Below, piece after piece: positions 1-64,000 of a stretch of 64,000 bases of DNA. The stretch comes from Tubiluchus corallicola (Eukaryota > Priapulida > Priapulimorpha > Priapulimorphida > Tubiluchidae): the NCBI GenBank assembly GCA_030141605.1, contig JAQGDQ010001036.1:1-64000 (forward strand). Reading direction: 5' to 3'. A program made the translations under genes and the position numbers. The stretch's first letter is position 1. Each line of letters opens with the position of its first letter. The notes beneath the pieces were generated by a model. The model was not told where the DNA came from. It worked only from the letters and a program-made list of their open reading frames with translations, and did not search any database.

Positions 1-460
1 TGAGCTGAGATAAGATTCAATGAGATTGTTTATTGAGATGAAATGAGGTTGAGTGAGATTGTTTAGTGAGATGAGATGAGGTTAAGTGAGATTGTTTAGT
101 GAGATGAGATGAGGTTGAGTGAGATTGTTTAGTGAGATGAGATGAGATTGAGTGAGATTGTTTAGTGAGATGAGATGAGGTTGAGTGAGATTGTTTAGTG
201 AGATGAGATGAGGTTGAGTGAGATTGTTTAGTGAGATGAGATGAGGTTGAGTGAGATTGTTTAGTGAGATGAAATGAGGTTGAGTGAGATGTGGGTTGGT
301 GTTGTTTAGTGAGATGAAATGGGATTGAGTGAGATTGTTTAGTGAGATGAAGTGAGGTTAGTGAGATTGTTTAGTGAGATGAAATGAGGTTGGTGGTTGT
401 TTAGTGAGATGAAATGAGGTTGAGTGAGATTGTTTAGTGGATGAAATGAGGTTTAGTGGG
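1..460 (-). repeat. 33-bp satellite, inverted block, about 13 copies
   Basis: Repeats of TGAGATTGTTTAGTGAGATG with a GAGATGAGGTTGAG segment, the reverse complement of the unit at 1431-3480. Several copies are shortened or mutated near 285-460. The block continues off the left edge of the window. Confidence 0.93.
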
Positions 461-1292
461 ATGAAAAACCGGCATACAAAGCTTTAAAACCGTAAAACTT
501 TGTAGAATCCTAGAACCACACTCAGGTGATTAATTCTGTTTATGGATCCAAATGAAAATCAACAAATATGGCCATTATTGCCAAGATGGCCGACAAAACA
601 TGGCTTTGTAGCTTATGAAGGCTATATCATAGCTATTACAACCGGAGTGATGATGATTTTGGTGTCTAAATATAGGTTTCAAGGTCAGGGAATCCGTGTA
701 ACATCTTAGCGTTACTGTACACGGCCTTTTGCTGCACATATATTTCAAATGCAGCCATATTTGTGGCCATTTTGAAATCCTTATATTGGAATGATATCAC
801 ATGAGCAATTTAAGGATTCTTTATCTACCAGACCTAAAATTAAACAGCAAAAATTATCATCATTCCAGCACTAATGGGGCCTTTACGAACTAATGGCAGG
901 AATTTGTCACTAAAAATAAGCTCTTACAGTTGGCTTTTAATAGAATTTGAAATAAATAAAAAATTAACTTCTTTCACAATTTTGTCTTTTTCCAAAAAAC
1001 GGTCTAAAATCGAGAGTCGACCATTTTGCGATGTCGATTGTGGAAATTTTCTTTAATATGCAAGAATGACAGTAATGGCAACTAATAGTTTCTTTAGTCA
1101 GCCCAAATACTGCACAACAAGAACAGAAACCTTTCCAGGGACTGGACTGTTAATGGCATTTGTCCAGAAAACTGAATATAAACAGAAGGAGTTGTTGACA
1201 GCGGGAACTGAAACGAATCACGTGCCGTGGCGTCGTGAAGCTACACCTATTGATTCAATTCGTCCTATCTAATGACTAATAAAGATGCGAAA
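461..1292. other. G6PD 3' flank between two opposed satellite blocks
   Basis: This holds the 3' UTR and downstream flank of the left G6PD, whose stop is at 1293-1295. A minus-strand ATTAAA at about 1052-1057 could serve as poly(A) signal, some 240 bases after the stop. No other gene was recognised; short open frames here lack coding character. Confidence 0.4.
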
Positions 1293-4200
1293 CTACAGAT
1301 TGGGCTTTGTCCACTTGTACGTCCCGGTGAAGCGAAACCCGGCTCGCTGACACAAATCATCGGCTTCTTTTGGGCCTCGACTGCAAAAAAGAAAATGAAG
1401 GTATGTTTCGAGAGTTTATAGTGGTGTTTATTGCTTACTAAACAATCTCACTCAACCTTACTTCATCTCACTAAACAATCTCACTCAACCTTATCTCATA
1501 TCACTAAACAATCTCACTCAATCCTATTTCAACTCACTCAACCTTATCTCATCTCACTAAACAATCTCACTCAACCTTATTTCATCTCACTAAACAATCT
1601 CACTCAACCTCATCTCATCTCACTAAACAATCTCACTCAACCTTACTTCATCTCACTAAACAATCTCACTCAACCTCATCTCATATCACTAAACAATCTC
1701 ACTCAATCCTATTTCATCTCACTAAACAATCTCACTCAACCTCATTTCATCTCACTCAACCTCATCTCATATCACTAAACAATCTCACTCAACCTCATTT
1801 CATCTCACTCAACCTCATCTCATATCACTAAACAATCTCACTCAACCTCATTTCATCTCACTAAACAATCTCACTCAACCTCATTTCATCTCACTAAACA
1901 ATCTCACTCAACCTCATTTCATCTCACTAAACAATCTCACTCAACCTCATTTCATCTCACTAAACAATCTCACTCAACCTCATTTCATCTCACTAAACAA
2001 TCTCACTCAACCTCATTTCATCTCACTAAACAATCTCACTCAACCTTATCTCATATCACTAAACAATCTCACTCAACCTTATCTCATATCACTAAACAAT
2101 CTCACTCAACCTTATCTCATATCACTAAACAATCTCACTCAACCTTATCTCATATCACTAAACAATCTCACTCAACCTTATCTCATATCACTAAACAATC
2201 TCACTCAATTCTATTTCATCTCACTAAACAATCTCACTCAACCTTATTTCATCTCACTAAACAATCTCACTCAATCCTATTTCATCTGACTAAACAATCT
2301 CACTCAACCTCATTTCATCTCACTAAACAATCTCACTCAACCTCATTTCATCTCACTAAACAATCTCACTCAACCTTATCTCATATCACTAAACAATCTC
2401 ACTCAACCTTATCTCATATCACTAAACAATCTCACTCAACCTCACTTCATCTCACTAAACAATCTCACTCAATCCTATTTCATCTCACTAAACAATCTCA
2501 CTCAACCTCATTTCATCTCACTCAACCTCATTTCATCTCACTAAACAATCTCACTCAACCTCATTTCATCTCACTAAACAATCTCACTCAACCTCATTTC
2601 ATCTCACTAAACAATCTCACTCAACCTCATTTCATCCCACTAAACCTCATTTCATCTCACTAAACAATCTCACTCAACCTCATTTCATCTCACTAAACAA
2701 TCTCACTCAACCTCATTTCATCTCACTAAACAATCTCACTCTACCTCACTTCATCTCACTAAACAATCTCACTCAATCCTATTTCATCTCACTAAACAAT
2801 CTCACTCAACCTCATTTCATCTCACTCAACCTCATTTCATCTCACTAAACAATCTCACTCAACCTCATTTCATCTCACTAAACAATCTCACTCAACCTCA
2901 TTTCATCTCACTAAACAATCTCACTCAACCTCATTTCATCTCACTAAACAATCTCACTCAACCTCATTTCATCTCACTAAACAATCTCATTCAATCTCAT
3001 TTCATCTCACTAAACAATCTCACTCAACCTCATTTCATCTCACTAAACACTCTCACTTAACCTCATTTCATCTCACTAAACAATCTCACTCAACCTCATT
3101 TCATCTCAATAAACAATCTCATTGAATCTTATCTCAGCTCACTAAACAATCTCACTGAATCTTATCTCGGCTCACTAAACAATCTCACTGAATCTTATCT
3201 CAGCTCACTAAACAATCTCACTGAATCTTATCTCAGCTCACTAAACAATCTCACTGAATCTTATCTCAGCTCACTAAACAATCTCACTGAATCTTATCTC
3301 ATCTCACTAAACAATCTCACTGAATCTTATCTCAGCTCACTAAACAATCTCACTGAATCTTATCTCAGCTCACTAAACAATCTCACTGAATCTTATCTCA
3401 GCTCACTAAACAATCTCACTGAATCTTATCTCAGCTCACTAAACAATCTCACTGAATCTTATTTCAGCTCATTAAACAATAAACATTCAATTATCAAACA
3501 AGTAATCATGGAGTCTTGAGTTTAGGTTTCGCTACATAGCTGCAAGCTTTTGAGTTTTTCCCTACGCGACATTCAACAATAATTCATTGAAATTTCTTTA
3601 CAGCACAACAAAAAAACAAAAAAGGCAGCAAAGGGCAAGATCTCCATGCAGTGTCAAGCAGATGTTTAACATTTAGAACGCCTGATCATAAATAACTATG
3701 GAAGTTTTTGCTGAATCAATCAAAGCGGTTTATTTATGATATTTCAGCAATGATCAGGCTGAAATAACAACAACAAAATAATTACATATAATACTGCCAT
3801 ACCGCATAGAGCGTAAGTACAACTATAAATGTTTCGAATTATACTAATTTAAGAACTGTTCCTTTAATCACAAAAGTATAACTGCAAATAATATACCGTT
3901 CTAAATGTTAAACGTCTACTTGACACTGCATGGAGTTCTTATTGTTAAATGTGTTAGAAATTGCCTCCTGGCAAACGGCAATACGGGTGCTCTTCATATG
4001 CTGAATTCTTCGAGATCCTCTAATTAGGAATCATTAAAACAAATCCTCATTAAAGGGCATTATTAAGCAAGAAAAAATGCATAAATTTCACAGCACAAAA
4101 TCTGACGACTCTAAAGGAATTAAACGGAAAAAGATAATTCTTGCTGATTGGCCGCGCCAAATCATTTTGTTCTTCACGTATAAAATCTGTACGTTATAAT

Positions 4201-7200
4201 GCAACCTACCTTCCGTACACGTAGGGAACTGGCTTCACTTTTTCCCTCTCGATGCGATGCAGAAGAGGTGTGAATATTCTCCAGGCTTCGGCGAGCTCGT
4301 CCGTCCGCACAAAGTGCATTTGAGTTCCGCAAAACACATCAAGAATCAACCTCTCGTACGCGTCGGGCATGACCACACCCTGCAAGAATCACGAACAGGT
4401 GAGAAGGCGAAATTTCCATACCTTCAATTGCGTTTAATCATATGACGAAATTCAGAAGAAGAAGAAGCAAAGCCATTGTTCTGACGTCATCCATTATACT
4501 CTGTCTATAACTTTAATTCAGTAAAAGCTGCTGCTGGCTTTGCGTTAGGTAAGTAAACAAACACTAGGTAGGATGTTTGCGTATTTTTGATTACACGTGT
4601 ATTTATACGCAAAATTTTTTGCGAGGCCTTTGTTAGTTAATTAATTAATTAAACTGGGTCTGACTGTAAAAATGCAAAGCAAACAAAAAATATTCGTAAC
4701 TAGAATGCTAAAAGATTTCATTTGACTCTGCCAAGGCCAGAGGTCACACCTTGTAACGGCTGCCGTATGTCAGATCCAGTTCCGTTTCCTCAGCGCCAAA
4801 CGACATGCCGGGTGTCTTCGTCATCATCTTGCAGTAAACGGCCTCGTTGGGCTGCACACGTACGACCAGTTCGTTACGCTTCGTTGTCTGCTGAAATATG
4901 TCGCCCGGTACGTCTTTGAACTGGATGCGAATCTCCGCTTTTCGCTCGTTAAGTGCTGCGAAAAACACCAGGGATAAAAATTACAAATTGCAAAAAAGTC
5001 TGAAACAGGCCGTAGGCAGCAACAAATTGCAATTTTGTGACCATAGAGAACCTCTAAATGGACTTAAAATATCAGTTACCTTGTTTCATGCATAATTTAA
5101 AATACCCAACTATCAAGGATACATGATACCTAATTGTCTCAAAAATGCCTAAGTACTGGCCGCTCCTATGCAAAAGTATATAAAAACTGTCTGCAATTGA
5201 CTCAAATAACTCCGCACAATTAATTCTATATTTTTATACATAGAGATATACACGTGGTTACACTGATGTACGTGATGTAAACAAAGTGACGGCCTGCCAC
5301 CTAGCGGTCAGATTGTGAAATAATGTACTGGGTCAGTAAAAATTTTCTCAACGAATTTACGCGATTTACAAAAAAGGCACTACTGGTCTTCCAAAAACTC
5401 GGAATTTCGCGTATCCGCAGAAAATTCTCATCCCTGAAACACGAAAAGCTCAAATGCTATTTTCCACCAATCAATTTGTCATTGGGGCTTTTTGGAATCT
5501 AACGTTCCTAGGTAAAGTAACTGTCCGATGTGAGATGGTGTTCGTCGAAGCACTTGTAAAAGACACCCACATGACCGAGTAGCTCAGTATTTTCCCGTTT
5601 CTAAATAGATAAAAATTTGCCTCCAAATACCTCAACAAGTTCCAGTAAGATGACTTTTGTACACGGTGTACAAGCAATGAGTAAAATGGCCATTTTTGAG
5701 GGGGTTTTCCACTTCCTAGAGGTACTTGAGGGGGTCTTAGAGGCAAACTTATAAGTTTTTCAAAGGAAGAGAAACCGGATTATACGACGATGTGTGCCTT
5801 TTACAAATGCCTCTACCAGGATGAAGGTTTAAACGTTAGTTTGGGGAGGGCTATTTTTTCATGACTCATGACTTATTTCTCATTAAAAAAGATTCATTTC
5901 TCTTCAACAAAAACAAAAGAGCAGCTCTGATTAAATAATTAGGTTTCTCATGCCCATTTTCAAAAATAGGGCAGAAAGAGGACAAGAGGAGAAACACGGA
6001 GGAAAAGAGTCATCCCAACGTGTGCTATAATCTTCGTTAGTTTAAACATAATTTATTATAGGATTGGATCAGACAGTTTGAACAACATGATTTAGGGTAC
6101 TCACCACAACAGACTTTATACACTATTTACAAGAACATTTACAGTAAGACTAGACTATAACTACACAAGCTGACAAGTTTTACTACAAGATTACATTAGA
6201 CATTAGTAACATTTACAGTAAGAATAGACTATAACTACACAAGCTGACAAGTTTTACTACAAGATTACATTAGACATTAGTAACATTTACAGTAAGAACA
6301 GACTATAACTACACAAGCTGACAAATTTTACTACAAGATTACATTAGACATAAGTAGAAAATGACGGTTAGAAAGTATTAATGTACGAATATTTAAGACT
6401 GATGCGTTTCATATTAGATAGAACGTAACATAAAGTCATGTATGCATTGGAATACTTTACAGTTAGCAACATAGTTAAATTCATCTTTTCCGAAAAATAA
6501 CAACTTCAACAGATCATTAGTTCCTGGGTCATTAGACCATTGATTAATCTTCGTTAATCAATACAGAAATGCACTTTCTTACTGAGGCAACTACTTTTTA
6601 AAACAAACATTTCTATTATCACAAAAGTTCAAGAGTTTACTCATTTCCACACTGCATCATTAAAATACTTGCTGTCCATCCACAAACCAATGACGACAAT
6701 TGAAGGTGACCAGTGGTCACAGTTTCATGCTACTGAATCTGCTTAATACAGCGTGATTACTTTTGCCACACAGGAGGACAAAGAGGGAAGAAAAACCTCA
6801 TCCCAATGTCTGTTGTAATATTTGTTAATCAATACAGAAATGCACTTTCTTACTTTTTTTAAAACAAACATCTGTTGCCACAAACATGAACTGCTGTCCA
6901 ATTATAAACAAGTGACGTCAAATCAAGGTGACCAGTAATTCAGGGATGAGAATGACAAATTGCAAAAAACTCTGAAACAGGCCGGGGGGTTTGAGGGCCG
7001 CGTACGCCATAGAGAACCTCTAAGTGGACTTAAAATATCAATTACCTTGTTTCATGCATAATTCAAAATATCCAACTATCAAGGATACATGATACCTAAT
7101 TGTCTCAAAAACACCTAAGTACTGGCCGCTCTTATGCAAAAGTATATCAAAGCTGTCTGCAATTGACTCAAATAACAATAATGGCACTACTGGTCTTCCA

Positions 7201-10200
7201 AAAACTTGGAATTCCGCATATCAGTGGAAAATTCTCATCCCTGCTAATTACAGTTTCATGCTACTGAATCTGCTGAATACAGCATGATTACCTTTCCCAC
7301 AGCGCATAATGAACGGCACTCCCTCCCATCTCTCGTTATTGATGTACCCGACAACAGTAGCATACGTGGGTGTGACGGAGCCTGAAAGAAGAGGGCGCTT
7401 TTTTAATTACGAAAGCAAAAACGCCAGTGAATAGTGAAATCAAAGCAACATTTACCAAAAAAGAATTGACCTTTTGGCTATGTTTGACATTTTAATTGTA
7501 GCATTCACAAATTGTGAGGTGTGCCTTAACCAGTCAGTTTAGTTGTCAGACATTAATAAGCCTTTTCACTGTTCCAGCGATTGATGACAATCGTGAAAAG
7601 GTCAAAGGTTAAGTGCACCAGACAACTTACTTGTGTGCACACTTGACATGCCTCGCAGCCCATGCTACTATAACAATAACAGTTTTAACATATTTTAACA
7701 GCTAGCTAGAGCTTTACCTAGTTCATTTTTTCTTGTTACCAAGCAAGATCCTGCTAGTAAATCATTCTACGCACAGACTAATGCAAAATTAAGTCAAGTT
7801 TACGTAAAACAACTGAAGTTACTAAACTGACACGGCAGCCGGATTTGTTTCACACGCACATTACATGATGGTTTAGTAAAGACGTGTTGCTGTGGAATGC
7901 TTAACCTTTCACCTACAGCAATTTCATGTGCGCACAACGAAACTGTGAAAAGTTCTTATTGTTCTCTATTCCACCTAAACCAACAAATACATTGCTAAAG
8001 ACATAGAAATGTACCACTAAGAACCTTTTATATCAAACTGTTCAGAATTTCTGACAGTCATATCACAATTATAAACAGTAAGTTGTTAAGCACGACGAAT
8101 ACAAAAATGCAGTACTAAAGTCCACACACACAACTCATTTACCATATCCTTAAAATTCCCAATAATAACAATAATAGATATGTATGCTGGCATGGCAAAA
8201 ATGTGAATAATTTGGCAGTTAAACTTTTCTAGTTATTCACATGTGCTGAATCGCCATTTCATGAGAATCATTTTGATACCAAGCTCATCGCTTTAGCTTA
8301 TTTCTAAGCTGAAATAATCCACATTGAAGTTGAGGTGTAGTCTCTGCAGTGAAAAACATAATCTTGAGAAAACTGCTCATTATCATTGTTTTGTATCAGG
8401 CTTCTCCAAAAACACTTAGCAGCTGTACAAAAGTTTGGTTGCTAAGGACTACGCAAGAACACATTCAGCTTATGTTTAAATCCTGTAGATGGCTCTTTCA
8501 GACAAAGATCTGGGCTTGATAACAGAAAAACAAATGTGGTCACAGGTCACACATTATTGATCTACCTTTGGGTACGGTGGGGTCATCTAGGTAGCCCTCC
8601 TTCTCGTCACCTTGCCCGTTAGGATTACCAACATACTGACCGAGCACAGTGTTGCTTAACTGTAAAGCAGGCATGCTCTTCAAAACCTTTACCTGCGCAA
8701 AAGAACAATACTGTGAATTTCTGGATTAGTTTCCATTGAAATACTGTTGAAGTTATAAATCAGACACTAATTCATACTACTTTAGGCCATTCAAAATAAG
8801 TCTTATAAGACCCGCGACTTTTTTGTTACCGTATGGGCACAGACATAACTAAATTATTACAAATTAGGTATTATTCTATTCAGGAGAATCTCGACTATCC
8901 AATCACCTTGTTTGTTTAAACATTTACAAGTGATTTAATTGGATAAAATGAAGACATACATGCCCTTTTCAGGCACTCCAACTTAGCCTATCGAGTAGCT
9001 TAGTCTGGTGTACGCTTGCATAGTACATACTAATTTGTTGATCAGCTGCTTGCTGCAGTTCAAGAGAATCATCTGCTGTGCAGAGTTCCAAGAAAAATCA
9101 ACTGATCGGCCAGGGAGAAATTAAGGTCATTTCATCTTTTAACAGGAATTTCTCCTTAAAAATAGAGTAGACTTGAGGCCAATGCATATCAGAGTGTTGT
9201 GTCTGGATGGCTGAAATTTTCTACATTAGCTGATTTCACTGTTAGTGATACTGTACATTGTTAAAGTGCAAACACTGCGGTTACTGAAAGCTTTCCATCA
9301 CATATTGATTTTTAATATGTCTAAGATAAGGAAATGCATTTCATACATAATTTTGCACGAAAATCCATTGTGTGAGGAGTAGAAACCTACAAAAATAATC
9401 AAGTATAGTTGCTGCTTGGTAAGAGCAGTTTTTCACGAACCCCGTGCAAAATGAAGCAAACTTATGGTCCCGAAGGAGTGAATATTGAAGCATTACTGTG
9501 CACTCATAGTGAAGAGAAATCATGCCATTCAAGGCCCATTTTACGCTACAACAGATACACACACGTGTGACGAAGCACAACAAACTTGAGGATTGGCACC
9601 TTTTCATTTCGAATGTCATCTGCCGATGTGGATGCTGGCTTCTCCATGGCAACCAAGGTCAGCATCTGGAGCACATGATTCTGCATTACGTCCCTGAGCA
9701 GAAATGTAAAGGAAAATCCTATTAGGGATTTTTCAATTTCAAGCAAGCAAAACACTGAAAATCAGCAAAATTTTATCAATATACTGTAAGTATTGTTAGA
9801 AATTAAGTGCTTTCACGTTTACGTTTTAAAATATTGAAAGGAAACATACTATTTTTTTTCAAAAATGACTTACGTCATTTACCACACAAACAAACTTTCA
9901 CGTTCGCACCACTAGTTCTTCGCTGTTACAGGTATTTCACTATTTGCTAGTTAGACGGGCTCTAGCGCCTGCATTTCAGAAACGTATTGCACAAAAAACA
10001 TGTGCTGTACCTCTCAGTTCAGGTGTGTTAGTTTGTGACGAACTACACATGTTTGACAGCTCATGCATGAACGCAGCAGAAAATTTAAAATTTGAATTTT
10101 TATCTTCAAACTTGCCTAGTTTTAGTACAACACTACGAATATCTTACAGTAGCACTGTACTTCAATTTTCGCTTTCGCAAACACGTGCAATACGCTCGTG

Positions 10201-13200
10201 GAATATTTTTGCAGTTGAAAATTATTTTTGTTTTTGATGTCATCAATAGTTGGACTCACCCGCCGTTAATTAAGTTTTTAATCTATTATTTAATTATCAG
10301 AAACACTTTTTCAGTATTAATCGTGTTAAAATGCATACTTTTTATCGGACTTGAAAAACGGGGTAGTGTATGAAAAATCATCCTGTCTTCTTTTAAGGAA
10401 TAGTGCTTTAGCAACAAAATTAATATAATAAGAGCGTAAAACTAATACTATTACATAATAGAAATGATAAATCACTGACTAAAAAATTCATACCTGATTA
10501 TTCCGAATTCGTCAAAATAGCCGCCACGCCCCTGAGTGCCAAATGGCTCTTTGAAACTTAATGTAATGGCAGCTATGGAGTCTCTGTTCCAGACTGGTCC
10601 CCAAATTCTATTGCCAAACCTTAAAATGCAAAAAAAAATTCCATTTGCTTACGAGTTCTTGTGAAGCTGTACTGGTTCTTGTCTGATCAGTGAAGTTAAG
10701 CAAAATAGAGCCTGCTTAGTACTTGGATGTGTGATCGCCTAAGAATACCAGGTGCTGTAGGCTATGCTTACGCTGTTAGCCGCAGATAGGAGTGGATGGA
10801 ATACTCTGATAAGTGTTGATACGTCAATGTCTACAATAGATGGAATGAGAATTTGAAGAAGAAGAAGAGAATGTTAGAGCGGAGTGTGCGAGTGGACACC
10901 AGTGGGATTCGAACCTGAAACCCCTGGACAGCCAAGTGCCGTACCTCGCAAGCTGTTACGAAAATGCCAACAGGTCTGACTTACCAGCTTGCAATGTCAT
11001 GTATCTCATTTCAAATTGACATGGCAGAACTCTACGCAATTTTCTACACAGGTTAAAAACAATAAGAAACAAACCCTCCTACCTATCAATGGTATTAGCG
11101 TACGTCTCGTACGAAATGCAACTTTTCTGCTGCATTGCCAAAAAACAGGGATGAGAATGACAAATTGCAAAAAACTCTGAAACACAGAAATTTTCTCAAC
11201 GAATTTACGCGATTTACAAAAATGGCACTACTGGTCTTCCAAAAACTCGGAATTCTGTATATCCGCAGAAAATTCCCATCCCTGAAAAAAGGCTAAAGCT
11301 ACACATGCAATGATGCATTTCCAAAAATCATTATTTTCCCATTATGATCAATCAATGCTAATGCACCAATTTTGTGCAAAGTATTCCCTGATAGCTTTGG
11401 CGACACAAAACCCCGCCGCATCTAAGAACGTTGCTATGGCAACGAACGCACCTGAGTATCATGAGATTCTGCACCATCTCCTTCCCGAGGTAGTGGTCAA
11501 TCCTGTACAGCTGTTCCTCCGTGAACAGAGCAGAGAGGTGATTCGACAGTTTGGAGGACGATTCAAGGTCCTTTCCAAATGGCTTCTCGACGATGACTCG
11601 TGTCCAACCTCTGTAATGCAATGTTATTAAAGTTATAATTCCCATCTTTCATGCTGCTCAAGGTCAACCAACAATAAAGATTTCTGCAACATTATAAGCT
11701 TTCAGATAAAATGACCTCTAGTATACAAAAGATTAGATTATAAAAGTACATTTATTCACTTCATAGCAATATTTATAGTTTTTGCAAACCCAAATATACC
11801 GTATCACACACACTATAAGATGTCTTATATTGCGTTCACACCAGCGAATTTTCCGTAGCAAGTTTTCTCTTCGACAGCAAACTCGCAAGTGTAAACTACA
11901 CCTCCATGATTTCCACTGTTGCCATCACCACTGCTGCTGTCCACCACCGCCATCAAGAGTACTGCCATTTTCATCAACACGAGCTTCATCGCATCATTTA
12001 AAAAGTAGATTTACTTTGTGTGGCGTAATTCAAAGCACATTGCAAAATACAGGATCGAAAACAAAACTCACAACACAGCAGACTGCAGCACACATTCAGC
12101 AATAACAGCAATCTTTTCTGCAATTTTTTTTCAATTCAATTCAAAACGTGCATTTATTTCCATACTCATGATATAACTGAGGCAAGTAAATGTATTTAAA
12201 TATCACAATGGAAATAGGATGGTGAAAGACCAAGAAGCTCAACTAGTCACTAGTTTTAACCCACGTTTTTGTGATAACCCACATTTTTGGCTATAGCCAT
12301 TTTGTGGCCAAAACATTAGCTTTCTGGCCAACAGAGGACAGCACCACTGTTTATCTTCACAAGTCTGATTCAAAAAGAGTGCTTGACATGCACAGGTATC
12401 ATTACTACTTGTATACATGTCAGTTAATCAGCATATTAAGCATGACGGTATAGTCTCGTCATACAGGCCAGTCAGAATAGCAATTTGAATAACAAATGTG
12501 CAAGAGAACAACCACAGAATCAAACCAAGCGACCGAAATCTATATGCTACTATGTGCAAAAACAGGAATCATTACGACATTTCAAATTAACAGCAAAACA
12601 AAGTAAACTGAGAGACAACAAATTACGTCACGTTAGCCTGCGGTGCCATCAAAGATTTCCGCTCTCTCTCTTCTCTACCACAGAATTTAAGAGCGTAAAA
12701 CAGTTAGATTGTACAACAACAACAACTACAACAATGTTGCATTCAACTTATTATTATTTTGTGCGGGTGTCAACTCTTTCTACCGTGCATTTTGCATTGC
12801 GGTGAGAAGGAGTTTGAAAGCAACACGAACTTGCCGTAAAACTCACCTGTCCGATGTCGAACTAACAGAAATGGAAATAAATAATCTTCAGTAAAAGAAC
12901 AAGAATTTTTCGTAAATTTTTCGTAAAAACAAGAATGAACAGAAAATGTGTAAGAAAAGAGGAAAAAGCATTGAAGAACTTGCTAAATGTGTTTGAACAG
13001 ATGGAAAAGTATTGAAGAACTTGCTAAATGTGTATGAACAGGTGGAAAAGTATTGAAGAACTTGCTAAATGTGTATGAACAGGTGGAAAAGTATTGAAGA
13101 ACTTGCTAAATGTGTATGAACAGGTGGAAAAGTATTGAAGAACTTGCTAAATGTGTATGAACAGGTGGAAAAGTATTGAAGAACTTGCTAAATGTGTATG

Positions 13201-16200
13201 AACAGGTGGAAAAGTATTGAAGAACTTGCTAAATGTGTATGAACAGGTAGAAAAGTATTTAAGAACTTGCTAAATGTGTATGAACAGATGGAAAAGTATT
13301 TAAGAACTTGCTAAATGTGTATGAACAGGTGGAAAAGTATTGAAGAACTTGCTTAATGTGTATGAACAGATGGAAAAGTATTGAAGAACTTGCTAAATGT
13401 GTATGAACAGATGGAAAAGTATTGAAGAACTTGCTAAATGTGTTTGAACAGATGGAAAAGTATTGAAGAACTTGCTAAATGTGTATGAACAGGTGGAAAA
13501 GTATTGAAGAACTTGCTAAATGTGTATGAACAGATGGAAAAGTATTGAAGAACTTGCTAAATGTGTTTGAACAGATGGAAAAGTATTGAAGAACTTGCTA
13601 AATGTGTATGAACAGGTGGAAAAGTATTGAAGAACTTGCTAAATGTGTATGAACAGGTGGAAAAGTATTGAAGAACATGCTAAATGTGTATGAACAGATG
13701 GAAAAGTAATGAAGAACTTGCTAAATGTGTATGAACAGGTGGAAAAGTATTGAAGAACTTGCTAAATGTGTATGAACAGGTGGAAAAGTATTGAAGAACT
13801 TGCTAAATGTGTATGAACAGGTGGAAAAGTATTGAAGAACTTGCTAAATGTGTATGAACAGGTGGAAAAGTATTGAAGAACTTGCTAAATGTGTATGAAC
13901 AGGTGGAAAAGTATTGAAGAACTTGCTAAATGTGTATGAACAGGTGGAAAAGTATTGAAGAACTTGCTAAATGTGTATGAACAGATGGAAAAGTATTGAA
14001 GAACTTGCTAAATGTGTATGAACAGATGGAAAAGTATTGAAGAACTTGCTAAATGTGTATGAACAGATGGAAAAGTATTGAAGAACTTGCTAAATGTGTA
14101 TGAATAGGTGGAAAAGTAATGAACAACTTGCTAAATGTGTATGAACAGATGGAAAAGTATTGAAGAGTTTGCTAAATGTGTTTTTTATAAGTTCAGCACA
14201 GTGCACATGCTCAATAGCATGTTGGCAGTGTGGCAGGACTGGACACTATCTCACCTCACTACCAACAATGATCTTCTAAAATGATATTCTGAATTCGCAG
14301 AGAAATGTTATCGCACACAACGATTGTATTTCAACTCCTTGCCTCCAAGAATAAAATTACTATAGCTCTATTATATCGGGTGGAGCATAAAAAACGTGCC
14401 AAAGCTTAGACTAGAATAACGTTAGAAGCAAGAGCCCTACAAGCTCAAAATTCCACAGCACGATTTCACAGTTCATTGGCTTATGGCGGAGAAAGTTTCA
14501 AGTTTATAGATTTAGCAATTTTTAAGTTGTGACCAAAAAACTTTTGGATTTTAAAGATTTAAAATGCTGGAATAATGCCAACTAATTGTCATTTGAAAAA
14601 TCGACACGATAGGTAAAACACATTCAACATGGCGGCAAAACAATAAAGAAATTAATCAGTTTATATAATGGTGGTATTCGCCTCAAAAGTAAAGCACTTG
14701 CTAATATTTGTCGTCAAGAAAAAATGTAACTCAATTCTCTGGACTACGGTATCTGGAATTTCCTTAACCCTTTCACTACGGAAGGCGGCACACTACCACC
14801 CATGTTTTTCATAAACGGGACAGAAGGTGGTGGACTGCCGCCAAAGCTCAGCACTAAGCGCAGTCACCCAGGTCTGTTTATTTCACTGCTACAGCCACGC
14901 AAAAATATTGTAGAGAAGTCTAACAGCCGTGGGATTGGGGTTGCTTGGCAACAAGTAATGCTAACCAGCGAATCAGTGTCTGAAGCCAGGTGCATTCCAC
15001 AATACTGTACTGTATAGTACGTTCTCACGCAAAACTGCTTGTTGATAGTTGATGAAATGCGCGTTTAGTTGATTGTTCTGCATTCTTGTAAAAAGATTGC
15101 ATATTATGGATTAGTATTGTGTCCTTTGTGAAAACTGATTTCCAAATATAAGTACACGCTTATTTATGAAGGTGTGCACGTGTGTAGGTGCATGAGTGCA
15201 CGTATGTGTGCTCGTGTGTGTTTGCATGTGTAGAAACAAAACTAATATTTAATATTGGTACTCAATGACGAACAACTACTTGTTTATTTACAAGATTTTG
15301 TTTCAGTAACACACCACAAGAAGTTATTGTCAAATGTGCAAACATCAATGTGGCCCAGTCAAAAAGTAACAACGTAGTGAAAGGGTTAAAGAAAAAGTAC
15401 ACAATGGCTGCACAGAACAGTTCGATCTAAAGCAGAGGAACCAAGGGCAAAAACTCTTGCAAGTCCGAATGAAAGACCCTCTTAAGGAAGTGAGAAAGTC
15501 TATAAGCTGTTGCAAGAAACACCTACATCTAGTTTACGCTGAAATAGTGGACATACACTGACCACTCACTGTAAATTTGAACAGTAGTGACACAGTTAAG
15601 CTGAGTTTTTCCGACATTCATTTTTTTTACTCGTTCTTTTAAATCTTCTGTATCTTTGGAAAGATCTAATCAAATGATCTAAAATCATTTGTGTTTTATG
15701 CACAAATGTCTGCAAAATTAGTGTGGTAATATTCAAGCGATTCTGTTATTTTCTTTGTACAATATCGTGTACGAAACTTTGGCACATTTTTTTGTGTCAA
15801 CTTATATAAACCTACTTTTTCCCCATGCAGGTGGCTTGTATATTCGTTGTTACCACCATGAATACGCTGGGTGGTAGTGCTAGGTAGAACAGCCGATTGG
15901 CAGCAGCCTTTCCCTCAAGCCTCTCTATGGCTGCGTTGAGCTTCGCGAACGCCTCTTTCTGGTCGTAAGCTCCGGCTAAATAACTGTTGACAGACCAGAA
16001 TTTCTCCAGTTTGCCTTTGTCTTCGCTTTTTACCTGTTTAATAACATGACAGTAAAGAAAATGACGGGGCGCATTTCCAGTAAGCCTGAACATGAACAAA
16101 AATTTAAGATCGATGGTGAACTTTTAATTATAGAAAAGAATCAATATCAGAAAGATTTTTTTGTTTTACAAAAATTTTTCACATTGGAAAAATGAATCCT

Positions 16201-16798
16201 AATTCCATTGAACATTGTCTTTAAGAGGCAAAAAGCACAAGCTTAAGATGTAAAAACACAAGCTTAAGATGCAAAAATCACAAGTTTAAGATGTAAAAAC
16301 ACAAGCTTAAGATGCAAAAAACACCAGCTTAAGATGCAAAAAACACAAGCTTAAGATGTAAAAACACCAGCTTAAGATGTAAAAAACACAAGGCTAAGAT
16401 GCAAAAAACACAAGCTTAAGATGTAAAAAACACAAGTCTAAGATGCAAAAAACACAAGCTTAAGATGTAAAAACACAAGCTTTAATTTCCATTTTTGTCC
16501 AAAACATATAATTGACTATTGGCGAATTAGCAGTGATAAAAACCATCAATATTATCAAGACTTTAGCTAAAACAGATATGCAAAACTATACCTTCATATA
16601 CGGTTCAGCCTTTTTTCTAATGTCACTCACAGTTAAGTTTGACCTGGCATAGCCAATGAAAGATGTACCATTTGGAATCAACCCAGTGCTATACAACAAC
16701 CTGTGCAGTAAAAACAACTTCATTTTTCAGAAAAAGTAACAAACAGCTCAGTGTTTTGGATGCGTTTATCAAAAAACTTTTATGATTTAAATATATAC

Positions 16799-16831
<33 letters not shown>

Positions 16832-17097
16832 TGTATGTATGTATGTATGTATGTATGTATGTATGTATGTATGTATGTATGTATGTATGCATCATCTTCA
16901 CCATCACCATCATCACTCATCATCATCATCATCATCACTCATCAACATCATCATCATCATCATCACCACCACCACCATCATCATCATCATCACCACCACC
17001 ACCACCATTATCATCATCACCATCATCATCACTCATCAACATCACCACTCATCATTATCATCATCACCACCATCATCATCATCATCACCACCATCAC

Positions 17098-17159
<62 letters not shown>

Positions 17160-17273
17160 CCACCACCACTACCATTATCATCATCACTCATCAACATCAC
17201 CACTCATCATTATCATCATCATCACCATAATCATCATCACCACCATCATCATCATCACCACCATCATCATCAC

Positions 17274-17305
<32 letters not shown>

Positions 17306-20300
17306 CCACAACCACTGCAAACATCCACACAATTTCTATTTCAGCTTTTCTCACAATACGAGGTTACATACACTACCCATTACAGAAAACAAATTTTTTG
17401 ATACATGTAAACAAAATTCTAGGTTCTTGTATGGGGACATTTGGCCCCGGCAAGCCGAATGGTGGAAAAATGGAAACAACTTTTGGCTAAATATGAAAAA
17501 CAATTGTGGGATAATTAGTTCCTAAACTGAACAACAAGATTTAGCGCTGTTCGCAGAAGTTAGATGATTCATCAAACATAGGGTCAGAACCCCACTTCCT
17601 GCATGAAAGACCCGCATTTTTGACATTCACAATGGCGAGTGTTTTTATGTGGCTACACAACGGCAGTGCAGTGCATCCTGTTCCACCAGGTGGCAAGAAT
17701 GTTTTGAATTTTAAGTATTTTCCTTTCTAATTATATAAGTCCTTTAAACAGATAAGCATAATGCTAAGTAATATAACTTTCTATGGAAAATCTGTCCTAG
17801 CACATTTTCAAACCAGCACCTATCCAACTGCTGGTCAATACTCTCTCTGCTTAACTTCTTCTCACAGTGATTCTGAGCTAAATCGCAGGGAGAATATGAA
17901 ATCATAATTGTTAGAATGTGCAAGACTGCGTTTAACACTTTCAGGCTTCAAAGTTCCCCGCCCTCACAAACCCCAATAGTTTAACCCTTAGCCAGCCAGG
18001 GGGTTTTTATATTACGATAATGACCAAGCGGGGTAAAAAATTACCACATGAAAGTTTTGCTTAATATGTGTTAGTATCTGGATAGAATGACCAATTAGGA
18101 ATTGAGGTGCTCCTATTTGTACAAAACCAAGTTCTCTGGCAAGTTGGCATAGATATATGAGGGCACCAAGGATAAAAAGAGGCTTTCACTGTTGCAGTAT
18201 ATTGTTTATGCTATATTATTTATGCTTGCAAAAATTTTTGTAATAGCCTAATGATGTTCACTGTTTAGTTCTAAGGCATCCACTTCAATTGCTGATCTTC
18301 TCAAATTTCATCTTCATCAGCTTCAAACTTAATCACCTGTACAGTTAAAGTTGCCACTATATTACTAAACGAAGAATGTCCACAAACTTTAGTATGAAAT
18401 TTTCTCAACAGATCGTTAGAAAAATCTGTTTGCAGAACTGCAAGCCGAATTGGAGGTTTGCAGCACTTCTCAGTAAAAGTAAACACACATGGTGTTGACA
18501 GAAAGAAAAACACTGCAAAGTAAATTCCAAAATTTTGCCTACATAAAAGACCTATGGGGTAGTAAGTTACCCCGTGTCAGGTCGTATCTGGCACCCGTGC
18601 TTTGCGAAAAGGCGTGAATAATACTTTTCAACAAAACCAAGGTATGGTTGCATAAGAAACTGAAAAATATTTGTTCACTACTAGTTTGCAAATTTCTCAT
18701 AGTCTGCATCAAAATAAAAATGAGAGCTAACACTCCCGAGGTATTTTTACCCCACCGTGGTCGGTTAAAGGTTAAGCCACCTCCAGTATCCCAATTGTCC
18801 ATTTTTTCAGGTTACAACCACTTAATGGTCATACATGCAAACAGAACTGAGCAGAATGTAAGCTCATGTTTAAGCTTTCTAGTACTGACCGAGGGTCACT
18901 TATTACGGGGATCATGCAACTGTAACTTACCATAATGTTGGATAAATTTTCTTCTTGGCCAAGTCACCCTGAAATGATAAAGAATGACCTTCCGGTAAAA
19001 CATGCAGGAAACGTGCACAAAGGGACTGTACTTCTATGTCATTATCAAAGAAATTTGAATTTTACTTTAGAACAATGTCACAGTTTCAGAAGACATGTAT
19101 AAAGTAGCTACAGTATTAGCAAGAATGAGCCATAGTTTTCCAAGCCAAATCACTAAAGATTTAAACATTATCAGTTTTTATGTAAAGCAACTTATTCAGG
19201 ACCATTCAGGAAACTTGTTATGATGGCTACATTACTACCATCAATTATATTTAAATGTTCTATACAATTATAGTTATTACTACAAGTATAGTGTATAATT
19301 TAATCTCTTCTCCCCCACTTAAATTTGGGTACATATATGTGTATATGTATATCATTGTATATACAAGTAAGCAATATGGTACATTGTAATACAAGTAAGT
19401 GGTGCATTGACAGATAATCACGTAATTCATATTCGTAACTATTTAAAAAAAATTCACTCTTTAAGGGTCACTCAAAGTCGTAATTACATATTATGTTTTC
19501 CTTTCTCAACTTTCAGGTTTATTGCTCTTATACCATTGCTATTATTACATCATTTACTTCATCCTTATTTACATTAAGTTATCTACAGAAGCATGCATAA
19601 CTATAATCATTTTTTCATTTAAGTAAGATGAGTGTGTTAACCTGCCCTGACCTAATGACCGTATGGTCGTACACTCTCCTCGCACTACTCAAATTATTTT
19701 ACTTAAAGTTTATTAATGTGTTTGATATTATATTTTTGATGTGTGAAATAAAATTCATAGTTCATAGTAGTTCATAGACAAGATCATGAGGGGGCCTCAG
19801 AAGGAACCACCCTCTAACTCGCCCACACGTATCTTAAATATTTTTTACTCGTGATGTATTTTAAGCGACATTTACACAGCTTAAATTAAATTATTGCAAA
19901 TTCTTTAAATAAACTAGAATAACCATCTTTTGTTTGTCGATAAAAACATTCTTTACCAAATACCACTATTTTACTATTCATTGCAAACAAGATTAGCACA
20001 TATTTCAACACAGTTGATGTGAAAAACAGATTTTTTACAAAGTATTACCAAATCCCGGAGGGGGGGGGCAAGCTTGAGGGGTTTTATGATGCAGTCTATA
20101 CTACCCTGGATAATTCTGCCCTGGGTAATTATTAGCAACAAGAATGAACAAGTATGGCAAATTTAGATCTACAGCCCAGCATTACTACAGCTGTAATTCA
20201 TTTAGAGAAAACTGATAGCATCAAAACTAGGTCTGCCCCCTGGTCAAGGCTTGCTAGCTGTGTAAAGAAAAAAAACTGCTGACTCATGATTCACTAGGTA

Positions 20301-21359
20301 CAGCTAGGCAGCAACGTTCAGTATAGAGATTAGTGAAGCTATTGGCTCTTGTTTATTCACTGAAGAACCTGAAAATGACGGCTGGAAAGATTTTGACAGC
20401 AATTGTTAGTGAAATTGGTCACTGCTACACACAGGGAATGGTAACACAAAACTCTTTGCTGTTAAATAATTTAATCAGTTGCTCAAAACGCCTTTATAAG
20501 TTAGTAACATAATATAATGCTAGACTAGTGACTTCAAAACAAAGTAAGCTTTGGCATGAAATCTAAATGCTATTTTTAGTTTAATCAAGATTGACCTTAT
20601 TTTGTTGCCCGCTAATTAAAGTACATGTATTCAACATGGGGGTTCAAGGGGAGCCAGCAACAAATTACAATTTTGTGACCGTAGAGAACCTCTAAGTGGA
20701 CTTAAAATATCAATTACCTTGTTTCATGCATAATTTAAAATACCCAACTATCAAGGATACATGATACCTAATTGTGTCAAAAATGCCTAAGTACTGGCTG
20801 CACCTATGCAAAAGTATATAAAAACTGTCTGCAATTGACTCAAATAACTCCACACAAGTGATTCCATATTTTTATACACAGAGATATACACGTGGTTACA
20901 TTGATGTACGTGATGTAAACTAAGTGACGGCCTGCCAACTAGCGGTCAGCTTGTGAAATAATGTACTGGGTCTGTAAAAATTTTCTCAACAAATTTGCGC
21001 GGTTTACAAAAATGGCACTACTGGTCTTCCAAAAACTCGGAATTCCGCATATCCGCAAAAAATTCTCATCCCTGTACAAAGCTGATGTTTCACACTTCTA
21101 TACTAATAATGCTACTTCTGTCGGGTTAATAGGTTCACTCGGTTAACTGGGTCAAAATACTTCCATCCCAAAGCCAGTCTGTTAAGCGGCGCCTACCATA
21201 GTTCATTTTGCAAAACTGTGCAGAGTATTGGAAATGCAATTAAGAGCTACGAAAACTCACCGACGCGCCCATGATCACGAATACATGAGGAATGTGTAGC
21301 TCTTCATCACACAAATCTTTTCTAATCAGTTCAACGCCAGTCTGTTCCCCGGTGGCCAT
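1293..21359 (-). CDS. G6PD: Glucose-6-phosphate 1-dehydrogenase, complete 12-exon gene (left copy)
   Basis: The enzyme oxidises glucose 6-phosphate to 6-phosphogluconolactone and makes NADPH in the cytosolic oxidative pentose phosphate pathway. Exons on the minus strand, in order: 21261-21359, 18931-18968, 16592-16700, 15816-16033, 11452-11610, 10494-10619, 9600-9693, 8566-8692, 7292-7381, 4750-4955, 4210-4379, 1293-1380. All junctions are GT..AG and phases agree; total 1524 nt, 507 aa plus TAG, close to the 515 aa of human G6PD. Seen: NADP-binding GASGDLAKKK at about 31-40, EKPFG at 163-167, the substrate motif [10 protein letters not shown] at 191-200 (Lys198), catalytic His at about 256 in [22 protein letters not shown] in the C-terminal domain, and a GTYKW-type C-terminus. 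The ATG at 21359 is the first in frame after an upstream stop. Most introns carry transposons or minisatellites. The last intron holds a 2 kb satellite, so exon 12 lies far from exon 11. Confidence 0.95.
1431..3480 (+). repeat. 33-bp satellite array, about 62 copies, in the last G6PD intron
   Basis: The unit contains CTCACTAAACAATCTCACTC followed by a variable 13-base part. Three variants form runs: AACCTCATTTCAT (most of the array), AACCTTATCTCAT(AT) near 2040-2200, and a homogeneous block ending CTTATCTCAG at about 3120-3470. Because 33 is a multiple of 3, open frames across the array are by-products and not genes. Confidence 0.95.
4969..5436 (+). mobile_element. CAGGGATGAGAAT-TIR MITE, long form
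   Basis: A 468-bp element starting CAGGGATAAAAAT and ending ATTCTCATCCCTG. It has no coding capacity. It is the best full-length copy of a family with at least five members per arm. It ends 13 bases from the splice acceptor of G6PD exon 10. The CAGGG terminus resembles hAT elements, but I could not confirm an 8-bp target duplication. Confidence 0.8.
6134..6355 (+). repeat. 74-bp tandem repeat, 3 copies
   Basis: Copies start at 6134, 6208 and 6282, each with AACATTTACAGTAAGA and a TACACAAGCTGACAA block. In G6PD intron 9. Confidence 0.92.
6941..7243 (+). mobile_element. CAGGGATGAGAAT-TIR MITE, internally deleted
   Basis: A 303-bp member with both termini (CAGGGATGAG...CTCATCCCTG). It lacks the central part of the 468-bp form and has a short GC-rich insertion near 6985-7005. 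It lies 48 bases from G6PD exon 9. Confidence 0.8.
8208..8340 (+). mobile_element. Half copy of the foldback MITE found in the spacer
   Basis: It shares the segment around CATTTCATGAGAATCATTTT and the following CCAAGCTCATCG / AGCTGAAATAATCCAC with one arm of the 33425-33695 foldback element. The second arm is not present. In G6PD intron 8. Confidence 0.6.
10668..10763 (+). pseudogene. 5S rRNA-derived sequence
   Basis: Matches the 3' two thirds of eukaryotic 5S rRNA: GTCTGATCAGTGAAGTTAAG, TTAGTACTTGGATG, and AATACCAGGTGCTGTAGGCT at the end. The 5' stem strand is diverged or absent and the box C region is mutated. It is probably a 5S-derived retroposon or pseudogene, in G6PD intron 5 and 48 bases from exon 6. 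Confidence 0.75.
10895..10965 (-). pseudogene. tRNA-like sequence with intact B box (SINE head?)
   Basis: On the minus strand GGTTCGAATCC (10905-10915) matches the RNA polymerase III B box exactly and is followed by CACTGG. Upstream is a tRNA-like GGCACTTGGCTGTCCAGGGG. A clear A box and acceptor stem are missing, so a functional tRNA is unlikely. It abuts a (GAA)n run and the 5S-derived sequence, which suggests a composite SINE. Confidence 0.45.
11146..11284 (+). mobile_element. CAGGGATGAGAAT-TIR MITE, short form
   Basis: A 139-bp copy with both termini and most of the interior deleted. Flanked by runs of A (AAAAAA) on both sides, possibly the target duplication. G6PD intron 5. Confidence 0.75.
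12122..12240 (-). mobile_element. Retroposon 3' tail (minus orientation)
   Basis: Read on the minus strand it has GGAAATAAATGCACG (AATAAA) followed by a TTGAATTGAATTG-type short tandem tail and poly(A), a common end for invertebrate non-LTR elements. No coding part was recognised. Confidence 0.35.
12960..14179 (+). repeat. 41-bp minisatellite, about 30 copies
   Basis: Unit contains AAGTATTGAAGAACTTGCTA and ATGTGTATGAACAGGTGG. Units alternate between CAGGTGG and CAGATGG variants, with rarer GTTTGAACAG units. It fills over a quarter of G6PD intron 4. The array has the same length in both arms. Confidence 0.95.
14764..15389 (+). mobile_element. piggyBac-like MITE with TTAA target sites
   Basis: TTAA at 14764-14767 and 15386-15389 flank 13-bp perfect terminal inverted repeats, CCCTTTCACTACG and CGTAGTGAAAGGG. 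TTAA plus a CCC start is characteristic of piggyBac-type elements. The 618-bp interior has no transposase; an open frame at 14802-15017 has no recognisable product. In G6PD intron 4. Confidence 0.82.
16226..16482 (+). repeat. About 20-bp minisatellite, 12-13 copies
   Basis: Repeats of CACAAGCTTAAGATGTAAAAA with GC/GT and CAAG/CCAG variants, in G6PD intron 3. Confidence 0.92.
16803..17319 (+). repeat. (ATGT)n followed by (ATC/ACC)n microsatellite
   Basis: An ATGT tract (16803-16888) passes into 430 bases of CAT/CAC trinucleotide repeat. Open frames of 159-240 codons here, rich in His, Ser or Ile depending on the frame, come only from the repeat. In G6PD intron 2. Confidence 0.97.
17703..17780 (-). 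mobile_element. Fragment of a foldback repeat family (TTACTTAGCATTATGCTT)
   Basis: Read on the minus strand, it shares TTACTTAGCATTATGCTT and a following ACTTATATAATTAGAAAGG with elements at 25405-25690 and 29095-29565. Confidence 0.55.
17981..18775 (+). mobile_element. Second piggyBac-like MITE candidate (TTAA sites)
   Basis: Starts TTAACCCTTAGCCAGCCAGG. Its end, read in reverse, is TTAACCTTTAACCGACCACGG. The imperfect terminal repeats are flanked by TTAA. Non-coding 795-bp unit, in G6PD intron 2, ending about 155 bases from exon 2. Confidence 0.6.
19620..19790 (+). mobile_element. Retroposon 3' tail
   Basis: Ends GTGTGAAATAAAATTCATAG followed by a short TTCATAGTAG repeat. AATAAA followed by a short tandem tail is typical of LINE 3' ends. 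No coding part was recognised upstream. G6PD intron 1. Confidence 0.4.
20640..21074 (+). mobile_element. CAGGGATGAGAAT-TIR MITE, 5'-truncated or variant copy
   Basis: Matches the 468-bp form from its CAGCAACAAATT segment to the CTCATCCCTG terminus; the starting terminus is missing. G6PD intron 1, about 190 bases from exon 1. Confidence 0.72.
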
Positions 21360-23810
21360 GATGTCTTCAACGGATATCGATGGACGGTGTAACAGGTAGT
21401 GAAATACAATAGTCTACTATGAATAAAATGTTTTTTTTGTCAAACATTTAAATAAAAATAGGCATATTTTCCACCCAATATACACAGTTCAAATTAAACC
21501 GCACAAAACCTTATAGTTACATCCTAACACGTTAGTCAACATAATACATAAACAGCACATATATAACACAAATACATAACCAGATAATGTTCTCATACAT
21601 GCATTTGTACTGGAAATCTTGCATTAGCGTACTTAGCAGCCTTCGCTTGTTGTCGACTTTGGCCACCTTGTAGTGATTTTTGGCCTAATCACGTGATCAC
21701 TTTGATCTGCGTCAGAGGCCTACTGTGAAGTGAAGACGTGTCATGATAAGTTATATGATATTGTCGTTATCTGTTTACAATTGCTCATGATCTGGGGCTA
21801 ATAACACATGTATATCCTCTAATTACTTTAAAAAACTTAAATTTAGTTTAAAATAATGGCTAGGTATTAATTAATACGACAGTGCAGTGTATAACTCTTA
21901 ATTATGTAAAATTGACTTTTGGCTATTGTTATTTTTTATTTGTTATTTGTTGGCACTAATTTCTTATTATGTTTAGATGGAATGACATGTTTTGGGTAAT
22001 AAAGAGCAAAATTTAATCGAGGCTTTGAATTTCTATTTGGCTTTTGAAAGCCCAAACAGGATTTGACATATAATTCAAAAATTTAAAAAGAAATACAGAG
22101 CAATGATTCTCAACAAGTACAACACTTCCTAATTTCCCACACCTACTGCAGCAATCATACCACAATCCTGGTACAGATTATGCAAAACAAGGCATCATTG
22201 ATAAATCTTTAGAGCTGATGTCAACATAGCACAATCTATTATCTTTCTTCCTACCATTTCCACTAACACATCCTTCTACCCTTCCTGTGTGGTCTAACCT
22301 TTCTCCCAGTTCTTTTTTTTGTTCACTCATCCATTCTTTTTTTATCGTGTTTACATGACAGTGGGCTTATACAAGCCTTTGCTTCTCTAGCCCTACTGCA
22401 GTACAATTATTCTTTTATGATAACGATAGTGTATGAAAGATAACAATTTAATACAGTATGATGTAATAATTTTGATGTCACTGTGTGTTTAATGTCACTA
22501 TAGTGTACTGAATGTGATAATAATAATAAATAAAAAAATAAAAAACTATTTCTCACGAAAAAAATAAATGATTACAGCAAATTTGGCAAAAGCACGAGTG
22601 CGTTCATTTAGGTGAATTGAAAATTTAATTGCTGTAAATTTAATTGTGACACACAAAAACCTTCCCGGTATTTATTTTTTCACTTGTTGTTCAAAATCTT
22701 CTGTATCTTTAGAAAAATCTAAGGAAGCTTTTGGTATTTATATATGCAAGTGCAGCATCAGTGTGTGGTAATTCTTACACACATCCAGCATTTTCATCTT
22801 ATAATATCATGATAAAAATTCGGCACATGTTTTGCACCAAATGATATTTTACGTGTAACTTGTAAAGAAGAGCTAAAACTACCTCAAGGTTAGACAAAAC
22901 ATGTAGGCTATGGTGTAGGACCTGCAGATATAACTGACAACCTGCCGCATGTTTTATTCAAATGTAGCTATAACAGCATAGGCCTAGTAGTTATTAGAAA
23001 TTATGACACAATACTTTCCAATCTTCAGTTAAACGTACAACACAGTTTTAGTCAATCTAGGAAATAGTGGATTTACAGCAACAAAATTAAATAGTATAAA
23101 AACAGTGTAACAGGGTCACGCAAGACAAATGGAAACCTCATAAACGTTGGTAAGCATGAAAGTTTCATATTCTGAAAGATGTACTACTACTAGTTTGCTA
23201 TACTGTCCATTTTAATTAATATTTATAATTATCAAACTGATCACTGGCACGCTAGTCAATTTTTTTGATGTCCAGTTTACTGCTTTGTTTACCTATCTTG
23301 GTGGGAGATTTTTTTTAATTATAGAAATCCACATGCCTAATATCTGTAGTTTTAGATGTAATGAGCTTTCGAGGTTGTAACTGACACTAGAACCAGAAAA
23401 CACCCATTATATGCATTATAACACCTTCTGTAGGTAAACACAGTTTATCAAGATTCAGCCGCATTTTGGATAGCAGTCAGATGTGTACACTAATACACTA
23501 ACCGCCAAGGCAAACACAGGTCAATTATCTTGAGTTCCAGTCCTACATATTCTAGTAAAACCACAACATCAATGATAACAACTAACAACACGAACCGAAA
23601 GCAAAACAAAAAGGGATCCACAAATTCCAGCAACAATCACTGACATTCATTCAGTCTTTAACGTGTATAGTATCGGCTTACGATTAGCCTACAGCTGCAG
23701 CCACGAATGCTCGAGTAATTACAACGCTTCTTCACGGCGAGCCACGCGTATCATGAAAACAAAAATTTTAATAATAAACGATAGAAACGTGACAGACTAG
23801 CTGCTAACAC

Positions 23811-23889
23811 CTTGAAAGCTTCGCCGGAATCTGGACTTGCTTTACTTGCTGCAGCTCGAGCAGCTGATGTACCTGGCTGACCAGCCTTT
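23811..23889 (-). CDS. Possible orphan exon (Ala/Ser-rich), unrecognised
   Basis: A 79-nt stretch with a good acceptor (pyrimidines then TTCTCAG) and a GTGTTAG donor. It encodes KAGQPGTSAARAAASKASP and then DSGEAFK. It is GC-richer than its surroundings and lies on the G6PD strand, 2.45 kb before the G6PD start. It could be an upstream or alternative exon of G6PD, an exon of an unidentified gene, or chance. I do not recognise the peptide. Confidence 0.25.
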
Positions 23890-24179
23890 CTGAGAATTAA
23901 AAGTTGAAAAAGTTGAAATTTTGGAAACCCAGACACACGCCGATTAGTTCTACTTACTTATGCCCATTGCTCACACATCTGTTTGTACAAGTATTATAAT
24001 TACAAACTTTATACAGATTTGCAATTATTATAAAAACAAGCAAAACTTTTATCTGCAAATGGAATGAAAAGTTTTGATAAGCTATGGCTACGAGATTGTT
24101 TGATAGATTTATGGCAAATGAGAGTACAAGAAAATGATTTAAATTTAATTATAAAAAGGCTACAGTGAAAATTGCCTCA

Positions 24180-24531
24180 CCAGTTGGAATAATGTAAAAG
24201 TTTATTGATCTGGATCCCACCTTTATTTCTATTCTCGAGCAAAAGCATGAGACTGCTGACCTAAGACCTTGTGAACTGCTTCAAAATTAGCAGCGGAAAT
24301 ACTGTTCTGACTGAGACAGTCTTTTTTCCAGGCCTCACAGAGTACTTCGTGGCCATGAGTCTAAGCTAGTATTATATGCAACCAGCAGGAACCAACGTCA
24401 GATCACACTTCTTTGGGCGCCATGTAGTTCAATCATGGAATCATCTTTCATCATCAACCATAAGTGCTTCATCAGTTGACAGCTTCAAAAGGCATATGAG
24501 AGAGGACTGTTTACAGATAGTTACCATATAG
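24180..24531 (+). pseudogene. LINE (CR1/L2-like) reverse transcriptase C-terminal fragment
   Basis: The last 52 codons (24374-24531, TAG stop) read GTNVRSHFFGRHVVQSWNHL and then VDSFKRHMRED. This is the FF..R.V..WN.L....V.SFK pattern that ends many CR1/L2/Jockey-type polymerases. Upstream frames keep weak similarity (LIDLDPT-like) but carry stops and frameshifts, so the element is dead and 5'-truncated. Confidence 0.65.
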
Positions 24532-25009
24532 GTCTTTATTTCTTTAGATAAGGTAGTTTAAGGTTGCAGAAACAGTAAAAAGGTTACAGTGTAGGCCCAA
24601 TGTGTCTCTCTTGAACTGATAAAATAAACAGCAAACAATAATAAGTGAAAGGGGTGCAGTACAGTTAAGAGTGGTGTAAGCATCGGTAGTCGAATCATTG
24701 TAGATGATAATATCATATTGAATACGGGAACAGTGGAAACAATAACAAAAGCAATCATGAAAGAGCTGTACAAGAAGAAAGAATTACTTTTAGTTTAGTG
24801 CAGAAAAGTCCAGAATTGTAAAACAATTACATGTAAAAAAATAACAACTAAAAATGTAGATCACTATAAGTACATGTATTAGGTGATTACCTCACATAAA
24901 AAGGAACTAGAACATGAGTATGGAAAAAGAAGTGAGAAAACTGGTTACGCGAAAAGGGGAATTATAAGTCGGAGTGATAGAAGCTCAGTAGGAGATCAGT
25001 ACGTCGAAA

Positions 25010-25265
25010 AATAATGGATTATTAGTTTGCGAAACAATGACTATTCCTATTTTATGAACAAATATTGAAGTATGGGGAACACTAAGTGAAAATTAATGGC
25101 AAAAAATAGAATCTTGGCAAAAGGAAATTATGCGTGGAATTTGAAACAAAGAACGAGTGCAAGTTACTATTGATTTGTGGAAAATTGCCAATGAAACAAC
25201 AGGCGCATTAATTTATAAACAGTTGCTGTCACTACGAACTTTATATTTGTCATCAAATGATTGAT
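25010..25265 (+). pseudogene. Degenerate reverse-transcriptase-like fragment
   Basis: Broken frames give pieces such as IEVWGTLSEN, WQKIESWQKEIMRGI and ALIYKQLLSLRTL, reminiscent of the region after the polymerase core of LINEs. Interrupted by several stops. Weak call based on pattern only. Confidence 0.35.
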
Positions 25266-25404
25266 AGGGATGCAAAGAAAGTATTAAAAAGTAAAGCACC
25301 AAGCAGTTTGACAGACAATATAGAGAAGCTTGCTAGTATGTATGTACAACATGAACGTAGCAGAAAATAAGCTAAAACTGGAAAAAATCCAGAAACCAGT
25401 GGCT

Positions 25405-25690
25405 TAGAAACTATAAAGTAATATTACTTAGCATTATGCTTTTCCTTTTTGAAAGTCTTATGTAATTGGAAGAGAAAATTCTCGATAATTTAAGATGTTT
25501 GAACTGCTGGCAAAACGGCTCTGTATTACCATCCCAGGGATATACAATTGATTTACCAGAACACATTACTGATCTTAATAACAGTATAGAAAAATTATAC
25601 ATTTGCATAGTTGGCGAAGATTGTGCCATGAATTCTCTGATTATTTTTTTAAACTTTACGAAAATTTAATGTCATTACTTACGACGCACA
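25405..25690 (+). mobile_element. Foldback repeat family member upstream of GNS
   Basis: Contains TTACTTAGCATTATGCTTTT and TCTTATGTAATTGGAAGAG at its start and TCTGATTATTTTTTTAAAC near its end. Both segments recur around 29440-29700. An open frame at 25466-25669 is broken by a TAG in the right arm (G25509A equivalent), so it is unlikely to be a gene. Confidence 0.5.
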
Positions 25691-25719
25691 GTTGAAAGTA
25701 GTGCGTCGTGTGTAAGTAA
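25675..25719. promoter_or_regulatory. Hairpin-forming inverted repeat just upstream of GNS
   Basis: TTACTTACGACGCAC (25675-25689) pairs with GTGCGTCGTGTGTAAGTAA (25701-25719), leaving one 4-base bulge and an 11-base loop. It lies 46 bases before the GNS start codon, so it is in the probable promoter or 5' UTR. The role is unknown; it may also be the end of the neighbouring foldback element. Confidence 0.5.
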
Positions 25720-25764
25720 CGATGCGTCGACTTGTGGCTAAATATCGTCATACACTACATAAAA

Positions 25765-28700
25765 ATGGCAGCGACCAGTGGGGGGAGTATTTTTGTTAAA
25801 CATTTTGTTTATAGTTTTATTATAATTACAGCTTCAATGGGTTCATCAAATAGTTATTACGAAGACGACATTTTTGCAAACAAACCACCGAACATCATAC
25901 TGATTGTGACCGACGATCAAGATGTGACGCTAGGTGGGATGGTAAGTAATTATGCACAATCCTACTCGCACTAGTTGACATAATTATCACTTTATTTTGA
26001 CAAAAATGCATGACACACCAAAGACTAACGATTGTCCAGAATAAAAACTGTCAGCATCAGTTAGTTATTTTGGTAAAATTGCATGACACCACAAAGACAG
26101 TTAAGGTTGTACAGAATAAAAAAATGATTATAAATCCGACTTTTTCAAATTTCCCGACCTAAACCATAGTAGGCCCAATCGGAACTGCACTAGGCCTAAC
26201 TGAAAATAAATGGAATCGGCAGTAGGTCTACAACAAAAGTACAAGCACAACCAAGCAGCAACTAAACAAAGTCAGAGCAGCAAATGTAATTTAAATAAGA
26301 ATGTATTGCAAAGATGGCAATATCTCAACACCTACCTGTTGCCAGTCGTTGTCTTCTTCCATAGGCTGTTGCAAGTTGAACATCTTAATAGTGCTGGACT
26401 TTTCAAATAATTAAAAAATCATGTCTCTCGAAAACATCGACTTTTTCACGGTTCTGGTAAAAAGCTTACGACTATTTGGTAAGGCACTTCTTGGTGTCTT
26501 TATGGGTGTATTTGGTGCGATTCATGTTGTGCATAAGTTTCGTGATAGTATTACCATGGTAACTTATTTGAGCCAGGTGCCAAAATTTGCTAGCTTGCTG
26601 AATGCATGTTGCTGGGTCTGCACTGAACAGTAAAATCAGGAGACAGAATCAATAAAATCTTCTTTTCCTGTAGTGTGGATAGGTGGCTGTAAATGCAGTA
26701 ATATTGTGCATAATGCATTCAGCATCATTTACCTTAACTGGAGCTGTCTAAAACACACGCAGTAAGCATTCACAGCAGCTCATGAACATTGGGACATGGA
26801 TGCACTGTAGATGATCAATTAAGTTGTTGGTTAGATGGCATCCTTCTGTCTCAGAAGACAATGGTGTGTGCGCCAAGAGAGTTAGTTATTGATCACATTG
26901 ATGGAGCTGCAGCTTCGACTGTGGCTGAGCAGTGCGATCCTTGAGCGTCTCCAGGACGCACGCCTGGGCAAGGTGTATGGAGATCCTGAGTTGCCCAGAC
27001 AGCAGGAACCCCCTGTCTTCCTCGCTGGTGTAGTCCAAAGGAAAGCGGAGCGATAAGTCATAAGTCAATGCGACAAATCACGTTGAAAACACCAGTTCTC
27101 GTCTGATCACCGAAGTTAAGCAACGTAGAGCCTGGTTAGTGCTTGGATGGGTTTTCCGCCTAGGAATACCAGGTGCTGTAGGCTTGCGGGATGCCCACAC
27201 TGTATCTCTACATTAGGCGAAGGAGCTGTACAAGCAGCCAACGGCTAGAAGGCGGAGGAGGTCAAGTGACCCAACAGCCATGTGTAGAGGAGTAAACCTT
27301 CCAAATCAGGAGTGGAACCCCGAAAGCAGACCAGTGCAGCATGCTCACTGACTCCGGCAGCTCCTGCAGCCAACCTGGTGCCAAACGTATCGCTCCGCTT
27401 TCCTTTGGACTACACCAGGGAGGAAGAGTCGGGGTTTCTGCGGTCTGGGCAACTCAGGATCTCCATACACCTTGCCCAGGCGTGCGTCCTGGAGACGTTC
27501 AAGGATCGGACTCTCTTGGCGCACATTCCATTGTCTTCCGAGACAGAAGGATGCCAACAACAACAAGATTATCTAAAAGGTCCCTGTCCGAAGGTACACC
27601 ATATTGTAACACACAAACAAAAAAAGATGTGTGTAAAATTTTCTTATAAAACGTATGCCCAAAAACACAAACGTAGGCTAAAACGATCTCTAAGTTTTTT
27701 ATTATTTATTTATTTTCGGCTGTAAAATTATTCGAAACCGCTTTTAATTGCACATTATTGTTGTGGAGATCGCTGCCATCTAGTAGAATTAAATAGAACA
27801 TTGTAGAATGTTCCATTAGAATAATCGTCTTACCTTGTAGAATGTTCTAGAAAGAAACGTCTAGAATGTTCCCTGGCACCCTATATATGGCGAAGCAGGC
27901 CGCTGAGACAGACACACGCTGATTCACACGGACACACACTTACACATTCTCCTGTATACCTACATTTTCAGATACACTTAAGCGTTTTCCAGATTTTCAC
28001 GTTTACTGTAATCATTTCGTGTTCCTTCATACTTTTGTATTGTAGAATTCTCGCTTAATAAACTAGTTTAATTTGGCGAAGTGTTTTCTGGTTTTCTCTA
28101 CGAGCCTTCCGCGAGAAACAAAACACAACAATTACGAAAACCTGATAGCCAATATTTGCAAATATCAAATATTTATAAATAACTGGGTAACATCAGATAA
28201 GAGTACACTGCACAATCTCGTGAAAATCACCATTTTCGGATACGAATCGGATATCCGGAGCAACGCTAGTAATAACCAAAGATGAGTAATTTGAGTAATG
28301 TATAAACAAAGTGGTAGTAAGGTAAGACAGCAAAATATTGGCCATTGAAAAGTCTTTAGGTGTGATAGGCTAGTATGTTATTCATTTTGTAAGCTCTTCT
28401 GTTTATTGGTGTCATTGTTTGTTTCCTTAATAAAATGTCTAATTAAAATGTCTAAATGTCTAAAATGCGGAGCATATTATGTGTAACACTATCGTTAGTT
28501 GTTAGTGCACAAGAAAAAATATTTGCTTTTCTTTCAGGATCCAATGCCAAAGACCAAACATCTAATCGGAGATGCAGGGATGACATTTACTAATATGGTA
28601 TGTTCCAAAATAAGTTGGTCATAATTTAACTCACAAAGTCGGTACAAGTGATCACTTACAGTATATAAAGTATATCCGCTTTTCTAAACATTAGTTTAGC

Positions 28701-31700
28701 TTTTCGCTGCTGGTTATGGAATTTGTGAGGGATGTTTTTTCTTGGTACTGATCAGTAACCTGTCATATATACAGGCCTTCAGCCCTGAGATGAGAATTTT
28801 CCGCGGATACGCGAAATTCCGAGTTTTTGGAACACATTTTTGTAAATCGCGTGAATTTGTTGAGAAAATTTTTACGGACCCAGTACATTATTTCACAAGC
28901 TGACCGCTAGTTGGCAGGCTGTCACTTTGTTTACATCACGTACATCAGTGTAACTACGTGTATATCTCTATGTATAAAAATATAGAATCAATTGTGTGGA
29001 GTTATTTGAGTCAATAGCAGACAGTTTTTATATACTTTTGCATAGGAGTATTAAGCCATTGATGCTTTCTGATGTACACTGAAATGGTGAAACTGAGACA
29101 TTTTACTAGTTGGCACAAACTTTTTAAATTATTAAAAGTTTTCTTTTGCAGTTACATAAATCTTTCAAGCAGCTAAGCGTAGAACTTTGTATAGAAATTT
29201 TTTTTGAGAAATTGCTTAAAATAGCTTTTTCTTCCCCTTTAAGTAATTAAAGGACAAGAAAAGGGGCACCTGAAGTAGGTTTCAGAAAAATTGCAGTAAA
29301 AAATTATACTACTTTACAGCAATTTTATACACACATTGTATTCGCATTGAAGGGAATTGTCCGATGGCGCATTACATCACGTCACTACGCCACGTAAATC
29401 AGGGGAAGAAAAGGCAATGTTAAATTATGACCCAGAGCTTTCGGTACAAATCTATATTACTTAGCATTTCACTTACCTGCTGCAAAGACTTATGTAACTA
29501 GACTAATAATTTAAAATGTTTGTGCCAGTTGGTAAAATGTCACTGACTCACCCTCCAGGGTGCGCCACTCACTAGCCAAAAACGCATTTTTAATCTTATT
29601 GACAAGATACAGTAATTTAAAATTTTACCCAATTAGCAACATGTATGCTACGAATGCTCTGATTATTTTTTCAAACTTTACATAATTTTATAAAAAACTT
29701 GTTTCAAACGACATACCATTAAAATGGCTGCGCCTAACGGTCATCTTGAGTTTAAGTTTACAGTGTTACGGCATTACGGACGATGCAAGCCATGCATATG
29801 AAAAAGAAGTATGTAAGTGGTATAAAGTTTCGAGATGAATTTTCAAGCTTTATGTAAGTGGAGGGTTTTCTTGTGCTTTAATAATAAACTTGGTAATCAG
29901 TTTGCAGCGACACCCATATGCTGTCCGAGTCGAGGTTCGATACTCACTGGTAACTATGCTCACAACACTGGAATCCGCAATAATTCCGTCTCCGGAAACT
30001 GTAGTAGCAAAGCTTGGCAAGATGGTCCAGAGAAAAACACGATTGCTACAAATCTACACGAGCAAGGTTATACCACCTTCTTTGCGGGAAAATATCTTAA
30101 TCAGGTAGGCACCATGTTAGAAATTGAGAAAGTTCGAATAAATGTTAGCATTTGTTGAATGTGCCAGAACTTTCTCTTAAAATGCACCTGTCTCGTGTCT
30201 TTCTTTATTGACAAGTCTAATAATTGTTGCTGAGTCAGTGATTGTGCTCTTTGTGGTAATATAAAGGAAAACCGGATGAATGTTTAGACTCGATCTCGTT
30301 TTAAATTACTGTCCAAAATATACGTTTTCTTGCCTCTAAAAGTTAGTAATCTTATATTTGAATAATTAACAGCAACCGAACACAGCTATTGCTTACGTCA
30401 GAAACTAATCACAGTTTGTGCAATGGCAGGCGTCTTCCCTTGCGCGCCAAACACGTTTGCATATATGATTCTGCTTAAACGTGTGATGTCACGAAAATGC
30501 GCTCTATGTCATATGACGTCAGAAACTAACACTGCAGTTAATGATCATGGTTATCACGGTACCGCCTTCTATTTGTCGGCAACGCGCATGTGACAAAAAG
30601 GCGCCGCTGCCAATCTTAGTAGATTCGCTGAGCCGAGCGTAGCTTTGAAAGTTTAAAGAAATTTGAGTATATTGATATAATATATTGATATATATATATA
30701 TATTGATATAAGAAAGTCATTGATATAATATATTGATATAAGAAAGTCATTAATATAAAAAAGCTATTGTAGTTTTCAATATTTTAGAGCACTCTATTCT
30801 GAACTAATGTTTACACAATCATCCGGTTTTCCTTTAACGTTAACAGTTGACGGGATCGCAGGAGTTTTCAAAAAGACTCATGGCGTCTGTTATTTCTTTA
30901 ACATCTTCATCATCTTTGATTCGTAAAGACGAAATATGGTAAAAATAGAGAAAAGATTAATGAAAGAACAATATGATTGATAAAATATTTAAAGAAGTCT
31001 TTGCATTTACATGTGATAACCTTTAAAGGAAAACCGGACGACTGTTTAGACTCAATCTCATTTTAATTTACTGTCCAAAATATACATTTTCTTGCCTATA
31101 AAAGTTAACAATTGTTCCTTATATTTGAATAATTAGCTTAGATAGTTAATTAATGGCAACAGCTTTTGCTTATGTCACAAACTAACCACAGTTTGTGCAG
31201 TGGCGGGCATCTTTCTTTGCGCACGAAGCACATCAAGCATAGGTGTTGCAGTACTGTTTGATGTCACGAAAAATGGGCTCTACATCATATGACGTCAGAA
31301 ACTAACACTGCAGTTCATGACCATGGTTATTATGGTACCGCCTTCTATTTGTCGTGACAAAAAGGCACTGCTGCCGATCCTAGTAGATTCACTGAGCCGC
31401 ACGTAGCTTTGAAAGTTTAATGAAATTTGAGTATCCGAGGTAATTATTATTTAATCTGAGCTTTGATTTAAAGTAAGCTGTTGTAGTTTTCAATTATTTT
31501 AGAGCATTCTTTATTTTGAACTCGTGTTTACACAATCATCTGGTTTTCTTTTAAGTCTGGTTAGCCTATCATATCTTGCCATGCCATAATCACAGATAGT
31601 TTTGTCGCTTGTTTATTTTAGCATTTTTCTTGCAAACTGCACTGAAGGTGTACCATTATGTTTTGTAGTACGGAAAAAAGGCAACAGGTGGCACTGCCCA

Positions 31701-31734
31701 CGTTCCTCCGGGATGGGATTACTGGAATGGTTTG
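25765..31734 (+). CDS. GNS: N-acetylglucosamine-6-sulfatase-like, 5' part only (left copy, truncated at inversion)
   Basis: The family is lysosomal and removes 6-O-sulfate from N-acetylglucosamine residues of heparan and keratan sulfate. Exons: 25765-25941, 28538-28597, 29901-30104, 31669-31734, all phase 0, giving 169 residues. Residues 9-28 form a hydrophobic signal-peptide-like stretch. Metal-binding TDDQD is at 49-53. The sulfatase signature [11 protein letters not shown] starts at residue 86, where Cys86 would be the formylglycine precursor. GNCSSKAWQ and [11 protein letters not shown] are typical of GNS rather than of other sulfatases. The start is the ATG in an AAAATGG context; the frame is open a little further upstream without another ATG. 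No plus-strand continuation (exon E or later) exists between 31735 and the spacer end, so roughly two thirds of the usual 550-residue enzyme is missing from this copy. Confidence 0.87.
26421..26633 (+). CDS. Unrecognised small open frame, 70 codons, in GNS intron 1
   Basis: Starts [20 protein letters not shown] and includes a hydrophobic stretch [15 protein letters not shown]. Opposite it, on the minus strand just before 26390, is a short frame [16 protein letters not shown] ending at a GTAGGTG donor, so the two read head to head. I recognise neither. The frame is intact in both arms, but with so little divergence that says nothing about selection. Confidence 0.2.
   Translation: MSLENIDFFTVLVKSLRLFGKALLGVFMGVFGAIHVVHKFRDSITMVTYLSQVPKFASLLNACCWVCTEQ
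26824..27567 (+). mobile_element. Foldback element with internal 5S rRNA-derived segment
   Basis: Long inverted termini: GGCATCCTTCTGTCTCAGAA at 26837 and its near complement ending GGATGCCA at about 27556, pairing inward to about 27056 and 27386. The left terminus has a 54-base insertion near 26883-26936. The loop carries the 5S-like segment. Open frames of 60-137 codons across it are shadows of the inverted repeats. GNS intron 1. Confidence 0.72.
27089..27184 (+). pseudogene. 5S rRNA-derived sequence inside foldback element
   Basis: CAGTTCTCGTCTGATCACCG, AAGTTAAGCAACG, CCTGGTTAGTGCTTGGATGG and AATACCAGGTGCTGTAGGCT follow the order of 5S rRNA. The 5' end is replaced and the strand after GGATGG is altered (GTTTTCCGCC), so it is not a normal 5S gene. 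It shares no flank with the copy at 10668. Confidence 0.78.
27759..28130 (+). mobile_element. Solo LTR of an LTR retrotransposon
   Basis: A 372-bp unit from TGTTGTG to CACAACA (7-bp perfect terminal inverted repeat). It has a TATA box CTATATATGG at 27881-27890 and an AATAAA signal at 28057-28062, the layout of U3-R-U5. Flanks are ATTAT and ATTAC, a 5-bp duplication with one mismatch. No internal region or second LTR is nearby. GNS intron 1. Confidence 0.68.
27795..27872 (+). promoter_or_regulatory. Cluster of heat-shock elements in the LTR U3
   Basis: Alternating nGAAn/nTTCn pentamers: AGAAC-ATTGT-AGAAT-GTTCC at 27795-27814 (three of four units match), AGAAT-GTTCT-AGAAA at 27839-27853 (a perfect three-unit element), and AGAAT-GTTCC at 27863-27872. 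The TATA box starts 9 bases later. This is the binding pattern of heat-shock factor. Confidence 0.6.
28785..29050 (-). mobile_element. CAGGGATGAGAAT-family MITE, truncated, reverse orientation
   Basis: Starts CCTGAGATGAGAATTTTC and matches the family as far as TTTTGCATAGGAG, then stops; the other terminus is missing. GNS intron 2. Confidence 0.7.
29095..29565 (+). mobile_element. Foldback element with long imperfect TIRs
   Basis: The start GACATTTTACTAGTTGGCAC and the reversed end GACATTTTACCAACTGGCAC match. The pairing continues inward through AAATTATTA and AGTTACATAAATCTTT-like segments for about 100 bases per side. Same family as the fragments at 17703 and 25405. GNS intron 2. Confidence 0.65.
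30263..30835 (+). mobile_element. AAAGGAAAACCGGATG-TIR MITE, copy A
   Basis: Starts AAAGGAAAACCGGATGAATG and ends CATCCGGTTTTCCTTT, with a TATA-rich segment near 30670-30760. Non-coding, in GNS intron 3. Target duplication not resolved. Confidence 0.75.
31025..31552 (+). mobile_element. AAAGGAAAACCGGATG-TIR MITE, copy B
   Basis: A second, diverged member of the same family in the same intron and orientation, 190 bases after copy A. It lacks the TATA-rich insert of copy A. Confidence 0.73.
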
Positions 31735-32032
31735 GTATGTCAAAAATATTTGAAAGAACGGTTTGTGTTTGGGAGAGCACCTAGATTTTTTTGTAGAATT
31801 TTACAAAGACTGTTGCTAATGATGGGCGATTTTGAAATTTTGTAATTCGATTGCAATCTTGCTGTTGTAATTTGATATCACAATTAATCTTCTGTGGTAA
31901 TTTTAGTTTTTTTAGGCATATTTTTCAAACATTGCAGCACTGAAATATAGCCCATAAACTTCTTCATGGTTTCGTCACTGTCTGCCATTTTCGCAAACTA
32001 TTTTTACAGACACGTACATTCATTAACTACTC

Positions 32033-32532
32033 CAGGGGTGTGCAAATTATCTGACTAGCCGGGCCACATTAAACTTTCCCGCAATTTCTGCGGGCCACAT
32101 GCAGTTTGGTCAAGGAGCCAAGTACAGTAGGACCTAATAATGATTTTTTTGCATCTGACCCGCGTACATCATTACTACTACACTCAAGAAACTATTTTAG
32201 AAGTTATTAAAATTTATATTACAAACCATATATTTCTATTTTCAGGACAGATAGTGGTACATTCATTACAATGCATATTAGTAATGTGTATCACATAGTC
32301 TGTGTAGTACAGTGTTATTAAGCTACAACCGTCTTGTAAGGGTTAATGGCATACGATCTAGTAGAAAAAACTACCCGCACTATCTTTGGGATCCTAGCAC
32401 GGACTTCAGCTGAATACACTCAATTAATCGCCCGGGCCGCACTTTCATTAGGTTGACAAATCTCTTCGCGGGCCGCACAAATTCTCTCGGTGGGCCACAG
32501 GTGGCCCGCGGGCCGCAATTTGCACACCTCTG
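32033..32532 (+). mobile_element. hAT-like non-autonomous element with perfect 8-bp target duplication
   Basis: Termini CAGGGGTGTGCAAATT and AATTTGCACACCTCTG flank a 500-bp interior with GGGCCGC-rich subterminal repeats. The direct repeat AACTACTC is present at 32025-32032 and 32533-32540. CAGRGGTG ends with an 8-bp duplication are diagnostic of hAT. No transposase is encoded. Confidence 0.9.
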
Positions 32533-33056
32533 AACTACTCTCTGACTATGTCAACTATACGACACTACTCTATCACACACGTCACGTGAAAGCGAATTAG
32601 AAGCCGCAGTTTGCTATTGTGTGCATAGTATAAGCTGAGAAAAACGAAGAAAAAATGCAAGAATTCAGTTTATTCGTGCTAAAACACTGCCTTTCACTCA
32701 GTGTGTAACACGTATATTTTGCCTTCAAGTAAATTTGCTTAACTGAATTACTGTTCAATAGCCGATCACATTGATTTATACGTGGTTGTAATCTCGATTA
32801 ATTCGATTAATCTATTTGAAATGGATACAAAACACCAGTTTAACGTGTTGACCAAAAGTTTCCTTATTCTGAAAGACAATTATTAACATTTAGTTTAACT
32901 TGCATTGAATGGAAAATTAGTTGTATGATTAAATGTATTTGTGACAAACCATCTATTATTTACGATATTTTTGTTTACTTGTTTGTCACCTTTTCATTTC
33001 ACAGTCAAGTTCTTTATAGTGATGGTTGTAGCACTTGCTAGTGTAATTTAATTACA

Positions 33057-33057
33057 T

Positions 33058-33091
<34 letters not shown>

Positions 33092-33104
33092 TGTTGTTGT
33101 TGTT
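33057..33104 (+). repeat. (TAG)n(TTG)n microsatellite at the palindrome junction
   Basis: About 11 TAG units then 4-5 TTG units. The left arm stops matching the right arm at its first bases. Confidence 0.9.
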
Positions 33105-33285
33105 ATTTGGGCTATTGTTGTGTGTCATGATTTATTGTATTATTTGTATTAATTTGTGATGTGTATATGAACTTTGTAAAGTTAGAAATAAAATATTAAA
33201 TCGAATCAAATCAAAATTTCAGGGCAATTTTGTTTACCGTACGATATGTAGCAGTGCACTGTATTGCAACATTTTTAATACTTAC

Positions 33286-36200
33286 AATAACATCTGTAAG
33301 ATAATCCTCCGTATAGTTATCACCATGGACCTCAACTTTGCCATTCACAGAGAGAGTATAGTTATAATAGACTGAGTTACCAACCTAGAAATACCAAGTA
33401 CCAGTTAAACAGTTACATGTATAGCGAAATCGTCCATAAGTCGGCAATGAACATTTTCTACTTATTCACATACCCTGAATCTCCATTTCATGAGGATCAT
33501 TTTGATGCCAAGTTCATCTCTCTATGTTATTTCTATAGAGGTGGAACCATTTCTAACTTCAACGTGGATTATCTCAGCTTAGAAATAACATAGAGCGATG
33601 AACTTGGTATCAAAATGATCCTCATGAAATGGAGATTCAGGATAGGTAGAATAACTAGAAATGCTTAATTGCCGACTTATGAATGATTTTTATATGCAAG
33701 CACAGAATTTCTATTTATCACCATAGTCATAACAGGTACACTTTTGACTTCTTTTACGATTAATATTTTACCTTCTGTTACTGTCCTTGTTGACTAAGTA
33801 GGATACATTGTAGCCAAATGTTGCACAAGTTCGAAATACAAATATTTAGTTTTGTACTAACACTCTTTTGCATGGGGGTGGGGGATATATCTGACACAAA
33901 GTTCAAGCTTGTTATTCTACTAACTATCATAGAAATACTTAGTGATGGACGATTAATAGTGTAGTGGGTGCATAGGCCCTTTTTTGGTTTTAATTTAGTT
34001 CTCAATTACTGCCATGGTGCTGCCACCTGTTTGTTTATTTAGTAGGCTTTTTACCTTTTACAGTAGTCACTCTTTTAAAATTGAAGCACCTAATACCCTT
34101 GAATACATTGGCATTTTGGCCTTTCGTGAGCTATAGCTGTAGTAGTTGTATGACATTTTACCCGTCTTTTGGTTCTCTCGGCCATTGCTCTTTTTTTCTG
34201 ACTGTGATGAGCATTATGACTGTGAATTTTATTACGAATTTATTGTTGTGACATTGTTGTTCTTAAGGCTACTTGGAGTTCTCATTCCTGTCTTTGTAAC
34301 TGTTAAAGGCTCTAACAGCGTAAGTTATTATTAAATAATTTCAATATAGTCTACATAATTTTTATACCAGTACTTAGTTATAGCAATACTGTGACGCCAT
34401 GTCTATAGGTTACGTACTCTGAGTCTCAATGTCTTGAAAAGCAGGCACGACCGCCCTATAAACGAGGTGTAACACGTGGTTCTGGGGTTCTATAGTGTTA
34501 GATAATTTACTATTAGAATCCTGGAGTCGGGCTAAGGCATTGTTGTTTCATACGGGGGCACGCGGAACCCGAGCCTAGGAGTCTTAATGAGCTAGTAATA
34601 TTCGATGGTAGATAGAATACCAAACCAACTATTAAGCTGTATATAACAAAATTTAATTGATTACTACTTTAACCCGGAGAAAAGAAATAGTTAACAATAA
34701 CAATTAATCACAGTACAGCAAATATATTCTCTAGTCTAATAATAGAGAAGGGAGGTGTTAGTGGGGGTAGCACGTGCAAATGATGACGCACTCTCGATGA
34801 CGGCAATCCAACGATGACCATATAGAAACGGAATTATGCTAGCTAGCAAACGTTGAGCAAAAGTACAAAAGTCTTGTCTTACCAGACACTCCATGAACAT
34901 TGTGTGAAACGGCAGCTGCTAACCTGTGGGGTAACATCCATGGATTTACCACTATGGTTTGCTCCACCAACAATGGACTGTCCACCATGAACTTTAGCGC
35001 AGGTTTTCACGACTCCTCGGATAATGACGGTAATGGTAGCCACCTCATCAAACCAAAACAACGTACTCAACATAGACCCGTCAGCACTGTAAGCAATGAC
35101 TGTTGACAAAAGAAATACGTCTACTGCACTATAACATCGACGATGCTAATCGACATTTTTGACTGTCTTTTCACAGACATGTGAACATCAGACGATGGTC
35201 ATTTTACGTGACCTAGGCCTTTCAACAACGGCCGACTGACTGCCTGGTTGCACGTCTCAGACTATAGCTGTAACGTATGTATCATGTACACTTCATACCT
35301 GTACGGGTTTCACACCTTTGAAATAAGCCGCGAGTATTGCAGGTATTGCAGAACACAACCACATGACGAGGGGGTGTTAGTAGGACTCCTACACTACTAC
35401 ACTAATTACGCTAACAATACAGTATTACTATAGTGACTACTATAATGTAATTAAATTACACTAGCAAGTGCTACAACCATCACTATAAAGAACTTGACTG
35501 TGAAATGAAAAGGTGACAAACAAGTAAACAAAAATATCGTAAATAATAGATGGTTTGTCACAAATACATTTAATCATACAACTAATTTTCCATTCAATGC
35601 AAGTTAAACTAAATGTTAATAATTGTCTTTCAGAATAAGGAAACTTTTGGTCAACACGTTAAACTGGTGTTTCGTATCCATTTCAAATAGATTAATCGAA
35701 TTAATCGAGATTACAACCACGTATAAATCAATGTGATCGGCTATTGAACAGTAATTCAGTTAAGCAAATTTACTTGAAGGCAAAATATACGTGTTACACA
35801 CTGAGTGAAAGGCAGTGTTTTAGCACGAATAAACTGAATTCTTGCATTTTTTCTTCGTTTTTCTCAGCTTATACTATGCACACAATAGCAAACTGCGGCT
35901 TCTAATTCGCTTTCACGTGACGTGTGTGATAGAGTAGTGTCGTATAGTTGACATAGTCAGAGAGTAGTTCAGAGGTGTGCAAATTGCGGCCCGCGGGCCA
36001 CCTGTGGCCCACCGAGAGAATTTGTGCGGCCCGCGAAGAGATTTGTCAACCTAATGAAAGTGCGGCCCGGGCGATTAATTGAGTGTATTCAGCTGAAGTC
36101 CGTGCTAGGATCCCAAAGATAGTGCGGGTAGTTTTTTCTACTAGATCGTATGCCATTAACCCTTACAAGACGGTTGTAGCTTAATAACACTGTACTACAC

Positions 36201-39200
36201 AGACTATGTGATACACATTACTAATATGCATTGTAATGAATGTACCACTATCTGTCCTGAAAATAGAAATATATGGTTTGTAATATAAATTTTAATAACT
36301 TCTAAAATAGTTTCTTGAGTGTAGTAGTAATGATGTACGCGGGTCAGATGCAAAAAAATCATTATTAGGTCCTACTGTACTTGGCTCCTTGACCAAACTG
36401 CATGTGGCCCGCAGAAATTGCGGGAAAGTTTAATGTGGCCCGGCTAGTCAGATAATTTGCACACCCCTGGAGTAGTTAATGAATGTACGTGTCTGTAAAA
36501 ATAGTTTGCGAAAATGGCAGACAGTGACGAAACCATGAAGAAGTTTATGGGCTATATTTCAGTGCTGCAATGTTTGCAAAATATGCCTAAAAAACTAAAA
36601 TTACCACAGAAGATTAATTGTGATATCAAATTACAACAGCAAGATTGCAATCGAATTACAAAATTTCAAAATCGCCCATCATTAGCAACAGTCTTTGTAA
36701 AATTCTACAAAAAAATCTAGGTGCTCTCCCAAACACAAACCGTTCTTTCAAATATTTTTGACATACCAAACCATTCCAGTAATCCCATCCCGGAGGAACG
36801 TGGGCAGTGCCACCTGTTGCCTTTTTTCCGTACTACAAAACATAATGGTACACCTTCAGTGCAGTTTGCAAGAAAAATGCTAAAATAAACAAGCGACAAA
36901 ACTATCTGTGATTATGGCATGGCAAGATATGATAGGCTAACCAGACTTAAAAGAAAACCAGATGATTGTGTAAACACGAGTTCAAAATAAAGAATGCTCT
37001 AAAATAATTGAAAACTACAACAGCTTACTTTAAATCAAAGCTCAGATTAAATAATAATTACCTCGGATACTCAAATTTCATTAAACTTTCAAAGCTACGT
37101 GCGGCTCAGTGAATCTACTAGGATCGGCAGCAGTGCCTTTTTGTCACGACAAATAGAAGGCGGTACCATAATAACCATGGTCATGAACTGCAGTGTTAGT
37201 TTCTGACGTCATATGATGTAAAGCCTATTTTTCGTGACATCAAACAGTACTGCAACACCTATGCTTGATGTGCTTAGTGCGCAAAGAAAGATGCCCGCCA
37301 CTGCACAAACTGTGGTTAGTTTGTGACATAAGCAAAAGCTGTTGCCATTAATTAACTATCTAAGCTAATTATTCAAATATAAGGAACAATTGTTAACTTT
37401 TATAGGCAAGAAAATGTATATTTTGGACAGTAAATTAAAATGAGATTGAGTCTAAACAGTCGTCCGGTTTTCCTTTAAAGGTTATCACATGTAAATGCAA
37501 AGACTTCTTTAAATATTTTATCAATCATATTGTTCTTTCATTAATCTTTTCTCTATTTTTACCATATTTCGTCTTTACGAATCAAAGATGATGAAGATGT
37601 TAAAGAAATAACAGACGCCATGAGTCTTTTTGAAAACTCCTGCGATCCCGTCAACTGTTAACGTTAAAGGAAAACCGGATGATTGTGTAAACATTAGTTC
37701 AGAATAGAGTGCTCTAAAATATTGAAAACTACAATAGCTTTTTTATATTAATGACTTTCTTATATCAATATATTATATCAATGACTTTCTTATATCAATA
37801 TATATATATATATCAATATATTATATCAATATACTCAAATTTCTTTAAACTTTCAAAGCTACGCTCGGCTCAGCGAATCTACTAAGATTGGCAGCGGCGC
37901 CTTTTTGTCACATGCGCGTTGCCGACAAATAGAAGGCGGTACCGTGATAACCATGATCATTAACTGCAGTGTTAGTTTCTGACGTCATATGACATAGAGC
38001 GCATTTTCGTGACATCACACGTTTAAGCAGAATCATATATGCAAACGTGTTTGGCGCGCAAGGGAAGACGCCTGCCATTGCACAAACTGTGATTAGTTTC
38101 TGACGTAAGCAATAGCTGTGTTCGGTTGCTGTTAATTATTCAAATATAAGATTACTAACTTTTAGAGGCAAGAAAACGTATATTTTGGACAGTAATTTAA
38201 AACGAGATCGAGTCTAAACATTCATCCGGTTTTCCTTTATATTACCACAAAGAGCACAATCACTGACTCAGCAACAATTATTAGACTTGTCAATAAAGAA
38301 AGACACGAGACAGGTGCATTTTAAGAGAAAGTTCTGGCACATTCAACAAATGCTAACATTTATTCGAACTTTCTCAATTTCTAACATGGTGCCTACCTGA
38401 TTAAGATATTTTCCCGCAAAGAAGGTGGTATAACCTTGCTCGTGTAGATTTGTAGCAATCGTGTTTTTCTCTGGACCATCTTGCCAAGCTTTGCTACTAC
38501 AGTTTCCGGAGACGGAATTATTGCGGATTCCAGTGTTGTGAGCATAGTTACCAGTGAGTATCGAACCTCGACTCGGACAGCATATGGGTGTCGCTGCAAA
38601 CTGATTACCAAGTTTATTATTAAAGCACAAGAAAACCCTCCACTTACATAAAGCTTGAAAATTCATCTCGAAACTTTATACCACTTACATACTTCTTTTT
38701 CATATGCATGGCTTGCATCGTCCGTAATGCCGTAACACTGTAAACTTAAACTCAAGATGACCGTTAGGCGCAGCCATTTTAATGGTATGTCGTTTGAAAC
38801 AAGTTTTTTATAAAATTATGTAAAGTTTGAAAAAATAATCAGAGCATTCGTAGCATACATGTTGCTAATTGGGTAAAATTTTAAATTACTGTATCTTGTC
38901 AATAAGATTAAAACTGCGTTTTTGGCTAGTGAGTGGCGCACCCTGGAGGGTGAATCAGTGACATTTTACCAATTGGCACAAACATTTTAAATTATTAGTC
39001 TAGTTACATAAGTCTTTGCAGCAGGTAAGTGAAATGCTAAGTAATATAGATTTGTACCGAAAGCTCTGGGTCATAATTTAACATTGCCTTTTCTTCCCCT
39101 GATTTACGTGGCGTAGTGACGTGATGTAATGCGCCATCGGACAATTCCCTTCAATGCGAATACAATGTGTGTATAAAATTGCTGTAAAGTAGTATAATTT

Positions 39201-42200
39201 TTTACTGCAATTTTTCTGAAACCTACTTCAGGTGCCCCTTTTCTTGTCCTTTAATTACTTAAAGGGGAAGAAAAAGCTATTTTAAGCAATTTCTCAAAAA
39301 AAATTTCTATACAAAGTTCTACGCTTAGCTGCTTGAAAGATTTATGTAACTGCAAAAGAAAACTTTTAATAATTTAAAAAGTTTGTGCCAACTAGTAAAA
39401 TGTCTCAGTTTCACCATTTCAGTGTACATCAGAAAGCATCAATGGCTTAATACTCCTATGCAAAAGTATATAAAAACTGTCTGCTATTGACTCAAATAAC
39501 TCCACACAATTGATTCTATATTTTTATACATAGAGATATACACGTAGTTACACTGATGTACGTGATGTAAACAAAGTGACAGCCTGCCAACTAGCGGTCA
39601 GCTTGTGAAATAATGTACTGGGTCCGTAAAAATTTTCTCAACAAATTCACGCGATTTACAAAAATGTGTTCCAAAAACTCGGAATTTCGCGTATCCGCGG
39701 AAAATTCTCATCTCAGGGCTGAAGGCCTGTATATATGACAGGTTACTGATCAGTACCAAGAAAAAACATCCCTCACAAATTCCATAACCAGCAGCGAAAA
39801 GCTAAACTAATGTTTAGAAAAGCGGATATACTTTATATACTGTAAGTGATCACTTGTACCGACTTTGTGAGTTAAATTATGACCAACTTATTTTGGAACA
39901 TACCATATTAGTAAATGTCATCCCTGCATCTCCGATTAGATGTTTGGTCTTTGGCATTGGATCCTGAAAGAAAAGCAAATATTTTTTCTTGTGCACTAAC
40001 AACTAACGATAGTGTTACACATAATATGCTCCGCATTTTAGACATTTAGACATTTTAATTAGACATTTTATTAAGGAAACAAACAATGACACCAATAAAC
40101 AGAAGAGCTTACAAAATGAATAACATACTAGCCTATCACACCTAAAGACTTTTCAATGGCCAATATTTTGCTGTCTTACCTTACTACCACTTTGTTTATA
40201 CATTACTCAAATTACTCATCTTTGGTTATTACTAGCGTTGCTCCGGATATCCGATTCGTATCCGAAAATGGTGATTTTCACGAGATTGTGCAGTGTACTC
40301 TTATCTGATGTTACCCAGTTATTTATAAATATTTGATATTTGCAAATATTGGCTATCAGGTTTTCGTAATTGTTGTGTTTTGTTTCTCGCGGAAGGCTCG
40401 TAGAGAAAACCAGAAAACACTTCGCCAAATTAAACTAGTTTATTAAGCGAGAATTCTACAATACAAAAGTATGAAGGAACACGAAATGATTACAGTAAAC
40501 GTGAAAATCTGGAAAACGCTTAAGTGTATCTGAAAATGTAGGTATACAGGAGAATGTGTAAGTGTGTGTCCGTGTGAATCAGCGTGTGTCTGTCTCAGCG
40601 GCCTGCTTCGCCATATATAGGGTGCCAGGGAACATTCTAGACGTTTCTTTCTAGAACATTCTACAAGGTAAGACGATTATTCTAATGGAACATTCTACAA
40701 TGTTCTATTTAATTCTACTAGATGGCAGCGATCTCCACAACAATAATGTGCAATTAAAAGCGGTTTCGAATAATTTTACAGCCGAAAATAAATAAATAAT
40801 AAAAAACTTAGAGATCGTTTTAGCCTACGTTTGTGTTTTTGGGCATACGTTTTATAAGAAAATTTTACACACATCTTTTTTTGTTTGTGTGTTACAATAT
40901 GGTGTACCTTCGGACAGGGACCTTTTAGATAATCTTGTTGTTGTTGGCATCCTTCTGTCTCGGAAGACAATGGAATGTGCGCCAAGAGAGTCCGATCCTT
41001 GAACGTCTCCAGGACGCACGCCTGGGCAAGGTGTATGGAGATCCTGAGTTGCCCAGACCGCAGAAACCCCGACTCTTCCTCCCTGGTGTAGTCCAAAGGA
41101 AAGCGGAGCGATACGTTTGGCACCAGGTTGGCTGCAGGAGCTGCCGGAGTCAGTGAGCATGCTGCACTGGTCTGCTTTCGGGGTTCCACTCCTGATTTGG
41201 AAGGTTTACTCCTCTACACATGGCTGTTGGGTCACTTGACCTCCTCCGCCTTCTAGCCGTTGGCTGCTTGTACAGCTCCTTCGCCTAATGTAGAGATACA
41301 GTGTGGGCATCCCGCAAGCCTACAGCACCTGGTATTCCTAGGCGGAAAACCCATCCAAGCACTAACCAGGCTCTACGTTGCTTAACTTCGGTGATCAGAC
41401 GAGAACTGGTGTTTTCAACGTGATTTGTCGCATTGACTTATGACTTATCGCTCCGCTTTCCTTTGGACTACACCAGCGAGGAAGACAGGGGGTTCCTGCT
41501 GTCTGGGCAACTCAGGATCTCCATACACCTTGCCCAGGCGTGCGTCCTGGAGACGCTCAAGGATCGCACTGCTCAGCCACAGTCGAAGCTGCAGCTCCAT
41601 CAATGTGATCAATAACTAACTCTCTTGGCGCACACACCATTGTCTTCTGAGACAGAAGGATGCCATCTAACCAACAACTTAATTGATCATCTACAGTGCA
41701 TCCATGTCCCAATGTTCATGAGCTGCTGTGAATGCTTACTGCGTGTGTTTTAGACAGCTCCAGTTAAGGTAAATGATGCTGAATGCATTATGCACAATAT
41801 TACTGCATTTACAGCCACCTATCCACACTACAGGAAAAGAAGATTTTATTGATTCTGTCTCCTGATTTTACTGTTCAGTGCAGACCCAGCAACATGCATT
41901 CAGCAAGCTAGCAAATTTTGGCACCTGGCTCAAATAAGTTACCATGGTAATACTATCACGAAACTTATGCACAACATGAATCGCACCAAATACACCCATA
42001 AAGACACCAAGAAGTGCCTTACCAAATAGTCGTAAGCTTTTTACCAGAACCGTGAAAAAGTCGATGTTTTCGAGAGACATGATTTTTTAATTATTTGAAA
42101 AGTCCAGCACTATTAAGATGTTCAACTTGCAACAGCCTATGGAAGAAGACAACGACTGGCAACAGGTAGGTGTTGAGATATTGCCATCTTTGCAATACAT

Positions 42201-42736
42201 TCTTATTTAAATTACATTTGCTGCTCTGACTTTGTTTAGTTGCTGCTTGGTTGTGCTTGTACTTTTGTTGTAGACCTACTGCCGATTCCATTTATTTTCA
42301 GTTAGGCCTAGTGCAGTTCCGATTGGGCCTACTATGGTTTAGGTCGGGAAATTTGAAAAAGTCGGATTTATAATCATTTTTTTATTCTGTACAACCTTAA
42401 CTGTCTTTGTGGTGTCATGCAATTTTACCAAAATAACTAACTGATGCTGACAGTTTTTATTCTGGACAATCGTTAGTCTTTGGTGTGTCATGCATTTTTG
42501 TCAAAATAAAGTGATAATTATGTCAACTAGTGCGAGTAGGATTGTGCATAATTACTTACCATCCCACCTAGCGTCACATCTTGATCGTCGGTCACAATCA
42601 GTATGATGTTCGGTGGTTTGTTTGCAAAAATGTCGTCTTCGTAATAACTATTTGATGAACCCATTGAAGCTGTAATTATAATAAAACTATAAACAAAATG
42701 TTTAACAAAAATACTCCCCCCACTGGTCGCTGCCAT
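33286..42736 (-). CDS. GNS: N-acetylglucosamine-6-sulfatase-like, 5' part (right copy, one exon further than left copy)
   Basis: Minus-strand exons: 42560-42736, 39904-39963, 38397-38600, 36767-36832, and a fifth exon, 33286-33384, inside the central spacer. The first four mirror the left copy. The fifth (99 nt, 33 codons, phase 0, TAG acceptor and GTAAGT donor) encodes [16 protein letters not shown] and later DYLTDVI, which aligns with the segment after GWDYW in GNS proteins. Total 202 residues. Only 226 bases after this exon the sequence turns into the reversed left arm, so the remaining exons are absent. The catalytic-core Cys is present but the C-terminal half of the sulfatase fold is not. 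Exon E shows that the spacer is collinear with this copy. Confidence 0.87.
33425..33695. mobile_element. Foldback MITE in the spacer
   Basis: Two arms of about 118 bases, both starting with CATAAGTCGGCAAT (33436 and, reversed, about 33681). They share ATCTCCATTTCATGAGGATC and CTATGTTATTTCTA. TA dinucleotides flank both ends, as for TA-targeting elements. A half copy is at 8208-8340. It lies just upstream of GNS exon E on that gene's strand. Confidence 0.78.
34883..35099 (-). CDS. Possible orphan exon in the spacer, unrecognised
   Basis: Open on the minus strand between an acceptor (TTTGTCAACAG) at 35100 and donors at 34882 (GTAAGAC) or 34923 (GTTAGC). It encodes segments such as [19 protein letters not shown] and [17 protein letters not shown]. 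It would sit inside GNS intron 4 on the same strand, but GNS proteins have no such segment between exons D and E. It could belong to a nested gene or a transposon. Confidence 0.22.
35970..36469 (-). mobile_element. hAT-like element (mirror copy)
   Basis: Mirror of 32033-32532; duplication GAGTAGTT at 35962-35969 and 36470-36477. Confidence 0.9.
36514..36720 (+). CDS. Unrecognised small open frame intact only in right arm
   Basis: 68 codons starting [19 protein letters not shown] in an AAAATGG context. The left-arm counterpart (about 31782-31988, minus) is frameshifted by the T7/A6 homopolymer difference. It lies next to the hAT-like element and antisense to GNS exon D. Probably transposon-derived or chance. 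Confidence 0.15.
   Translation: MADSDETMKKFMGYISVLQCLQNMPKKLKLPQKINCDIKLQQQDCNRITKFQNRPSLATVFVKFYKKI
36949..37476 (-). mobile_element. AAAGGAAAACCGGATG-TIR MITE, copy B (mirror copy)
   Basis: Mirror of 31025-31552, with three substitutions in about 60 bases near 37218-37276. Confidence 0.73.
37666..38238 (-). mobile_element. AAAGGAAAACCGGATG-TIR MITE, copy A (mirror copy)
   Basis: Mirror of 30263-30835. Confidence 0.75.
38936..39406 (-). mobile_element. Foldback element with long imperfect TIRs (mirror copy)
   Basis: Mirror of 29095-29565. It carries three of the substitutions that separate the arms. Confidence 0.65.
39451..39716 (+). mobile_element. CAGGGATGAGAAT-family MITE, truncated (mirror copy)
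   Basis: Mirror of 28785-29050. Confidence 0.7.
40371..40742 (-). mobile_element. Solo LTR (mirror copy)
   Basis: Mirror of 27759-28130. Confidence 0.68.
40629..40706 (-). promoter_or_regulatory. Cluster of heat-shock elements in the LTR (mirror copy)
   Basis: Mirror of 27795-27872. Confidence 0.6.
40934..41677 (-). mobile_element. Foldback element with 5S-derived segment (mirror copy)
   Basis: Mirror of 26824-27567. Confidence 0.72.
41317..41412 (-). pseudogene. 5S rRNA-derived sequence (mirror copy)
   Basis: Mirror of 27089-27184. Confidence 0.78.
41868..42080 (-). CDS. Unrecognised small open frame (mirror copy)
   Basis: Mirror of 26421-26633, identical protein. Confidence 0.2.
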   Translation of the reverse strand: MSLENIDFFTVLVKSLRLFGKALLGVFMGVFGAIHVVHKFRDSITMVTYLSQVPKFASLLNACCWVCTEQ

Positions 42737-42781
42737 TTTTATGTAGTGTATGACGATATTTAGCCACAAGTCGACGCATCG

Positions 42782-42826
42782 TTACTTACACACGACGCAC
42801 TACTTTCAACTGTGCGTCGTAAGTAA
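42782..42826. promoter_or_regulatory. Hairpin-forming inverted repeat upstream of GNS (mirror copy)
   Basis: Mirror of 25675-25719. Confidence 0.5.
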
Positions 42827-43096
42827 TGACATTAAATTTTCGTAAAGTTTAAAAAAATAATCAGAGAATTCATGGCACAATCTTCGCCAACTATGCAAAT
42901 GTATAATTTTTCTATACTGTTATTAAGATCAGTAATGTGTTCTGGTAAATCAATTGTATATCCCTGGGATGGTAATACAGAGCCGTTTTGCTAGCAGTTC
43001 AAACATCTTAAGTTATCGAGAATTTTCTCTTCCAATTACATAAGACTTTCAAAAAGGAAAAGCATAATGCTAAGTAATATTACTTTATAGTTTCTA
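42811..43096 (-). mobile_element. Foldback repeat family member (mirror copy)
   Basis: Mirror of 25405-25690. Confidence 0.5.
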
Positions 43097-43235
43097 AGCC
43101 ACTGGTTTCTGGATTTTTTCCAGTTTTAGCTTATTTTCTGCTACGTTCATGTTGTACATACATACTAGCAAGCTTCTCTATATTGTCTGTCAAACTGCTT
43201 GGTGCTTTACTTTTTAATACTTTCTTTGCATCCCT

Positions 43236-43491
43236 ATCAATCATTTGATGACAAATATAAAGTTCGTAGTGACAGCAACTGTTTATAAATTAATGCGCCT
43301 GTTGTTTCATTGGCAATTTTCCACAAATCAATAGTAACTTGCACTCGTTCTTTGTTTCAAATTCCACGCATAATTTCCTTTTGCCAAGATTCTATTTTTT
43401 GCCATTAATTTTCACTTAGTGTTCCCCATACTTCAATATTTGTTCATAAAATAGGAATAGTCATTGTTTCGCAAACTAATAATCCATTATT
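43236..43491 (-). pseudogene. Degenerate reverse-transcriptase-like fragment (mirror copy)
   Basis: Mirror of 25010-25265. Confidence 0.35.
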
Positions 43492-43969
43492 TTTCGACGT
43501 ACTGATCTCCTACTGAGCTTCTATCACTCCGACTTATAATTCCCCTTTTCGCGTAACCAGTTTTCTCACTTCTTTTTCCATACTCATGTTCTAGTTCCTT
43601 TTTATGTGAGGTAATCACCTAATACATGTACTTATAGTGATCTACATTTTTAGTTGTTATTTTTTTACATGTAATTGTTTTACAATTCTGGACTTTTCTG
43701 CACTAAACTAAAAGTAATTCTTTCTTCTTGTACAGCTCTTTCATGATTGCTTTTGTTATTGTTTCCACTGTTCCCGTATTCAATATGATATTATCATCTA
43801 CAATGATTCGACTACCGATGCTTACACCACTCTTAACTGTACTGCACCCCTTTCACTTATTATTGTTTGCTGTTTATTTTATCAGTTCAAGAGAGACACA
43901 TTGGGCCTACACTGTAACCTTTTTACTGTTTCTGCAACCTTAAACTACCTTATCTAAAGAAATAAAGAC

Positions 43970-44321
43970 CTATATGGTAACTATCTGTAAACAGTCCTCT
44001 CTCATATGCCTTTTGAAGCTGTCAACTGATGAAGCACTTATGGTTGATGATGAAAGATGATTCCATGATTGAACTACATGGCGCCCAAAGAAGTGTGATC
44101 TGACGTTGGTTCCTGCTGGTTGCATATAATACTAGCTTAGACTCATGGCCACGAAGTACTCTGTGAGGCCTGGAAAAAAGACTGTCTCAGTCAGAACAGT
44201 ATTTCCGCTGCTAATTTTGAAGCAGTTCACAAGGTCTTAGGTCAGCAGTCTCATGCTTTTGCTCGAGAATAGAAATAAAGGTGGGATCCAGATCAATAAA
44301 CTTTTACATTATTCCAACTGG
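43970..44321 (-). pseudogene. LINE reverse transcriptase C-terminal fragment (mirror copy)
   Basis: Mirror of 24180-24531. Confidence 0.65.
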
Positions 44322-44611
44322 TGAGGCAATTTTCACTGTAGCCTTTTTATAATTAAATTTAAATCATTTTCTTGTACTCTCATTTGCCATAAATCTATCA
44401 AACAATCTCGTAGCCATAGCTTATCAAAACTTTTCATTCCATTTGCAGATAAAAGTTTTGCTTGTTTTTATAATAATTGCAAATCTGTATAAAGTTTGTA
44501 ATTATAATACTTGTACAAACAGATGTGTGAGCAATGGGCATAAGTAAGTAGAACTAATCGGCGTGTGTCTGGGTTTCCAAAATTTCAACTTTTTCAACTT
44601 TTAATTCTCAG

Positions 44612-44690
44612 AAAGGCTGGTCAGCCAGGTACATCAGCTGCTCGAGCTGCAGCAAGTAAAGCAAGTCCAGATTCCGGCGAAGCTTTCAAG
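44612..44690 (+). CDS. Possible orphan exon (mirror copy)
   Basis: Mirror of 23811-23889 with splice signals intact. Same uncertainty. Confidence 0.25.
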
Positions 44691-47141
44691 GTGTTAGCAG
44701 CTAGTCTGTCACGTTTCTATCGTTTATTATTAAAATTTTTGTTTTCATGATACGCGTGGCTCGCCGTGAAGAAGCGTTGTAATTACTCGAGCATTCGTGG
44801 CTGCAGCTGTAGGCTAATCGTAAGCCGATACTATACACGTTAAAGACTGAATGAATGTCAGTGATTGTTGCTGGAATTTGTGGATCCCTTTTTGTTTTGC
44901 TTTCGGTTCGTGTTGTTAGTTGTTATCATTGATGTTGTGGTTTTACTAGAATATGTAGGACTGGAACTCAAGATAATTGACCTGTGTTTGCCTTGGCGGT
45001 TAGTGTATTAGTGTACACATCTGACTGCTATCCAAAATGCGGCTGAATCTTGATAAACTGTGTTTACCTACAGAAGGTGTTATAATGCATATAATGGGTG
45101 TTTTCTGGTTCTAGTGTCAGTTACAACCTCGAAAGCTCATTACATCTAAAACTACAGATATTAGGCATGTGGATTTCTATAATTAAAAAAAATCTCCCAC
45201 CAAGATAGGTAAACAAAGCAGTAAACTGGACATCAAAAAAATTGACTAGCGTGCCAGTGATCAGTTTGATAATTATAAATATTAATTAAAATGGACAGTA
45301 TAGCAAACTAGTAGTAGTACATCTTTCAGAATATGAAACTTTCATGCTTACCAACGTTTATGAGGTTTCCATTTGTCTTGCGTGACCCTGTTACACTGTT
45401 TTTATACTATTTAATTTTGTTGCTGTAAATCCACTATTTCCTAGATTGACTAAAACTGTGTTGTACGTTTAACTGAAGATTGGAAAGTATTGTGTCATAA
45501 TTTCTAATAACTACTAGGCCTATGCTGTTATAGCTACATTTGAATAAAACATGCGGCAGGTTGTCAGTTATATCTGCAGGTCCTACACCATAGCCTACAT
45601 GTTTTGTCTAACCTTGAGGTAGTTTTAGCTCTTCTTTACAAGTTACACGTAAAATATCATTTGGTGCAAAACATGTGCCGAATTTTTATCATGATATTAT
45701 AAGATGAAAATGCTGGATGTGTGTAAGAATTACCACACACTGATGCTGCACTTGCATATATAAATACCAAAAGCTTCCTTAGATTTTTCTAAAGATACAG
45801 AAGATTTTGAACAACAAGTGAAAAAATAAATACCGGGAAGGTTTTTGTGTGTCACAATTAAATTTACAGCAATTAAATTTTCAATTCACCTAAATGAACG
45901 CACTCGTGCTTTTGCCAAATTTGCTGTAATCATTTATTTTTTTCGTGAGAAATAGTTTTTTATTTTTTTATTTATTATTATTATCACATTCAGTACACTA
46001 TAGTGACATTAAACACACAGTGACATCAAAATTATTACATCATACTGTATTAAATTGTTATCTTTCATACACTATCGTTATCATAAAAGAATAATTGTAC
46101 TGCAGTAGGGCTAGAGAAGCAAAGGCTTGTATAAGCCCACTGTCATGTAAACACGATAAAAAAAGAATGGATGAGTGAACAAAAAAAAGAACTGGGAGAA
46201 AGGTTAGACCACACAGGAAGGGTAGAAGGATGTGTTAGTGGAAATGGTAGGAAGAAAGATAATAGATTGTGCTATGTTGACATCAGCTCTAAAGATTTAT
46301 CAATGATGCCTTGTTTTGCATAATCTGTACCAGGATTGTGGTATGATTGCTGCAGTAGGTGTGGGAAATTAGGAAGTGTTGTACTTGTTGAGAATCATTG
46401 CTCTGTATTTCTTTTTAAATTTTTGAATTATATGTCAAATCCTGTTTGGGCTTTCAAAAGCCAAATAGAAATTCAAAGCCTCGATTAAATTTTGCTCTTT
46501 ATTACCCAAAACATGTCATTCCATCTAAACATAATAAGAAATTAGTGCCAACAAATAACAAATAAAAAATAACAATAGCCAAAAGTCAATTTTACATAAT
46601 TAAGAGTTATACACTGCACTGTCGTATTAATTAATACCTAGCCATTATTTTAAACTAAATTTAAGTTTTTTAAAGTAATTAGAGGATATACATGTGTTAT
46701 TAGCCCCAGATCATGAGCAATTGTAAACAGATAACGACAATATCATATAACTTATCATGACACGTCTTCACTTCACAGTAGGCCTCTGACGCAGATCAAA
46801 GTGATCACGTGATTAGGCCAAAAATCACTACAAGGTGGCCAAAGTCGACAACAAGCGAAGGCTGCTAAGTACGCTAATGCAAGATTTCCAGTACAAATGC
46901 ATGTATGAGAACATTATCTGGTTATGTATTTGTGTTATATATGTGCTGTTTATGTATTATGTTGACTAACGTGTTAGGATGTAACTATAAGGTTTTGTGC
47001 GGTTTAATTTGAACTGTGTATATTGGGTGGAAAATATGCCTATTTTTATTTAAATGTTTGACAAAAAAAACATTTTATTCATAGTAGACTATTGTATTTC
47101 ACTACCTGTTACACCGTCCATCGATATCCGTTGAAGACATC

Positions 47142-50100
47142 ATGGCCACCGGGGAACAGACTGGCGTTGAACTGATTAGAAAAGATTTGTGTGATGAAGA
47201 GCTACACATTCCTCATGTATTCGTGATCATGGGCGCGTCGGTGAGTTTTCGTAGCTCTTAATTGCATTTCCAATACTCTGCACAGTTTTGCAAAATGAAC
47301 TATGGTAGGCGCCGCTTAACAGACTGGCTTTGGGATGGAAGTATTTTGACCCAGTTAACCGAGTGAACCTATTAACCCGACAGAAGTAGCATTATTAGTA
47401 TAGAAGTGTGAAACATCAGCTTTGTACAGGGATGAGAATTTTTTGCGGATATGCGGAATTCCGAGTTTTTGGAAGACCAGTAGTGCCATTTTTGTAAACC
47501 GCGCAAATTTGTTGAGAAAATTTTTACAGACCCAGTACATTATTTCACAAGCTGACCGCTAGTTGGCAGGCCGTCACTTAGTTTACATCACGTACATCAA
47601 TGTAACCACGTGTATATCTCTGCGTATAAAAATATGGAATCACTTGTGTGGAGTTATTTGAGTCAATTGCAGACAGTTTTTATATACTTTTGCATAGGTG
47701 CAGCCAGTACTTAGGCATTTTTGACACAATTAGGTATCATGTATCCTTGATAGTTGGGTATTTTAAATTATGCATGAAACAAGGTAATTGATATTTTAAG
47801 TCCACTTAGAGGTTCTCTACGGTCACAAAATTGTAATTTGTTGCTGGCTCCCCTTGAACCCCCATGTTGAATACATGTACTTTAATTAGCGGGCAACAAA
47901 ATAAGGTCAATCTTGATTAAACTAAAAATAGCATTTAGATTTCATGCCAAAGCTTACTTTGTTTTGAAGTCACTAGTCTAGCATTATATTATGTTACTAA
48001 CTTATAAAGGCGTTTTGAGCAACTGATTAAATTATTTAACAGCAAAGAGTTTTGTGTTACCATTCCCTGTGTGTAGCAGTGACCAATTTCACTAACAATT
48101 GCTGTCAAAATCTTTCCAGCCGTCATTTTCAGGTTCTTCAGTGAATAAACAAGAGCCAATAGCTTCACTAATCTCTATACTGAACGTTGCTGCCTAGCTG
48201 TACCTAGTGAATCATGAGTCAGCAGTTTTTTTTCTTTACACAGCTAGCAAGCCTTGACCAGGGGGCAGACCTAGTTTTGATGCTATCAGTTTTCTCTAAA
48301 TGAATTACAGCTGTAGTAATGCTGGGCTGTAGATCTAAATTTGCCATACTTGTTCATTCTTGTTGCTAATAATTACCCAGGGCAGAATTATCCAGGGTAG
48401 TATAGACTGCATCATAAAACCCCTCAAGCTTGCCCCCCCCCTCCGGGATTTGGTAATACTTTGTAAAAAATCTGTTTTTCACATCAACTGTGTTGAAATA
48501 TGTGCTAATCTTGTTTGCAATGAATAGTAAAATAGTGGTATTTGGTAAAGAATGTTTTTATCGACAAACAAAAGATGGTTATTCTAGTTTATTTAAAGAA
48601 TTTGCAATAATTTAATTTAAGCTGTGTAAATGTCGCTTAAAATACATCACGAGTAAAAAATATTTAAGATACGTGTGGGCGAGTTAGAGGGTGGTTCCTT
48701 CTGAGGCCCCCTCATGATCTTGTCTATGAACTACTATGAACTATGAATTTTATTTCACACATCAAAAATATAATATCAAACACATTAATAAACTTTAAGT
48801 AAAATAATTTGAGTAGTGCGAGGAGAGTGTACGACCATACGGTCATTAGGTCAGGGCAGGTTAACACACTCATCTTACTTAAATGAAAAAATGATTATAG
48901 TTATGCATGCTTCTGTAGATAACTTAATGTAAATAAGGATGAAGTAAATGATGTAATAATAGCAATGGTATAAGAGCAATAAACCTGAAAGTTGAGAAAG
49001 GAAAACATAATATGTAATTACGACTTTGAGTGACCCTTAAAGAGTGAATTTTTTTTAAATAGTTACGAATATGAATTACGTGATTATCTGTCAATGCACC
49101 ACTTACTTGTATTACAATGTACCATATTGCTTACTTGTATATACAATGATATACATATACACATATATGTACCCAAATTTAAGTGGGGGAGAAGAGATTA
49201 AATTATACACTATACTTGTAGTAATAACTATAATTGTATAGAACATTTAAATATAATTGATGGTAGTAATGTAGCCATCATAACAAGTTTCCTGAATGGT
49301 CCTGAATAAGTTGCTTTACATAAAAACTGATAATGTTTAAATCTTTAGTGATTTGGCTTGGAAAACTATGGCTCATTCTTGCTAATACTGTAGCTACTTT
49401 ATACATGTCTTCTGAAACTGTGACATTGTTCTAAAGTAAAATTCAAATTTCTTTGATAATGACATAGAAGTACAGTCCCTTTGTGCACGTTTCCTGCATG
49501 TTTTACCGGAAGGTCATTCTTTATCATTTCAGGGTGACTTGGCCAAGAAGAAAATTTATCCAACATTATGGTAAGTTACAGTTGCATGATCCCCGTAATA
49601 AGTGACCCTCGGTCAGTACTAGAAAGCTTAAACATGAGCTTACATTCTGCTCAGTTCTGTTTGCATGTATGACCATTAAGTGGTTGTAACCTGAAAAAAT
49701 GGACAATTGGGATACTGGAGGTGGCTTAACCTTTAACCGACCACGGTGGGGTAAAAATACCTCGGGAGTGTTAGCTCTCATTTTTATTTTGATGCAGACT
49801 ATGAGAAATTTGCAAACTAGTAGTGAACAAATATTTTTCAGTTTCTTATGCAACCATACCTTGGTTTTGTTGAAAAGTATTATTCACGCCTTTTCGCAAA
49901 GCACGGGTGCCAGATACGACCTGACACGGGGTAACTTACTACCCCATAGGTCTTTTATGTAGGCAAAATTTTGGAATTTACTTTGCAGTGTTTTTCTTTC
50001 TGTCAACACCATGTGTGTTTACTTTTACTGAGAAGTGCTGCAAACCTCCAATTCGGCTTGCAGTTCTGCAAACAGATTTTTCTAACGATCTGTTGAGAAA

Positions 50101-51195
50101 ATTTCATACTAAAGTTTGTGGACATTCTTCGTTTAGTAATATAGTGGCAACTTTAACTGTACAGGTGATTAAGTTTGAAGCTGATGAAGATGAAATTTGA
50201 GAAGATCAGCAATTGAAGTGGATGCCTTAGAACTAAACAGTGAACATCATTAGGCTATTACAAAAATTTTTGCAAGCATAAATAATATAGCATAAACAAT
50301 ATACTGCAACAGTGAAAGCCTCTTTTTATCCTTGGTGCCCTCATATATCTATGCCAACTTGCCAGAGAACTTGGTTTTGTACAAATAGGAGCACCTCAAT
50401 TCCTAATTGGTCATTCTATCCAGATACTAACACATATTAAGCAAAACTTTCATGTGGTAATTTTTTACCCCGCTTGGTCATTATCGTAATATAAAAACCC
50501 CCTGGCTGGCTAAGGGTTAAACTATTGGGGTTTGTGAGGGCGGGGAACTTTGAAGCCTGAAAGTGTTAAACGCAGTCTTGCACATTCTAACAATTATGAT
50601 TTCATATTCTCCCTGCGATTTAGCTCAGAATCACTGTGAGAAGAAGTTAAGCAGAGAGAGTATTGACCAGCAGTTGGATAGGTGCTGGTTTGAAAATGTG
50701 CTAGGACAGATTTTCCATAGAAAGTTATATTACTTAGCATTATGCTTATCTGTTTAAAGGACTTATATAATTAGAAAGGAAAATACTTAAAATTCAAAAC
50801 ATTCTTGCCACCTGGTGGAACAGGATGCACTGCACTGCCGTTGTGTAGCCACATAAAAACACTCGCCATTGTGAATGTCAAAAATGCGGGTCTTTCATGC
50901 AGGAAGTGGGGTTCTGACCCTATGTTTGATGAATCATCTAACTTCTGCGAACAGCGCTAAATCTTGTTGTTCAGTTTAGGAACTAATTATCCCACAATTG
51001 TTTTTCATATTTAGCCAAAAGTTGTTTCCATTTTTCCACCATTCGGCTTGCCGGGGCCAAATGTCCCCATACAAGAACCTAGAATTTTGTTTACATGTAT
51101 CAAAAAATTTGTTTTCTGTAATGGGTAGTGTATGTAACCTCGTATTGTGAGAAAAGCTGAAATAGAAATTGTGTGGATGTTTGCAGTGGTTGTGG

Positions 51196-51227
<32 letters not shown>

Positions 51228-51341
51228 GTGATGATGATGGTGGTGATGATGATGATGGTGGTGATGATGATTATGGTGATGATGATGATAATGATGAGTG
51301 GTGATGTTGATGAGTGATGATGATAATGGTAGTGGTGGTGG

Positions 51342-51372
<31 letters not shown>

Positions 51373-51669
51373 GATGATGATGATGATAATGATGATGATG
51401 ATGGTGATGGTGGTGATGATGATGATGATGGTGGTGATGATGATAATGATGAGTGGTGATGTTGATGAGTGATGATGATGGTGATGATGATAATGGTGGT
51501 GGTGGTGGTGATGATGATGATGATGGTGGTGGTGGTGATGATGATGATGATGATGTTGATGAGTGATGATGATGATGATGATGAGTGATGATGGTGATGG
51601 TGAAGATGATGCATACATACATACATACATACATACATACATACATACATACATACATACATACATACA

Positions 51670-51702
<33 letters not shown>

Positions 51703-54700
51703 GTATATATTTAAATCATAAAAGTTTTTTGATAAACGCATCCAAAACACTGAGCTGTTTGTTACTTTTTCTGAAAAATGAAGTTGTTTTTACTGCACAG
51801 GTTGTTGTATAGCACTGGGTTGATTCCAAATGGTACATCTTTCATTGGCTATGCCAGGTCAAACTTAACTGTGAGTGACATTAGAAAAAAGGCTGAACCG
51901 TATATGAAGGTATAGTTTTGCATATCTGTTTTAGCTAAAGTCTTGATAATATTGATGGTTTTTATCACTGCTAATTCGCCAATAGTCAATTATATGTTTT
52001 GGACAAAAATGGAAATTAAAGCTTGTGTTTTTACATCTTAAGCTTGTGTTTTTTGCATCTTAGACTTGTGTTTTTTACATCTTAAGCTTGTGTTTTTTGC
52101 ATCTTAGCCTTGTGTTTTTTACATCTTAAGCTGGTGTTTTTACATCTTAAGCTTGTGTTTTTTGCATCTTAAGCTGGTGTTTTTTGCATCTTAAGCTTGT
52201 GTTTTTACATCTTAAACTTGTGATTTTTGCATCTTAAGCTTGTGTTTTTACATCTTAAGCTTGTGCTTTTTGCCTCTTAAAGACAATGTTCAATGGAATT
52301 AGGATTCATTTTTCCAATGTGAAAAATTTTTGTAAAACAAAAAAATCTTTCTGATATTGATTCTTTTCTATAATTAAAAGTTCACCATCGATCTTAAATT
52401 TTTGTTCATGTTCAGGCTTACTGGAAATGCGCCCCGTCATTTTCTTTACTGTCATGTTATTAAACAGGTAAAAAGCGAAGACAAAGGCAAACTGGAGAAA
52501 TTCTGGTCTGTCAACAGTTATTTAGCCGGAGCTTACGACCAGAAAGAGGCGTTCGCGAAGCTCAACGCAGCCATAGAGAGGCTTGAGGGAAAGGCTGCTG
52601 CCAATCGGCTGTTCTACCTAGCACTACCACCCAGCGTATTCATGGTGGTAACAACGAATATACAAGCCACCTGCATGGGGAAAAAGTAGGTTTATATAAG
52701 TTGACACAAAAAAATGTGCCAAAGTTTCGTACACGATATTGTACAAAGAAAATAACAGAATCGCTTGAATATTACCACACTAATTTTGCAGACATTTGTG
52801 CATAAAACACAAATGATTTTAGATCATTTGATTAGATCTTTCCAAAGATACAGAAGATTTAAAAGAACGAGTAAAAAAAATGAATGTCGGAAAAACTCAG
52901 CTTAACTGTGTCACTACTGTTCAAATTTACAGTGAGTGGTCAGTGTATGTCCACTATTTCAGCGTAAACTAGATGTAGGTGTTTCTTGCAACAGCTTATA
53001 GACTTTCTCACTTCCTTAAGAGGGTCTTTCATTCGGACTTGCAAGAGTTTTTGCCCTTGGTTCCTCTGCTTTAGATCGAACTGTTCTGTGCAGCCATTGT
53101 GTACTTTTTCTTTAACCCTTTCACTACGTTGTTACTTTTTGACTGGGCCACATTGATGTTTGCACATTTGACAATAACTTCTTGTGGTGTGTTACTGAAA
53201 CAAAATCTTGTAAATAAACAAGTAGTTGTTCGTCATTGAGTACCAATATTAAATATTAGTTTTGTTTCTACACATGCAAACACACACGAGCACACATACG
53301 TGCACTCATGCACCTACACACGTGCACACCTTCATAAATAAGCGTGTACTTATATTTGGAAATCAGTTTTCACAAAGGACACAATACTAATCCATAATAT
53401 GCAATCTTTTTACAAGAATGCAGAACAATCAACTAAACGCGCATTTCATCAACTATCAACAAGCAGTTTTGCGTGAGAACGTACTATACAGTACAGTATT
53501 ATGGAACGCACCTGGCTTCAGACACTGATTCGCTGGTTAGCATTACTTGTTGCCAAGCAACCCCAATCCCACGGCTGTTAGACTTCTCTACAATATTTTT
53601 GCGTGGCTGTAGCAGTGAAATAAACAGACCTGGGTGACTGCGCTTAGTGCTGAGCTTTGGCGGCAGTCCACCACCTTCTGTCCCGTTTATGAAAAACATG
53701 GGTGGTAGTGTGCCGCCTTCCGTAGTGAAAGGGTTAAGGAAATTCCAGATACCGTAGTCCAGAGAATTGAGTTACATTTTTTCTTGACGACAAATATTAG
53801 CAAGTGCTTTACTTTTGAGGCGAATACCACCATTATATAAACTGATTAATTTCTTTATTGTTTTGCCGCCATGTTGAATGTGTTTTACCTATCGTGTCGA
53901 TTTTTCAAATGACAATTAGTTGGCATTATTCCAGCATTTTAAATCTTTAAAATCCAAAAGTTTTTTGGTCACAACTTAAAAATTGCTAAATCTATAAACT
54001 TGAAACTTTCTCCGCCATAAGCCAATGAACTGTGAAATCGTGCTGTGGAATTTTGAGCTTGTAGGGCTCTTGCTTCTAACGTTATTCTAGTCTAAGCTTT
54101 GGCACGTTTTTTATGCTCCACCCGATATAATAGAGCTATAGTAATTTTATTCTTGGAGGCAAGGAGTTGAAATACAATCGTTGTGTGCGATAACATTTCT
54201 CTGCGAATTCAGAATATCATTTTAGAAGATCATTGTTGGTAGTGAGGTGAGATAGTGTCCAGTCCTGCCACACTGCCAACATGCTATTGAGCATGTGCAC
54301 TGTGCTGAACTTATAAAAAACACATTTAGCAAACTCTTCAATACTTTTCCATCTGTTCATACACATTTAGCAAGTTGTTCATTACTTTTCCACCTATTCA
54401 TACACATTTAGCATGTTCTTCAATACTTTTCCATCTGTTCATACACATTTAGCAAGTTCTTCAATACTTTTCCATCTGTTCATACACATTTAGCAAGTTC
54501 TTCAATACTTTTCCATCTGTTCATACACATTTAGCAAGTTCTTCAATACTTTTCCACCTATTCATACACATTTAGCAAGTTCTTCAATACTTTTCCACCT
54601 GTTCATACACATTTAGCAAGTTCTTCAATACTTTTCCACCTGTTCATACACATTTAGCAAGTTCTTCAATACTTTTCCACCTGTTCATACACATTTAGCA

Positions 54701-57700
54701 AGTTCTTCAATACTTTTCCACCTGTTCATACACATTTAGCAAGTTCTTCAATACTTTTCCACCTGTTCATACACATTTAGCAAGTTCTTCATTACTTTTC
54801 CATCTGTTCATACACATTTAGCATGTTCTTCAATACTTTTCCACCTGTTCATACACATTTAGCAAGTTCTTCAATACTTTTCCACCTGTTCATACACATT
54901 TAGCAAGTTCTTCATTACTTTTCCATCTGTTCAAACACATTTAGCAAGTTCTTCAATACTTTTCCATCTGTTCATACACATTTAGCAAGTTCTTCAATAC
55001 TTTTCCACCTGTTCATACACATTTAGCAAGTTCTTCAATACTTTTCCATCTGTTCAAACACATTTAGCAAGTTCTTCAATACTTTTCCATCTGTTCATAC
55101 ACATTTAGCAAGTTCTTCAATACTTTTCCATCTGTTCATACACATTTAGCAAGTTCTTCAATACTTTTCCACCTGTTCATACACATTTAGCAAGTTCTTC
55201 AATACTTTTCCATCTGTTCATACACATTTAGCAAGTTCTTCAATACTTTTCCACCTGTTCATACACATTTAGCAAGTTCTTCAATACTTTTCCACCTGTT
55301 CATACACATTTAGCAAGTTCTTCAATACTTTTCCACCTGTTCATACACATTTAGCAAGTTCTTCAATACTTTTCCACCTGTTCATACACATTTAGCAAGT
55401 TCTTCAATACTTTTCCACCTGTTCATACACATTTAGCAAGTTCTTCAATACTTTTCCACCTGTTCATACACATTTAGCAAGTTCTTCAATACTTTTCCAT
55501 CTGTTCAAACACATTTAGCAAGTTCTTCAATGCTTTTTCCTCTTTTCTTACACATTTTCTGTTCATTCTTGTTTTTACGAAAAATTTACGAAAAATTCTT
55601 GTTCTTTTACTGAAGATTATTTATTTCCATTTCTGTTAGTTCGACATCGGACAGGTGAGTTTTACGGCAAGTTCGTGTTGCTTTCAAACTCCTTCTCACC
55701 GCAATGCAAAATGCACGGTAGAAAGAGTTGACACCCGCACAAAATAATAATAAGTTGAATGCAACATTGTTGTAGTTGTTGTTGTTGTACAATCTAACTG
55801 TTTTACGCTCTTAAATTCTGTGGTAGAGAAGAGAGAGAGCGGAAATCTTTGATGGCACCGCAGGCTAACGTGACGTAATTTGTTGTCTCTCAGTTTACTT
55901 TGTTTTGCTGTTAATTTGAAATGTCGTAATGATTCCTGTTTTTGCACATAGTAGCATATAGATTTCGGTCGCTTGGTTTGATTCTGTGGTTGTTCTCTTG
56001 CACATTTGTTATTCAAATTGCTATTCTGACTGGCCTGTATGACGAGACTATACCGTCATGCTTAATATGCTGATTAACTGACATGTATACAAGTAGTAAT
56101 GATACCTGTGCATGTCAAGCACTCTTTTTGAATCAGACTTGTGAAGATAAACAGTGGTGCTGTCCTCTGTTGGCCAGAAAGCTAATGTTTTGGCCACAAA
56201 ATGGCTATAGCCAAAAATGTGGGTTATCACAAAAACGTGGGTTAAAACTAGTGACTAGTTGAGCTTCTTGGTCTTTCACCATCCTATTTCCATTGTGATA
56301 TTTAAATACATTTACTTGCCTCAGTTATATCATGAGTATGGAAATAAATGCACGTTTTGAATTGAATTGAAAAAAAATTGCAGAAAAGATTGCTGTTATT
56401 GCTGAATGTGTGCTGCAGTCTGCTGTGTTGTGAGTTTTGTTTTCGATCCTGTATTTTGCAATGTGCTTTGAATTACGCCACACAAAGTAAATCTACTTTT
56501 TAAATGATGCGATGAAGCTCGTGTTGATGAAAATGGCAGTACTCTTGATGGCGGTGGTGGACAGCAGCAGTGGTGATGGCAACAGTGGAAATCATGGAGG
56601 TGTAGTTTACACTTGCGAGTTTGCTGTCGAAGAGAAAACTTGCTACGGAAAATTCGCTGGTGTGAACGCAATATAAGACATCTTATAGTGTGTGTGATAC
56701 GGTATATTTGGGTTTGCAAAAACTATAAATATTGCTATGAAGTGAATAAATGTACTTTTATAATCTAATCTTTTGTATACTAGAGGTCATTTTATCTGAA
56801 AGCTTATAATGTTGCAGAAATCTTTATTGTTGGTTGACCTTGAGCAGCATGAAAGATGGGAATTATAACTTTAATAACATTGCATTACAGAGGTTGGACA
56901 CGAGTCATCGTCGAGAAGCCATTTGGAAAGGACCTTGAATCGTCCTCCAAACTGTCGAATCACCTCTCTGCTCTGTTCACGGAGGAACAGCTGTACAGGA
57001 TTGACCACTACCTCGGGAAGGAGATGGTGCAGAATCTCATGATACTCAGGTGCGTTCGTTGCCATAGCAACGTTCTTAGATGCGGCGGGGTTTTGTGTCG
57101 CCAAAGCTATCAGGGAATACTTTGCACAAAATTGGTGCATTAGCATTGATTGATCATAATGGGAAAATAATGATTTTTGGAAATGCATCATTGCATGTGT
57201 AGCTTTAGCCTTTTTTCAGGGATGGGAATTTTCTGCGGATATACAGAATTCCGAGTTTTTGGAAGACCAGTAGTGCCATTTTTGTAAATCGCGTAAATTC
57301 GTTGAGAAAATTTCTGTGTTTCAGAGTTTTTTGCAATTTGTCATTCTCATCCCTGTTTTTTGGCAATGCAGCAGAAAAGTTGCATTTCGTACGAGACGTA
57401 CGCTAATACCATTGATAGGTAGGAGGGTTTGTTTCTTATTGTTTTTAACCTGTGTAGAAAATTGCGTAGAGTTCTGCCATGTCAATTTGAAATGAGATAC
57501 ATGACATTGCAAGCTGGTAAGTCAGACCTGTTGGCATTTTCGTAACAGCTTGCGAGGTACGGCACTTGGCTGTCCAGGGGTTTCAGGTTCGAATCCCACT
57601 GGTGTCCACTCGCACACTCCGCTCTAACATTCTCTTCTTCTTCTTCAAATTCTCATTCCATCTATTGTAGACATTGACGTATCAACACTTATCAGAGTAT

Positions 57701-60700
57701 TCCATCCACTCCTATCTGCGGCTAACAGCGTAAGCATAGCCTACAGCACCTGGTATTCTTAGGCGATCACACATCCAAGTACTAAGCAGGCTCTATTTTG
57801 CTTAACTTCACTGATCAGACAAGAACCAGTACAGCTTCACAAGAACTCGTAAGCAAATGGAATTTTTTTTTGCATTTTAAGGTTTGGCAATAGAATTTGG
57901 GGACCAGTCTGGAACAGAGACTCCATAGCTGCCATTACATTAAGTTTCAAAGAGCCATTTGGCACTCAGGGGCGTGGCGGCTATTTTGACGAATTCGGAA
58001 TAATCAGGTATGAATTTTTTAGTCAGTGATTTATCATTTCTATTATGTAATAGTATTAGTTTTACGCTCTTATTATATTAATTTTGTTGCTAAAGCACTA
58101 TTCCTTAAAAGAAGACAGGATGATTTTTCATACACTACCCCGTTTTTCAAGTCCGATAAAAAGTATGCATTTTAACACGATTAATACTGAAAAAGTGTTT
58201 CTGATAATTAAATAATAGATTAAAAACTTAATTAACGGCGGGTGAGTCCAACTATTGATGACATCAAAAACAAAAATAATTTTCAACTGCAAAAATATTC
58301 CACGAGCGTATTGCACGTGTTTGCGAAAGCGAAAATTGAAGTACAGTGCTACTGTAAGATATTCGTAGTGTTGTACTAAAACTAGGCAAGTTTGAAGATA
58401 AAAATTCAAATTTTAAATTTTCTGCTGCGTTCATGCATGAGCTGTCAAACATGTGTAGTTCGTCACAAACTAACACACCTGAACTGAGAGGTACAGCACA
58501 TGTTTTTTGTGCAATACGTTTCTGAAATGCAGGCGCTAGAGCCCGTCTAACTAGCAAATAGTGAAATACCTGTAACAGCGAAGAACTAGTGGTGCGAACG
58601 TGAAAGTTTGTTTGTGTGGTAAATGACGTAAGTCATTTTTGAAAAAAAATAGTATGTTTCCTTTCAATATTTTAAAACGTAAACGTGAAAGCACTTAATT
58701 TCTAACAATACTTACAGTATATTGATAAAATTTTGCTGATTTTCAGTGTTTTGCTTGCTTGAAATTGAAAAATCCCTAATAGGATTTTCCTTTACATTTC
58801 TGCTCAGGGACGTAATGCAGAATCATGTGCTCCAGATGCTGACCTTGGTTGCCATGGAGAAGCCAGCATCCACATCGGCAGATGACATTCGAAATGAAAA
58901 GGTGCCAATCCTCAAGTTTGTTGTGCTTCGTCACACGTGTGTGTATCTGTTGTAGCGTAAAATGGGCCTTGAATGGCATGATTTCTCTTCACTATGAGTG
59001 CACAGTAATGCTTCAATATTCACTCCTTCGGGACCATAAGTTTGCTTCATTTTGCACGGGGTTCGTGAAAAACTGCTCTTACCAAGCAGCAACTATACTT
59101 GATTATTTTTGTAGGTTTCTACTCCTCACACAATGGATTTTCGTGCAAAATTATGTATGAAATGCATTTCCTTATCTTAGACATATTAAAAATCAATATG
59201 TGATGGAAAGCTTTCAGTAACCGCAGTGTTTGCACTTTAACAATGTACAGTATCACTAACAGTGAAATCAGCTAATGTAGAAAATTTCAGCCATCCAGAC
59301 ACAACACTCTGATATGCATTGGCCTCAAGTCTACTCTATTTTTAAGGAGAAATTCCTGTTAAAAGATGAAATGACCTTAATTTCTCCCTGGCCGATCAGT
59401 TGATTTTTCTTGGAACTCTGCACAGCAGATGATTCTCTTGAACTGCAGCAAGCAGCTGATCAACAAATTAGTATGTACTATGCAAGCGTACACCAGACTA
59501 AGCTACTCGATAGGCTAAGTTGGAGTGCCTGAAAAGGGCATGTATGTCTTCATTTTATCCAATTAAATCACTTGTAAATGTTTAAACAAACAAGGTGATT
59601 GGATAGTCGAGATTCTCCTGAATAGAATAATACCTAATTTGTAATAATTTAGTTATGTCTGTGCCCATACGGTAACAAAAAAGTCGCGGGTCTTATAAGA
59701 CTTATTTTGAATGGCCTAAAGTAGTATGAATTAGTGTCTGATTTATAACTTCAACAGTATTTCAATGGAAACTAATCCAGAAATTCACAGTATTGTTCTT
59801 TTGCGCAGGTAAAGGTTTTGAAGAGCATGCCTGCTTTACAGTTAAGCAACACTGTGCTCGGTCAGTATGTTGGTAATCCTAACGGGCAAGGTGACGAGAA
59901 GGAGGGCTACCTAGATGACCCCACCGTACCCAAAGGTAGATCAATAATGTGTGACCTGTGACCACATTTGTTTTTCTGTTATCAAGCCCAGATCTTTGTC
60001 TGAAAGAGCCATCTACAGGATTTAAACATAAGCTGAATGTGTTCTTGCGTAGTCCTTAGCAACCAAACTTTTGTACAGCTGCTAAGTGTTTTTGGAGAAG
60101 CCTGATACAAAACAATGATAATGAGCAGTTTTCTCAAGATTATGTTTTTCACTGCAGAGACTACACCTCAACTTCAATGTGGATTATTTCAGCTTAGAAA
60201 TAAGCTAAAGCGATGAGCTTGGTATCAAAATGATTCTCATGAAATGGCGATTCAGCACATGTGAATAACTAGAAAAGTTTAACTGCCAAATTATTCACAT
60301 TTTTGCCATGCCAGCATACATATCTATTATTGTTATTATTGGGAATTTTAAGGATATGGTAAATGAGTTGTGTGTGTGGACTTTAGTACTGCATTTTTGT
60401 ATTCGTCGTGCTTAACAACTTACTGTTTATAATTGTGATATGACTGTCAGAAATTCTGAACAGTTTGATATAAAAGGTTCTTAGTGGTACATTTCTATGT
60501 CTTTAGCAATGTATTTGTTGGTTTAGGTGGAATAGAGAACAATAAGAACTTTTCACAGTTTCGTTGTGCGCACATGAAATTGCTGTAGGTGAAAGGTTAA
60601 GCATTCCACAGCAACACGTCTTTACTAAACCATCATGTAATGTGCGTGTGAAACAAATCCGGCTGCCGTGTCAGTTTAGTAACTTCAGTTGTTTTACGTA

Positions 60701-63700
60701 AACTTGACTTAATTTTGCATTAGTCTGTGCGTAGAATGATTTACTAGCAGGATCTTGCTTGGTAACAAGAAAAAATGAACTAGGTAAAGCTCTAGCTAGC
60801 TGTTAAAATATGTTAAAACTGTTATTGTTATAGTAGCATGGGCTGCGAGGCATGTCAAGTGTGCACACAAGTAAGTTGTCTGGTGCACTTAACCTTTGAC
60901 CTTTTCACGATTGTCATCAATCGCTGGAACAGTGAAAAGGCTTATTAATGTCTGACAACTAAACTGACTGGTTAAGGCACACCTCACAATTTGTGAATGC
61001 TACAATTAAAATGTCAAACATAGCCAAAAGGTCAATTCTTTTTTGGTAAATGTTGCTTTGATTTCACTATTCACTGGCGTTTTTGCTTTCGTAATTAAAA
61101 AAGCGCCCTCTTCTTTCAGGCTCCGTCACACCCACGTATGCTACTGTTGTCGGGTACATCAATAACGAGAGATGGGAGGGAGTGCCGTTCATTATGCGCT
61201 GTGGGAAAGGTAATCATGCTGTATTCAGCAGATTCAGTAGCATGAAACTGTAATTAGCAGGGATGAGAATTTTCCACTGATATGCGGAATTCCAAGTTTT
61301 TGGAAGACCAGTAGTGCCATTATTGTTATTTGAGTCAATTGCAGACAGCTTTGATATACTTTTGCATAAGAGCGGCCAGTACTTAGGTGTTTTTGAGACA
61401 ATTAGGTATCATGTATCCTTGATAGTTGGATATTTTGAATTATGCATGAAACAAGGTAATTGATATTTTAAGTCCACTTAGAGGTTCTCTATGGCGTACG
61501 CGGCCCTCAAACCCCCCGGCCTGTTTCAGAGTTTTTTGCAATTTGTCATTCTCATCCCTGAATTACTGGTCACCTTGATTTGACGTCACTTGTTTATAAT
61601 TGGACAGCAGTTCATGTTTGTGGCAACAGATGTTTGTTTTAAAAAAAGTAAGAAAGTGCATTTCTGTATTGATTAACAAATATTACAACAGACATTGGGA
61701 TGAGGTTTTTCTTCCCTCTTTGTCCTCCTGTGTGGCAAAAGTAATCACGCTGTATTAAGCAGATTCAGTAGCATGAAACTGTGACCACTGGTCACCTTCA
61801 ATTGTCGTCATTGGTTTGTGGATGGACAGCAAGTATTTTAATGATGCAGTGTGGAAATGAGTAAACTCTTGAACTTTTGTGATAATAGAAATGTTTGTTT
61901 TAAAAAGTAGTTGCCTCAGTAAGAAAGTGCATTTCTGTATTGATTAACGAAGATTAATCAATGGTCTAATGACCCAGGAACTAATGATCTGTTGAAGTTG
62001 TTATTTTTCGGAAAAGATGAATTTAACTATGTTGCTAACTGTAAAATATTCCAATGCATACATGACTTTATGTTACGTTCTATCTAATATGAAACGCATC
62101 AGTCTTAAATATTCGTACATTAATACTTTCTAACCGTCATTTTCTACTTATGTCTAATGTAATCTTGTAGTAAAATTTGTCAGCTTGTGTAGTTATAGTC
62201 TGTTCTTACTGTAAATGTTACTAATGTCTAATGTAATCTTGTAGTAAAACTTGTCAGCTTGTGTAGTTATAGATTCTTACTGTAAATGTTACTAATGTCT
62301 AATGTAATCTTGTAGTAAAACTTGTCAGCTTGTGTAGTTATAGTCTAGTCTTACTGTAAATGTTCTTGTAAATAGTGTATAAAGTCTGTTGTGGTGAGTA
62401 CCCTAAATCATGTTGTTCAAACTGTCTGATCCAATCCTATAATAAATTATGTTTAAACTAACGAAGATTATAGCACACGTTGGGATGACTCTTTTCCTCC
62501 GTGTTTCTCCTCTTGTCCTCTTTCTGCCCTATTTTTGAAAATGGGCATGAGAAACCTAATTATTTAATCAGAGCTGCTCTTTTGTTTTTGTTGAAGAGAA
62601 ATGAATCTTTTTTAATGAGAAATAAGTCATGAGTCATGAAAAAATAGCCCTCCCCAAACTAACGTTTAAACCTTCATCCTGGTAGAGGCATTTGTAAAAG
62701 GCACACATCGTCGTATAATCCGGTTTCTCTTCCTTTGAAAAACTTATAAGTTTGCCTCTAAGACCCCCTCAAGTACCTCTAGGAAGTGGAAAACCCCCTC
62801 AAAAATGGCCATTTTACTCATTGCTTGTACACCGTGTACAAAAGTCATCTTACTGGAACTTGTTGAGGTATTTGGAGGCAAATTTTTATCTATTTAGAAA
62901 CGGGAAAATACTGAGCTACTCGGTCATGTGGGTGTCTTTTACAAGTGCTTCGACGAACACCATCTCACATCGGACAGTTACTTTACCTAGGAACGTTAGA
63001 TTCCAAAAAGCCCCAATGACAAATTGATTGGTGGAAAATAGCATTTGAGCTTTTCGTGTTTCAGGGATGAGAATTTTCTGCGGATACGCGAAATTCCGAG
63101 TTTTTGGAAGACCAGTAGTGCCTTTTTTGTAAATCGTGTAAATTCGTTGAGAAAATTTTTACTGACCCAGTACATTATTTCACAATCTGACCGCTAGGTG
63201 GCAGGCCGTCACTTTGTTTACATCACGTACATCAGTGTAACCACGTGTATATCTCTATGTATAAAAATATAGAATTAATTGTGCGGAGTTATTTGAGTCA
63301 ATTGCAGACAGTTTTTATATACTTTTGCATAGGAGCGGCCAGTACTTAGGCATTTTTGAGACAATTAGGTATCATGTATCCTTGATAGTTGGGTATTTTA
63401 AATTATGCATGAAACAAGGTAACTGATATTTTAAGTCCATTTAGAGGTTCTCTATGATCACAAAATTGCAATTTGTTGCTGCCTACGGCCTGTTTCAGAC
63501 TTTTTTGCAATTTGTAATTTTTATCCCTGGTGTTTTTCGCAGCACTTAACGAGCGAAAAGCGGAGATTCGCATCCAGTTCAAAGACGTACCGGGCGACAT
63601 ATTTCAGCAGACAACGAAGCGTAACGAACTGGTCGTACGTGTGCAGCCCAACGAGGCCGTTTACTGCAAGATGATGACGAAGACACCCGGCATGTCGTTT

Positions 63701-63748
63701 GGCGCTGAGGAAACGGAACTGGATCTGACATACGGCAGCCGTTACAAG
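47142..63748 (+). CDS. G6PD: Glucose-6-phosphate 1-dehydrogenase, right-arm copy, 3' end beyond window
   Basis: This is the mirror copy of the left gene. Plus-strand exons: 47142-47240, 49533-49570, 51801-51909, 52468-52685, 56891-57049, 57882-58007, 58808-58901, 59809-59935, 61120-61209, 63543-63748. They encode the first 422 residues, including the GASGDLAKKK cofactor motif, [10 protein letters not shown] and the catalytic histidine. Every splice site of the left copy is conserved and I saw no stop or frameshift in an exon. Exons 11 and 12 should follow after base 64000 if the arm continues. An in-frame TAG about 57 bases before the ATG, with no ATG between, supports this start. Whether this is a second functional gene or an assembly duplicate cannot be decided from the sequence. 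Confidence 0.93.
47427..47861 (-). mobile_element. CAGGGATGAGAAT-TIR MITE, truncated (mirror copy)
   Basis: Mirror of 20640-21074. Confidence 0.72.
48711..48881 (-). mobile_element. Retroposon 3' tail (mirror copy)
   Basis: Mirror of 19620-19790. Confidence 0.4.
49726..50520 (-). mobile_element. Second piggyBac-like MITE candidate (mirror copy)
   Basis: Mirror of 17981-18775. Confidence 0.6.
50721..50798 (+). mobile_element. Fragment of a foldback repeat family (mirror copy)
   Basis: Mirror of 17703-17780. Confidence 0.55.
51182..51698 (-). repeat. (ATGT)n and (ATC/ACC)n microsatellite (mirror copy)
   Basis: Mirror of 16803-17319, equal in length, with at least one substitution in the trinucleotide tract. 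Confidence 0.97.
52019..52275 (-). repeat. About 20-bp minisatellite (mirror copy)
   Basis: Mirror of 16226-16482. Confidence 0.92.
53112..53737 (-). mobile_element. piggyBac-like MITE with TTAA target sites (mirror copy)
   Basis: Mirror of 14764-15389, with two substitutions near 53501-53510. Confidence 0.82.
54322..55541 (-). repeat. 41-bp minisatellite, about 30 copies (mirror copy)
   Basis: Mirror of 12960-14179. Flanking exons keep the pairing sum of 68501 on both sides, so no unit was gained or lost. Confidence 0.95.
56261..56379 (+). mobile_element. Retroposon 3' tail (mirror copy)
   Basis: Mirror of 12122-12240. Confidence 0.35.
57217..57355 (-). mobile_element. CAGGGATGAGAAT-TIR MITE, short form (mirror copy)
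   Basis: Mirror of 11146-11284. Confidence 0.75.
57536..57606 (+). pseudogene. tRNA-like sequence with intact B box (mirror copy)
   Basis: Mirror of 10895-10965; B box at 57586-57596. Confidence 0.45.
57738..57833 (-). pseudogene. 5S rRNA-derived sequence (mirror copy)
   Basis: Mirror of 10668-10763, upstream of G6PD exon 6 (57882). Confidence 0.75.
60161..60293 (-). mobile_element. Half copy of the foldback MITE (mirror copy)
   Basis: Mirror of 8208-8340. Confidence 0.6.
61258..61560 (-). mobile_element. CAGGGATGAGAAT-TIR MITE, internally deleted (mirror copy)
   Basis: Mirror of 6941-7243, just after G6PD exon 9 (ends 61209). Confidence 0.8.
62146..62364 (-). repeat. 74-bp tandem repeat, 3 copies (mirror copy)
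   Basis: Mirror of 6134-6355. The middle unit lacks 3 bases relative to the left arm, which shifts the arm pairing sum from 68501 to 68498. Confidence 0.92.
63062..63529 (-). mobile_element. CAGGGATGAGAAT-TIR MITE, long form (mirror copy)
   Basis: Mirror of 4969-5436. Here it precedes G6PD exon 10 (63543), and its T-rich end TTTTTATCCCTG lies directly upstream of the acceptor. Confidence 0.8.
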
Positions 63749-64000
63749 GTGTGACCTCTGGCCTTGGCAGAGTCAAATGAAATCTTTTAGCATTCTAGTT
63801 ACGAATATTTTTTGTTTGCTTTGCATTTTTACAGTCAGACCCAGTTTAATTAATTAATTAACTAACAAAGGCCTCGCAAAAAATTTTGCGTATAAATACA
63901 CGTATAATCAAAAATACGCGAACATCCTACCTAGTGTTTGTTTACTTACCTAACGCAAAGCCAGCAGCAGCTTTTACTGAATTAAAGTTATAGACAGAGT

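What the first reader, a model, noticed from the sequence alone, without database searches (positions are those of the whole stretch)
4498..64000. Giant near-perfect inverted repeat: two 28.6 kb arms around a 2.4 kb spacer
Nearly the whole window is a palindrome with arms about 99.9 percent identical, carrying mirror copies of G6PD, GNS and every transposon between them. Biological palindromes of this size occur on sex chromosomes, in amplified or fold-back regions and at inversion-duplications. The same structure also arises from an unsplit hairpin read or mis-joined haplotypes. The substitutions and two indels show that the arms are not one sequence simply copied in silico.
Basis: seen in the sequence. 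Interest (0 to 1): 0.92.

Follow-up and report, generated by a model that had tools for sequence, protein, structure and literature searches.

The report
False palindrome from genome misassembly
A huge mirror-image stretch of animal DNA turns out to be, most likely, an assembly error that folds a contig back on itself in the middle of a gene, so it is not a natural palindrome.

Summary
The inverted repeat is really in the sequence, but most likely not in the animal's chromosome. The window is bases 1-64,000 of the 68,497-base contig C1680 of a 343.5 Mb animal assembly. The whole contig is a palindrome: 33.06 kb arms, 2.39 kb spacer, base 1 pairing base 68,497.

The right junction is native: an intact solo LTR with a 5-bp target duplication spans it, and the right arm's GNS gene continues across it into the spacer (exon 5). 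The left junction cuts both. Later GNS exons lie on another contig, C1409, which ends 1.1 kb from exon 6; exons 5 and 6 join in frame with no residue missing. So the spacer should lead towards C1409, not into an inverted arm.

Of 52 other contigs testable, 2 also have base-exact mirror ends, and three separate contigs share one identical end.

Best reading: a misassembly, seeded by an inverted fold-back chimera at a (TAG)n repeat or by a false graph walk. No reads were available, C1409 does not overlap the spacer, and a real inverted duplication is not fully excluded.

The parts
1..33057 (+). Left arm of the palindrome (inverted copy of 35,445-68,497 of contig C1680; the window ends at 64,000)
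35445..64000 (-). Right arm; continues for 4,497 further bases to the contig end at 68,497 (L009)
33058..35444 (.). Spacer, 2,387 bp; natively continuous with the right arm
33058..33091 (+). (TAG)11 microsatellite at the left junction: the inferred false join
34390..35562 (+). Intact solo LTR (TG...CA, 1,173 bp) spanning the right junction; 98-99% identical to the 7 other genomic copies aligned
34385..34389 (+). Target-site duplication AATAC, 5' side of the solo LTR
35563..35567 (+). Target-site duplication AATAC, 3' side of the solo LTR
32940..33057 (-). Truncated tail of the same LTR in the left arm (the rest is missing)
33277..33396 (-). GNS exon 5 match in the spacer (coding 33,286-33,384 by its splice sites), continuing the right arm's GNS gene
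36767..42613 (-). GNS exons 1-4 in the right arm (42,613; 40,002; 38,600; 36,844), leading into exon 5 in the spacer; exons 1, 2 and 4 are weak single matches (E 0.002-0.03), exon 3 is strong
25888..31734 (+). GNS exons 1-4 in the left arm, cut off at the left junction
4176..18968 (-). G6PD (multi-exon animal gene) in the left arm; C-terminal exons shown mirrored on + in the right arm
1..3480 (.). 33-bp minisatellite arrays (1-462, and 1,437-3,480 in the opposite orientation) at the outer contig end, identical at both contig ends

Best explanation
C1680 is a misassembled contig. Shown: the native local order is arm (G6PD, GNS exons 1-4) - solo LTR - spacer with GNS exon 5, and the 3' half of a GNS gene lies at the end of another contig, C1409. 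Inferred: the spacer's outer end is followed, across an unassembled gap, by C1409. The left junction joins the spacer's outer end, in a (TAG)n repeat, to a second, inverted copy of the arm starting inside the LTR. The likeliest seed is an inverted chimeric or fold-back molecule: a strand ending in the repeat switched to the complementary strand about 2.4 kb back and copied the arm in reverse, the geometry described for multiple-displacement-amplification chimeras and long-read fold-back artefacts. The assembler then walked the same (or the other allele's) arm path out to the same dead end, giving mirror ends on the same base. The 0.1% arm differences would be allelic variants or separate polishing. 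The confidence given is for misassembly as such; about 0.65 of it is for the chimera-seeded form and 0.25 for the haplotype-join form listed among the rivals.
For: Gene split: GNS exon 5 is in the spacer on the minus strand, in order with right-arm exons 1-4. Six GNS matches from query residue 178 to 484 lie on C1409 minus strand, 220,296 down to 210,074; no C1409 row covers the earlier part and no C1680 row the later part at E 0.001. C1409 ends at 221,400, 1.1 kb past exon 6. Exon 5 donor (ATT|GTAAGT) and exon 6 acceptor (TTGCAG|CAC) join in frame with no residue missing relative to human GNS. Right junction native: solo LTR with AATAC on both sides; 7 of 7 other copies aligned run across it, 6 of 7 to the LTR end; the left arm holds only the LTR tail. 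Base-exact mirror ends, no unique flanks. 2 of 52 testable other contigs are flush-ended palindromes. C2286, C2245 and C1545 end on the same base with identical last 400 bases and an identical 4 kb further in. Arm sequence at 4-8 kb, G6PD exons and GNS exon 3 were found only in C1680's arms, apart from dispersed repeats and diverged or other gene copies. Published artefact geometry: 337 of 475 MDA chimeras were inverted joins less than 10 kb apart (PMC1855051, passages); fold-back reads are 0.55-0.6% of ONT genomic reads, one example with about 2 kb between mappings (PMC12870357, passages).
Against: No reads or depth could be examined. C1409's end does not overlap the spacer and does not end in the TAG repeat, as I had hoped it would, so their adjacency rests on one split gene. 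A second GNS-like gene exists (C911), so C1409 could in principle belong to an unassembled paralogue. The spacer occurs nowhere else, so the assembly holds no competing placement of it. The arms differ by 33 substitutions (22 transitions to 4 transversions outside one minisatellite) and 2 indels, so they are not letter copies. In C1672 a 42-bp array has 26 units in one arm and about 37 in the other, which suggests different reads or alleles there. Fold-back reads were virtually absent from the PacBio HiFi data of PMC12870357; the platform used here is unknown, so the chimera step is inferred.
Confidence: 0.9

Rival explanations
1. Two allelic haplotypes of one single-copy locus were joined head to head by the assembler, without any chimeric molecule. 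This is another form of the misassembly verdict and its odds are part of the 0.9 given there.
For: The pieces tested occur at full identity only as the two copies in C1680; differences are transition-rich like alleles; the assembly repeats identical terminal sequence in several contigs.
Against: The two ends share only a TAG-rich stretch of a few tens of bases, little to justify an overlap without a chimeric read.
Confidence: 0.25
2. A real inverted duplication (fold-back inversion) of the G6PD-GNS region exists in the sequenced animal, on one haplotype or in some cells, formed by template switching at the TAG repeat, with the normal arrangement on the other haplotype.
For: The left junction lies in a repeat whose motif is also in the LTR, as expected of template switching; arm differences are transition-rich like real variants.
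Against: An intact allele (arm - spacer - C1409) should then also be assembled; G6PD exons and GNS exon 3 were found only in C1680's arms, apart from diverged or other gene copies. Mirror ends on the same base and recurrence in 2 of 52 testable contigs are not predicted.
Confidence: 0.05
3. A stable chromosomal palindrome with arms kept alike by gene conversion, as on sex chromosomes.
For: Arm length, 99.9% identity and a 2.4 kb spacer resemble known ampliconic palindromes (recalled, no call).
Against: GNS would be broken in both copies while its 3' half sits alone on C1409; no unique flanks; the only exon-split G6PD of the assembly, apart from a diverged fragment on C970, is here.
Confidence: 0.02
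4. A free linear palindromic minichromosome, like protist rDNA palindromes, that ends at the contig ends.
For: End-to-end symmetry of the whole contig.
Against: Carries the assembly's only exon-split G6PD gene, bar a diverged fragment, and half of GNS; ends in 33-bp minisatellite, and no telomere repeat is seen in the first 200 bases of either end.
Confidence: 0.01

Closest known systems
Inverted chimeras of multiple displacement amplification (Lasken and Stockwell 2007, PMC1855051; Pacasus paper, PMC6218980; passages seen)
   Same: Inverted join with an intervening deletion of a few kb, one side native; inverted duplications carried into assembled contigs (PMC6218980)
   Different: Whether this sample was amplified is unknown; no reads examined
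Long-read fold-back artefact reads (Breakinator paper, PMC12870357; passages seen)
   Same: Near-palindromic molecules, in one published example with about 2 kb between the arms; said to tangle assembly graphs
   Different: Those are single reads; here a whole 68.5 kb contig is involved and the sequencing platform is unknown
Sex-chromosome ampliconic palindromes (recalled)
   Same: Long arms, over 99.8% identity, small spacer
   Different: No unique flanks, mirror ends on the same base, a gene cut at one junction with its remainder on another contig

Membership tests
Fold-back / inverted-chimera misassembly | One junction native, the other breaks features that continue elsewhere | tested here: met
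   LTR with target duplication and GNS cross the right junction; both are cut at the left; GNS 3' half on C1409
Fold-back / inverted-chimera misassembly | Joined segments lie within about 10 kb of each other in the source DNA | tested here: met
   2,387 bp between the joined points
Fold-back / inverted-chimera misassembly | Recurs at unrelated loci of the same assembly | tested here: met
   C1672 and C672, 2 of 52 testable contigs; whether their junctions are false was not tested
Fold-back / inverted-chimera misassembly | Short complementarity at the junction | tested here: inconclusive
   TAG/CTA-rich on both sides but not flush
Fold-back / inverted-chimera misassembly | Minority or no read support for the false junction | not testable with these tools
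   no reads available
Natural chromosomal palindrome | Arms embedded in different unique flanks | tested here: not met
   contig ends on the same base in both arms
Natural chromosomal palindrome | Junctions do not cut genes whose remainder lies elsewhere | tested here: not met
   GNS split between C1680 and C1409
Natural chromosomal palindrome | Arm depth twice single-copy depth | not testable with these tools
   no reads available
Palindromic minichromosome | Telomere repeats at both ends | tested here: not met
   the first 200 bases of both ends, printed, are 33-bp minisatellite

The most novel reading that the evidence does not exclude
The sequenced animal really carries a fold-back inverted duplication of the G6PD-GNS region made by template switching at a TAG repeat, on one haplotype or in part of its cells. 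The other palindromic contigs (2 of 52 testable) would then reflect many such events genome-wide.
Probability: 0.05. Interest if true: 0.6.

Novelty: not a real feature. Interest (0 to 1): 0.1.

Why it matters
As biology it most likely does not. As a warning it does: 2 of 52 testable contigs sampled in this assembly, besides this one, are base-exact palindromes. Gene copy numbers (G6PD counted twice, GNS as two broken copies), synteny and inverted-repeat surveys drawn from it would be misleading until such contigs are checked and split. The anatomy gives a read-free test for such artefacts: look for an element with its target duplication and a gene that cross one junction intact and are cut at the other, then find the gene's other half elsewhere.

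Tried and rejected
Rejected: unsplit-adapter hairpin read as sole cause (the 2.39 kb spacer holds a gene exon and most of an LTR). Rejected: window-limited 28.6 kb arms. Considered: that arm differences prove real duplication; they fit alleles or separate polishing equally. Prediction not met: that C1409 would end in the TAG repeat. Led nowhere: tRNA scan (0 genes); Pfam on two spacer ORFs (no family); naming the species (best G6PD hit 81%, Glandiceps talaboti); a first paper search (listing only). Not answered: own-genome DNA searches of the outer piece 463-1,436, the inner arm 27,900-33,057, pieces 3,490-4,500 and 17,500-20,600, and a COX1 family search (not completed). So absence of the arms elsewhere rests, in which only the best candidates were scored, and not on a full scan. 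From the third survey batch of 20 the three largest contigs (C1477, C1707, C1937) were dropped before fetching ends; of the 57 contigs with both ends fetched, 5 had masked starts (C1671, C1684, C845, C787, C2052), leaving 52. The survey compared only 400-600 bases at each end, so palindromes without flush ends would be missed.
Full report
OBSERVATION. Self-alignment confirms the inverted repeat (4,498-33,080 against 64,000-35,423, 99.88%). The window is bases 1-64,000 of contig C1680 in a genome of 343.5 Mb and 2,344 contigs. C1680 has only 68,497 bases. With the last 4,497 bases added, the whole contig is a palindrome in which base 1 pairs with base 68,497. Between 1-33,057 and its mirror there are 33 substitutions and 2 indels. 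Outside a 41-bp minisatellite, 22 of 26 substitutions are transitions, and they are strongly clustered (11 gaps of 100 bases or less against 1.9 expected from 20,000 random placements, none of which reached 11). The first difference is at 3,635; a difference-free stretch of that length at the end has a probability of about 0.05 under even spread. The (TATG)22, CAT and 41-bp arrays have equal length in both arms.

WHICH JUNCTION IS NATIVE. The sequence 34,390-35,562 is a dispersed LTR. One search listed many copies; the seven best (L002-L008) were aligned, all seven run continuously across the right junction, and six reach 35,562-35,563 while L002 stops at 35,531. The copy here starts TGTGACG, ends GTCACA and is flanked by AATAC on both sides: an intact solo LTR with its target-site duplication. 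The left arm holds only its last 120-140 bases, followed by (TAG)11. GNS tells the same story. Exons 1-4 lie in both arms, but exon 5 lies in the spacer on the minus strand, so it belongs to the right arm's gene. Exon 3 (E 2e-19) and exon 5 (E 2e-11) are strong matches; exons 1, 2 and 4 are weak on their own (E 0.002-0.03) but in order.

WHERE THE GENE GOES. Searching the genome with GNS (70 matches from 79 candidates) found later exons on C1409, minus strand, in six matches from 220,296 down to 210,074, covering query residues 178-484. C1409 has no listed match to the earlier part and C1680 none to the later part. One other locus with short, exon-like early and middle matches is C911, which has its own match for residues 263-316 and so does not need C1409. 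One further short match (residues 396-446) is on C210. Most other rows are long open frames, probably bacterial sulfatases (inference). C1409 has 221,400 bases, so it ends 1.1 kb upstream of exon 6. Exon 5 ends at a GTAAGT donor and exon 6 begins after a TTGCAG acceptor; joined, they read ...DYLTDVI-HRKAMSFLRDHARHPRNPFFMM..., in frame and with the same number of residues as human ...[27 protein letters not shown].... C1409's end does not overlap the spacer and is not a TAG repeat, so a gap lies between them. The inference is that the chromosome runs arm - LTR - spacer - gap - C1409 and that the left junction of C1680 is false.

IS THIS CONTIG ALONE? I fetched both ends of 57 further contigs: 20 neighbours of C1680, 20 spaced through the list and 17 of another 20 (the three largest dropped). 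Five had masked starts. Of 52 testable contigs, two are palindromes with mirror ends on the same base: C1672 (49,415 bases) and C672 (95,026 bases; its interior was not looked at). In C1672 the outer 9 kb differ by 4 substitutions and the spacer is about 3.9 kb, and a 42-bp array differs in copy number between arms. Separately, C2286, C2245 and C1545 end on the same base with identical last 400 bases. They are identical over 4 kb about 53-57 kb from that end, and C2286 and C1545 still match about 68-71 kb from it, where C2245 gave no match at the tested offset. So this assembly repeats one terminal stretch in several contigs, and a palindromic contig can be that behaviour applied to both ends of one spacer (inference).

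COPIES ELSEWHERE. The 4,000-8,000 piece matches at full length only the two arms; other rows are short dispersed repeats. The G6PD C-terminal domain is found exon by exon only in the two arms of C1680, apart from one weak exon on C970, a diverged copy; three intron-free full-length matches (C1761, C295, C735) look bacterial. The unique part of the spacer occurs nowhere else. If the palindrome were a real extra structure, an ordinary allele of this locus should also be assembled; none was seen in these searches. Searches of the inner arm and outermost piece did not complete (see Tried and rejected).

MECHANISM. Shown: anatomy, gene split, mirror ends, recurrence of mirror-ended contigs. Inferred: the false join arises when a strand ending in the spacer's TAG repeat continues on the complementary strand about 2.4 kb back, at a TAG-rich spot in the LTR. 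In MDA, 406 of 475 chimeras were inverted, 337 of them joining segments less than 10 kb apart (PMC1855051, passages). Inverted duplications from amplified reads were seen in an assembled gorilla Y and were not detected after read correction (PMC6218980, passages), and roughly a third of mitochondrial reads were palindromic in MDA tardigrade data, impairing assembly (PMC13265396, passages). Fold-back reads occur in ONT genomic data at 0.55-0.6%, one example with about 2 kb between the mappings, and were virtually absent from the PacBio HiFi data examined there (PMC12870357, passages). Which of these applies is unknown because the library type is unknown. A head-to-head join of two haplotypes by the assembler alone is the main alternative form of the same verdict.

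VERDICT. The strongest single fact is that one junction cuts a gene whose in-frame continuation lies 1.1 kb inside the end of another contig.

Noticed in passing
C672 (95,026 bases) and C1672 (49,415 bases) of G000: Two further contigs with base-exact mirror ends, found among 52 testable contigs
   Followed up: partly
C2286 end, C2245 end, C1545 start: Three contigs end on the same base with identical last 400 bases, and are identical again over 4 kb about 53-57 kb further in. C31 and C1798 give the same sulfatase match at the same coordinates, perhaps the same phenomenon; not checked.
   Followed up: partly
C970:25,500-30,500 (L119): Diverged partial copy of the G6PD 3' region (82-93% in pieces), probably an old duplicate or pseudogene
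   Followed up: partly
window 10,647-10,763 and 27,064-27,184, mirrored at 57,738-57,854 and 41,317-41,437: 5S rRNA-like sequences (44 and 75 bits) inside the arms; could be 5S-derived repeats
   Followed up: no
C1761, C295, C735 and several sulfatase contigs of G000: Intron-free full-length G6PD and long sulfatase frames suggest bacterial contigs in an animal assembly
   Followed up: no
C911 and C210 of G000: A second GNS-like locus with short exon-like matches on C911, and a further short GNS match on C210
   Followed up: no
window 33,427-33,689: Short self-complementary stretch (82%) inside the spacer
   Followed up: no
window 1-462 and 1,437-3,480: The same 33-bp minisatellite in opposite orientations at the outer contig end
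   Followed up: no
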